Source of the DNA: Terebella lapidaria
Taxonomy: Eukaryota; Annelida; Polychaeta; Terebellida; Terebellidae
Direction: 5' to 3'
Assembly (NCBI GenBank): GCA_949152475.1
Contig: OX424561.1
Location: 22,934,481 to 22,998,480 of the forward strand
DNA: 64,000 bases
The first letter of the stretch is position 1. Each line of letters starts with the position of its first letter. This document shows positions 1-64,000 of the stretch, piece by piece. Below the pieces are notes generated by a model. The model was given only the letters and a program-made list of their open reading frames with translations, had not been told where the DNA came from and did not search any database. The position numbers and the translations under genes are program-made.

Positions 1-128
1 TTTTTTCGGAAAAGTCGTATTTTGGGTTTGTTATTGATGGTAATAGATTGATACATACATTACCATAATGTCAAAAATTATTAGTTCTACTCATTCTGAC
101 CTATGCTTTCCATGCTATGTGTTTGCAG

Positions 129-235
129 ACTGTGGTGCCGTAGATCGCAAATGAAAGCGCAGATGGCGCCCCAAGAAGTGGGCTTCCTAGACGTGACCCC
201 TCGCTACTTGAACCCGGTGGGAGAAACATGCACGG
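129..235 (+). CDS. Exon A of an unrecognised plus-strand gene
   Basis: This is a probable internal coding exon. It follows a TTTGCAG acceptor and is open in one frame (one leading base, then CTG TGG TGC...), giving a peptide that contains EVGFLDVTPRYLNP. The donor chosen, CACGG/GTACAA, leaves phase 1, which fits the two leading bases of the next exon at 620. An alternative donor after CCG (GTGGGA, about 216) cannot be excluded. The exon is more GC-rich than the surrounding AT-rich DNA. I do not recognise the family. The gene must begin upstream of the window because the exon enters in phase 2. Confidence 0.5.
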
Positions 236-619
236 GTACAACAGACAAGCTCAACCTCCGGCTGTCTCAGGCTCCACTACCAGGTGTGTTGAGAGGCTGT
301 GCCAGAGCAATTATCCAAGAGAAGATCCCATCTGCTCGTACAATTTACACCCCTTTACCAGTACAACAAACGTGCTCAGTGTATGTCGTGCATTACATGA
401 AATCGTAATATAGGTGTACATTTTTGTTATATTCATGCGGTACACTTGAAAGGACAGCAATACTTGCATCGAAAAGTCCACCTCACGACTATCATGACTA
501 TCCACACCTACAATCCAAAGATTTATAGGTATCCCCCTTCTGGATCGATGTTAAGAATATTGTTCAAACACAGACATGCATATAAAGTTCTTACCACTAA
601 GAATTCGATCAACGTGTAG

Positions 620-799
620 GCGTGGTGCTGAATGTGATACATGTCCCCGTGAAGATCGCCCGAGACGACTGGGCGGACAGCATCAAGGTCGACCCCGGCC
701 ACTGCCAGTGGTACGACGAGTTCAACACACACCTGCTCAACTTCATCAGGGTCTACTACATCCACACCAACCACTCGCATCATTCCCAGCAACTCATCG
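620..799 (+). CDS. Exon B of the unrecognised plus-strand gene
   Basis: This is the most convincing exon of the gene. It has a GTGTAG acceptor and an ATCG/GTGAGC donor. The 180 nt are open and biased to C or G at third positions (GCC, GAC, CTC, ATC), unlike the AT-rich flanks. The peptide includes IARDDWADSIKVDPGHCQWY followed by a His/Asn-rich stretch near HTNHSHHSQQL. It enters with two bases and leaves in phase 1, so it joins exon A and exon C in frame as a symmetrical 1-1 exon. No domain is recognised. A secreted or lumenal enzyme is possible given the Cys/His/Trp content, but that is only a guess. Confidence 0.65.
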
Positions 800-852
800 G
801 TGAGCAAACCTTGTGGCGTCAAGTCTGCGCTTGAGGTAATTCACCATACATA

Positions 853-1420
853 TACTCTGATTTTTCCAACTTGTTTACACTCTGTTTTGGCGATATTTTG
901 GCCATGCTGAAGGCTATCGTTCCATAACTTGGTATACTTCATCGGGAAGCCAACCGGCAATTTGCTACCAAATTTCAGACTTCTATCGCAAAAATTGAAG
1001 AAGTTGGCTATCTACCCCGATGTTAAATGTCAGCCCAAAACGGAATCTCGAGAATCTGAGTATATTAGAGGATTTCGTCTTGTTTACATTAATCGGGATT
1101 TGAAGTATAATTGTAATTTTGGACAAGAAGACACAATGAGGTGTATTCTAGACAAACATGTTGGTTTCAAGAGATTGCACAGCTACAAAACCGAGTAAAC
1201 GCACAAAATTGTGTGCTAACCCAGAAATTGAATGACATGGCTAAATGTAACATTGGGGTAGATTGCTAACTTTCTCAATTATCGCAATAAAAGTATGAAA
1301 TTCGGTAGAAAATTGCCGTTCGACTCTCAGGTGAAGTATGCCAAGTTATAGAACGATACCATTTAGCATGGCAAAAATATCAGCGAAAAACAGTGTAAAC
1401 GAGTTAGAAAAATCAGAGTA
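853..1420. mobile_element. Inverted-repeat MITE, TA-flanked
   Basis: Two arms of roughly 190 bp are inverted copies of each other. The left begins CTCTGATTTTTCC at 855 and the right ends with its complement (AATCAGAG) at 1418. Both outer ends abut TA, the target duplication typical of Tc1/mariner-like elements. The arms continue through matching blocks around 'gccatgctgaaggctatcgt' (902 onward) and its diverged complement near 1340. No transposase is present. It lies in the intron between exons B and C of the plus-strand gene. Confidence 0.7.
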
Positions 1421-1624
1421 TAGTGTTTTTCACTTAGACCAGTAGATTTCAAATTTGAACCAACAGGCAATTGCGACTACCAAAATGAAAATATTGTTAA
1501 TACAATCAGTGAAATGATCTAGTAAGAGGGTTTGTCCAGACTGATTGAGTATTTCGTCTCTCGAATATTAGTATCTGAAACATGTCATGCATTTGCAGCG
1601 AATCGGCCTGTCATATTTGTTATT

Positions 1625-1685
1625 CTTAATAATAATAATAATAATCAGATTAACTAATAATAATAATAGTAATAATAATAAAAAG
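1625..1685. repeat. (AAT)n microsatellite
   Basis: About 60 bp of AAT/AATA triplets interrupted by CAGATTAACT. It could be the 3' tail of an old retroposon, but no recognisable body was seen beside it. Confidence 0.8.
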
Positions 1686-1699
1686 ATTTATTTAATGAC

Positions 1700-3000
1700 G
1701 GTCCAAGATGATAGGCAATTCTGACTGTCTTCCCCATCCCCCGTCGAGTGACAATATTGGATTTGATTTGGAAGCACATTGGAATGGAGGAACCTTTGCG
1801 TTGCCAGGATGGAAACTCCACCTACTTTGTGCCGGTCACGGGGTTCAAACTCTTGCGATAATGGTACCGCCAATGCAATTTGATGAGTAGTATGATGACT
1901 ATGCACTCAATATTCACAAGTGTGTGTCCTCCCGAGGCATTCACTGATGCATGATTTTTCTCAAATTTTCCAAAACTCCCAGACTCAAACCATGTGGTAT
2001 TCCAACAATCGATATGTTTTAACGCATATGAATCACCACACATAAATATTCTAGTTATTGTCATGGAGACATTAATAGAGACGAGTGATCGGCCTTACTG
2101 TCACATACACTTTAGCGAGAAATCTGTTCTATGGCCCAGTCGACACATCAAAGCTCACAGTTTATTGACAAATGGCGATGACACGGGTGTGTTGTCTAGA
2201 TACCAGCGAGTATGTCTGTTTCTCCGACGGCTGTTTTCCCCAAAGCAGAAGAAAAACATGGAGTACCGTCGTCAGCAAGCTAATTAGTTATCTGGCATTT
2301 TATCCCAGGGAAGCTGAGGTTGAGCATTGAAAAACTCTACTGGATCTACATGTATTTCTTCCTCTCCATCCGCTCCCCCTCTCTCCATCGGCTTCCGCTG
2401 ACAGTTGTGGGATATATTACGGAGAAAATGGCACTGGTGTTTAGCATTTCAGTCGGGATGTTATTGAAAACACACTGAAGATACCCGGATTGTATTGGAC
2501 TGACGTATCTTTGATGGCGATTGAGTGTTAACGTGAGGGGCGATTGCACGGAAGCCCAAATTGATTTGTGACTCAGGGGCTTGGATTGAAAAGATCTGTG
2601 ATCTTTGCAATAGCTGTACAGATTGACGAACGGCTTCCCGTCTTCGGAAGTCGACTATTTTAGCTCCGTTAGGATAAGATTTTTAGGTGTTATATTTCAT
2701 TTGATGGAAGTTCCAAGGGTGAAATAAGTGAAAACAAGTCTGACAGTTAACCAACGTGTAATCTTCCCTTGAACATTTTGAAGGCATATGTTTCTTCGTA
2801 CTTCCCATGGCGTCACCATTCAACATGTAACAACGCATATAACTCACCATGCCATGAAAACTCTCATTTGACAGTTCATCTCATACGCACACATCATGTC
2901 ACATTAATTCGATCATAAAACTAAATGTGGACATTCATTACCGACTTTCATGTACAATCACATTTTGTTCAATATATAACTAAACCCCGGGACTAAACTT
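1700..3000. other. Intronic DNA with no recognised gene
   Basis: AT-rich sequence within the exon B to exon C intron. Short ORFs occur, but none has splice signals, codon bias or a recognisable motif. I see no repeat structure here. Confidence 0.5.
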
Positions 3001-3004
3001 GATT

Positions 3005-3420
3005 TCTTGCAGGTCTTCAAGATTTCACACCAGACGTCTTAGACGAAGGTGGTACACTGGTCAAATTCAAAGTCACAAGAATATTTATCATTTCCTATAT
3101 GTCCACAATTGATTCCTAAGCTGTAATGTCGATAATAAGCGAGATATTAGCAATTTTGTGCTAGACCTTGAAAATGAGGTCAAAGTTCAAATTCAAGGTC
3201 ATGTCAATATTCAGCGTGTATCATTTCCTATAGGTCCACAATTGATTCCTAAGCTGTAAAGTCGATAACAGGCGAGATATCAGCTATTTTGTCCTTTGAC
3301 CTAGAAAATGAAGTCAGTGGTCAAATTCAAGGTCATGACAATAATCAGCATATATCATTTCCTATGTGTCCACAATTGATTCCCAGTCTCCAATCTGAAT
3401 ATTAAGTGAGATATTAGGCA
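3005..3420 (+). repeat. 134-bp satellite, about 3 degenerate monomers
   Basis: Monomers carry a block around 'tttcctatatgtccacaatt', then 'gattcctaagctgta', then a block with GACCTTGAAAATGAGGTCA and TTCAAGGTCA. They are clearly the same family as the regular 134-bp arrays at 20.9 kb and 56.4 kb. Confidence 0.8.
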
Positions 3421-3429
3421 TAAGTGAGT

Positions 3430-3735
3430 GGAGTGAGTGGCGCAGTGGTTAAGGCGTCGGACTCGTAATCCAAAGATCATGGGTTCGAGTCTCGAGCTGG
3501 ACTGCTGTGCTATTTCACTAGTGTCCTTAGGCAAGGCATTTACCACTAATGTGTCTATCTTCACCCAGGATTGAATGGGTACCGGTTGATAATGGGTGTT
3601 GTATAGAGCGCTTTGAGTGTGGCTGCTCCAAGTACAATCACTCAGACTGGGGTTAAAGTGTAAAGCGCCTTTGAAAGCGGATTAAGTTCGGCTGAAAAGA
3701 GCGCTATAGCAAATGTGATAACTTTAACTTTAACA
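3430..3735 (+). mobile_element. tRNA-derived SINE (tRNA-Thr-like head)
   Basis: The 5' part resembles a tRNA: A box TGGCGCAGTGG at about 3438, anticodon-loop-like CTCGTAA (CGT, threonine) at about 3462, and B box GGTTCGAGTCT at about 3482. The anticodon stem pairs poorly, so it is not a functional tRNA gene. The body ends with GAGCGCTATAGCAAATGTG and a TAACTTTAACTTTAAC tail. It is inserted into the Helentron-like element: the host sequence GAGATATTAGGCATA resumes as ATAATGTGTCCC after it, exactly as uninterrupted at 21847. Confidence 0.8.
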
Positions 3736-4770
3736 TAATGTGTCCCATTATAAAGCATAGGAGAATTTAACATGAGAAAGTCCCATTTAGGACCCGTCGA
3801 GAAAATGAAAATGGCCGCTACACGCAGACCGGCGATTCAGGGGCAACGAAACTTATACACATCACAGAGGTATGGGAGAGCAATCTTTTGAAATAAAAAT
3901 CTCTAAACTGTCTGAACAGTTTTTGAGAAAATGGCCGCCAAAGTAAGAAATTGGTCGTTTTTAGGCGAGAATGGCCGCCATTTTGAAACAAAAATGCGAA
4001 AATCAAGAAACAAAGAAATAACCTCGTCTTGAAATATTTTTAGCTATTTTTGCGCAAAATTTCAGAAAGATCCGATCGTAAACTTTGAAGATAAAAATGT
4101 AGACGGACGACGACGACACAGACCACGGACGACGGACGCAACGCCATGCCAATAGGTTATCCGACCACAGGTCCGGTAACTTAAAATAAGCATAATTTTG
4201 ATGCATGATATCACATTTGGGTTTCTTCTCTGTTTGTCAGAATGTTCGCATTACCAACTTGCAAAGCGTCAATACCAAACATTGGGGAAAAATCAGGTAC
4301 TGTGAGTGGCATGAAATTTTTACCGGAAATTTGATATATCTTCCAACTGATACCTGAAAACTCGTAGTTGCAAACCGTATAAAGACCCAACAAATATCCA
4401 CCTCTATATTTTCAAGGAAACCATGGACACCGGTTCAACACGGAAATTGATATTTGAGTATGGTTTGAGAACATCACAGAGATGCTACAACGCGTGGAGA
4501 CGGTTGTCGAAAACGTAGGTGAGAAGTGGAAATAACAGGAGTCCTGAAACCAAGTTAAAGAGTTTGCTGATTGTGGCCTGAGATGGAAAAGAGATAATCT
4601 CAATTTTTGGCTAACATTACATGATCTCGCAACGATGTTTAAACGATGACAAACTTCACTGTTCAAGTTTTGCAGTATGCTCGGTACAAATCAGCTGTTT
4701 TCAAATTGGGTACACCCCTTTTCGATCATTGAACTTCGTACTTGACTTCCTATATTGTGTTCCGCTCCAG

Positions 4771-4923
4771 GCGCGATGGTTCACCACGTGGAGACTGTGT
4801 CGATGCCCGAGTGGCTGACTCGTTCAGAGATTTCGGAGTGCGGAGACCTCGAACGAATGTTCTTCGACGGCATATGTGGTTCTTCATGTCTAACTAAGAC
4901 GGCAACGACCGTGGGCCCCACAG
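4771..4923 (+). CDS. Exon C of the unrecognised plus-strand gene
   Basis: Acceptor CGCTCCAG and donor CCACAG/GTACAT bound 153 open nt. The exon enters with two bases and leaves in phase 1, matching exon B. The peptide includes AMVHHVETVSMPEWLTRSEI and a Cys-containing segment near FFDGICGSSC. Third positions are again GC-biased. The other two frames contain stops. Exons A-C give about 146 codons of one uninterrupted reading frame of unknown family. Confidence 0.6.
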
Positions 4924-5095
4924 GTACATAATTATCTATGCAATCAGGTATGAGACCCTACAGTAAGAAGGTCATCAATGCAATCATGTATAGGACCCTA
5001 CAGATACACGAACATCTATGCAATCAGGTAAATACCCTATAGATACAAGGTACGGGGCCCTACAGATACACAGCCATAGATGCATCTACAGATAA
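4915..5095 (+). repeat. Degenerate tandem repeat over a splice donor
   Basis: Four or so imperfect copies of a roughly 45-55 bp unit containing 'ccctacagatacac' and 'atctatgcaatcaggta'. The first copy overlaps the exon C donor (CCACAGGTACAT), so donor-like ACAG/GTA sequences are repeated downstream. Confidence 0.55.
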
Positions 5096-5529
5096 AATAA
5101 ATCATCCTTCAGTATTGTACCAGGAGAGTGGAGATAACGTGTATGAGCGGGGGATTCGAGTTCAAAATATCCTTGAGAATGTCGAATTCAGAATACACTT
5201 GCACAGTAGGAATATTTGGTTGGGCTTATTTCTATTCCAAAATGCTGTATTTTAGGTTTACTGTTGACACCATAAAAATTTTGTTGTATTGCTGGTTGTA
5301 GCAATATTTTGACACCATCAAAATTTGATTGTATTTATCTAGTGTAGGTTGATACATTAGATAAATGTATTCGAAACGTTTTGATTGGGTTTGCATACAG
5401 TCTCAATCCAATCACATCCATATCTGATATGGTATATCAGATATATCATCAACAAAAATCAGACAGGTTCATACAGTTGAATGACCTACTGGAATATAAG
5501 TTTACACTCATTATTTCATTTCTTTCCAG

Positions 5530-5617
5530 GGTGTACTTTGATGGTTTACAAAACTACTACGGCTTGCCACCGCCTGCACCTAAACAGAAATCCTGTTGTG
5601 CTACATGTATACTGTGA
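5530..5617 (+). CDS. Possible terminal exon, low confidence
   Basis: A strong acceptor (TTTCTTTCCAG) is followed by an open stretch to TGA at 5615-5617 that would end the protein in CCATCIL. Read this way it enters with one base, which does not match the phase-1 exit of exon C. Either an intervening exon was missed or this is not coding. Read in the phase compatible with exon C, the frame would instead continue to about 5720. No recognised motif. Confidence 0.25.
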
Positions 5618-5923
5618 TATAGTCTGTAGCTGGAAGCATACGTGGAATACGTTGCAGACATTTAGTTATAGCCTACTGATATCGATATGGCTTGTGAGTA
5701 GCACATACCAGCGAGAGTGACTGTGTGGCGTATGGTGCGAATATACAGTTCTCGTATTACACGAATTTTCTCGTGCCGACATTTAGTCAAGTGATGATGT
5801 ATAGTTTTTAAGGTAATCCGCTCCAAACAGTGAGGGGAGGGGGTCAAAGAGTTTTTTTTTAAATAAATAACTGTGTCAACCTAATCTAGAGCTTCTAAAT
5901 GATATATGTTATTGAGTAACTGT

Positions 5924-6792
5924 TCAGCATCCTAAAACTGAAAAGAAAATAGGGGGTCACCGTATCCGTTCTCATGGAAAACACGATGCAAGATGTGAAT
6001 ATGGACGAAACAAGAAAATGCAGCAAACTGCGGAAGACGACATTAGAGCTTGAGCACATCATCAGCACCACGACAGCTGAATGTATCTTACACAACGTTA
6101 CTCACCCAAATACATGATTCCAATTCATTTCCGCTTACTAGGATGAAAAGTTTAAAATAAAAAAACTTCGCAAGCCAACACAGAACACCAGCTCAATTGT
6201 GATAAAATACGTCAAATTACGGTAAATGCAGCCGTGGCATCGCAGACGAATCGCTGTGTTTACTTCATAACGCCAAAAATGTCCACACGCAGATGCCCAC
6301 ATGCATGTATGCATGCACGAATTGCTGGACAGAAATTGTGTTTCAAAATACGCGTGATTGTGGTAAAATTTGCTTTGCATTCTGGGAACGTCAATTTCCA
6401 TCGGCTCCGCCATTTTGGGACGTTTTTAGATAATTTGAACATTTACGTAATTTTCTCTAACCTAGCACATCGATTCATGCCTGATATATCTGTGGAATAG
6501 TCAAAGTTTCCCATCAATTCGAGAGATTTTATGTCAAGGACGAAGAAAATCCTCATTTCAAGTAGGTATCTAAACGTTTACATGCCAAAACGTGCGTCGA
6601 TAGGTTAGCATGAAACCTCCATAAAAAAAGTCAGCACATAGACATGTAGAGGGTTGGGAACGCTCTAATGTCAAAAATGTGCAAAAAGGCCAGAATTTAT
6701 GTCACTTTAGGTAAATATGTGTGATTTTGATCGAATATGTAGAAGAAACGAGCACCGTGACCCCCTATTTTCTTTTCAGTATTAGGATGCTG
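5924..6792. mobile_element. Terminal-inverted-repeat element, non-autonomous
   Basis: A roughly 40-bp arm containing CAGCATCCTAA, then GAAAAGAAAATAGGGGGTCAC at the left, recurs inverted at about 6752-6792. Weaker similarity continues outward for about 20 bp. The internal part is not coding. A similar GAAAAGAGAAAACAAAATTG followed by GGGTCACC occurs near 31400 and 33640, perhaps another family member. Confidence 0.6.
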
Positions 6793-6799
6793 ATCATCT

Positions 6800-9330
6800 A
6801 CTCTATAAAATAATGTCATCTTGAAGAGATAATATTCAAGAAAAGACTTTTAAATTTTGACTCCGTTACCACCATGTTTGTAGCGGACTACGTTAATTGG
6901 ACAGTAATCTGAAATTGCATCATCTTGATGGGTAGAGAATTAACTAAGAAGTTTTTATGGTGGGTGAGATTAATCACTGAGAAGTGCCTGGTGAAATAGC
7001 TATATATTTCGAGTGAGATCGAGAGCGATAGGAGTTGTTAGCATTTTGAGCACAGGGGCTGCTATATTCACCAGAAGATTATATAAAGTTTGCATATGCG
7101 AAATTACCTGTTGCTTCGATTTTATTATATGTGATGAATTGATTCGGAGAAAGTGTAAATTCATCAGACACTTCTACTAAGTCAAAGTGTATAATTGAAG
7201 TGTGAGCTGTCAGTCAAAATGACTGACCTTGGCATGGATCATAGAAGTGGAGGGGCCTCCACTTCTATGCTTGGATACTATTATAGTGAAATGCTTCGAG
7301 TCACGTGCGTGTACCTGAATGAAATATTATTGAAACTATTGTGAGATTTTGTCAGAAATTATGTTCCGCGCTCAATAAATTTCCACATGCATCAACGCAC
7401 ACAGAAGGCAACAAATGCCAACCGAAGCGTGGAGATATATTCCCATAGTTCTTCAATGATTAGTGTGAATGGTAATGCTACTCTAGATATTTGATAATAT
7501 GCACTCGTTTCAAGATTCATGTCTTCTCATGAAAACCAGCTACGTTGATTTATTTTGTTTCGCATATATCTGGTATTTGAAAATAGGTAGACCTATTTGA
7601 AAATAAAAATAGAGGAAATCCAATTTATTGCACGCAATCTTTTTTCCATTAAAATCGAATTTGCTCGGAAACACCTCAATTCAATCTGCAGATTTTGAAA
7701 CTCATTTCTGATACCGGTATTGTCACGATGCAGTTGAAAACTGCAAGCACATGTAATTCACACAAAAAATCGGAAATGAAACAAATATGTGTATTATGAC
7801 TAGTCTATTCATATAATTGCAAAAGCAGATGAATCAAACATCAAACGAATCGTACCAGTCATGTTACTAATTAATTCGTCGCAAAATATATATACAAACG
7901 AAAGATGTCTAAACAATTAGAAAGAGGATAAATCAAATAACTGATGAGGTATGATACTCGGCTCAATTCGTCTGTGAGCCGACTTCACGTTCGGCACGCG
8001 TTCGATCCACGACCTCGGCAGTAGTATATGTGCCAAACCGGGCAAGTGGGTTTTCAACATGTTCTCTGGATTCCTGCTACGTTATTGGTCACCCTTACGT
8101 CAAGATCCGAACCAACAAGAGACGTTAAATGGTAATATCAGCTCATGCTTGTTCGTCAATTGTTGTAAATTAAATTATTTAATTTTAAAGGTTTTTTTTT
8201 ATGAAACGCCAAATATTTTATTTGTTTTCCAAATAAAATTTCCAAACCTATACTGATTTACTCTGGAGTGGTCAGAGATTTTATCTAGAAGAAAAGCTTC
8301 CAGGTGTCTCGTAATAACGTAGCTATTGCATGCGATTATTGCGAATCATTGCATTCACACAATTGTGAATCATTGCATTTACATGTAGTCCATAGTTACC
8401 TGACTATCTATTTTCAAGGTAATTTTAAGGAATTCATGACGGGTGCCACTAGTGGGGCAGGAAATGCTCACCCTTTCTGGTGAGCAACCACCTGATTTCA
8501 CCTCAATATGGCCATTTCGGGGTTTTCATGAGTTTCCCTGTCATTTTTGTTTTCTCTCACTTCGTATGCCTGATATGACTGTATGAGATTGGATAACGGA
8601 CCTTGTTTTGTTTGCTCGGAATACTTAATACTGGGTATTGATTCTACGTCTATTCGTACAGTTGATTTTCGAATAGATGGGGGCAGCAATCTAATTTGCA
8701 AAGTAAACACAACGATACCAACCAAAGAGTGTTTCTTGACAAGTAAGTGTTTACGCGCATTGACTTTTGGGACGACTTTGCCTATAATATTGACCCATGG
8801 GAAAATTTCCACACATCTTCACTTTATGCCGTAATATACATGTATGATGAGGTAACGAGTTCAAGTTGAAAACAACACTTATTCCATCGTATTCATGGGG
8901 GTATAATCTAGAAGGGGGTGGGGTCGTAAATGGTCTGAGATGCAAGCAAAAATCGACAGGAAGATACATAAATTTTCGAAGCAATAATTTATCAATCAGC
9001 AGTACAAATCAGCAATTATTTAACATTTGTACAAAGTTTACCTCACAAAATGATATTAAAATAGTGGTATACTATTTAACTCCGCAATTTGAGGACTTTT
9101 ATTCAAACGATTTTGCAAGAGGTACACACACTCCGGATATGAAAATTTGCCATTTTTTATTCAGAATGTGAATATCTTATTGTATCGTAACATAATACTC
9201 GTAACATAAAAACACAGATCATGATTGTGATGAGCAGATCATTTGTAATAATACAAGAAAAAAGTCAAACTAGGACATTGTATTTTGAAATTGTATTGTG
9301 GAATGATATATGATGTTAACACCATACATG
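6800..9330. other. AT-rich intergenic DNA, no gene seen
   Basis: No exon-like ORF with splice signals was found. Short stem-loops occur: 7209-7227 (GTCAGTCA / TGACTGAC), 7241-7268 (13-bp stem beginning ATAGAAGTGGAGG) and 8464-8486 (TGCTCACC / GGTGAGCA). A B-box-like GTTCGATCC at about 7998 has no convincing A box. Confidence 0.5.
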
Positions 9331-10917
9331 AGACATTAATTAGGTAACAATATATATTTCGTCCATAACGATAACATTGTGGAAGTCAGACAGGAATCCA
9401 TGAAGAAATATGCTCTACAAGAATTGATAATTTAATACATGTATGCAACATAGTAAAACATTTATTGTCAATATTCGACCTGCACATTATGTATAATGAA
9501 GAGAAAATTCCCTTTTATGTTGTTGGCAAGTACATGCATTTACATTCATACACAAAGCTACGGCACAATCAAGTAAGGTTTTTGTCTCATTCGGGGTAAT
9601 TTACCGCTTTTTCAACGTGAACAACTCAAGACGCCTCTTGGAACGTTGACATAATGAGATCATTCCTAGTCACGCGAAGTACGGTACATCGGTTGGAGTG
9701 AAACAGGTGAATGGATAGTGCAAGGCAATAGGTTCCAATTGAAGTAACTAATATCGTAATGTGCTTCTCGGCCAGTAGTACTGGTGTCTTTCCCTTCGAA
9801 CAAAGCGCTTAGAACTGAAATGTATCATCGGGCGCTATATATGCGCAGTATTTTTTGTCGCCTCCATGAGGAGGCGAGATACTCAAATACGATTAAAACG
9901 GCCCATGGATAGATTCGTTGGTCGGGTCCTGCAATAGTACCGCAGCATATGTTTCAACATTTTTAGTGTCAACAAGCAGATGGAGACGATCACTAAATAA
10001 TATTCCAGTTAGATTGTGGAACGTTCTCAAATTTTTTTCATGCCTTACAACCGGAAAATATTGCGAGTACTTCGATAGATTTGACCGATCAGACAGCGGC
10101 TTCCCTGGAAGAGCACTGTTCCGAAAGATGCCATTCTTGAATGAGAACGTATTGCCGACCATTCAAATTGTCGGGGAAAAAGTTTGTCAGAAAATATTCG
10201 TGCACGTATGTTGAACCGGTAAATGTGAAATCAACGCTAAATGTGAAACCTAACGGTAAATGTGAAACCTAACGGTAAATGTAACAAGTATAAGTCGCGC
10301 CCGCGACAATTGGGCGGGTTGCATCGAGGAGGGCTGTTAGTGGAAGGAATTGGCATTGTTCTCATGTATTATCAAGTTCGAAGTCCTGCCACGACTTGAA
10401 AAATAGGTCAAGGTCACCCATCATCGAACTTGTCCGAGATCTGCTCATGATGCACCTCCGGTATGATTTTGGCGGTATTTCGTTAAAAACTTTGTAAGTT
10501 ATCGCGTTCACAAGGTACAAAGTCCTGTTTTCATGTATTGTCAAGTTCGAAGTCCTGCCACGACCTGAAAAATAGGTCAAGGTCACCCATCATCGAACTT
10601 GTCAGAGATCTGCTCATGATGCACATCTGGTATGATTTTGGCGGTATTTCGTTAAAAACTTTGTAAGTTATCGCGTTCACAAGGTACAAAGTCCTGTTTT
10701 CATGTATTGTCAAGTTCGAAGTCCTGCCACGACCTGAAAAATAGGTCAAGGTCACCCATCATCGAACTTGTCCGAGATCTGTTCATGATGCACCTCTGGT
10801 ATGATTTTGGTGGTATTTCGTTAAAAACTTTGTAAGTTATCGCGTTCACAAGGTACAAAGTCCTGTTTTCATGTATTGTCAAGTTCGAAGTCCTGCCACG
10901 ACCTGAAAAATAGGTCA
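9331..10917. repeat. 1.59-kb tandem duplication, copy 1
   Basis: The unit begins AGACATTAATTAGGTAAC and ends inside a 169-bp satellite, where copy 2 begins immediately. The copies are nearly identical. Differences include a 44-bp segment (about 11697-11740) present only in copy 2 and single-base changes such as C/G at 11641. Confidence 0.9.
10362..10917. repeat. 169-bp satellite array in copy 1 (about 3.3 monomers)
   Basis: The period is exactly 169 bp: equivalent positions are 10362, 10531 and 10700. Each monomer has AATAGGTCAAGGTCACCCAT, then 'ttcgttaaaaactttgtaag' and 'gcgttcacaaggtacaaagt'. The 74-residue minus-strand ORFs across each monomer follow from the period (169 is not a multiple of 3) and are not taken as coding. 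Confidence 0.92.
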
Positions 10918-12555
10918 AGACATTAATTAGGTAACAATATATATTTCGTCCATAACGATAACATTGTGGAAGTCAGACAGGAATCCATGAAGAAATATGC
11001 TCTACAAGAATTGATAATTCAATACATGTATGCAACATAGTAAAACATTTATTGTCAATATTCGACCTGCACATTATGTATAATGAAGAGAAAATTCCCT
11101 TTTATGTTGTTGGCAAGTACATGCATTTACATTCATACACAAAGCTACGGCACAATCAAGTAAGGTTTTTGTCTCATTCGGGGTAATTTACCGCTTTTTC
11201 AACGTGAACAACTCAAGACGCCTCTTGGAACGTTGACATAATGAGATCATTCCTAGTCACGCGAAGTACGGTACATCGGTTGGAGTGAAACAGGTGAATG
11301 GATAGTGCAAGGCAATAGGTTCCAATTGAAGTAACTAATATCGTAATGTGCTTCTCGGCCAGTAGTACTGGTGTCTTTCCCTTCGAACAAAGCGCTTAGA
11401 ACTGAAATGTATCATCGGGCGCTATATATGCGCAGTATTTTTTGTCGCCTCCATGAGGAGGCGAGATACTCAAATACGATTAAAACGGCCCATGGATAGA
11501 TTCGTTGGTCGGGTCCTGCAATAGTACCGCAGCATATGTTTCAACATTTTTAGTGTCAACAAGCAGATGGAGACGATCACTAAATAATATTCCAGTTAGA
11601 TTGTGGAACGTTCTCAAATTTTTTTCATGCCTTACAACCGCAAAATATTGCGAGTACTTCGATAGATTTGACCGATCAGACAGCGGCTTCCCTGGAATTC
11701 CCTGACTCCGTGGGGATGACTTGTTGATATCATCATGGCTTGAGCACTGTTCCGAAAGATGCCATTCTTGAATGAGAACGTATTGCCGACCATTCAAATT
11801 GTCGGGGAAAAAGTTTGTCAGAAAATATTCGTGCACGTATGTTGAACCGGTAAATGTGAAATCAACGCTAAATGTGAAACCTAACGGTAAATGTGAAACC
11901 TAACGGTAAATGTAACAAGTATAAGTCGCGCCCGCGACAATTGGGCGGGTTGCATCGAGGAGGGCTGTTAGTGGAAGGAATTGGCATTGTTCTCATGTAT
12001 TATCAAGTTCGAAGTCCTGCCACGACTTGAAAAATAGGTCAAGGTCACCCATCATCGAACTTGTCCGAGATCTGCTCATGATGCACCTCCGGTATGATTT
12101 TGGCGGTATTTCGTTAAAAACTTTGTAAGTTATCGCGTTCACAAGGTACAAAGTCCTGTTTTCATGTATTGTCAAGTTCGAAGTCCTGCCACGACCTGAA
12201 AAATAGGTCAAGGTCACCCATCATCGAAATTGTCAGAGATCTGCTCATGATGCACATCTGGTATGATTTTGGCGGTATTTCGTTAAAAACTTTGTAAGTT
12301 ATCGCGTTCACAAGGTACAAAGTCCTGTTTTCATGTATTGTCAAGTTCGAAGTCCTGCCACGACCTGAAAAATAGGTCAAGGTCACCCATCATCGAACTT
12401 GTCCGAGATCTGTTCATGATGCACCTCTGGTATGATTTTGGTGGTATTTCGTTAAAAACTTTGTAAGTTATCGCGTTCACAAGGTACAAAGTCCTGTTTT
12501 CATGTATTGTCAAGTTCGAAGTCCTGCCACGACCTGAAAAATAGGTCAAGGTCAC
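10918..12555. repeat. 1.59-kb tandem duplication, copy 2
   Basis: Repeats copy 1 from AGACATTAATTAGG onward with a 44-bp insertion, so features after it are offset 1631 bp instead of 1587 bp. The satellite continues past the point where copy 1 is cut. The junction at 10917/10918 lies within AATAGGTCA of a satellite monomer. Confidence 0.88.
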
Positions 12556-12822
12556 CCATCATCGAACTTGTCCGAGATCTGCTCATGATGCACCTCTGGT
12601 ATGATTTTGGCGGTATTTCGTTTAAAACTTTGTAAGTTATCGCGTTCACAAGGTACAAAGTCCTGTTTTCATGTATTGTCAAGTTCGAAGTCCTGCCACG
12701 ACCTGAAAAATAGGTCAAGGCCACCCATCATCGAACTTGTCCGAGATCTGCTCATGATGCACCTCTGGTATGATTTTGGCGGTATTTCGTTTAAAACTTT
12801 GTAAGTTATCGCGTTCACAAGA
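11993..12822. repeat. 169-bp satellite array in copy 2 (about 4.9 monomers)
   Basis: Equivalent positions are 11993, 12162, 12331, 12500 and 12669, a period of 169 bp. The array is followed by GGACGGAC repeats (12830-12862), then CGCCAATCTAATAGGCGGGT. That order (satellite, GGAC microsatellite, CGCCAAT, terminal motif) parallels the 134-bp family elements although the monomers differ. Confidence 0.92.
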
Positions 12823-13214
12823 AATTGTTGACGGACGGACGGCCGGACGGACGGACGGACGGACACGCCAATCTAATAGGCGGGTTGGTTGCACGCAACC
12901 CGCCCAAAAACCATGTGCTTGACGCTGAATGTGAAAATATATAATTACATAGTTACCACTCACAGTCATCAGACTGGTACGAACAACTAAGAACTACCTT
13001 AATCCCGAAATGGATAGCATTGAAATGTATAGCCTGCCCTTCTCCACTCCCGCCTGGTCGACTGTAGAACCGTTTCACCCTAGTTCAAATCGGTTCTGCA
13101 GGAAAGCAGGTGTTCCCATCACTAATCTGTCTTTTTAGATTACCGTATCTTTGATCTAACAAGCCACAGCATACAAGGAATAGAATGCGTAAGAAAATGT
13201 CCGGGTGACATGTT

Positions 13215-13480
13215 TTTAGGTTACCTGACAAAATGGATAGTATCTCGCTTATTATCGACTTTATAGCTTAGATATCAGTTGTGCACATATAGGACATGAT
13301 ATATGCTGAATATTCTGATGACCTTGAATTTGACCTTTGACCTCTTCTTCAAGGTCAGAGCACAAAATGGCTAATATCTCATTTAATATCGACTTTTCAG
13401 CTTAGGAATCAAATTGTGGACATGTAGGAAGTGATATATGCTGGACATATTATCGAGATACTAAGTCGATATTATCGAGT
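13215..13480. repeat. Two degenerate 134-bp satellite monomers
   Basis: Begins AGGTTACCTGACAAAATGG and contains 'cttattatcgactttatagc', TTGAATTTGACCTTTGACCT and 'ttcaaggtcagagcacaaaa', as in the 56.4-58.2 kb array in the same orientation. Confidence 0.8.
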
Positions 13481-13755
13481 GACTAAGTCGGGAATTAAAA
13501 AAAAATTTTCCTGAGTGGCCCTTCTACGCTCCCGTAGTATATGCACATGCAGACTATACATCACGTACTGTGACATAAGTCAAGTTACTAAGTCGATATC
13601 ATCGAGATACTAACTCGATATTGTCGAGATACTAACTCGATTTTATCAAGTTAGTAACTCGATATTGTCGAGATTCTACCGTTGGTTTTTAAGTCGATAT
13701 TATCGAGTTACTAACTTGATATTATCGAGATACCAAGTCGATATTATCGAGTTTT
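13445..13755. repeat. 22-bp palindromic minisatellite
   Basis: Units alternate TCGATATTATCGA (near-palindrome) with spacers such as GTTACTAAG or GATACTAAC. Adjacent units near 13695-13750 are 22 bp apart. Two blocks are separated by a segment containing 'ggcccttctacgctcccgta', which recurs near 13787. Confidence 0.8.
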
Positions 13756-13894
13756 TCGGGAATTTCAAAAATATAGTTTTCCTGGGTGGCCCTTCTACGC
13801 TTCTGTAGGCTAGGCCTATACGTCGACAGTTATTTACATGTCACAAGATAATAAATGCCGAGTACGCCTAATGACCTAGTTTTGCCCTTGGCCG

Positions 13895-14136
13895 ATTTTT
13901 CACATTTACCGTTTCTTTTCACATTTACCGTTAAGGATGATTTCCTTAATTTTCACATTTAGCGTTAGGTTTCACATTCACCGTTAGTGTTTTTTTACAT
14001 TTACCGTTAGGTTTCACATTTACCGTTAGTGGTTTTTTTTACCTTTACCGTTAGGTTTCACATTTACCGTTAGTGTTTTTTTACATTTACCGTTAGGTTT
14101 CACATTTAGCGTTGATTTCACATTTACCGGTTCGAC
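13895..14136. repeat. CACATTTACCGTTAG minisatellite
   Basis: About ten copies of a unit of roughly 19-24 bp around CACATTTACCGTTAG, some with T-runs between. It is the right arm of the 11841-14136 inverted-repeat element. Confidence 0.85.
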
Positions 14137-14665
14137 ACACGTACCGGTTCCCTTCTCATCAACCGATGTACCCAGTATACTTGCGATCATGAAGTTTTGA
14201 ACATGATTGAATGGGCATTTATTTTGCAGCATTTAACGAGAATGTAGACATATAAGGTATTTGTATTTATAGGAATCTCTTCAAATCTACACAATCTTTA
14301 TGGAATTATATTGATATGACAGTCAGTTAAAAACAGGCAAAAGGGGACGGGTGGTCAAACACCGCTGACACGGCGCTGTGTCTGTATCGATTTTCTACTC
14401 GGTGCTGGTGACAGGGTGCACAATGCTTTGCGGAGCGATTTTTCTCGTTCGATGCAGTTTGACGAAATATTTCACCCAAAAAAATGTTGTTTTACAAGTC
14501 GAATGCTATGTATAGATGCGAATAGTGGAGCCTAAGCGTACAAGTTAAGTTTATGTAGCATGTTAAATTTATAGTAACGAGCTATCGTACATAGGGGTTT
14601 CGAATTGATATGGGTCTGAAAAGGTCTGGAATTTGTTCCATTTTGAGATTGGAAAATCCCTGATC

Positions 14666-15938
14666 CACGGTGGCTAGGCGTTACGCGTTATTCAGGGAGT
14701 GCCGCGTAAAATCATGAGTATTACGCGTTATTCGTGAGAAATTGACAGCCTCTGTGACAGTTAGCAGGAAATATTACAATTTCGCAAATTTTACCGTTTT
14801 GTCGGATTTGGATTTGCACGGAACATTACACATATTCTTGATTGTTGTTGAGAGTTTAAATCAGAGAAATATGCCAGTGTAGCGATACCTTTGGCTGCAC
14901 AATATCTGTCAATTTGGCTTAGACAGCCGCTCTCCTCTGTTTTGGGGTTGAAAATGTTATGTATCGGCATTGATATAGATAGAATGCGAGGTCTATGACA
15001 GTGATAGTATGTGCTTCACATATGCCTGTCTTCAAAATGTTTCACATTGGTCACAGGCGGCACAAATCTAGGTTTAATCTATGTCTATGGTTTAATATAT
15101 CATTTGTTTATTTGCTATACTTTAAGAGATTTGCGTGAGGGCATTACGCGTATGTGCATGAGATGAGTGAATATTTTAGTGGGGTTGGGATACTTCGTTT
15201 CTAATGCGGATCTTTCTCCAGTATTTACTGCTCAATCGATGAAATAAATTCAAGTTCAAGAGATAAAATTTTCACTTGGTGAGCTTCTGTGTAAAAGGCA
15301 CTAAAAAGTCTTAGTATTGCCAATTTCAGGTTTATGAAGATTTGGAGAAACATATTGATGACAATGATAAATGAGGAGTATCGTCAGTACTTGGAACATG
15401 TGCAGCCTCAAATCTTTCTTTAACAAATCCCCATGTATGCGTTACCAGCTCTAACATCTCCGACAACGCTCACATGTTTCCTCATGCTGTATTGCGTGTG
15501 CAGGTTTTCTCCCTCAGGCTGATACGCGTAAACCACAAAACCCTTCTTAGTTAACAACTGGTTGAATGGGGTAACAATAAAGAAAGATTTCTCCGAGCAT
15601 TCTATGATTTACCAACATGCACTTCGTTTCTTTCAAATGATAAGCGATTATATATTTCACAAACGAGTCGCAAGCAGCATGCGGGTGTTGTCACGAACTG
15701 TGTGTCCATTTTCGTAAATAGAACAACGTTTGTAATTCATAGTAGTACACGTGATGTTTGCTTATTGGGATGTTCCGTTGAAACAAAATTTTAGGAAGAA
15801 AATGAACCTTCCCATTAGTTTTCCCCAGTTGAAGTCGGGGCTGGTGTCGCTTCCTATGTCATTTCCTCACGAATAACGCGTAATACTCACAATTTTACGC
15901 GGCACTCCCTGAATAACGCGTAACGCCTAACCACCGTG
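14666..15938. mobile_element. Transib-like inverted-repeat element, copy 1
   Basis: The ends are inverted repeats of about 72 bp starting CACGGTGGCTAGGCGTTACG and containing ACGCGTTATTC twice. The left flank ends TGATC and the right flank begins TGATC, a 5-bp target-site duplication. A CAC-initial heptamer (CACGGTG) plus a 5-bp duplication is the signature of Transib elements, relatives of the RAG recombinase. No transposase ORF is visible, so it is non-autonomous. A second copy with inverted interior lies at 44662-45927. Confidence 0.75.
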
Positions 15939-15944
15939 TGATCT

Positions 15945-17540
15945 TGTTATTCACAGAATAGTGAAATCTATGTGACTATAATTGCAGAATGTCAAAACTA
16001 CAGCAATACAGACTCAAATAAACTTCCCATTCTACACATTGGAATCGAGCTATGCACTGCTGAGAGGCGACACATGTCTTTTACTACATTTCCTGACGCT
16101 TACTTGTTATATTTTCAAATACCATGTAATAAAAAAAGTGAGATTCATCGTTATAGAATCAATAACCCATATTGTTTATGCTGATTTCAATGTGACACTG
16201 TGACTTATTCAATATCATAATATATTATATAATTCCTTTATTGGACATCGTTATCAATCAACTGGCTAGCATATATTATTAGCATAGAAATATAGCGAAT
16301 ATATTCTATGATTATTAGATTTTAAAATATTGTTGTGACGTCACACCATTGTCTGAACAGTGGATTCGTCCGCACGAATCCACCGTTTGCCCATACGAAT
16401 TCATTGGTTCACTGATGCGTGTACATGTAATGTAATGTTGCACAAGTTCATAATCAGTAATCTCAAGATCATCTGATGTTGAATTTCCAACATCGTTCAG
16501 AATGTTTGCAGCATTAAATGCGACCATACTATCCACGATTTCATTTCAAAATGTGTCCAAATTATCTGCCATGTTGAAATTTAATGTCAACCAGTCGATG
16601 TCCAGTAACAGAAATGCGAGAATTTGTGTGGTATAGGTCACTGTTTCGCTGTGTTTTGAATACAACACAATAACACTCACCATCATCCAATGGAGATGTC
16701 CATTGAAACACGTTCCACGCATCAAACCCTGCTCCTTAATACTACTCGCTCACTAAATGATTGTATTTAACCCGTGTGCCACCTTTTTAATCCTTATTGA
16801 ATACATAGAGGAATGCGCGAGATATAGTACTTGGGCCGAAAACCATGTTGAGTTGAGCAATCTAAATTCATTCGGTTGCCGGCTATTTATGAATACATCT
16901 TTGTCACACTTGACTTGCAATAGATCTAACAGAAACAATATACATGTGTACGAGTAATCTGTTGGTCGCATTGTGATTGTAAGAGCAATATTTTAAGTCG
17001 GATAAAACACTCGAAACAATGAATTCGTTCACGAATTCACTCGCGCGTTGCGCTCGTGAATTCGTAGGCACGAATTCACTGTTTCTCGTACTTTATCCAT
17101 GACATAAGGCACTGTTACAAAATATGTCCGCATGATCTTGCAGTGGAGTTTGAACATACCGAAAAAATGCACGATGAGAACGAATTGTTTACATCTGCGC
17201 TAACATGAACAGAGACGTGAATTTCCCTATATTGTCGTTATTTGCAGCACAAATGAATCAAACTGAATATTTGGGGTTCCATCACTATAATATTATTATA
17301 CATATACGAGTTTCAAGTGATACGGCTGTGTATTTTTCTATATTTTCAACTATTTTTGTTAATACAGCAATACTGCATGGAAACCGTTCCGTGCGAAACT
17401 ATTTTTAAAATCCGATATTCAATGTCAAATCTAGACAAGTTCGTGATCACATTTGAAATTTTGCACTGTTCAGCTGCTCTGAGAACATCTATTGATCACT
17501 TTCAACCAGAAAACCAAAAACCGATTATTCCACTTTAAAG
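15945..17540. other. AT-rich DNA, no gene seen
   Basis: Several short ORFs but no splice-bounded exon or known motif. A GAATTC-rich stretch at 17020-17090 has inverted copies of CACGAATTCAC around GCGCGTTGCGC. Confidence 0.5.
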
Positions 17541-17544
17541 AAAT

Positions 17545-17935
17545 AAATAATAATAATAATAATACATTTTATTTATATAGCGCATTATAATGAGCAGTAC
17601 ATATATCTAAGCGCTGTACAACAGTACGAGGAAAGGGTAATAACAGTAAGATAATATGAAAAGTACACAATTGAGGTAAGTTAGTTGTATGAACTAGAGA
17701 ACAGCAAAGTTTTGATTTGACGTTTGAATTTTGGTAGACTAGACAGCTGGCGGATGCGTGGTGGTAGTTTGTTCCACAGTCGTGGGGCCATGCACACTGA
17801 ACGATCTTGAGGCGTACCTCTGAAGTCTGAACCAGGGCTCCACCAATCGGTTGGTGTCAGTAGAGCGGAGTTGTCGTTTGTGTTGACGAAAAAACAAACT
17901 CTGTGGCGTATCCTTAATGGAATAAAATACAACTG
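17545..17935 (-). pseudogene. LINE fragment (L2/CR1/Jockey-type), 3' end of reverse-transcriptase ORF
   Basis: On the minus strand the peptide APRLWNKLPPRIRQLSSLPK followed by FKRQIKTLLF matches the C-terminal end of the reverse-transcriptase ORF of many CR1/L2/Jockey-type LINEs. Upstream, LRSTDTNRLVEP and RYASRSFSV lie in another frame, so there is a frameshift near 17790. The 3' side carries a GCGCTATATAAAT-type tail and a (TTATTA)n terminus, also common in these LINEs. Severely 5'-truncated and dead. Confidence 0.8.
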
Positions 17936-17959
17936 ATCTAATGTGATTATGAATCACAT

Positions 17960-19090
17960 GGATATCATTTCGATTTGTATGCCATCGATATCACGATAAT
18001 ATCTTTATCATATAATAGACGATGAGATGATAAACCATTACTATTTCGATATAGCGAAGTAGGTGATCAAAACAGAATGGTGGACTATATAATATATGCC
18101 CAGATAACTTGTAACCGATAATAAGGTTAACGAAATCGTATACACCACAAAACTCAAAAGCCTGCCCATAGAGGTAACCGCTTGAAGGACATAATCGTGA
18201 AGGATACACTAACCTGGATATTCACATTTCCATGGTAAATGCGGTGAAATTAAATTTAGGAATGTATTTGAGTTGTGTGCTGCATGAAATTTTTGAACTT
18301 ATAGAATAAACCACACATATCTGAATCAACCCATTGTTTACTGCTATACAATAAAACACGATCCAAATGTCTGGGGACATGCACACTACATACAAGTATA
18401 AAGGTTGATTTCTCAAAAATTCAATCACACGGTTTCCAGTCTCCATCTTTTCTCGATATATGTTCTTCACGATTGAGGGCACTACATACATATGTACTAT
18501 TTTACACCATTACCAGACGTTCGTAGACTCAACAAAATGGACATTCACACATGTTTTGTATCATATATATATCCATTTCAGGACAGTTTCCTACATGGTG
18601 GGGACGAATATATTGTCTGAGTTCCATGCCACAAAACTGAATCACTCCTTGAAATTCTGAATATCTGAAAAAAAAATCGAATAAAAGGTATGAAACATAT
18701 TTCGAGTGTAAACATGACAGAAAAACTTATGTAACGATTTTTGCCATGCAATATATGGCGTGTTAATTGATGAATATTATGTTCAATACAAAACGCGTCT
18801 GGGGCTAAGTGACAAAAAACGAATATACACGTGCGTTTCAAATATAATCTGTATGACTCCATCGGTTCCCGACGAAATGACTTGTGCATAGTGCATGTGG
18901 TGTTATTGAAAGTGACCAGCAAATGTATTTATATGGCATGCACATGTATATCACTACGATTTCCTGAATGCTAATTATACAAAAAGTTCAATTCACCCAA
19001 CTGAAGTCGAAGACTGACGTCACCAAGTTATCCCACGTATGATTTCCGATATGTTCATGATATGAACAAAGATATGTTTAAGGCATTTTC
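17960..19090. other. AT-rich DNA, no gene seen
   Basis: No ORF with splice signals, and no tandem or inverted repeat recognised. Confidence 0.5.
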
Positions 19091-20074
19091 TATGGAGCGT
19101 TTTTAGGGTCAATATTCAATGACATGCATTGTAGATTTTCTTGTTGTGGATGATTGTTTCAACCGCGAAATTCTTTATTCCACATTGCTGTTTCTAAACT
19201 TTCTGTGTCGAATTTACATATTCTTACTGCATAGTTCTAACTTCCATCTCATTGCTGCTTACTTCCAAGTTCTCACTGGTACTTTCTCAATGCTTAATTC
19301 ATCATGTCAAATTCTAACACCTTTGTCCATGCAAACTATCAAAAACAAATCGCATCTGGCACAATGCATATGGAACTTAGCGCATTGCATTTAGAATATA
19401 GCATATCGCATGATGAACAACGCACAAAGAATGAAGCACTCGGCGGTTAGCGCCGCCTGTCGTCATAATGATGCAGTAGTAATTGTTGTGGACAAAATTA
19501 CTACTGCAACATTATGACGACAGGAGGCGCTGGCCGCACGTAGCCACATGATGTATGAGAAACTAAGACCTCCTTTATCATTGGCGCGACCAACAGGTGC
19601 CACACTCATGCAGCTGAGCACAGACCCCAATGAATTCCCGCACCCTGCCCTGTAAATAAACGAATAGTGAGTCTAGTGAGAGATGATTAATATGAGCCTA
19701 TTAATAAGATTTCTTTGCTCATTAAAATCAATTTTCGATGTGACGTCATGAACACTCATTATAATATAATACACTGTTGCGAATTAAGTGCAATTATCAT
19801 GACATAGGCCTAAAATTAACATACACAAAATGGTCATTACTTGAGAACGGACAGTGATAATTGAGATGTGAAAAAAAATTCTCAGGAAACTGATTGCTAT
19901 CACTTTCAAGGTTAAATATGGCGATCTCTCCAATCATAATTTCTTCATACCGTTAATTTGGCACGATTCCAACTTGTGACAGTACAGTAGATACACTAGT
20001 ACTGCGCTACGGTAGTTGTATTGGATTTAACATATATATCTTATTTACCTGTTTGCCAAATAAAGAGACAACGT

Positions 20075-20500
20075 AGCACCAAGGGTGCTGCAGCTTACCG
20101 GCAGATCATAAGAATTACATAGTGTATTGATTTTCCCAAAAACAAATTGTTACTCTTCAAACCTATTGTCAAAACATGCTCGTAAATGTTGCCAAACACA
20201 CATTTCCTGTATGGAATATAATACGAAATCAAGGTACATCAAGTTTCTTTCGTTAATGACATTATTCACAGACCGTCGATTTAAAGGCAACAAAACTTAT
20301 ACACATCACAAAGGTACTACATAGAGATTTTGAGAATTGTCTGAATAGTTTTTGAGACTTTTCTTTTGACAAAGTAAGGTCGTTTTGACCTTTCAAAGTC
20401 ATTCAAAATCAAATTCAAGGTCATCATTCAAACTGCAATATATGATTTCCCATTTGAATGTGCCAATACTACGCTGTATCTTGAAAAGTTCTAGGAGTTT
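20075..20500. repeat. Dispersed repeat family C, copy 1
   Basis: Starts 'agcaccaagggtgctgcagc' and runs through 'gtcaaaacatgctcgtaaat'. It matches 51590-52060 over its whole length with moderate divergence. Contains TTGACCTTTC and TTCAAGGTCATC. Confidence 0.7.
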
Positions 20501-20861
20501 ACCCCCGCAAAGCTCCCATTATGAAAGAAAAATTGGGTGAAATTTTCACCAAAATTTTCCCAAAAAAGTCCCAAAAATTTTTCAATGGCAAATAAAAAAA
20601 AATGTTTTTGCTGGAAATGGCTGAGAACGAATAGTGGCTCGATTTGGGACAAAAAATCAAAATGGCTGCCACAAGCAGACCGGCGATTCAAGGACAATGA
20701 AACTTGCCATTGATGTACATGAGGGAGATGTCTTGAAACAAAAATCGCAAACAGATCAGACAGTTTTCGAGAAAAAGGCCATCAAAGTCCAAAATTAGCC
20801 ACTTTTCATAAAAAAAATGGCCGCCAAATCGGCAAAAACGATTGAATAATAATAAAAAAAA

Positions 20862-22318
20862 TTAGGCCAAGGGCCAAAGATAGGTTACCGGACAATGTTT
20901 AATATTTTAGGTGTTAGCCAGGTCACTGGTTGAATTCAAGGTCAAGAGAATATTCAGCATATATAACATTAAGCATATATCATGTCCACAGTTGATTGCT
21001 AAGCTGTAAGTTCAATAATCAGAGAGATATTAGCAATTTTATGCTGTAGCCTTGAAAATGAAGGGGCAAAGGTCAAATTCAAGGTCATCAAAATATTCAG
21101 TGTATATCATTTTCTATATCATGTATATCATGTCCACAATTGATTCCCAAGCCATACAGTCAATAGAGGAGCAAGATATGAGCAAGTTTGTCCTTGGACC
21201 TTGGAAATGAGGTCAGAGGTCAAATTCAAGGTCACGAGAATATTCAGCATATATCATTTCCTATATGTCCACAATTGATTCCTAAGCTGTAAAATCGATA
21301 ATAAGTGAGATATTAGCCATTTTGTCCTGTGACCTTGAAAATGAGGTCAAAGGTCAAATTCAAGGTCATGACAATAATCTGCATATATCATTTCCTATAT
21401 GTTCATAATTGATTGCTAAGCTGTAAAGTCGATAACAAGCGAGATATTAGCCATTTTGTCCTGTGACCTTGAAAATGAGGTCGAAGGTCAAATTCAAGGT
21501 CATCAGAATATTCAGCATATATCATTTCCTATATGTCCACAATTGATTCCTAAGCTGTAGAGTCGATAATAAGCGTGATATAAGCCAATTTGTGCTCTGA
21601 CCTTGAAACTGAGGTCAGAGGTCAAATTCAAGGTCACGAGAATATTCAGAATATATCATTTCCTATATGTCCACAATTGATTCCTAAGCTGTAGAGTCGA
21701 TAATAAGCGAGATATAAGCCATTTTGTGCTCTGACCTTGAAAGTGAGGTCAGAGGTCAAATTCAAGGTCACGAGAATATTCAGCATATATCATTTCCTAT
21801 AGGTCCACAATTGATTCCTAGTCTCTAATCTCAATATCAAGTGAGATATTAGGCATAATGTGTCCCATTATAAAGCATAGGAGAATTTAACATGGGAAAG
21901 TCCCATTTGAGCCGAGTTTGGGCCAAAATGGCCCACTTCGAGCGATTCAAGCGCAACGAAATTTATAGACATCATAGGAGTACATATGAGGAGTGTTATT
22001 TATCAAAAAGAAAAAAAGTTACTGAACAGATTTTGAGAAAATGGCCGCCAAAGTCCAAAATCAGGCATTTTTCGTCGAAAACGGCTGCCATTTTGAAAAA
22101 AATGCAAAAATCAAAAAACTAAAAAATACCTCCTTCTTGAATTATTTTTAAGTATTTTTGTGCAAAATTTCAGAAAAATTCGCCTGTAAACAAAAAAGAT
22201 AAAAATGTGGACGACGACGACGACGGACGACGACGACGACGACGACGACGACGGACGACGGACGACGGACGTAACGCCATGCCAATAGGTTATCGGACCA
22301 TAGGTCCGGTAACCTAAA
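20862..22318 (+). mobile_element. Helentron/pearl-like element, apparently complete
   Basis: Begins TTAGGCCAAGGGCCAAAGAT then AGGTTACCGGACAAT. Next come about seven 134-bp monomers (20930-21860), a conserved block (21860-22190) with repeated 'atggccgcca' motifs, a (GACGAC)n tract (22208-22270), and GCCATGCCAATAGGTTATCG ending at GGTCCGGTAACCTAAAA. GGTTACC near the left and GGTAACC near the right are inverted sub-terminal motifs. Inserted within the 19091-23139 element. Class assignment is by architecture only. Confidence 0.7.
20930..21860 (+). repeat. 134-bp satellite array (about 7 monomers)
   Basis: The GATT[C/G]CTAAG landmark lies at 21277, 21411, 21545, 21679 and 21813, a period of exactly 134 bp. 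Monomers contain AGGTCAAAGGTCA or AGGTCAGAGGTCA (direct repeats of AGGTCA spaced by 1 bp) followed by TTCAAGGTCA. Confidence 0.95.
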
Positions 22319-23186
22319 AACGAAAACAAAACGTCTCAGGGTATTAACCCAAGGAATGTTTTAGTAAATTTTCAGAAAAAAACTTCATCAAGGCCCCAAA
22401 AAGTTATTTGCCGGACGGACGACGGACGAACGTACCAATTTTTTTAGGTTAAAGGGCTTTCACCACGTTAAATTTCCTCTCTCGTGTGAGCCCCTTATCC
22501 CCAAATTAATCCCCAAAATACACGTCTGCTCATAAAAAGTGGATTGGGCTATTTTCAGCTTTTCAAGCCCCTAAACCAGAGAGTGTAGACGGACGACGGA
22601 CGAAAAACCACGCCAATAGCTTATCGGGCCATGGGTTGGTAAGCTAAAAATACTGCACCGGACCAGCGGTCCATCCAACCAAGGTCTTTCCTTCATCCGG
22701 GAGTCTTCAGTTTCTCATTCACAATGTGGCCACTCGACCCACAGCGCTGTCTGTCGTCATAATAGTGCAGTAGTAATTTTGGCACATGAAATGCTTCATT
22801 CGTTATGCTTTGTTCTTCGTGCGATGTGCTTTATTCTAAATGAAATGTGCTAAGTTTCATATGCATTATGCCAGATGCGATTTGTTTTTGATAGTTTGCA
22901 TGGACAAAGGTGTTAGAATTTGACATGATGAATTAAGAATTGAGAAAGTACCAGTGAGAACTTGGAAGTAAGCAGAAAGGAGATGGAAGTTAGAACTATG
23001 CAGTAAGAATATGTAAATTCGACACAGAAAGTTTAGAAACAGCAATGTGGAATAAAGAATTTCGCGGTTGAAACAATCATCCACAACAAGAAAATCTACA
23101 ATGCATGTCAATGAATATTGACCCTAAAAACGCTCCATAATTTTCACCCCAATTGTCAAGTTACACATTTCAGATGTTATTCAGAT

Positions 23187-23192
23187 TTTAAT
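23187..23192 (-). promoter_or_regulatory. Candidate polyadenylation signal ATTAAA
   Basis: On the minus strand ATTAAA lies about 160 nt beyond the stop codon of the MIB-death gene and before the inverted-repeat element that begins at 23139. A common variant signal; placement is plausible but untested. Confidence 0.4.
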
Positions 23193-23350
23193 ACAGGCAG
23201 TCAAATGGAGAAACTGAAGAAGGTTGGGAAAACATATCAAGAATAGCCCCCGAGGGTATGTTTTAGTTTGTACACCCGCTGCAGAAACAAACCGATGTTT
23301 TTGTCTACGTATTTCTGTTTTCACGCGGTCCATAAATATATTCAAATTCT

Positions 23351-23667
23351 CTAACTCTCTATGTATTTGTGCTGATTTTGTTGAAATACATCGAATCGAA
23401 TCAAAGATACTGCACCTTCTGCAAGCCTCACGAACTGGAGCCTCCGGAGAGCCTTTACAAGAGTTTGTCGCGTGGCGTCCTGACGACTGTTCTGATTTCG
23501 CCACGTGTAGAGCATTTGGTAGATGCATTCCTCTATGTTGTTCTTGTTGCTATGTTCAAGCTGTCCAAGCACTGGCTCTTCCAGATCCAAATACCGACCC
23601 AACATCTTCCAGCTTCTCATCACCTCATGCGACTTGGCCAATTTGATCATCATCTCCGATGTCACTT
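23351..23667 (-). CDS. MIB-death gene exon 14: death domain and stop
   Basis: Acceptor CCCCTTCTACAG, two leading bases, 104 codons and TAG at 23353-23351. The domain reads LAKSHEVMRSWKMLGRYLDL, then QLEHSN, YQMLYTWRNQN and TRQTLVKALRR, the spacing and conserved Trp residues (W571, W607) of six-helix death domains as in ankyrin, UNC5 and NF-kB p105. The whole domain is in one exon entered in phase 1. The tail FDVFQQNQHKYIES has no recognised motif. Confidence 0.85.
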
Positions 23668-26600
23668 CTGTAGAAGGGGACACGTCAACAGATATGTTAA
23701 TGAAAAACCGACCTAGTTCTTTTGTTTGGGGTCAACGCTCTAAGGCTAACTTTTTGTAAGCTGATGCCGACACATGGTGAGTAAAATAAATTTTCCGTTA
23801 AATACTAACCATATTACCTTAGAATGTGGATTCGATGCAGTGTACGAGATACCAATGAACAAGTCCGTATACATTATACCTTCTCCGGGAAGTATAAACA
23901 ATCATTGAGGATGTCTTGTGGTTGTATTGATGCAAGAGGAGCGATTCTCCGAAGCGTTGTATGTGAAGTTTCCATGAACCCGTCTTGGATATGCCACCCA
24001 AAGACTAGCCATTACTGGAAGCAAATCGAGACTTCTGAATTTGACCAGGCAGCCCTAGAGCGTAGACCATGTCTTTAGAGCGCTGACACATCACAAGCCA
24101 TACAATAATGAATTATTAGAGCCCGAATTAGATGACCTTGTGCCTTTATATTGCTCACGAAGGAAGTTTGAAGTATTTGAGATCCCCAGTTCAAACGGTG
24201 TTGCTGTACATGAACCAGAAGTATAAAACACACTGTGACCAATGTTTGGACACTACATATTTGTGGACCACCTGTGTGCGAGGGCCTATTTCTGCACAGA
24301 TCATATCCCTACGGATAATTGGACAGCATGAGCGTGTACATTGGTATCTCGGACTGCATCGAATCCCCATGGTAAGGTAGTATTGTCAGTATTTAACAGA
24401 AGCATTATTTTACTCACCCTGTGTCGGTATCAGCTTCCAAAAAGTTAGCCTTACAGCGTTGACATTAACATGACCTGACCCATAAACAAAAAAACTAGAT
24501 CGGTCAACGCTCTATGCCATTTGGAAGGGTGTGAAGTAACCCAATCGGCAATCAAACATAATACGGTTCCGGTCAAACCATCTGTTACGGGGATGTTCTG
24601 GTAAGGTATAAATTGTCGCCATAGTAGTAGTAGTGGTAGTGGTGTCGAAAAGTCGAATCATACATATATTATACAGTTATGGGTAAATGGTGAGCTCAGT
24701 CAGTTATGAGTAGTTGGCTCGTACACCATGAGATTTGAAGGGGTGAAGTCAGCTCATAGTGATGTGCTGGCTGAACCTCACTCGTCCATCATGAGATTTG
24801 AAGGGGTGCAGTCAGGCAGTCAGCTCATAGTGATGTGCTGGCTGAACCCCTTCAAATCTCATGGTGGGCGAACCAACTACTCATACCTATTATATGTAAA
24901 GTTTGACGTCGTCCGCTATCCCGGATCCTCGCGGATAATCCGCTCACCGTGGGTCACGGCGGACGCACGCCCGCTATCCAAAATCCTCGCGGATAGTCCG
25001 CTCACCGAGGGAGCAGAAACGTTAACCAGGTAGCAGCCCGCCTAGCAAGCCCAGAAGTACGGACACCACTCAGACACTGGATCATCACCGTGGTGTTACC
25101 TGTGGCCGGCTCGCCGACGGCACTGCCGCAGAGATAGAACCCTGGACAGCCCGACGGTCTGCCAGAGCCTGTGTCACACCATCCCAGGGCGAGTGACCGG
25201 TGATCACAGGTACGAGCCACAAATCATCACGGTCCCCCTCCTGCACCCCCCCCCCCCCCCATGGGAATTGTCCCCAGGGCCCTCGCGGGCCTTAGCCGGT
25301 GAGTAGGGACGTAGAACTCATGGCCGAGCCCTCCGTCGTCCTCTCGCCTTGCCAGCTCTTGAGACAACTCCACTGAACAAGACGGCTTCAGAGTATTCAT
25401 AACCCCTAAAGCACGAGACACGAGGGATGACGTATGACCATTGTTACAGCACAATGGAGCGAGAGGGGTTGAGGGCGTTGCTATGCAGCGCACGTGCTTC
25501 GAATACGAAGCGGCCAAACCAAGAGTAGTGCTTACAAAGAATCTCCTGCCGTGATCTTTGGGCGAAATCGCCACATTTACTTTATTATTTATATTATATC
25601 TTGAGCATTGACAATTAAGTAGTTGTTGTTGTCGTCAGACATTCCACACGTGAGAAAACGTTATTTATTTACAATAACAAAACCACTTGGGACCCACTAT
25701 TGCTTTTTATTGGGCAGGAAGTGGCGCCAGAGACCATTATCACTTGGCAGAGTGGTCGCGGCATGTGTTCTTGTCCAATCAACAATTAGAACTCGGTACG
25801 CTAACTATCCAAAGTATAATATATATACATGTCGTATCACATTACCTTCGGCTTTCGACAGACGGCATATCGTGGGACTAACGAGCCAAGAATATTCTGC
25901 CAGGTTCACCCTCAAGCCTCCGTCATCGCGCACCTCTGTCACAACTGCTGAGGCAGTCATTGCCTGGAGGTATATAAATTATACTATACTGGTATCCTGA
26001 TCTACACAATCTACAGAACATGCACATCTGACATTGAGATTCACATAATTTATTTTGTCAGCACACAGCTCCGTGCTACCTTTCATTATCCGTTGAAAGA
26101 GTTAATCTCCAACATGACAGTAAATACATGTAATTCAAAGCATTTCGACAATATCCTGAAAGAATGCTTGGCACTGATATTTGTCTGGTATTTTAGGTTT
26201 CTTGGTTTATTACATCAGACTGATTGCATATAATGTGTTAGTTATAAATGTACTGCACACCTTTTTCATAGCATCGTCCCACTTTCCGTAGCTTTTCTGT
26301 TCCCGCTTCACAAAATCTAGATCTTTGTCCAACTTCACGTGATCTCCGACTGAAAACTTACCCCGAGTCATCCCAACTTTTCGGACTGCTTTCAGGAAGA
26401 GAACAACAGCAAATACGTATGTAGCAGGGTTCTTCAGTGTGATTTCTTTGTTTAATGTATTTATTTGACACATCAACAGGGGATACTCCTAATATTATTT
26501 TTGTCCCATGCCTGTATGAATGTCTCACGTACGTCTTTCATTGGTCAGACGCTTCTGTATAGATGTGTATTCACATTTATTTCCAACATATATAATATGT

Positions 26601-29600
26601 AAAGCCGTGTTGTGTTAAGACTTTGTTTAGTGTCCACCAGATTTCAAAATTTTAAAAATGCATAACTCGCCTACTTTCCATTCAATTGCTTTGAAATTAT
26701 AGACAGACGTGAACATTGACAACTTCTATCGACTGCATAAGTTTGACCCGGATCTGATCCGGATTACGGATTTGACATCCATTTTAATTTAACATCGAAC
26801 ACTCCATTCAACCAATACGTTTTGTTGTATTTCGGTCTGATATACATAGTTCACGTTGATTTTTTTGCAGAAAGTGGCGGATCGTCATTGTATATGAAGT
26901 AGAAAATTTTAATGTGGATCTGATCCGGATTACGGATTTGACAGCTGTTTGAATTTAACATTGAAAATTCAGTCATCGCATACAGTTTTTGCGCAAGCGT
27001 CCTGAATCTCTCTTCGATGGATAGGTATGTTCACTGAAACAGTACCGCCCATTTGTGAAAGAAAATGACAAAACTAGGTGAGTGTGTTTTCCAGCACGCG
27101 GGAAAGATCGAGTTTGAACTGGCGGAAGAATACCAGAGAGCACGAGACCGAAGGTCGAGTGCTTTCTGGTGTTCTTCCGTTCAAACTCAACCCCTGTAAA
27201 TTAAAGTAAAATTGAACCAAAGATTGAAAGAACTTCTTACAATCTTTGATTGTACTCAAGGACCCTGAGTAGAAGACCCGTAAACATGTGCGTTGCTAGG
27301 AAACAATATAAACAATGCAGATCACCGGGTCGTCAAATACTTTGTATTATGACGTCACAGTGGTTGTACGTTTTCTAAATGGTTACATGTTACTAAGGCT
27401 GAATCGCGTGATGTTTCATTGTGACGTCATAGAACACTCGCGCTTTAATTGTTCTTTAAAGAAAAACGCATTCAGACAAGTGCATGTGAAACGTGAAGCA
27501 AAAATGTGAAGAAAAAAATAGTGCAAACATGATGTTTCCGGCAAAGGTTATCACACTGTCGGAAATCACTGTGTGTTCTCACTGTTTGTAGTTTAAGATA
27601 AATTCATAGCATGTGATAATTTGGAATATTGATAACGTCACCAAAAATTCTTGAAAACTCGAAAAATCCCTATCTCTAACATTGAGTGAATAGTCAAACA
27701 TTCATAACTCCCTTAGTTTTCATTATAAATTCATTGAATTGCTTTGAAATTTCAGACAGACGTGTACAATGACAACACTAGGTGAGTGTGTTTTCCAGCA
27801 CGCGGGGAAGATCGAGTTTGAACTGGCGGAAGAATACAAGAGAGCACGAGACCGAAGGTCCAGTGCTTTCTGATGTTCTTCCACCAGTTCAAACGAGATC
27901 TTTCCCATGTGCTGGAAAACACACGAAACAGGTTTAGTTTCTATCACATGCTATGAATTTGTGATTCTGAAATATTTGAAAACTCAACCCCTTGCAAGAT
28001 CTTCTTTAATACAATCTTTGATTGTAATCAAGACTCGTTCCACTCATGAGTGAACGAGAGAGTGTACTGTGTATTTCTAAAAGGCCCGTGAACATGTGCG
28101 TTGCTAGGAAACAGTATAAACAATGCAGATCACCGGGTAGTCAAAAACTTTGTATTATGATGTCACAGTGGCTGTACGTTTTCTGCATGGTTATATGTTA
28201 CTAAGGCTGAATCGCGTGATGTTTCATTGTTACGTCATAGAACACTCGTGCTTTCATTGTACTTTCAAATCAAAACGCATTCAGACAAGTGCATGTGAAT
28301 TTGTGTAATGTGAAGCAAAAATTAAAGAAAAAATAGTGCAAACATGATGTTTCCGGCAAAGGTTATCACACTGTCGGAAATCACCGTGTGTTCCACCACT
28401 GTTTGTAGTTTAGTATAAATTCATAGCATGTGATAAAATGATTGACCACGTAAGTTCTATTGACCAAATGAGTTTGATCTGAATCCGATCCAGATTACGA
28501 ATTTGACAGCTATTTGAATTTTTAAATTGAAAACTCCATTAATACTTTATGTTATACGTTGGTCAATTATGCATAGTGCACTTTGACTTTTTGCACAAAC
28601 TGGCAGATAATACCGGTGACGGTTTTCGCTTAAACTGACAATAAATGATCCGGAATTCCGGATCCGATCCAGATTACGGATTGTGAATTGACCTTTTGTA
28701 AATATATCGAGTAGTAGCTCGTTTGAAAGGTCTTCGATAGTGCTTTCCAAATATGTCCCTTTTTTCGAAATCTGACGTCATTATGACGTAAAACGTCCCT
28801 TTTGTCATACATTCAGGGTTCATAACATTTATAAATACACTAGTCTACCAAGTATTTTGTTACCACTCTGCCATCCATATTTCTAGCTTGAACTCAAACA
28901 TGGAGTATGTTTTCTGCAGTACGAGCGCTCCAGACCACGTGATTTTGGTGATCCTAATTTTGAAAAAGATTTTGCCAAGTTTGGCCTTCTGGCCTATGGT
29001 ATCTCGTTTATGTATTGATCAGTTCTCGGCCCGTTGGATACGACGCTGATTCTCAGGCATAAGCCTAAGTATGGTCTCAGAACTCATTTTTAACGCACGA
29101 AAGAGGGCATCGCACTGATCATTGTGGTTTTTACGGCATGTCATTATCATAATTAGTTCCAAAGTTATGAGGATTTTTATCACAATTTTTAACCCAAAAT
29201 TGACACCTAATTAAGTATTATGATGAGCATTCATGACGTCACAACGGGAACACATTTTAATTAGCTACATGAAAGTCTTGAAATCAAATATTTGATTGAA
29301 GATATCAGTTTAATTCAATATTTTCAATGTTTAATATGAAATATAAGCAGTATTTAGTTATCTCAATTGGTTACCATGGTAACCATTCTTTTGATAAAGC
29401 CTATAGCAACCATGGTTGCTAGGGGCCTGTTTGTCAGTAATATCCTATTTTGTTGCTCAAGAAAGTGAAAATATCAATTATCTTCATTTATTTATCTCAT
29501 ACAAAGCTTTCAAAACCCAATTTTGCTTTTAGGCTGTGAGTTACGCCCTTAGCAACCATGGTTGCTAGGGGCAGTATCAAAGGAATGGTTGCTATGCTGG

Positions 29601-32600
29601 TGGACCACTCTACATAATCATGGTATAAATTTATGTAGCTACATCTTCCAATACTATACATTTGTGATACCATGCAAATCAACATCAGAATGACACTCTG
29701 AGTCACTTATTAAAATCAATATCCCGGTGTGACGTCATGAATACTAATTATAATAGCTGATGAGGCAAAATATTACAGTGAAAATATGACCCAAATTGCC
29801 CACAAAAAGTTTAATATTTCGATAACTAAACGAGATAAATCGATTTTGTAAAAACCATTGTGTTTATTTCAATATGTTCTTCAATATAAAATCTGAACAT
29901 CTATTTTGACTTTACTTAGGCTTTAACCATTCTCATGTACTGCACTATAAACAGCTGATAAATGGGCTTGGCGGCAAGTTCGAACCGCATTTGCCCGAGA
30001 CAATGAGAAAGTGTGATCGACATATGTACGTGTAGATTATTGAATCAATACAATCTTGAATCCGTTGTTGTTCATCAGGTATGTGTGCATTTCATATTTA
30101 ATTCATAAGCCTATATCGTTCGGTTAAATAGCAGGTATTGTGAAATGTAAAGTAATTTCATGTTATAAACATGATAGCAACATTTCAGTTTGTATATTTT
30201 AACATTGTCGCAGATATTACTCTCAGTTTCCAATATTTAGAAAAAAAATTGTATTGAGGATCAAAATCATTCCAGCCAGCATATTTGTTTCATTGAGTTC
30301 AAAATAAATGTTTATTTATTCTGAATATGAATGAAGTAGGGTTTTTTCATTGGTCGCCGCATCAGCGGCGGCCTATATCAAATACAAAGTTACTTTAACT
30401 TCCGGTGCCGCTTAGCACAGTGCACCTTTTTCCACCTGCCGCTCAGCGCACGAACAGATATCTAGCACAAACATCATCCAATTTTATTAGTTTATTTGAC
30501 CGACGATCTCACAGCAAGAATTTTTTGGCCAACGCATTTGTTTCATGCGGCGACCACTTTTGCTACTCTGGATCCCTGACGTTTACTTGTCATAATATAC
30601 GGATAAGAATTGGAATCATTTCCATATCCGGGGGAGGATATGGTAGCAATTTTCTTTTCTTTTTTGGGAGAGGGCGGGGGGTGAGTAACGTGGTGTAAGA
30701 TACATTAAGCTGTCGTGGTGCTGATGACGTGCTCGAGCTCTAACACGGTGGGTAGACAGACAGTAGTCTTGCATGATTTCCGAACTCTAAATGATGCACT
30801 AAGAAAGAGTACCAACCATATCACGAAATATTTAAGTAACTCATGTTGATAGGGAAGAATTTTCGGTAAAATTAAACAACGTTTTGTGTTTGAAATGTCT
30901 CACACTGCAATGAAGTTTGATCAAAAGAAATAGCCGCCGAGTGAAATAATGGGTTGTATTTCTGTCGTCGTCGTTTATTTGCAAGGTACATGACAATCTA
31001 CACAGCTATACAGACATGTTCTATTGTAATTCCAACTCTTGCAGCAAAATATTATCTATAATCATCACATATAACATTTTAAATTATTTATGCATATTTA
31101 CACACTCTAACATGATTGGCAAAAATTTAGCATCTCACTCTTGCATGATTCGTCATGATCGAACCTTTGCATACCGAGACAGAGATCTCTGTGATGGAGG
31201 CACGTGTTAATAACTATAAATGGTGCATCCTAAGTTATGCTTGAATGAATCGTTACACCAGATAACTATCCGATAATTCATTCATTTAGATAGCAGATGG
31301 TTTCTCTGTCACTGTAACCTAAAATCTCACCCGAGAAGAGGCCGTCGGCTCTGCATCGAAATTTGTCAGTAGCCCATACTAAATAAGATGTGTACTTTCC
31401 GAAAAGAGAAAACAAAATTGGGGTCACCTGCGGATGCTCCCTCGTGGACGATATTTATGGATATATACTAGATCATATCAAATTATGGCTTTGCAACCCG
31501 AGTTACCAAATTTATTACCGGAAACCCCCGTAAACAAGCCCGTCCGTTAATTTGCCCATGAGTGTATTTACTGTTTTTTTTTTTTCGAAAATATATATTT
31601 GTTATTTTTAGCTTACCGGTCCGTATAGGAAATGATATATGCAAAATATTCTGATGACCTTGACTTTGACCTTTGACCTCATTTCCAAGGTCAGAGCACA
31701 AAAATTGCTAGTATCTTGTTTATTATTTACTTTACAGCTTAGGAATCAATTGTGGACATATAGGATATATGCTGAATATTATCGTGACCTTGAGTATGAC
31801 CTTTGACCTCATTTTCAAGGTCAGATCACAAAATGGCTAATATCTCGCTTATCATCTACTTTACAGCTTGGGAAATAATTATGAACATGTACATGTATGG
31901 AATGATCTTGCGACGAATGAATGAATATTCTTGCGACCTCGAATTTGATCTTTGACCATACTTTCAAGGTCCCTGAACAAATTGGCTGAGATCTGCAACA
32001 TATATTGTCCGGTACCCTTCCTTAGCCCTTGGAATAAATTTTATAAACATATATCACGATGAAATAACTACCAGTATTCAAATCTGGAAGTGAACATAAT
32101 ACATTAATTAGGTCCTACTAAGATTTGGGTGACGGCAACACCTGTCAAACTCAGTTTGACCATTCTCATGTACTGCACTATAAACAGCTGATAAATGGGC
32201 TTGGCGGCAAGTTCGAACCGCATTTGCCCGAGACAATGAGAAAGTGTGATCGACATATGTACGTGTAGATTATTGAATCAATACAATCTTGAATCCGTTG
32301 TTGTTCATCAGGTATGTGTGCATTTCATATTTAATTCATAAGCCTATATCGTTCGGTTAAATAGCAGGTATTGTGAAATGTAAAGTAATTTCATGTTATA
32401 AACATGATAGCAACATTTCAGTTTGTATATTTTAACATTGTCGCAGATATTACTCTCAGTTTCCAATATTTAGAAAAAAAATTGTATTGAGGATCAAAAT
32501 CATTCCAGCCAGCATATTTGTTTCATTGAGTTCAAAATAAATGTTTATTTATTCTGAATATGAATGAAGTAGGGTTTTTTCATTGGTCGCCGCATCAGCG

Positions 32601-35600
32601 GCGGCCTATATCAAATACAAAGTTACTTTAACTTCCGGTGCCGCTTAGCACAGTGCACCTTTTTCCACCTGCCGCTCAGCGCACGAACAGATATTCTAGC
32701 ACAAACATCATCCAATTTTATTAGTTTATTTGACCGACGATCTCACAGCAAGAATTTTTTGGCCAACGCATTTGTTTCATGCGGCGACCACTTTTGCTAC
32801 TCTGGATCCCTGACGTTTACTTGTCATAATATACGGATAAGAATTGGAATCATTTCCATATCCGGGGGAGGATATGGTAGCAATTTTCTTTTCTTTTTTT
32901 GGAGAGGGCGGGGGGTGAGTAACGTGGTGTAAGATACATTAAGCTGTCGTGGTGCTGATGACGTGCTCGAGCTCTAACACGGTGGGTAGACAGACAGTAG
33001 TCTTGCATGATTTCCGAACTCTAAATGATGCACTAAGAATGAGTACCAACCATATCACGAAACATTTAAGTAACTCATGTTGATAGGGAAGAATTTTCGG
33101 TAAAATTAAACAACGTTTTGTGTTTGAAATGTCTCACACTGCAATGAAGTTTGATCAAAAGAAATAGCCGCCGAGTGAAATAATGGGTTGTATTTCTGTC
33201 GTCGTCGTTTATTTGCAAGGTACATGACAATCTACACAGCTATACAGACATGTTCTATTGTAATTCCAACTCTTGCAGCAAAATATTATCTATAATCATC
33301 ACATATAACATTTTAAATTATTTATGCATATTTACACACTCTAACATGATTGGCAAAAATTTAGCATCTCACTCTTGCATGATTCGTCATGATCGAACCT
33401 TTGCATACCGAGACAGAGATCTCTGTGATGGAGGCACGTGTTAATAACTATAAATGGTGCATCCTAAGTTATGCTTGAATGAATCGTTACACCAGATAAC
33501 TATCCGATAATTCATTCATTTAGATAGGAGATGGTTTCTCTGTCACTTTAACCTAAAATCTCACCCGAGAAGAGGCCGTCGGCTCTGCATCGAAATTTGT
33601 CAGTAGCCCATACTAAATAAGATGTGTACTTTCCGAAAAGAGAAAACAAAATTGGGGTCACCTGCGGATGCTCCCTCGTGGACGATATTTATGGATATAT
33701 ACTAGATCATATCGAATTATGGCTTTGCAACCCGAGTTACCAAATTTATTACCGGAAACCCCCGTAAACAAGCCCGTCCGTTAATTTGCCCATGAGTGTA
33801 TTTACTGTTTTTTTTTTTCGAAAATATATATTTGTTATTTTTAGCTTACCAGTCCGTATAGGAAATGATATATGCAAAATATTCTGATGACCTTGACTTT
33901 GACCTTTGACCTCATTTCCAAGGTCAGAGCACAAAAATTGCTAGTATCTTGTTTATTATTTACTTTACAGCTTAGGAATCAATTGTGGACATATAAGATA
34001 TATGCTGAATATTATCGTGACCTTGAGTATGACCTTTGACCTCATTTTCAAGGTCAGATCACAAAATGGCTAATACCTCGCTTATCATCTACTTTACAGC
34101 TTGGGAAATAATTATGAACATGTACATGTATGGAATGATCTTGCGACGAATGAATGAATATTCTTGCGACCTCGAATTTGATCTTTGACCATACTTTCAA
34201 GGTCCCTGAACAAATTGACTGAGATCTGCAACATATATTGTCCGGTACCCTTCCTTAGCCCTTGGAATAAATTTTACAAACATATATCACGATGAAATAA
34301 CTACCAGTATTCAAATCTGGAAGTGAACATAATACATTAATTAGGTCCTACTAAGATTTGGGTGACGGCAACACCTGTCAAACTCAGTTGTATGCTACCT
34401 GATGTGCCTCCACCCTTGAATGAGGTACACCCCAGATCATTGAGAGAAGACATCTGTAAAATAAGTTGAATTAACAGCCACATAAATTCTGGGGGAAAAA
34501 AACATGACATACTACGTTTTATTTGGGAGGAATCATGCAAGAGTGGGGAGGTACATCATGCAAGAGTTCGGATTTGTTTTCTATTAATTAGCATTGCTAT
34601 TCTTTGTCTTCACAATAATTTCGATGTGCCAATCGTTGAAAATTAACCAATTCTACGTCCAGATACGATTGGTCAGATAACTATATATCAGATCAGTATA
34701 TTTTGTGAACTACTCCATAAAATATATATTTTGACCTTGTCTGATCCCACTTTCACTGTGTGCACAACTGTGTGATACTAAAGATGCGTATGAATCTTCC
34801 CCATTGATAATAAAATAGTCTAATATGTCTAATTTTCCGTGCAAATCACACAAATGTGAAAACCTTATCTGATTCCAAGCAATTCAGGTTTTCCTTCTAC
34901 TGCCATGTGCGTTTTGTTTATGCAAGAGTTCTTAGTGACCAGTTAGCGTTCGGAAATCATGCAAGAATATTGTCTGCCTACCAACCGTGTCTAATGTCGA
35001 ATCTCGCAGTTAGCTGCATTTTCTTGTTCCAAATTCGTTTTTATATTTGGTAATATTGTAATTACACACAGAACAAAAATCCCCATGTGTAGCGAATGTT
35101 CATGACGTAAATAGCACACTTTTTATTATTACAAGGAGCAAAACGAATCAAATGTTTCTTCCACATATATGTAGGAATTATTTCCTCTGCATAACAAACG
35201 TTTTCAGCAAAAAATGTTTTATACATGAATAGTTTTCTGCAGTGCAGTGGATATGTGCATTGGATACGTTTATTACACGAAATTTTCTCACATTCACATA
35301 GGAAATTATGTATAAATTTTTGTTTATATATGTTAATACAAACTGGTCTACACAGGAACATTTGCTCTGCGTATGAAATATTTGCTACGTGATAGTTTAG
35401 CATTAAAGTTTAGATAAGGTCATCCTTAATACCCCTTAGACATGTTTGTCTAGGGCAACGAGTCCGAAAATAACGTTCATTTCGCTGTACGACGTACCGT
35501 TTTCGAGATATCGACGAAAACGAAAAATGCCGACTCGGCAGAAAAATTCAAGGTCAAGGTCAAAGGTCATCCTTATTACCCTTTAGACATGTTTGTCTAG

Positions 35601-38600
35601 GGCGACAAGTCCGAAAATAACGTCCGTTTCGCTCTACAACGCACCGTTTCTGAGATATCGACGAAAACGAAAAATGCCGACACGGCGAAAAAAATTTAGG
35701 TGAAAGTCAAAGTTCATCCATAATAACGTCTGTTTCGCTCTACGACGCACCGTTTCCGAGATATCGACGAAAACGAAAAATGCTGACTCGGCAGAAAAAT
35801 TCAAGGTCAAGGTCGAAGGTCATCCTCAATATCCCTTAGACTTGTTTGTCTAGGGCGACGAGTCCGAAAATAACGTCCGTTTCGCTCTACGATGCACCAT
35901 TTCTGAGATATCGACGAAGACGAAAAATGCCGACACGGCGATAAAATTTTAGGTGAAAGTCAAAGTTCATCCTTAATAACGTCCGTTTCGCTCTACGACG
36001 CACCGTTTTCGAGATTTCGAAGAGAACGAAAATGCTGACTCGGCAGAAAAATTCAAGGTCAAGGTCGAAGGTCATCCTCAATATCCCTTAGACTTGTTTG
36101 TCTAGGGTGACGAGTCCGAAAATAAAAACGTCCGTTTCGCTCTACGAAGCACCGTTTCTGAGATATCGCCGAAACCGAAAAATGCCGACACAGCGAAAAA
36201 ATTTTAGGTGAAAGTCAAAGTTCATCCATATTACCCCTTAGACATGTTTGTCTAGTGCCGCGAGGCCGAAAATAACGTCCGTTTCGCTCTACGACGCACC
36301 GTTTCCGAGAAATCGACAAAAACGAAAAATGCCGACTCGTCAAAAAAATTCAAGGTTAAGGTCGAAGGTCATCCTTAATACCCCTTAGACATGTTTGTCT
36401 AGAGCGACGAGTCCGAAAATAACGTCCGTTTCGCTCTACGACGCACCGTTTCCAAGATATGCAGGAAATCTCAAGGATGACTGGGCGAAAACTCTCCCGA
36501 CCTCTAGGTCAAAGGAGATCCCAAAATCTTCCATGCAAAGTTCTGCAGCCATTGCCTACATACTTTTTGAGTTATCGTGAGGAAACAAAGTCCCAAAAAC
36601 AACATTGATTTCATCCTCACGGACCTCGGATCCGGCTGAAAAACAATAGGGTTCTTCCACATAATATGTCTGACCAATGCTGAAAATTTGGCGAAGATAC
36701 ATCGAGGCAAACTAAAGTTATCGGTCGGAAACCAAAACGCAGAAAAAAAAGGGAAAAAAAAATTCTGCTATAACCATAAAGACTTTTCTTCTGAAATGCC
36801 TTAATGAGCCACATTATGTTTCAGACATGGGATCTTGTAATGAGAAGTTCATTCGTCTGATGCATCTCCATCAGTGGCTCTAGAGCCTAACACTACCGAG
36901 TATGAATTGGGAACCCAATGATGCAATGTAACAAATGATGTCAGTGGCGTGCCTGATATTTTTTCCAGAGGAGCCCAAACTTTCGCAATTTCCGATTATG
37001 GATATATTGTGATAGGCAATGTTGTGATACATCATGGTGTGATGTATATTATTTGCTCGGGATTGTTTTTGCAACAGCGAACAATAGTACAATAGCGAAC
37101 ATAATTTTCTATCACTCATCAATTCACCAAAAAGCAAAGGAGCAGCCTATACGGCGTGGGGTCTGGGGCCCGGTGAAGGGCCACAGAAGCCAGAGTTTTT
37201 TTCATGTTCTGTGGTTGAGTTTGAGCTCTTCTCTGGCTCTAAATGGGTACTTTTAATTCCCCACAAACATGCAATTATATTGTCATGTTGATATGTAAAT
37301 ATATGTATCTCGAAACTATACATCATGTCACTTTACATATTTCATTTCACATTTAACATAATAATGATGATGACACTCAATTGTCACCACACATGTGCGA
37401 TTTGAACGTGTACGGGCACAGTGAGCAACTCAATAATAATGAAAGCAGAGTCATAATTGCTATATACTAGTATTCAATACACACGACGTTTATGCCAGCA
37501 GACACACTTCAATCGACACTAATATAAGAGAGATTCATTCCAACATCTGTGAAATGTTTATTACGATCAATGACTTACGCATGTTATGTAATGCTGTACT
37601 TAACTGATTTTTTAATCAGAGATTTTTTTTGAAAAAAATATTGAGGGAGCTCCCTCCCTTCTCCCTAAATCTAATCCCCCCGGGTACGACACCCTTGAAC
37701 TTCGGCAAAAGTATGTTGACTCTAGTTACAATCGATGCACATCGTCTTTGCACAACTTTCGTTTCGGAATCCACGAATTGTTGTCAATGCATCATGAAGC
37801 ATGCAGCAAAGAGCCTGAAGCTGTATGTTTCCAGTAAATATTCTCGTCGAGACTTCCATTCATGAATTTAGACGATTTTGATATACAGAGATATGATGAT
37901 ATTTATAATTCTGCGGCCTCGTGGAATATTGCCGAAGTCACTTTGATCAAAATTTCTCCTAATTTTAAATACCTCATTTTCTCACGTTTTTACAATTATC
38001 ATTCACCTGCCGATTTCCTGAATTTCCGCAGAAATGATGCCGGGCTGCCAACCCCCCCCCCCCCCCCGCCCCTCCGTCAGGTACACCACTGAATGATGTG
38101 GTAACTCGTGTGATCAATTGGATGGGGATGGCAAATGATTTATAAAGCTGTGTGCCTCGGTGATAATTATCATACAGAACTTCCGGACAAATGGTGCTAC
38201 CCTGATCATCTGTGCTGCGTCAAAACCCACTCATACCGTCGAAAGAGTAGTTGCACATTACCTTGTTTAGGTGCTTTAAATTTCGACGCTTCACTGCATA
38301 TTTCTGTGTTCAATATGTACGTCTTGTCCCCAAATGACACCACCAGGTCGTTTGACACTGTGACATCACGAAGAATGCCGACAACACCTGTACCTGAAAG
38401 CTTGAAATGCCACACGGTTTTTAAGTAAAAAAAAAACAGGCATATAGAATACAAGACGGACATTTCGAACGCAGTCATTCATCCCGCGAGAAGTTCGACC
38501 AATGTATAATCACTTACCTCCTCTAAATCGTCGTCCCACCCACCATGACCTTGTTGCTTGACTTTGACCTCCTTAAATTCCTTGGTAATCACGACTTTAT

Positions 38601-41600
38601 CGCCTGTTTTAAGTTTCGGTTTTGGCTCAGGAGTGGCTCGTGCTTGGTCTGGTAATAATAACCAAACACCAATCACCAGTCATGCATTCCTGTCCGTATA
38701 ACAGTAGTTCTGCCAAGCACACACAAATATACATCCTCACATACCTTGTGCCGTTTTGTCAACATTCTGTTTGCTAATCAACTGTGGGTTCAGGACCCAT
38801 TCGTCAGAGCCAAAATGCACATACACGTCTCCATCGCTGTCGATCTTCTTAACTATGCCAGCTTTACCAAGGCTCTGCGAATACATTGGTGAACTCCAAA
38901 AGCAAATGGTATGCTGTTCTTAAAATAAATGTTCCTATTGGAGCATCACGATAAATAGCAGAATTCAGAATGTTATGATATGGCTATATATTTCTATTAT
39001 CATGGTCTTAATTTGTTATAAGTTTGTCTGATATCAGTCAAGCAACTATGATGGGAGGGGTTATTGTTGTTGATATTAGCGGACGGCAGTTTACAACTGG
39101 CAAACATCGCGCATAATAATAATAATAATAACGTAAATACAATATAATGACAATCGATATGCACTGGAAACACGTAATACGTGGGGGCTCATCTGGGGAA
39201 AACAAGAAAAATTTTGTCGTTCATGACTCCATATATGGGGTTTTCAATACATGATAATACCATTTGATTCAACAAAGTTACCTGCCATTTGTTAATGTTT
39301 GGTTGATACTGTTATAAATGGTTTGGATGGTTGTGCTGCTTACATCTATATAGACGATATAATTGTGATCATTGAAAATTATTCATGTCATGAGGTTATT
39401 CATACCTATGAGGTATTCAGATATATGCTACTTTGGGGCGTTTGGTAAGGCTTTGTTTTCTGTTGCTGTTCCCCTTGAGGTACCTTGATCATTGCTGGAT
39501 TGAAGCCTCCATGTCCATCCTGCAGATGATTGACTCTGCCAAGGTCATCATGCAGTTTGACGACGTCCCCAACTGAAAACTCGCTCATCGTGTCTTGTTT
39601 CTTCTCAATTTCTCCTTTGAAAGAAGCATCAAAAGCGTCAGATTTATAACTTTTAAGGTGAAGCTTTCTATGCATGACTACTCCCTGGATATGATAACCT
39701 AACAGTTAGGGATTTTCATGATTGTTCAACTACCACATTATATTTCCCTACACCGGTATATATATTATGTATTATATAAATACAACCCTGTATGTATATT
39801 GGTACAGCGTATTATTCCCGGAGAGAGAGATTACTGCCCGAGGCGTTAGCCGAGGGTGGTAATGTCTCACGAGGGGAATAATCTGCTGCGACGAGTCCAA
39901 AAATAACGTCCGTTTCGCTCTACGACGCACCGTTTCCGAGATATCGACGAAAACGAAAAATGCCGACTCGGCAAAAAAATTTCAGGTCAAAGTTCATCCG
40001 TAATACCCTTTAGGAATGTTTATCTAGGTCGACGAGTCTGGAAATAACGTCCGTTTCACTCTACGACGTACCGTTTCCGAGATATGCAGGATGCCTCAAG
40101 GATGACTCAACAAAAAATTATTTCGACCTCTAGGTCAAAGGTCGTTTGACGTATCGATCCCAAAATCGATAGGATTCTTCCCTGGTGGTATATAAACCTC
40201 CATGCAAAGTTCTGCAACTATTGCCTGAATTTTTTTTCCGAGTTATCTTCCGGAAACCAAGTCTCAAAATCAGCCTTGATTTCATCCTCACGGACCTCGG
40301 AGCCGGATCAGAAAAACAAAAAACCCTTAGACATGTTTGTCTAGGGCGACGAGTCCGAAAATAACGTCCGTTTCGCTCTACGACGCACATTTTCTGAGAT
40401 ATGCAGGAAGCCTCAAGGACGAATCAGCCAAAAATTATTTTGACCTCTAGGTCAAAGGTCGTTCGACGGATCGATCCCAAAATCAATAGGGTTCTTCCCT
40501 GGTGGCATATGAACCTCCATGCAGAGTTCTGCAACTATTGCGTGAATATTTTTCGAGTTATCGTCCGAAAACCAAGTCTCAAAATTAGCCTTGATTTCAT
40601 CCTCACGGACCTCATGGACCTCGGAACCGGCTCAAAAAGAATAGGGTTCTTCCACATATCATTTCTGACCAGTGGTGAAATTCTGACAATGATCCATCAA
40701 GGCAATCTAAAGTTATCGTCCGGAAACCAAAACGGCCGAAGAAGAAGAAAAAATTCTGCTAAAACCATAAAGGCATTTCTGCCGAAATGCCTTAATAATA
40801 CACAAGGACGATGGTCTTCGGGCACTTTTTATGACACCCGCGTCCGTGTGCATTATCTGACTTAGTACAGGGGTTCCTATTTGCAGGAACAGTAATCTGG
40901 TGGTAACTCTGTTCAAAAGTAACCTGTCATCAACAAAGGAAACGGCCCCAACCATGCACTAAATATTGTTATATCTATGGGCCGCTCGGCAATAATACAA
41001 TAATGCGAATAAGTAATGTGTAATAGATACTGTTAGTTTGAATAAGTAATTACCACGGGTGGCTTCCGCTCCCAGCATTTTTGCGAAGCTTTCAGACAAG
41101 TTGTATATCAAAGATCTCAGCAAAACCTGATCCAGAGCTGGTGATAGAAAAACAAATGGAAAAAAAATCATGACAATATTCCAAAGAGATTCCCCATTTA
41201 CATTATGCATAGTATGCGATTCTTGGATCAGTGTATTCTGGTCTAATTATAATACATAAATCTAACTCACATGCATCATCATCTGATTCATCATCATCAG
41301 TAGCAGCAGCGGCTGCTACAAGTTTCTGTCGTGGACAATATTCAGAGACAAACAAACAACTTCACCGTCTGAACCAATTCAAATACCCCACATGAAAACG
41401 ATTTTCCTATCACAAAGGACATTCGTACTACGACACAATACATTTTGTGCCGATATTCTGTTGCACCGAGTCAGAAGTGTATGTGTGCGTACGAAGAATA
41501 CATCAACTGATGTGTTAAAAAGTATATGACTTGCAAAACTCAACGTATCAGGGCGGGATAAGGACCAGTCCCGGAAAAAAAACTTTGAAGTGGAGAATGG

Positions 41601-44600
41601 GTGATCATATAAATCTTTATACATGTATGTATCTAATAAGCCGTTGGTTTATTATACACTAAAAAAGAAAGAGGAATCTGAAGAAAGAGGAATAAACCGC
41701 AGGTAAAATTCAGAAATAAATCATTGCAAGTGTGACAGGAGAAATTTCGGGCCTACTCTAAGCATCACCAAGAGAATAACACTCCATCGGGAATCTTTCC
41801 AAACAGTAGGAGTACCCAGTACCCAGATCACTTCACCTGCAGAAGAGGTTGAAATGCTAACATATATCACAAGAAAAGCAATAAAACATATCACCTCGCT
41901 GGATGAGCGCAAATGATGATGGTCTTCTAGAATTAGGATAATATGATAGAATGCATGGTATATCAACACCATCGAAATACAGAAATAGGGAAAACATTAT
42001 CATTGGATATCGCTCCCTGATCATGGTATTTCCAAAACTTTAAAAAGCTGAAGGCAGAGCCTAAAAAAAAACATTCAACAAAAAATATTGTCTCAGCACA
42101 GTATGGCAGATAAGATTGCATCGTCGGTCCCTACGTTGTAATGGACGGTAGGACATTGAAAGGTCAAATCATCGACAAATGGGAACTAATTATTTCCAAC
42201 CAAGAGGGTCAAATGACATGAAAATTAGTTCCACAAACATCTCAATGGTGTGGAACAAAAATTCGACAATGTGCAATAGCAAGTAGATTCGAATAGGAGG
42301 AAAGCGTAAGTTGTTATAAGCATGTCTATTACTAAAAAATTTTTTCCTCGTAGGTGACTTGAATGTAATACTTGGACCACGGTGAGTCTCATTTTCAAAC
42401 TGTGTTCTTATTCATATAACAGTACCTTGTACACGTGTATTCCCCGAAGGAAACATAATACCACTGTCAAATATATGCAAGGACCTAAATGGTAAAGAAA
42501 AACCCAATGTTCATAGGAACATCAAACGAAAATGGATGTCTGAATTGGAAGCGGTTGATACATACATGACCAGGCTAGTAATAAACACGAAGACTCTTCA
42601 TTCTTCATTCACCTTCATTCACCTGAACCGCATTAACTTCCATATTCTAAACTGTAGATTACTTGGCCAATAAACAACGTACTGACTACAACAGTAATAT
42701 TATCTGCAACTGCACCAAAGCATCATGTGGCCATAAATACATTCAACTTGAGGATCTACACAATTACCTCAGTTTTCTTTGCAATATCTTCGCTGTCACC
42801 TGGAACGACAAAAGGGAAAGATATAGATGAAATATGCCATTAACTTAGCGTTCCACAGAGAGCTAGCAATCTTCAATGGGCCACGTACTGAGCTGTGGGA
42901 GGTGGTCTCTGTAGTAGAACCAACCAGCTGCAGCAGTCTTGAACTCAACATCGACAAAGCCGCCAAGACCCCGTCTATAGATGTATCCGGTATTTGTGTC
43001 ATGACTCCACTTGACAACTAATGCTGCTTTCTCCATGCCACCCTCTGTCACGTACCCGACACTCGTCACTGTTCCCTCTGTCCCAGCGCCACCTGCGTGA
43101 CAGAACCAGTTTTCCATGAGGCAGTGCAAATGTATGGAAAAGCGTACTACTCAACTTATGCACGAGACTCTATACTGACCATCCTGGTTTGCTTTGCTCC
43201 AGTCTGCCCCTCGCACAACAGTGGCACCCGTGTACAGACCACGCGAATGTATCTTGACAGCATTCATGCGTTTGCCAACATTCCGCCTAACAAAATAACT
43301 AATACCACTACAATATCACAATAACTAATATCACTGGGAAAGCAATTGAAACAATTCTGTATGAGATAACTGTCAATTGTGGGTTTGCTCACCCCTGGGT
43401 GTTCGGAATACTGATACATCTGAACTTGTGATTCCTGTTGTGTCTATCTTCACCATAGCACTCAGTACAGAGGTCATAGTTCCGGCAATCCAGACAATTC
43501 CAGCGCAGACCTTTTACGTTCTTTTCTTTGCAGTGGTCACACACAACATACGGATGGAAGACTCCTGAGTAAACATTGGAAATAGCATCGCTTGGCTATG
43601 AAGTAAACATTGGATACAGCATCGCTTGGCTATGAAATAGTGGGTACAATCAATACAAGGCCTATACGCGATGATACAAGCATGGGCAAATGCTATATCC
43701 AAGACTAGAGTTCGTTTTCAAGTGAAGGGTTTTTTTACGATTGATGAATACTGACGTTTTGTCTTTACTTGGTATGATTGGATCAACCAATCGAGCGATT
43801 TGCTGTCAGTGTCTAATCGTTGCCTCATGGCCCGCTTCAGCTGCTGGAGTAGGCACTGCTGAAGCTTTTGATCACATAGGAAACTACGGTGGCTGATTCT
43901 TGCCATAATGCGTTTTCCCTGAACAGTTTTCGTCGCGAATTTAATTCTGACGACTGAAACTATTTAAATCGCGACCGAAATCATTAAATCCGCGACCATA
44001 ACGTTTTCGCTGCAGCGAAAACTTTCTCGCCGCGAATTAAATACTTTTAGGCGAGAATGGCCATACTTGTTCGAACGCTTTTCTTTCATCACCTCAAAAA
44101 GAACAAATTGTTTATTATTGCAATTATCGCCGCGGCGAATATTCACAGTTAAGTTCAATTATCGCCGCGGCTTTAAGTATTCTCGCTGCAGCAGAAATGT
44201 CGCGGCCGCGGCAACAACGATTTTCGCTGCAGCGAAAATGTTTTGGTCGCGGCAACAATGGTTTTCGCTGCGACGAGAATGTTTTAGTTGCGACAACAAC
44301 TATTTTCGCTGCGACAAGAATGTTTTGGTCGCGGCGAGAATATTTCCGCTGCAGCGAAAACGTTTCGGTCGCGATTTTAATCATTTCCGTCGTCAGAATT
44401 AAAGTCGCGACGAAAACTCTTCAGGACAAACACATTATGGCATGAATCAGCCACTGTAGGAAACGGTCTTTAACTGGTAAGTACTGGTACATTATTGTTT
44501 GTATGAACGTGGTCAGCTGGATTGTATCCGGTAAATGCATGCATAGACATGGATATATGTATATGTGTGTACCTTTTTATTCCTCATGAGTGCGTTTAAT

Positions 44601-47600
44601 CTGATTATTTGATTGTGATTGTACACTACTGCTTGAATAATTATTGTTATCGCACATAAGTCACGGTGGCTAGGCGTTACGCGTTATTCAGGGAGTGCCG
44701 CGTAAAATCGTGAGTATTACGCGTTATTCGTGAGGAAATGACACAGGGAATGACATAGGTCCCCATTTCTAATGAGGAAAATCAATAAAAAAAGTTCAGT
44801 TTCTTCCTAAAATTTTGTTTCCACGGAATATCCCAATGAGCAAACATTGCGTATGCTACTATGATTTACTTGTATACATCGTTATATTTACGAAAATGGA
44901 CACACAGTTCGTGTCAACACCCGCACGCTTGCGACTCGTTTGTGAAATATCATCGGCTATCAATTGAAACCAACAAAGTGCATGTTGGTAAATCATAGAA
45001 TGCTCGGAGAAATCTTTCTTTATTGTTACACAATGTAACCATTTGTTTTAATCGAGTATTCTTTGAACTGAGAAGCTTTTTACGCGTATCAGCCTGAGGG
45101 AGAAAATCTGCACACGCGTTACAGCATGAGGAAACATGTGAGCGTTGTCGGGGATAGTGGAGTTGATAATGCATACACAGAGATTTTTAAAGTATGATTT
45201 GAGACTGCACAATGTCCAGTACTGACGATACTTCTCACTTATCATTATCCTCCATATGTTCCTCCCAATCTTCATAAATCTGAAATTGACAATACTAAGA
45301 GTTTTTCGTGTCTTTTACACAGAAGTTCACCGAGTGAAAACATTATCTTTTGAACGTGAATTCATTCCATCAATTGAGCAGTAAAACTGGAGAAAAGCTC
45401 GCATTAAAAAAAGAAATATCCCAACCTCAACAAACTATTTACTCATGCACATACGCGTAATGCCCTCACGCAAATCGCGTAAAGTATAGCAACTAAACAA
45501 ATGATACATTCAACCTAGATTCGTGCCGCTTGCGACCATTGTGAAACATTTTGAAGAGAGGCACAGGTGAAGCCCATACTTTCAATATCACAGACCTGTC
45601 ATTCTATCTACATTAATGACGATACATAACATTTTCAACCCCAAAACCGAGGAGAGCGGCTGCCGAACAACATCGACAGATATTGTGCAGCCGAAGGTCT
45701 CGCTACACTGGCTTATTTCTATGATTTAAATTCTCAACAACAATCATGAATATGTGTAATGTTCCGTGCGAACCCAAATCCGACATTTCAAAACGGTATA
45801 GTTAGCGAAATTGTATGTTTTTCTTGCTAGGGATCAACCACAGGCTGCCATTTCCTCACGAATAACGTGTAATACTCACTATTTTACGCGGCACTCCCTG
45901 AATAACGCGTAACGCCTAGCCACCGTGTAAGTGCTTTCCTATTTGATACATTGTAAAAACAGGCGTGCAAAATAAAAGTCTTGAAATAATTATTCCCCGA
46001 ATACATAGGCCCTTGGACTTATATGGAGTGAAATTTTATTAGACACAACATCCTTTTCCCAATTATAAGCCCAGGGCTTAAATACGGGGATCCCCGGTGG
46101 CATGTTTGTCTGAGACTGGTCTGCTTGTGGGACCATCATCGCAGGCCAGCGGGTCTTCTCTACGAAAGCCACTAAACATACACAAAAAAGGAGTTTTCAT
46201 CAAATTCGCATACATGAACCTACGGAAGCGTATTACCGCCATGCAAAATTTTTTTTTATCTCGCCATGGCGAGTTACTATCTCGCCGTGGCGAGTTACTA
46301 TCTCGCCATGGCGAGTTATTATCTTGCCGTGGCGAGTTAGCTATCTTGCCATGGCGAGTTACTATCTTGCCGTGGCGAGTTAGCTATCTCGCCATGGCGA
46401 GTTACTATCTTGCCGTGGCGAGTTACTATCTCGCCATGGCGAGTTACTATCTTGCCGTGGCGAGTTAGCTATCTCGCCATGGCGAGTTACTATCTCGCCA
46501 TGGCGAGTTACTATCTTGCCGTGGCGAGTTACTATTCTGTCCTCAATAGCATCGTGACGTAGCCCCCAAAGTCATCTGAGATCAATTGCAAGGTTACCGA
46601 AAGATGAGCCCTTCACATAATTGTGACTTCCTATACATGTTTAGCACATGAACCCATAATACGAACTTATAAAAGCTTCTCAAGGGTATCTTATGGCCAA
46701 TCTGCGCAATTTGGTGTAGCTATAACTATTTTTCGAGCACTCGGGGTCTGCTGGAGTCAAGTCCATGTTCATCAGAAAATGCACACATTAAATTGGATAA
46801 ATTTAGGAAAGGATAGGACAAATACCTATCCTGTCCTAACCCTAATTCTATTAATACAAATCCAGACTCTATCATGAAGCATTCAGCGTTCAGGCGAGAT
46901 TTATTATGAAGTGGCCATCTCGGGCCAAAAATGGACGGAATTTAGCGTACAATATAACGTGTACTGAATAGGTTCTGGATAGAACGTTTTACGGTTGTTT
47001 GAGCTTATACATATATGGAACCTCAACAGTTTCATTTAGAACCTTTTTGAAAGGTTCTTTGTGTGGAATCTTTTTCGTGGAACCTCAAAGGTTCTTTGTA
47101 AAGAAAATTTGGAATTATGAGATGAAGTTTTCGTAAAGGTTCAACCCGGGTTCTTTCACAACCAGTGAATTGAAACTTTTGGGGGTACTTAAAGGTACCA
47201 TCAAATAACGTTTAGGTTCTATGAAGAACTCTCCCTGATTCAAATATGTTTCCATCCAAAAAAAAAAATCAGTTCCATATTGACCTATTTCAGGTTCCTT
47301 GCAGGTTAGGTAAAGAACCTCCAAGTGGTTCAATATTTGTTCACTCTAAAGTACTCAAGTTTCTAAATAGAACATCTCAGGTTCTTCAGAGTACCTTCCA
47401 ATTGTTTTCAAAAGAATATCCTATGGTTCAAAGTAAGTTGTTTGAAACACATCAATTTCATATTGCACCTTCGAAAGCTCTATAGTTAAAGAAAAAGGTG
47501 TATATTTATTTATACGCATAAATCGGGAAAATACTCTGAGTCAAAAACCCTTTACTCCATTCATGTATAATGAACCTTATAAGAACCTTATAAGTCCAAA

Positions 47601-50600
47601 CTAGGAGTTAATAAGTCCAAATTAGTCCGACTTGGGACACTGCTGAGACCAATGAAGACATTATCCAGCCTGGGAACGTGGGAGAGCCTACTTGGGACAA
47701 TGCTGACACAAATGAAAACCTTATCCAGCCTGGGGGGCATGGCAGAGGCTACAGGGAACACTGCCGAGACAAATGAAGGACAGCTGTCACTAATTCCTTC
47801 GGCCATACAAAACAATGATAAGAAGCCCAAATTCAAGTCTCCATAGCTCCGTCCCAGAACAAGATGAACCGGGTGTCACAGGGAAGAATCCGTTGGATCT
47901 TCCCAAGGTTTTCTGTTTGGAGGATGGCCTCAAGGTTTCCTTGCATGTCATCCCTTCCTTCCTAGTGAAGCTTGCCTTCTCTCCATCGTTGGCCTTCACG
48001 ATCCCTGCCTTGGTTTCGTCTTTAGGCTCGAATCTGATAAAAGACTGTCTTCTATGCCCGGTGTAGGCTTTGCGCTTGTAACTTAAGTGAACAAAAAATC
48101 TTTGTGCTGGCAAACGTCTGTTGTTCATATCGCATCAGTCAATATTCCACCGAGACATACGTTCCACTTCCTACTCGCCCTGGATTCAAAAGTGTATCCA
48201 AATTTGCTATGACCTGGCCAAGCAGGACTCCACTTGTTCGTTTGAGGTAAGCGTCCATGACGTTAGAGCCATGGCGACCTCCATATATGGGATGTGTTCC
48301 CCTCGATCAAGTGATGCTGATGGCAATCCCATAACACCTTCACCTCTTTCTACCTTAGGGACTTGATATGGACGAGATGTGAGGGTTACCACCTCGAGCC
48401 CGTTGTTGCCGTGCACGGTGTCGTCACCCTGTGAGGTGGATGTGGCCCACCTGATATACGTTGCGTTCACTTGTACATATGTTGCTGTTCCACGGTTTCG
48501 AGTTAAGGTTTGTTAGGGAACCCACTGGAACCTGTTTTTCTAAGAGTGAATAATATGTATCTTGCTGTGCAGAAAAGTCGCTGATTTCATCAGAGCGACA
48601 TTGTGAAAGCTGCCACTTGATATTAGATGCATAAATATCAGTGACCTGGAAAGAATACTCATGATTTATGTGACCGTTAGGTGATTGGACCAGATTTAAT
48701 CGGCACCGTAGTTCGAATCGTTTATTAAAATCACATAAAGAAACCCTGAAACAATGATATACATTCAATACGACTTCACATGAAATACAATACAAATATG
48801 ACTGAACAGTAACAACAAAATATAGTAATAAATGCATTACCCAGTAATATGGGGTTTTCTGTTCAGAGAGTACACTGGAGCGGCAGTTCGCTCACCAACT
48901 GTAAAATATGGTTGATAGTAGTTAATTGACAAAGCTGACGGAATTATAACAGAGGTAATACTGTCGAATATTCAATATATTCGACCAAGGTATACGATAC
49001 AACTATAATAATAATGTACTGTATTACACGGATAGTAGTACACAAAAGAACATAGTGAACATACCTTGTTAGATACAGTGATCCAGTACTGAGTTAGTGG
49101 CACACATGTAACTTGAGTGCATGAATGGCGTATCTCATACCAACGAAAGACATTTTGAACGTTATTCGTGGATGAGATTTCGCATTATACTCTATAATTA
49201 TCTCAAACACACACTTTGGGAGGGGGAGTCGATATTCGACATTGTCGTCGAGTTACTTCCTTTCTCCATCCACATAGATCTAACATATTCAATATTTCTG
49301 GAAAACTTCAGTTGTCGTGTCCAAGCATTGCTCAACCTACTCGTTCACAATCCCAGCGATTCAATGGAAATTGTCATACCTAGAGCGCATACAGGCCATG
49401 CGTGTCAAGAGGGTTGATTTCATCATAATTTCATCATCAACTATGGGGTGAATCCATAGTATCTGCCGACCTACGTTTGGGGAATACAATGACACACCGA
49501 CGCCGAGATAGTAACTCGCCACGGCGAGATAGCTAACTCGCCACGGCAAGATAGTAACTCGCCACGGCGAGATAGCTAACTCGCCACGGCGAGATAGTAA
49601 CTCGCCACGGCAAGATAGCTAACTCGCCACGGCGAGATGCTAACTCGCCACGGCGAGATAGTAACTCGCCATGGCGAGATAGTAACTCGCCACGGCGAGA
49701 TAAAAAATTTTTTTTGCATGGCGGTAATACGCTTCCGTATGAACCAGCCCTCGAACTCCTGAACTTTATTTTTAAACAAATGGGATATTTTGGCTAATTC
49801 TTTGTGTTATTTGGAAACTCACGAAAACCAAATAAGGAATACAAGACAAAACAGAAAATTCCTAAAATTTGCCTATCGGAAACTGAGCACTATTTTTACA
49901 AGTTGATTTGGAGACACTAGTCAAGGAATACAAAGCAAGAGAAAAATTTCAATACTTTTTTCTTCACAAAAACTTATAACTTTCCAAGGTCTATATAATA
50001 GCCAAATTCAAGGTCACCACCGAAATCGTACGAATTTCCATCTAAATGTGCCAATATATATGGTGTATCTGGAAGTATTCTGTAAGGGGCCGGTCATTAT
50101 TTATCAGGTGGGGGGGTTGGGTAAAAACTGGGGGGGTCACACTTCCATTTTCAACATTATTGGGGGGGTCATACTTTTATTTTCGATGGGACTGGGGGGG
50201 TCGGAGTTTGAAATTGAGTTATTTTGAGAAAATCTGAATAGTAAAATAGTTAAATAATTAGGTTGAAACAATCCACTCAATATCAGTACATGGACTGATT
50301 GGAGTACGCGATGGAATTTCATAACATTTTCATTAAAACCATAATCTCACTGAAACCGGATCATGCAGAAGACCATTCAGGAACACCAACATCGAGAGAT
50401 GCCGCAATCCGTGTGCATCAGGGCTCAAAATTTATATTTTTATCCAGGAGCCAAAGGCTCCTATTTTGCTCCAGATTTCAGGAGCCAATTGGCTTCTAGA
50501 AGCATATTTCAATATTACTTTACAGATTTTCATCAGCCAATTGGCTCGAGGGCTCTATTGCCTGAGAGCAAATCTGAAATGTTTTGGGCCTATGGCTACC

Positions 50601-53600
50601 CACAAGTTGCAATTCTGAGCCCTGATGTGCATTGATCAACGCTCATCACTCAGATTGAAACATTGTCACCACGAATCAACTTTGGACCTAACGGAGCAGC
50701 ATTACAGCTGAACACGGTGCCAGCAAGGACGAACCCAGATCAGCAGGGTCCTGTCACAAACAAACCACGGATCAATCAGTCCATACCATCCTGAGCAACA
50801 TATCATCCCTTCCGATGAACCCGACCTAGCATGTCAGAACCACAGACCGGTTTTCCACTCAAATTTTTGTCAACACATGACCCCACTGAGGATATTCCCC
50901 GAAGACCTCAGGACTATCACAAACCACCATGTAAAAGACATGGACCGTTCCACACAGAATGGCAAAATAGTCCTGGATCGCCCCGGATGACCCGGGTAGT
51001 GAATCTGACTCACATGACTGTTTCAATAGAAATGTAAATAAAGCGTAAAAAGCATTCAAGTATCATATGATACTGGTGCGTTATAATTGTTACCAATTGT
51101 GAAGCATAGTCTTATATTCATACATGGGGATTGGGGGGGTCATACTTTTATTTTGGATCTTGGTGGGGGGGGTCACAGATTGATTTTCGATATCGGTGGG
51201 GGGGGGGGGGTCAAACTTTGAAAACTCATTTCTCGGAAAAACCATCCAACCCCCCCACCCAGTAAATAATGACCGGCCCCTAAGAACACCATACAGCCAA
51301 AATCTGAAATGAATTTCAATGTTCAATGTTGGAAGAAATTTCAGTTGATTTTGGACCAAGTTTTTCGTTCGCCATCCCAGTCGGAAACTGGAAATTGATG
51401 CATGGTGGTTCAAGGGCAACAAAACTTACAAACGTGACAAAGGTACATATAGTGATTATTATGAATCAATTATTAGAGACAGAGGTTACTGAACGGCTTA
51501 AGAGAAAATGGCCGCTATTTGGCCGCAAGTCCATTATTTGTCGGTTTTTGTTGAAATTGGCGGGAAACAATATACTCAAATAAGAAAAACATAGCACCAA
51601 GGGTGCTGTAGCTTACCGGCAATCATGAGAATTGCACAGAGTATTGATTTTCCAACATATAATTTGTTACACTGATCTTAAACTCTATTGTCAAAACATG
51701 TTCGTAAATGTTGCCGGAAACACATTTTCTGTATGGACTATAATAAGAAATCAAGTTACATCTCGGAAGATTTTTTTCGTTAATGACATATATTCACAGA
51801 CTGTCGATTCAAAGGCAACAAACATTTTACACGTCACAAAGTTACATAGGGAGAATCTTATGCATTTGAGGAAAATTGTCTGAATACATTTTGAGGAAAG
51901 GGCCACCAAAGACAAAATTCATCGTTTTTCTTCGACAAAAAAAGGTCGTTTTTGACCTTCCAAGGTCATTGAAGGTCGAGCTCAAGGTCACCACTCAAAC
52001 CGCAATATATGATTTCCCATTTGAATGTGCCAATACTTAGGCTCTATCTTGAAGTGTTTTATGAGTATACTCCGCACATCTCTCATTATGAAGGAAAAAT
52101 CGGGTGAAATTGTCCAAAACAATTTTTCAATGGCCAAAAAACAGTCTGAAAATAATGTCTATTTTGCTCTACGACGTACCGTTTACAAAATATCGACGGG
52201 GATAAAAATGATGACTCACTCAACATGACAAAATTTGGCCCAGGGCCAAGTTCACACATGATACCAATAAAACATATTCCTTCAGAGCAACAAGTCTGGA
52301 GATAATGCCCGTTTCGCTCTATAACACATTGTTTAAAAGATAATTATGCAGTGGACCTCAAGGATGACTCACCAAAATTGTTCTGGGTCAGATGATGGCC
52401 CCATAATCTATAGGTTTCCTCTCGGACAATATATAAACCTATGTGTCAAGTTTCAGAGGTCAGTGCACGTTCTTTTTTTAGTTATCATCCATTGACAGAA
52501 ACCATTTGACGAAAAAATCAGCCTCAGGGACTAACTGGACCTCACGTGGCTCCAAAACAATATGTGTGATAACTGGTGATTTGCATTCTCCGGTTATCGT
52601 TATCAGAAGTATCTCGAAAAACCAAAAAAAAGAGAAGTTTTTTTTTAATTTTTCAAACAAATAAGCCCAATGACAAAACCGTGAGAACATTTCGTATCGA
52701 AATTCTTTGGAATTTGCATATAAATATTGAAAGTCGTAATTAATTTTATGCCATCACTAAAAATGACTGGGTAATGCGGGGTTGTGTGACATCTTCGCAG
52801 GTCGGCTTTTGAGAAACTATGGAAGCGGTGAGTGGCTCGTAAAAACACCTATAATCGATTGAATAAACATAATAGCTCTTTGGGTTCAATCGGTTACCAG
52901 ACAGTCCGTTAGTCGAGTATTCACTAATTCGATTATCTGTTCTAGCGTCTACGGTGCTGGACGCTGGACAATGTAAAATATGGGGGATTCCATCTAAAGG
53001 TATATCTAAAATGCTATTATGAATCTAAATAGCCTACAGTTTAGTTTGTATATTTCCAACCGGTCGTTTGTCCAATATCGGCAACCTAAAAAGCAAAATT
53101 TATTCGCGGTTTTCGTGTCTGAAGTGTGTGTCATGACTCATGAAGTTTTACTATGCACGCGTTGATAGAAAACACTTGAAAACAGCTGGTTTCACTGTTT
53201 ATTAGTTTACAATGTAGATCTTTCATACAAAGTAGGCATATTGATATTGAAGCCTATAGGTGACATAAGCGGGGAAAAATGTGGGGGGTTTTTTCTATCA
53301 AAAACCTTGCACGTTCGCACGAAGAAAGTTCAAAACTAACACTTTCGCACGTGGAAGCATTTAGCGCTATCACGTTCGCACGTGGAAACTTTGAAACCTA
53401 TCACGTTCGAACGTAGAAACATGTAGGTTTCCACGTTCACACGTAGAAAGTTTCAAAGCTACCACGTCCACATGTGCAAGCATTTGAGGCTACCACTCCC
53501 AAATTTTTGCACGTGCGAACGTGATAGCTTCTGATGTTTCCACGTGCGAACGTGGAAGCGTTGAATGTTTCCAAGTGTGAACGCGGTAAGCTCGGATTTT

Positions 53601-54106
53601 CCACGTGAGAACGCAGTAGCCTGAACTGTTTCCACGTGCGAACGTGACAGTTCACACGTAGAAAGATTCAAAGCTACCACGTCCACACGTGGAAGCATTT
53701 GAGGCTACCACTCCCAAATCTTCGCACGTGCGAACGTGATAGTGGTGAATGCTTCCACGTTCGAACGTGCTAGCTTTTTTCTGGAAAAGATATATCTATA
53801 GAACATTTTTACTTGCATGTCGTCTATGGGCTTCCGTATATGGACCTAATTATGTTAGACAGAATACCGGTTACCACACTGACCTGCAGGCCCATTGTCA
53901 AGGACGAGAAGATCCTTAGCGTCCTGTGCGCCGATCCTGTAATCGTTCCTCTTTCCGTTGTCCCAGAGGACGTTGATCCAGCCCGTGCTATTGGCCTGCC
54001 TATTGGTAGTGGTGCCACAGTAGCCCTCCCCGCCGTCCTGGTGCTCCCCCCACTTCCAATCCAGACTCCTCACCACGCGCAGTCCGGGCATCGTCCTAAC
54101 TGGCAT
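23351..54106 (-). CDS. Mind-bomb-like protein with C-terminal death domain (14 exons)
   Basis: Spliced CDS of 1971 nt in 14 exons, 656 residues. Domains: MIB/HERC2 (about 7-72), ZZ zinc finger (83-120), MIB/HERC2 (about 152-232), acidic linker (about 236-300), three SH3_15 mind-bomb repeats (about 304-371, 390-459, 479-546), death domain (about 557-640). MIB/HERC2 and SH3 repeats in Mind bomb bind the tails of Notch ligands; death domains assemble signalling complexes by homotypic contact. Mind bomb proteins have two SH3 repeats, then ankyrin repeats and RING fingers. Here the ankyrin and RING parts are absent, so catalytic ubiquitin transfer is unlikely. All introns are GT-AG and phases agree throughout. 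Two introns exceed 10 kb and are full of transposons. The start is one of two in-frame ATGs (54106 or 54091). An upstream 5' exon is possible because an AG acceptor sits at 54121-54122. Probably a cytosolic adaptor; function is inference. Confidence 0.85.
23708..24503. mobile_element. Inverted-repeat element in the last intron
   Basis: Arms of about 390 bp. Left: GGTCAACGCTCTAAGGCTAA (about 23732) and 'gatgccgacacatggtgagt'. Right: complements at 24400-24503 (CTCACCCTGTGTCGGTATCA, AAAAAGTTAGCCTTAC). The interior also pairs (GAGATACCAATG near 23849 with CATTGGTATCTC near 24341). The left end lies about 40 bp from the acceptor of the death-domain exon. Confidence 0.75.
24704..24886. mobile_element. 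Hairpin MITE-like repeat
   Basis: Left arm TTATGAGTAGTTGGCTCG and CCATGAGATTTGAAGGGGT; right arm with ACCCCTTCAAATCTCATGG and CGAACCAACTACTCATA. GTCAGCTCATAGTGATGTGC is directly repeated inside. Lies in the last intron of the MIB-death gene. Confidence 0.75.
24900..25575. other. GC-rich island, probable old repeat remnant
   Basis: A 0.65-kb island of clearly higher GC than its flanks, in the last intron. It starts with two imperfect copies of a unit containing CCGCTATCC, ATCCTCGCGGATA and TCCGCTCACCG, and holds a run of about 16 C at 25244-25260. Minus-strand ORFs of 72 and 115 codons cross it but show no recognised motif. It may be retroelement untranslated sequence; nothing more can be supported. 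Confidence 0.4.
25846..25963 (-). CDS. MIB-death gene exon 13: second half of SH3 repeat 3
   Basis: Acceptor CTCCAG and donor GAAG/GTAATG. Phase 0 in, phase 1 out. The peptide has ASAVVTEVRDDGGLRVNLAE then WLVSP, aligning with the second halves of repeats 1 and 2 (GKAGIVKKIDSDGDVYVHF... and TGVVGILRDV...). Confidence 0.85.
26261..26388 (-). CDS. MIB-death gene exon 12: first half of SH3 repeat 3
   Basis: Acceptor TCCTGAAAG and donor AAAAAG/GTGTGC. Phase 1 in, phase 0 out. FSVGDHVKLDKDLDFVKREQ followed by GKWDDAMKK matches the mind-bomb SH3 signature (GDxV..., then GxW/GxF...MxK). This third repeat exceeds the two of Mind bomb proteins and is separated from repeat 2 by an 11.9-kb intron. Confidence 0.88.
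26747..28683. repeat. Dispersed GATCTGATCCGGATTACGGA-type repeats and duplicated block
   Basis: GATCTGATCCGGATTACGGA followed by TTTGACA occurs at about 26750 and 26917, with diverged forms at about 28476 and 28656. Between them a block (27062-27560) is repeated at 27776-28400. Both copies start GGTGAGTGTGTTTTCCAGCA and share GAACTGGCGGAAGAATAC. The second copy also carries an inverted arm (CATGTGCTGGAAAACACAC). Together they look like overlapping copies of non-autonomous elements in the large intron of the MIB-death gene. Confidence 0.65.
28690..29360. other. Intronic AT-rich DNA, nothing recognised
   Basis: No exon with splice sites was found, and no repeats of note. Confidence 0.5.
29369..29384. 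promoter_or_regulatory. Perfect palindrome matching an RFX X-box
   Basis: GGTTACCATGGTAACC is a perfect 16-bp palindrome and contains GTTACCATGGTAAC, matching the RFX X-box consensus. Two perfect palindromes TAGCAACCATGGTTGCTA follow at 29404-29421 and 29550-29567. Likely parts of a repeat; binding is untested. Confidence 0.5.
29926..32158. repeat. 2.23-kb tandem duplication, copy 1
   Basis: The unit runs from ACCATTCTCATGTACTGCAC to ACACCTGTCAAACTCAGTTT. It contains two 134-bp-type monomers (31615-32010) with TTGACCTTTGACCTC, and the CCGGTACCCTTCCTTAGCCC terminus of the Helentron-like family. Copy 2 follows directly. Confidence 0.93.
32159..34390. repeat. 2.23-kb tandem duplication, copy 2
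   Basis: Near identical to copy 1. Differences seen are a few substitutions and one-base indels (for example an extra T near 32693, AAGAAAG versus AAGAATG near 33038, a shorter T-run near 33811). The high identity implies a very recent event, or an assembly duplication of two haplotypes. It lies in the 11.9-kb intron of the MIB-death gene. Confidence 0.93.
34391..35410. other. Intronic DNA, nothing recognised
   Basis: AT-rich; several ORFs under 115 codons without splice signals or motifs. Confidence 0.5.
35414..36460. repeat. Degenerate tandem array, family B ('ACATGTTTGTCTAG' repeats)
   Basis: Roughly seven copies of an irregular 105-150 bp unit. It contains TTAGACATGTTTGTCTAGGG, ACGAGTCCGAAAATAACGTC, TTTCGCTCTACGACGCACCG, GAGATATCGACGAAAACGAA and ATTCAAGGTCAAGGTC. 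The ORFs across it are short and differ between copies. The same family recurs at 39895-40420 and 60340-60420. Confidence 0.9.
36460..36812. repeat. Family B right-hand block
   Basis: Shared with 40080-40800 and 60410-60750: 'tcaaggatgactgggcgaaa', a 'gacctctaggtcaaaggt' part, 'caatagggttcttccacata', and an end with a hairpin-like AAGACTTTTCTTCTGAAATGCCTT. At 40770-40793 that hairpin is perfect (AAGGCATTTC / GAAATGCCTT). Confidence 0.75.
36815..38260. other. Intronic DNA, nothing recognised
   Basis: Within the 11.9-kb intron between exons 11 and 12. It holds a C-run (38051-38067). No exon seen. Confidence 0.5.
38262..38400 (-). CDS. MIB-death gene exon 11: second half of SH3 repeat 2
   Basis: Acceptor CATTTCAAG after a T-rich tract, donor CAAG/GTAATG. 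Phase 0 in, phase 1 out. LSGTGVVGILRDVTVSNDLV then VSFGDKTYILNTEI aligns with the other second-half exons. A nearer CTTTCAG is also an acceptor-like site but would break the phase. Confidence 0.82.
38518..38648 (-). CDS. MIB-death gene exon 10: first half of SH3 repeat 2
   Basis: Acceptor TTACCAG, donor GAGGAG/GTAAGT (near consensus). Phase 1 in, phase 0 out, 131 nt like exon 8. The peptide carries a Pro/Lys linker (ATPEPKPKLK), GDKVVITKEF and QQGHGGWDDDLEE. Confidence 0.9.
38745..38874 (-). CDS. MIB-death gene exon 9: second half of SH3 repeat 1
   Basis: Acceptor TATTCGCAG, donor CAAG/GTATGT. Phase 0 in, phase 1 out. GKAGIVKKIDSDGDVYVHFG followed by EWVLNPQLI is a textbook SH3_15 second half with the W-x-x-NP motif. 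Confidence 0.9.
39484..39614 (-). CDS. MIB-death gene exon 8: first half of SH3 repeat 1
   Basis: Acceptor TCTTTCAAAG, donor ATCAAG/GTACCT. Phase 1 in, phase 0 out. MSEFSVGDVVKLHDDLGRVN followed by QDGHGGFNPAMIK; the HGG[W/F]...M pattern is shared with exon 10. Confidence 0.9.
39808..39892. repeat. Imperfect inverted repeat
   Basis: GTATTATTCCC at the left pairs with GGGGAATAAT at the right. Internally TTACTGCCCGAGGCG pairs imperfectly with CCGAGGGTGGTAA around a TTAG loop. Small hairpin of unknown role in the exon 7-8 intron. Confidence 0.5.
39895..40800. repeat. Family B repeat, two further copies
   Basis: Starts 'acgagtccaaaaataacgtc' and includes two 'tttcgctctacgacgcac' units. It ends at the perfect hairpin 40770-40793. 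A 154-codon plus-strand ORF crosses it but is not conserved in the other copies. In the intron between exons 7 and 8. Confidence 0.8.
41054..41137 (-). CDS. MIB-death gene exon 7: linker before the SH3 repeats
   Basis: Acceptor TCTATCACCAG, donor CGTG/GTAATT. Phase 1 in, phase 1 out. LDQVLLRSLIYNLSESFAKM followed by LGAEATR looks helical and amphipathic. No named domain recognised. Confidence 0.75.
41271..41325 (-). CDS. MIB-death gene exon 6: acidic linker
   Basis: Acceptor CCACGACAG, donor GCAT/GTGAGT. Phase 0 in, phase 1 out. It encodes KLVAAAAATDDDESDDDA, an Ala stretch then an Asp/Glu/Ser run with possible casein-kinase-2 sites. The split codon completes Ser with exon 7. Confidence 0.75.
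41980..42760. other. Intronic DNA, nothing recognised
   Basis: Part of the exon 5-6 intron; no repeat or exon seen. Confidence 0.5.
42768..42799 (-). CDS. MIB-death gene exon 5: 32-nt microexon
   Basis: Acceptor TCGTTCCAG and donor ACTGAG/GTAATT bound 32 nt. Phase 1 in, phase 0 out, encoding DSEDIAKKTE after a shared Ser codon. It is required by phase: exon 4 leaves in phase 1 and exon 6 can be read only in phase 0. Confidence 0.7.
42889..43092 (-). CDS. MIB-death gene exon 4: main part of MIB/HERC2 domain 2
   Basis: Acceptor CACGCAG, donor CTCA/GTACGT. Phase 1 in and out. GAGTEGTVTSVGYVTEGG, VVKWSHDTNTGYIYRRG and WFYYRDHLPQL follow the MIB/HERC2 pattern (G-x-V-x-x-V, V-x-W, Y-R-x-G, DHLP). 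Confidence 0.88.
43180..43286 (-). CDS. MIB-death gene exon 3: start of MIB/HERC2 domain 2
   Basis: Acceptor TTTGTTAG, donor GATG/GTCAGT. Phase 2 in, phase 1 out. GLYTGATVVRGADW then QDG is the N-terminal signature of the domain. The tryptophan-rich WKWG of domain 1 is replaced by WSKAN here. Confidence 0.87.
43393..43564 (-). CDS. MIB-death gene exon 2: ZZ zinc finger
   Basis: Acceptor TTTACTCAG, donor CAGGG/GTGAGC. Phase 1 in, phase 2 out. All eight zinc ligands of a ZZ finger are present: C83-x2-C86, C98-x2-C101, C107-x2-C110, H116-x3-H120, with the YDLCTECY core. The order MIB/HERC2 then ZZ then MIB/HERC2 is that of Mind bomb. Confidence 0.92.
43887..44456. mobile_element. Tc1/mariner-like foldback MITE
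   Basis: Left end CGGTGGCTGATTCTTGCCAT, right end its complement (ATGGCATGAATCAGCCACTG), TA on both sides. The interior consists of about 20-21 bp units with palindromic cores (TTTTCGCTGCAGCGAAAA, GTCGCGGCCGCGGC) and folds back over most of its 570 bp. It lies in intron 1, about 320 bp from the ZZ exon. No ORF. Confidence 0.75.
44662..45927. mobile_element. Transib-like inverted-repeat element, copy 2
   Basis: Same termini as 14666-15938 (CACGGTGGCTAGGCGTTACG and complement). The flanks carry TAAGT on both sides, a 5-bp target-site duplication different from that of copy 1. The interior matches copy 1 in the opposite orientation (for example GAAAATGGACACACAGTTCG versus its complement). No transposase. 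In intron 1 of the MIB-death gene. Confidence 0.78.
47910..48290 (+). pseudogene. Decayed DIRS-type tyrosine recombinase fragment
   Basis: CLEDGLKVSLHVIPSFLVKL, then LCPV, KRLLFISHQS, RDIRSTSYSPWIQK and SVHDVRAMATS align segment by segment with the recombinase at 62235-62936 (LSVIPSFLAK, LCPVRAL, KRLLFISYL, SDIRPATISSWIKK, KAHDVRALAAS). The HxxR catalytic pair is still readable (48256-48267), but stops and a frame change near 48062-48120 break it. It lies inside the foldback element. Confidence 0.8.
48500..48837 (-). other. Open reading frame of unknown origin
   Basis: A 137-codon minus-strand ORF inside the foldback element, with segments such as RFELRCRLNLVQSPNG and SEYSFQ-like text near 48650. 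A GTTTCAG acceptor-like site precedes it. No family recognised. It could be a captured exon or chance. Confidence 0.2.
50086..51280. mobile_element. PIF/Harbinger-like MITE
   Basis: Ends GGGGCCGGTCATTATTTA and its complement, flanked by TAA on both sides, the target duplication typical of PIF/Harbinger. Just inside each end are GGGGGGGTCA[T/C]A repeats with 'acttttattttcga'. The interior is unrelated and has no transposase. In intron 1. Confidence 0.78.
51590..52060. repeat. Dispersed repeat family C, copy 2
   Basis: Matches 20075-20500 from 'agcaccaagggtgctgtagc' through 'aaggtcattgaaggtcgagc'. It is followed at 52120-52500 by sequence loosely related to family B (TTTGCTCTACGACGTACCG). Confidence 0.7.
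52520..53290. other. Intronic DNA, nothing recognised
   Basis: AT-rich part of intron 1 with no clear repeat or exon. Confidence 0.5.
53310..53775. repeat. 31-bp palindromic minisatellite (CACGTTCGAACGTG type)
   Basis: About 14 units of 30-31 bp, each with a core such as CACGTTCGCACGTG or CACGTTCGAACGTG and a spacer such as GAAACTTTGAAACCTAT. Orientation flips near 53520, so the array is itself an inverted repeat. It ends about 110 bp inside intron 1 from the exon 1 donor. Confidence 0.85.
53884..54106 (-). CDS. MIB-death gene exon 1: MIB/HERC2 domain 1 and start
   Basis: Donor CTGCAG/GTCAGT (near consensus), leaving phase 1. LRVVRSLDWKWGEHQDGGEG, then VLWDNGKRNDYRIG and KDLLVLDNGP are a canonical MIB/HERC2 domain. 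The start ATG at 54106 (MPVRTM...) places the domain 7-8 residues from the N-terminus. The second ATG is 54091. The reading frame stays open to 54120, where an AG acceptor-like site allows a further 5' exon. Confidence 0.88.
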
Positions 54107-54189
54107 CGTCTCGGTCTGATCTACCAAATACTGGTATGGTTACTGACAGGCCTAATACTTGAATACGAGATTATTCATGAAAATCGTCC

Positions 54190-54362
54190 CATCAACCATG
54201 CAACACGGCCAAGCAGTGACAGCGTTCGTGTTTTCTGGCTTAGACACTGAGCAGGCGGCCTACACATATTAGGGTGGTTTTTACAAAACGAAAGTAGCGG
54301 GGTAGAACACTACCATGCAACACGGCCAAGCAGTGACAGCGTTCTTGTTTTCCGGCTTACTG
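54190..54362. repeat. 50-bp direct repeat upstream of exon 1
   Basis: ACCATGCAACACGGCCAAGC and the following GTGACAGCGTTC occur at about 54197 and 54311. The sequence between has AAAACGAAAGTAGCGGG, which recurs at about 58190 just after the Helentron-like pair. Confidence 0.7.
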
Positions 54363-54387
54363 TGCAGGGATCATAGTAGGGTGTTTT

Positions 54388-55958
54388 TAGGCTACCGAAC
54401 CTATGGTCCGATAACCTATTGCCGTCGTGATGCGTCCGTCGTCCGTCCGTCGTCTGGCGTCCGTTGTCCGTACACATTTTTATCTTTGAAGTTTACAGAT
54501 GGATTTTCCTGAAATTTTGCACAAAGCTGCTTAAAATATTTCAAGTTGGGGTTATTTTTTAGTTTTTTTATTTTCGCATTTTTCTCAAAATGGCGGCCAT
54601 TTTTTACGAAAAATGGCTAATTTTGGACTTTGGCGGCCATTTTCTCAAAAACTGTCTGATCACTTTTGAGATTTTTGTTTCAAAACATTCCCGTTATGTA
54701 CCTTTATGATGTGTATAAGTTTTGTTGCCCTTGAATCGCCGGTCTCCGTGTGGCGGCCATTTTGAATTTTTGACGGGTCAGCGAAAAAAATTTTTTAGCC
54801 CCAAATCGCGTTACTATCCATTTTGGGTCTTTTCTAGGCAGAAAAAAAATTTTTCACCCTTCAAAAAAAATTTGGGACTTACAAAATTGCCAGGACTGTA
54901 CTCATAGAAGGCTTGAAGATAGAGCTTAGATGTTGGCACTTTCGAATGAGAAGTATATGAAGACTTGTTTGGTGACATGAATTTGACCTTGGATGACCTT
55001 GAAAGGTCGAAACAGCCATTTTGAGGTCGAAAAATGCTCAATTTTGCACCTGGTCTGTCTTTTCTCGAAAACTGTCTGATCAGTTTTGAGATTATTATTT
55101 CAAAAGATTCCCCCTATGTACCTTTATGATGTTTATAAGTTTTGTTGCCCTTGAATCGCCGATCTTTGTGTGGCGGCCATTTGAATTTTTTACGGGTCGA
55201 CGAAAAACAATTTTTTCGCCCTAAATCACATTACTATCCATTTTGGGCCATTTCCAGGCAAAAAAAATTTTCACCCTTTGAAACAATTTTTGGCACTTTT
55301 TTCCTTCATAATGGGAGCAGCCAGGACTGTTCTCATAGAACGCTTGAAGACAGAGCTTGGATATTGGCACTTTCAAATAGGAAGTCATATATGGCGATTT
55401 GGGAGGTGACCTTGAATCTGACCTTTGATCACCTTGAAAGGTCAAAACAGCCATTTTGAGGTGAACAATTTGCCTCTACAGATGAAATGCATGTAGATAG
55501 AGCTTCAGTTCGCATTATGAACATATAGGAAGTCATATATGGAACAGTTAATGATGACCTTGATTTTGACCTTGGATGACCTTGAGTGCTAAATGTCTGG
55601 CTTGAAATCTTGAAAGTGGCCTCTGAAGCTTAAACTTTTGCACATACAGGTTAAGATTGTGTATAAGCCTATGAAAAGTCATGTATAAATGGCACATCTT
55701 TTGGTGACCTTGAACTTGACCTTAAACGACCTTGAAGGGCAAATCTCCCTTCTTAAATTGGCATCTAAAAACGAAATACTTGTTGATAAAGCTTATATGT
55801 TTGTATTATGAACATATATGAAGTCATATGCAGCATACCTAATGGAGACATTGAAATTCATGAAGATGACCTTGACTGGTAAATCTCAAAATCATATGTC
55901 ACCTACAATGCTCAAAACCAAAATTGTTCGGTAACCTATCTTAGCCATTGGGCTAATT
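54388..55958 (-). mobile_element. Helentron/pearl-like element, divergent core
   Basis: Read on the plus strand it starts AGGCTACCGAACCTATGGTC then CCGATAACCTATTGCC and a (CGTCCGTC)n tract. Next are two copies of a conserved block with 'aaaatggcggccattttt', then a satellite-like region with TTGACCTTGGATGACCTTGA. It ends GTTCGGTAACCTATCTTAGC. The orientation is opposite to the 20862 copy. Its core monomers differ from the 134-bp type. Confidence 0.65.
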
Positions 55959-55960
55959 TT

Positions 55961-58185
55961 TTAGGTTACCGACCTTTGGTCCGATAACCTATTGCCATGG
56001 CGTTGCGTCTGTCGTCGTCGTCCATCGTCGTTCGTCAACATTAATATCTTTAAAGTTTACGATCGAATCTTCCCGAAATTTTGCACAAAAATGCCTGAAA
56101 AAATATTTCGAGAGGGAAGTATTTTTCAGTTTTTTTATTTTCGCATTTTTTCCAAAATGGCGGCCTTTTTTGTCGATAAATTACCAATTTTGAACTTTGG
56201 CAGCCATTTTCTCAACAACTGTCCGATCAGATTTGAGATTTTTGTTTCAAAAGATTCCTCTAATGTACCTTCATGATGTGTATAAGTTTCGTTGCCCTTG
56301 AATCGCCGGTCTGCGTGTGGCGGCCATTTCGATTTTTTCGATGGGTCCCAAATGGCACTTCCCCATGTTAAATTCTCCTATGCTTTATAATGGGACACAT
56401 TATTACTAATATCTCACTTAATATTGAGATTAGAGATTAGGAATCAATTCTGAACATATAGGGAATGATAAATGCTGAATATTCTTGTGACCTTGAATTT
56501 GACCTTTTCAAGGTCACAAGACAAAATGGCTAATATCTCACTTATTATCGACTTTACAGCTTGAGAATCAATTGTGAACATATAGGAAATGATATATTCT
56601 GAATATTGTCATGACCTTGAATTTGACCTTTGACCTAAGTTTCAAGGTCACAGGTCAAAACGGCCAATATCTCGCTTATTATTGACTTCACAGCTAAGGA
56701 ATCAATTGTGCACATATAAGAAACGATATAGTCCGAATATTTTGATGACCTCGAATTTGACCTTTGACCTCATTTTCAGGGTCAAAGCACAAAAATGGCT
56801 AATATCTCACTTAATATCGACTTTACAGCTTAGGAATCAATTGTGGACATATGAGAAGTGATATATGCTGAATATTCTCGTGACCTTGAATTTGATCTTT
56901 GACCCAATTTTCAAGGTCAGAGCACAAAATGGCTAATAGCTTGCTGATCATCGACTTTTCAGCTCAGGAATGAATTGTGAACATATAGGAAATGATATAT
57001 ACTGAATATTCTCATGATCTTGAATTTGACCTTTGACCATTTTTTCAAGGTCAGAGCACAAAATGGCTAATATCTCGCTTATTATCGACTTTACAGCTTA
57101 GGAATCAATTATGCACATATAGTAAATGATATAGTCCAAATATTCTGATGACCTTGAATTTGAATTTTGACCTCATTTTTAAGGTCAAAGAACAAAATGG
57201 CTAATATCTCGCTTATTATCCACTTTACAGCTTGGGACTTAATTGTGGACGTATAGGAAATGATGTATGCCGACTATTTTGATGACCTTGAATTTGACCT
57301 TTGACCTTATTTTCACGGTCAGGCACAAAATGGCAAATTTCTCGCTTATTATCGACTTTACAGGTTAGGAATCAATTGTACACATATAGGAATTGACATA
57401 TGCCGAATATTCTTGTTACCTTAAATTTGACCTTCGACCTTATTTTCAAGTTCACAGGACAAAATGACTAATATCTCAATTATTATCGATTTTACAGCTT
57501 AGGAATCAATTGTGAACATATAGAAAATGATATATGCTGACTATTGCCATGACCTTGATTCGACCCTGACCCCATTTTCAAGGTCAAAGGACAAAATGGC
57601 TAATATCGTGCTCCTCTATTGACTTTATAGCTTGAGAACCAATTGTGAACATATAGAAAAAGATATACACTGAATATTTTGATGACCTTGCATTTGACCT
57701 GCAACATATTTTCAAGGTCAGAGCACAAAATGGCTAATATCTCGCTTATTATCGACTTTACAGCTTAGGAATCCATAGTGAATATATAAGAAATGATATA
57801 TGCTGAATATTATGGTGACCTTGAATTTGACCGTTGACCTATTTTCCAGGTCAGAGTACAAAATATCTCGCTTGTTATCGACTTTACAGCTTAGGAATTA
57901 ATTGTGAACATAGAGGAAATTATATATGCTGAATATTCTCATGATTGTGAACCTGACCTTTGACCTCATTTTCAAGGTCAGATCATAAAATGGCTAATAT
58001 CTCACCGGTATTATCGACTTTACAGCTTAGGAATCAATTGTGGACATACTAGAAATAATATATGCTGAACATTTTCATGCACTTGAATTGACCAAAGATG
58101 TTATTTTCAAGGTCAAGAGACAAAAAGGCTAATATCTTTAATATATATTGTCCGGTAACCTTTCTTAGCCTTTGGGCTAATTTTT
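55961..58185 (-). mobile_element. Helentron/pearl-like element with 134-bp core
   Basis: Abuts the previous element head to tail. TTAGGTTACCGACCTTTGGT at the start, a CGTCGTCGTC tract, the conserved block with TAATGGGACACATTAT, about 13 satellite monomers (56400-58150), and a CCGGTAACCTTTCTTAGCCT terminus. Confidence 0.7.
56400..58150 (-). repeat. 134-bp satellite array (about 13 monomers)
   Basis: The GAATCAATTGTG landmark lies at 56565, 56699, 56834, 56968, 57102, 57236, 57369 and 57503, spaced 133-135 bp. Most monomers have TTGAATTTGACCTTTGACCT and TTCAAGGTCA. Confidence 0.95.
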
Positions 58186-58532
58186 CAAAACGAAAGTAGC
58201 GGGATAAGGGGTGGGGGGATGTGCACGATAATAACAATATACACACATGCTTAATCGATAGGTGCCGTGATATTGTACCACTGTGGGGTGTTCATCAGTA
58301 TCTTCAGTGTACATCGATCGTGATCACAATAAGTCAAGTTGCCTACTCTGGCGGTGTAACGCATAGCAGGTCTGTTGACTTTCTGTATTCATGTGCTAAA
58401 ATCACACTCTCTGGTAAAAGTACGTTTTTGTTTTGTGTACAGTGTATTTTTTTTTCAGTATTTTGGGTCAAAATTTCAGAAAGATTTGACTGTAAACTTT
58501 GAAGATATTTTTTTCTAATTATCAATGATTTA

Positions 58533-59751
58533 CAGAGCCCCTGAGGTGACATACCAGATATATTTATTAATCCGTGCGCACGAATTAGTAAACCGTGCGT
58601 ACGAATTAGTAAACCGTGGCCACGAATTGGTAAACCGTGGCCACGAATTAGTAAACCGTGTGCACGAATTAGTAAACCCTGCGCACGAATTAGTAAACTG
58701 TGCGCACGAATTAGTAAACCGTGGCCACAAATTGGTAAACTGTGCGCACGGATTACCTTAACACATCTGTGTCATGATTTAACAATCCCTGGGCACGATT
58801 TAATAATTCGTGGGCACCATTTAACAATTCGTGCGCACGATTTAACAATTCGTAAGCACGAATTAGTATTTCGTGGCCACGGATTGGTATAACTAATCCG
58901 TGGGCACGATTTACCAATTCGTGGGCACGAATTAGTATTTCGTGCCTACGAAATAGTAAATCGTGCCCACGGATTGTTGATTCATGGCCACGAATTGTTA
59001 AATTGTGTGCATGGTTTGGTAATCCGTGCACACGGATTGGTAAGCCGTGCGCACGGATTAGTAAACCATGTGCACAAATTAATAAATATTTTCGGTATGT
59101 CACCTGCCCACGAATTAGTAAATCGTGCCCACGGATTGTTAATTCGTGGCCACGAATTGTTAAATTGTGCGCACGGATTGGTAAACCATGCCCACAGATT
59201 GGTAAACCGTGCGCACAGTTTAACAATCCGTGCGCACGAATTACCAAACCGTGCGACAATTTAACAATTCGTGGCCACGAATTAACAATTTGTGGGCACG
59301 ATTTACTAATTCGTGGGCACGATTTACTAATTCGTGGGCACGAATTGGTAAATCGTGCCCACGGATTAGTTATACCAATCCGTGGCCACGAAATACTAAT
59401 TCGTGCGCATGAATTGTTAAATCGTGCCCACGAATTATTAAATCGTGCCCACGGATTGTTAAGTCATGTCCACAGATTAGTTAAGGTAATCCGTGCGCAT
59501 GGTTTACCAATTCGTGGCCACGATTTATGAATTCGTGTGCACGGTTCACTAATTCGTGCGCACGGTTTACTAATTCGTGCACACGGTTTACTATTTCGTG
59601 GCCACAGTTTACCAATTCGTGGCCACGGTTTACTAATTCGTGGACACAGTTTACCAATTTGTGGCCACGGTTTACTAATTCGTGCGCACGGTTTATTAAT
59701 TCGTGCGCACGGATTAATAAATATATCTGGTATGTCACCTCAGGGGCTCCG
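58533..59751. mobile_element. 1.2-kb foldback element of palindromic 21-bp units
   Basis: Ends CAGAGCCCCTGAGGTGACAT and its complement, flanked by TA. Nearly the whole interior is 21-bp units made of CGTGCGCACG or CGTGGCCACG plus AATTAGTAAAC (or the inverse), with several orientation switches. The ORFs (up to 175 codons, RAHGL/RGHEL repeats) follow from 21 being a multiple of 3 and are not counted as genes. A second GTATGTCACCTG end-like motif at about 59095 suggests internal nesting. Confidence 0.85.
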
Positions 59752-59759
59752 TAATTTAT

Positions 59760-60330
59760 TTTTCCAATTATCAATAATTTTCCTCAAATTTAAGAACATT
59801 TCCCCTGAAAAATTGCAGGAGAAATTCAAAATTCTAAAAAGATCAATTTGATCAATACTATCAATAAGATCAATACTATCCCATAGTATCAGCATACATC
59901 GTATTAGAAGATTCCATCAAGTGGTCTCGAAGGAGACTACCTTTAAATATTGCAAAGTGCAAAATGGGACGTTTTTCGACAAAAATGGCCGCTATTTTGA
60001 AAATAATGTGAAAATCGATCAACAACAAAATCCTCTCTAGCAGTATTTTTCAGTATTTTGGTTCAAATTTTCCGCAAGATTCGACTGTAAACTTCAAAGA
60101 TGATTCTTTTTCCAATTATCCATAATTTGCATTCTCTTCAAAGTTATTTGCCAATAAAAAAACTAGACATCAAGGCCTAAAGAAGCCTTGGGGGCATTTC
60201 GGTGTAGAGACTAACCTATGATATTTATGATATGCTTGCCATGAATGACATCCGTTTTTCTTTATGACATACCGTACTGAGATCCCAAACGAACAAACAA
60301 AATGACAACTCAAAAAATAATTCGGGTCAG
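59760..60330. other. Intergenic repeat fragments
   Basis: Contains pieces with 'aaaatggccgctattttgaa' like the Helentron-like conserved block. No gene seen. Confidence 0.4.
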
Positions 60331-60339
60331 GGTCTGTTT

Positions 60340-60750
60340 CACATGTTTGTCTAGGGCGACGAGTCCGAAAATAATATCCGTTTTGCTCTACGACACACTG
60401 TTTCCGAGATATGCAGGAAACCTCAAGGATGATTAGGCAAAAACACTTCCGACCTCTAGGTCAAAGGTCGTTTGACTCATTAATCCCAAAATCAATAGGG
60501 TTCTTCCCTTATGTGAACCTCTATGCAAAGTTCTGCAGTCATTGCCTGTATACTTTTTGAGTTATCGTGCGGAAACAAAGTCCAAAAATCGATATGGATT
60601 CCATCCTCATGGACCTCGGATTCGGTCGAAAAACAAAATGTTCGTTCCACATAATATGGCTGACCAATGCTGAAAATTTGGCTAAGATACATTGAGGCCA
60701 ACTATATTTATCGGTCTGAAACAAAACGGCGGAAGAAAAAAAAAGAAAAA
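60340..60750. repeat. Family B repeat, copy near 60.5 kb
   Basis: Starts 'acatgtttgtctagggcgac', includes 'tttgctctacgacacactgt' and 'cctctaggtcaaaggtcgtt', and ends near 'cggtctgaaacaaaacggcg', as in the 36.4-36.8 kb copy. Confidence 0.8.
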
Positions 60751-60751
60751 A

Positions 60752-61580
60752 ATTAGGCCAAGGGCCAAAGATAGGATACCGGACAATATATGTTTAATAC
60801 TTTAGATGTTAGCCAGGTCACTGGTTAAATTCAAGGTCAAGAGAATATTCAGCATATATAATATTAAGCATACCATGTCCATAGTTGATTACAAACCTGT
60901 AAATTCAATAGTCAGAGACTTATTAGCAATTTTGTCCTGTGGCCTTGAAAATGAAGGCAAAGGTCAAATTCAAGGTCATCAGAATATTTGGCATATATCA
61001 TTTCCTATATGTCCATCATTGATTCCCACACTATGAAGTCAATGAGCGAGATGTTAGCCATTTTGTCCTGTCACCTTAAAAATCAGGTCAAAGGAAACTT
61101 GAAAATAAGGTCATTGGTCAAGTCGAGGTCATGAGAATATTCAGCATATATCCTTTGGAGTTTGACCACAATTGATTCCTAAGCTGTACAGTTGATAATA
61201 AGTGAGACATTAGCCATTTGTGATCTGACCTTGAAAATGAGGTCAAAAATCAAGTTCAAGGTCATGAGAATATTCAGCATATATCATTTACTGTTCGCAG
61301 TTGATTCCTAAGCTGTAAAGTCGATAATAAGCGAAATATCAGGTATTTTGGTCTCTGACCTTGAAAAAAAGGTCGAACTCAATGTCACCAAAATATTCAG
61401 CATAGATCATTTGCTATATGTTCACTATGGATTCATAAGCTGTAAAGTTGATAATAAATGAGATATTAGCCATTTTGTGCTCTGACCTTGAAAATAAAGT
61501 CAAGGTCAAATTCAAGGTCATCAAAATAGTCAGTATATATCATTTTCTATATGTCCACAATTGATTCCTAAGCTGACCAT
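60752..61580 (+). mobile_element. Helentron/pearl-like element, truncated by a hairpin element
   Basis: Same start as at 20862 (TTAGGCCAAGGGCCAAAGAT, then GGATACCGGACAAT), followed by about six 134-bp-type monomers. It stops at 61580 where a hairpin element begins. The distal block and microsatellite are missing. Confidence 0.7.
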
Positions 61581-61584
61581 GAAA

Positions 61585-61923
61585 GGAAGTTTTAACTTGT
61601 TTAAAACCAGTATTTATTACATACCTACCTCTATAATAAACACTTTGGGTAATCTTACCTTGACATTCAAAGAAGAGGAGAGGATCAAATGTCACAAAAG
61701 AATTTTTGAAAAAATTCAAGTGACATTTATCCTTAATTTCTTTGAAAAAATTGAACTAAAATCCCCTCAGATTCCATGCGGTGATGTTTTACATCCTGGG
61801 TCACATGACCCTAGACCGCCATTATTTTGCCCCGTTAAGGCGGGGAGTTGGGAGGGCACTCCTCGTGTTTATTATAGAGGTAGGTATGTAATAAATACTG
61901 GTTTTAAACAAGTTAAAACTTCC
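61585..61923. mobile_element. Hairpin element with 58-bp perfect arms
   Basis: The left arm 61585-61642 (GGAAGTTTTAACTTGTTTAA...) is complementary to the right arm 61866-61923. A third copy of CTACCTCTATAATAAACACT lies in direct orientation at about 61942, so the repeat probably continues past the right arm. The interior has no recognised coding sequence; the 166-codon ORF across it reads through the arms. Confidence 0.75.
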
Positions 61924-62234
61924 TATTTATGTCCATACTACTACCTCTATAATAAACACTTTGGGTTATATCAGAATAACCACCGCGGAGGGCTTAACCC
62001 TCCACGAATACGTGCTCATCATAGGGGATTTTGGTTGAAATTCACCAAATTTAGGCATTAAATGAGAATATTTGGATATTATTACCGGTGATTTAAGCGT
62101 TTTATAGGCAGAATATGTGAAAATTCACATGAATGCTTAATAAAAGAAGGCTTTTCCTAGATAGATATACGTATTGACATGAATTTAAACGTAAATTACA
62201 TGAACAGACGTAATAACGAAAAGCAATAATCACC

Positions 62235-64000
62235 TCAGATGCACTTGCAGGCGAACAGGGGTCTCTGGAGGTGATCTTTCCTCCAGCAGACGAACCAAAA
62301 TTTTCCTGGCAAAGAAGAGGGGCAAATCCGTCCCTGTTCCGCCGAAAGGTGGTGCATCTGTACAGATGTATTTACAGTATTTACAGCCGGACAATGCTCT
62401 GCGGCTACCAGGCGTCCGAGATGGTAGCCGGAGTCGGACTGCCAGGCTAAGTCCCTGAGATAGAAAGAGGTAAATGTATTCTGGGAACTCCAGGTACATG
62501 CAGACATCACATTACTCAGAGAAACTATAATTGCGAATGCGAGTGACGCCGCGAGAGCCCTCACATCATGCGCTTTAACTCTGAAACCTGACGACTTTTT
62601 TGCCTGCGATTTCTCATAGCAGTAAAGAACGCACTTTTTGATCCAAGACGAAATCGTCGCGGGACGAATATCGCTCTGAAAGTCTTTAAGGTACGAGATG
62701 AAAAGTAGCCGTTTACCCAAGTGAAGCTCCCTCGTGCGCCGAACGTAAATGCGGAGAGCTCTCACGGGACACAACTTAGCGTCTTCCTCCAAACCTGGCC
62801 CCAGGGAAGGGGAAAGGACGGGAACCGAGAAACTCAAAAGCGGTGTGCCCGCTAATTGAGTTTTAGCGAGAAAGGAAGGGATAACGCTTAGCTGAACTGC
62901 GGAATCATCCACCTTCCATTTGACTTTGGAAAACAAGAGAGCTTGAAGCTCACTCCGTTGCTTCCCGGAAGCCAGCGCCAGAAGGGAGACCGTTTTTAGC
63001 GTGAGATCGCTGTCCGATAACCGGCTAAGGTCGAAGGGGCACGCCCTTGATTAAATTTCTCTAGGAGAAACTCCGAAATCAAGGGAGCAGTGGTTTTGAA
63101 TGGACTAATCTTCCTGCCACGACACCAAGCACAGAACGTGGTCCATTTCGACTGGTAGACTGCCAGAGAAGATTTTCTATTTGACCGGGCAATCCTAGCG
63201 GACACCTCCATTGAAAATCCCTTCTTTCTGTAACAACGCTCGACAATATCCAAGCATGAAGGTTCAGGCTTGCCGGTGCCTGATGAAACACGCTGGATCA
63301 GGGTTGCTTTAGGAGATCCCAACGATCCGGGAGAATAATCGACCAGCAGTTCCAGGAGGTCCGGGAACCACGATCTCTGCGGAAGACATAGAGCTATCAA
63401 CAACAGTCTGCACTGATGAGACCGAAATTTCGATAGCACTTTCTCCAACATAACGGCTGGCAGGTACGCATACGCAAATATCCCGTCCCAATTCGTGGAC
63501 ATGGCATCCACCGCTAGCGCAGTCGGATCCGGAATTGGCGATACAAACGATGGGAGTTTGTGATTCCATCGGGTCGCAAACAAATCCACCATCGCCGAGC
63601 CCCACAGATTGCATAGGGAGCGAAAAACTTCTGGGGAAAGACTCCATTCCATTGCCTGAATTTGGCCTCTCCTGGATAGACGATCGGCCCACACATTCAT
63701 GTGACCGGGAATATGACGGGCCAAGATCTTGATGTCGTTTTGACGACACCATTGCAGGAGATCGATAGTCGCACGGCATAACGTCACCGACTTCGTTCCG
63801 CCCTGCTTGTTGATATATGCCACGACCGTCGAGTTGTCCGTGGCTAACAACACTGTCTAAGCGCGAAACTGCGACTGCCAATGTTTGAGAGCGAGCGCTA
63901 CCACCTGCATTTCGTTGAGATTGATATGACATTGAAGTGGCGACCTTGTGCCCGACACCTCGTTGTCGTCCCAATGTGCTCCCCATCCCTCCAAACTGGC
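62235..64000 (-). pseudogene. DIRS-like retroelement: RNase H and tyrosine recombinase, decayed
   Basis: The RNase H part reads SLEGWGAHWDD, NLNEMQVVALALKHW, ATDNSTVVAYINKQGG and HIPGHMNVWADRLSR, broken by an in-frame TAG at 63859-63857. The linker with RSWFPDLLELLVDYSP is typical of DIRS-group polyproteins. The recombinase shows GKQRSEL (catalytic Arg, 62957-62955), HDVRALAAS (HxxR, 62570-62559) and TFTSFYLRDL (nucleophilic Tyr near 62460). A deletion with frameshift lies near 63000, where GYRTAIS jumps to LTLKTVSLLALASGK. The reverse transcriptase lies beyond the window. DIRS elements integrate by tyrosine recombination instead of an integrase. Confidence 0.88.

Follow-up and report, generated by a model that had tools for sequence, protein, structure and literature searches.

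Gene model and domain content

The window, by which we mean the whole analysed stretch of 64,000 nucleotides from the polychaete Terebella lapidaria, carries on its minus strand, read from 54106 to 23351, 11 predicted exons that join into one open frame of 598 residues (Table 1). All 10 introns of the model are GT-AG, and at each of them the donor phase equals the phase of the next acceptor. A sequence-only reading of this DNA had proposed a single in-frame ORF over spliced exons, and we recovered both the ORF (598 codons without a stop) and its two ends, 54106 being the start codon and 23351 the stop. The exon count had to be revised, from 14 exons and 656 residues to 11 exons and 598 residues. 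Indeed, as far as exon 9 the model requires no additional exon, since exons 1 to 9 match those of a sister gene (gene A, below) in order. The donor of exon 1 (CAG/GTCAGT) is in phase 1. The weakest site of the model is the acceptor of exon 8 (AAG), which has no positive score and was picked for its phase. A reading on the plus strand was rejected: the two plus frames of 23001-38000 analyzed with Pfam were empty, and the domain exons found are those of the minus strand. A Pfam scan of two minus frames of 22001-34500, neither of which is the frame of exons 9 to 11, returned nothing.

Table 1. Predicted exons and associated features of the window gene (window coordinates)
Feature	Position	Strand	Content
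Exon 1	53884..54106	-	Start codon and first MIB_HERC2, aa 1-74
Exon 2	43393..43564	-	ZZ zinc finger, aa 75-131
Exon 3	43180..43286	-	Second MIB_HERC2 begins, aa 132-167; 71% identity with sister gene A
Exon 4	42889..43092	-	Remainder of second MIB_HERC2, aa 168-235; 70% identity with sister gene A
Exon 5	39484..39614	-	SH3_15 repeat 1, first half
Exon 6	38745..38874	-	SH3_15 repeat 1, second half
Exon 7	38518..38648	-	SH3_15 repeat 2, first half
Exon 8	38262..38400	-	SH3_15 repeat 2, second half; 67% identity with sister gene A
Exon 9	26261..26385	-	SH3_15 repeat 3, first half; 64% identity with sister gene A
Exon 10	25846..25963	-	SH3_15 repeat 3, second half; donor AAG/GTAATG, phase 1
Interspersed repeat with inverted-repeat arms	23707..24534		Within intron 10, beginning at the duplication edge
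Exon 11	23351..23667	-	Death domain and stop codon, aa 494-598
Candidate polyadenylation signal ATTAAA	23187..23192	-	158 nt past the stop codon

Intron 8 contains a tandem direct repeat of about 2.2 kb (approximately 30399-32277 and 32573-34555), which was seen from its repeated open frames. Short satellite-like repeat arrays occur at both the C7 and the C11 loci (window approximately 35400-36800 and 56400-58140; L032 2390-4280 and 6830-8400).

The domain order put forward from the sequence, MIB_HERC2-ZZ-MIB_HERC2-3 x SH3_15-Death, was found again when the spliced 598-residue model was analyzed by hmmscan against Pfam, and every domain called exceeds its curated cut-off. MIB_HERC2 was matched in two stretches (E 5.6e-29), ZZ at E 1.2e-9, SH3_15 in three stretches (E 2.8e-37) and Death (PF00531) at E 4.7e-10, with 39.9 bits against a cut-off of 22.6. 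Residues 8-314 align with the human MIB1 structure 4xi6 (307-residue alignment; E 7.2e-78 for the whole sequence), which supports the earlier claim that the binding half of Mind bomb is retained. Among the features that define the Mind bomb family, the N-terminal MIB-ZZ-MIB module and the SH3_15 (REP) repeats are both present in the model, while neither ankyrin repeats nor a C-terminal RING was found in the window. The predicted protein thus resembles the E3 ubiquitin ligases Mind bomb 1 and 2 in having a MIB-ZZ-MIB module followed by SH3_15 repeats, and differs from them in its Death domain and in being without detected ankyrin repeats or RING. Judged from the sequence, this combination of a Mind bomb N terminus and a Death domain very probably reflects a genuine gene model, its splicing being predicted.

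Relatives in the same genome and the search for a RING exon

To place the window gene among its kin, we turned to the genome (761.6 Mb in 438 contigs), in which at least 14 MIB_HERC2 and at least 28 SH3_15 matches were found. Contig C11 harbors two sister genes, A (approximately C11:7723903-7741786) and B (approximately C11:7780992-7791220), each of which ends in a RING exon; that of gene A was also called by Pfam. Exons 1 to 9 of the window gene were matched exon by exon in gene A (53 to 76% identity), and exons 1 to 4 were matched in gene B (61 to 69%). Both sisters share with the window gene the exon order, 61 to 76% identity over exons 1 to 4 and a last intron of phase 1, the acceptor of their RING exon having the same phase as that of the Death exon. 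They differ from it in their terminal exon, which encodes a RING, and gene A also in having more SH3_15 repeats. In gene B, one SH3_15-like stretch contains an in-frame stop and the DWKW motif is lost, so that this gene may be decaying, though its RING exon stays open.

More distant relatives were also found. A third one with a RING match lies at C11:2.57 Mb (C11b), and the genes at C3:33.05 Mb and C1:26.58 Mb look like a MIB1-like and a MIB2-like gene, respectively. When compared with 120 listed homologues, these two genes gave their top scores with proteins of molluscs, annelids, ribbon worms and hemichordates, none of which was clearly ahead, a pattern that on its own points to a lophotrochozoan as the probable source. 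SH3_15 matches are present at C13:28.65-28.85 Mb, with no MIB_HERC2 on that contig among the matches listed.

Divergence was then calculated over exons 1 to 9, to which this test is confined. The window gene and sister A differ with a pN of 0.218 and a pS of 0.762, the latter saturated (419 codons, exons 1-9), and the window gene and sister B with a dN of 0.249 and a dS of 1.92 (221 codons, exons 1-4); for the two sisters, dN was 0.085 and dS 0.412 (218 codons). Without constraint since the split, the dN of the window gene would be far higher, which by these codon comparisons indicates that exons 1 to 9 are old and under long-term constraint.

Two profiles were used to search for RINGs. The first, built from 96 RINGs that included those of sisters A and B, detected the RINGs of both sisters and two in C1; up to an E value of 5, neither the window nor C7:22891001-22931000 gave a match, and C7:22931001-22934500 was likewise empty. 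The second, built from 94 homologue RINGs with both sisters left out, detected sister A (3.4e-16), sister B (1.6e-15), a pair of RINGs in C1 and another pair in C11b (7.5e-11 and 2.4e-5); the window and the C3 stretch gave no match. Overall, the search beyond exon 10 covered about 69 kb without finding a RING. When 120 homologues were run by tblastn, the window had no significant match to either their ankyrin or their RING part; matches to the ankyrin part numbered 0 in the window, against 369 in C1, 170 in C3, 6 in C11a and 2 in C11b.

The MIB1-like gene of C3 was also without a RING match. Its matches extend no further than homologue residue 798, ahead of the RING part, and the 18.8 kb past its last matched exon (C3:33035001-33053792) yielded neither a RING nor a late ankyrin match. 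Such exons can therefore lie far off or escape detection, and the absence of a RING at the window locus is not absolute: by sequence search, a RING exon may be distant or missed.

The sequence-only reading had seen the catalytic half of Mind bomb as replaced by a death domain. This holds in so far as the window showed no significant match to RING or ankyrin and the Death domain is terminal. However, sisters A and B, with few ankyrin matches or none, retain their RING, so that a terminal exon, and not a whole half, appears to have been swapped. Relative to the nearest kin, the event is best described, from the sequences compared, as a replacement of the terminal RING exon by a Death exon.

A predicted protein of this composition could also be a RING-less decoy that mainly engages the partners of the RING-bearing MIB paralogues and so has a dominant-negative effect on them, with a Death domain that only aids oligomerization. 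The existence in the same genome of RING-bearing sisters with 61 to 76% identity in exons 1 to 4, together with the lack of a detected RING at the window locus, would fit such a role. The Death domain nevertheless scores well as a true member of its family, a pure decoy would not need it, and we consider this explanation unlikely.

The Death exon and its predicted attachment to the MIB exons

Taken alone, the Death open frame was matched by Pfam at E 3.8e-11 (43.4 bits against a cut-off of 22.6). In a search of PDB sequences, the closest death domains were those of TNFR1 (1.1e-5), FADD, THO complex subunit 1 and RIPK1. A single-sequence AlphaFold model of the domain consists of six helices, but its mean pLDDT is low (60.2); with this weak model, Foldseek placed TNFR1, FADD, the death-domain complex 2of5 and RIPK1 in the lead, none of them significantly (E >= 0.33). 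The death domains of TNFR1, FADD and RIPK1 are among the nearest solved sequences, and to our knowledge none of them is fused to a MIB module.

We next considered whether the Death exon belongs to the MIB exons at all. An alternative is that the two are separate neighbors, the Death exon being an orphan or part of another gene and the MIB exons ending elsewhere, as the C3 gene, whose RING exon went undetected over 18.8 kb, might suggest. Several observations argue against this. The acceptor at 23667, the sole positive-scoring acceptor of the Death open frame, is of phase 1, in phase with the donor of exon 10, and it opens the domain nearly at its first helix, which is predicted to begin at exon residue 3. 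The first methionine of the exon falls within that helix, making a stand-alone start unlikely. Downstream in the window, no RING or MIB-type exon was found, and on the minus strand of 23740-25845 and 20001-23350 Pfam detected no domain at an E value of 0.1 in any of the three frames.

The placement itself also bears on this question. With an E threshold of 0.01, at least 39 Death matches are present in the genome, two of which are the window Death exon and its duplicate (below). A Death match in the 2.2 kb after exon 10, on the same strand and in phase, has a chance expectation of about 1.9e-5, a value which presumes that Death matches are scattered independently, some of them being in fact clustered. 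Among the matches listed, the window gene is the only MIB_HERC2 place with a Death match within 1 Mb. By this sequence-based estimate, the placement of the Death exon after exon 10 exceeds chance.

A second copy of the Death exon is present on the same strand outside the window, 35 kb away (C7:22923072-22923284). It belongs to a direct duplication of C7:22896128-22923346 and C7:22931981-22958186, separated by a spacer of about 8.6 kb and covering window positions 1-23706. The duplicated blocks are mostly 97 to 99.8% identical (one block of 287 bases is 93.7% identical), are interrupted by insertions and reach 99.5% identity beside the Death exon. The duplication seems recent, and a false duplication in the assembly may be its source. 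One of the interruptions, at window 19091-23139, is missing from the second copy: an insertion of 4,049 bases that has inverted repeats at its ends and a target duplication of ATTTTC. It is probably a DNA transposon, located about 210 bases past the stop codon.

The second copy is the other observation in favor of separate neighbors, as no MIB exon was found in the 10-kb piece around it. On the other hand, no Pfam domain was found in the 7.6 kb upstream of it either. That the Death exon arose at the second copy as part of another gene was for this reason rejected as less likely, all the more since the same MIB exons precede both Death copies. With the window copy as the original one, the MIB exons adjoined the Death exon before the duplication as well as now; with the other copy as the original one, the Death exon, though reached across a longer intron, would again have been the first domain exon found past the MIB exons. 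As far as the sequence can tell, the link would be broken only by a move of the Death exon from elsewhere in the genome, of which no sign was seen. Taken together, we regard separate neighbors as improbable, more so than a decoy.

The right edge of the duplication, window 23706, lies about 40 bases before the Death acceptor, and the interspersed repeat of Table 1 begins there. A recent rearrangement may therefore have occurred near the junction of exon 10 and the Death exon. The locus could accordingly hold a young or decaying chimera whose fused product is non-functional, the 99.5% identical blocks ending, and the repeat beginning, so close to the acceptor. Yet exons 1 to 9 are old and constrained, 598 codons are joined without a stop, and a recent loss should have left a RING relic near exon 10, where none was seen. 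Of the alternatives considered, this is the one to which we give the least credence, and we hold it to be very unlikely. The 317 coding bases of the Death exon itself are the same in both copies; the 16 differences found in about 2,240 flanking bases would predict about 2.3 there, and as a signal of constraint this identity is weak (P about 0.1).

Homologues in other species and a possible role of the product

To determine whether the architecture occurs elsewhere, we searched protein databases and retrieved 202 relatives at E 0.001 or better. The sequence-only reading had pointed to related species as a place to look for the same domain order; no Death domain (PF00531) was present among the best 120 of these 202 homologues. 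Of 519 candidates compared with residues 405-598, no protein reached an E value of 0.01. No second species with the MIB...Death order was thus found in the sequences searched, and a limited literature search did not find a MIB-HERC2 or Mind bomb architecture with a death domain in print.

Other reduced architectures were found among the homologues. The MIB proteins of Biomphalaria and Bulinus (P0001 and P0004) are, like the window protein, invertebrate and without ankyrin repeats by Pfam, but they have two MIB-ZZ-MIB sets, one SH3_15 (by eye) and a RING end. Two assembled sequences (P0003 and P0005) likewise combine MIB-ZZ-MIB with SH3_15 and are without ankyrin repeats or RING by Pfam, but they harbor four SH3_15 repeats (by eye) and PF01957 and have no Death domain. 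A further case is LOC113214724 of Frankliniella occidentalis (P0002), in which MIB-ZZ-MIB is also joined to a signaling domain and not to a RING; instead of Death, it carries an SH2 domain (Pfam) followed by a kinase-like start (by eye). In this protein the MIB-ZZ-MIB module occurs twice (by eye) before the SH2 domain, and it represents another exchange of a MIB output domain. As far as sequences go, these cases suggest that the MIB module recombines among invertebrate proteins. Relative to the sequences and literature searched, the architecture described here is new; it is a variant of the Mind-bomb type and not a new kind of system.

A link between MIB modules and death-domain signaling is documented in mammals. 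In one study of human MIB2, the data agree with a place for this protein in the TNF receptor complex; RIPK1 binds to its MZM region, which proved both necessary and sufficient, and this binding is abolished by a ZZ cysteine mutation (PMC5912950). For cFLIP-L, a second report states that the N-terminal zinc finger of MIB2 suffices for binding, again with mammalian proteins (PMC7815719). The MIB2 MZM-RIPK1 and zinc finger-cFLIP-L interactions are the better-documented bridge to death-domain signaling.

We thus somewhat favor the view that the window gene is a Mind-bomb paralogue whose last exon changed from RING to Death, and whose product would be a non-catalytic adaptor at death-domain assemblies. 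This is plausible because the N-terminal module of human MIB2, which is of the same type, binds RIPK1, as that study reports (PMC5912950). In such a scheme, the Death domain would dock into a death-domain oligomer of the TNFR, FADD, RIPK or MyD88 type, and the MIB-ZZ-MIB part would bind a partner there, either recruiting it or competing with RING-bearing MIB proteins; with no ubiquitin-ligase domain found, the product would be non-catalytic. We infer the splicing of exon 10 to exon 11, the self-association of the Death domain and the pathway served. More tentatively, and with appreciably less confidence than in the adaptor role, one may picture a natural fusion of a MIB module, a type that in mammals recognizes RIPK1 and cFLIP, with a Death domain of the TNFR1 class, in which replacement of the RING exon at a phase-1 intron would have turned a ligase into a death-domain adaptor.

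If transcribed as modeled, the gene would encode a Mind-bomb-type protein minus its enzyme and plus a signaling-assembly domain. Such fusions point to partners that work together, and the present case agrees with the binding of RIPK1 and cFLIP-L by MIB2 that was reported with mammalian proteins. Should the more tentative fusion scenario above hold, it would indicate that Mind bomb and death-domain signaling were already linked before the vertebrates arose. The occurrence of RING-bearing and Death-bearing sisters in one genome would, furthermore, provide a simple system for studying the role of MIB-ZZ-MIB without ubiquitin transfer.
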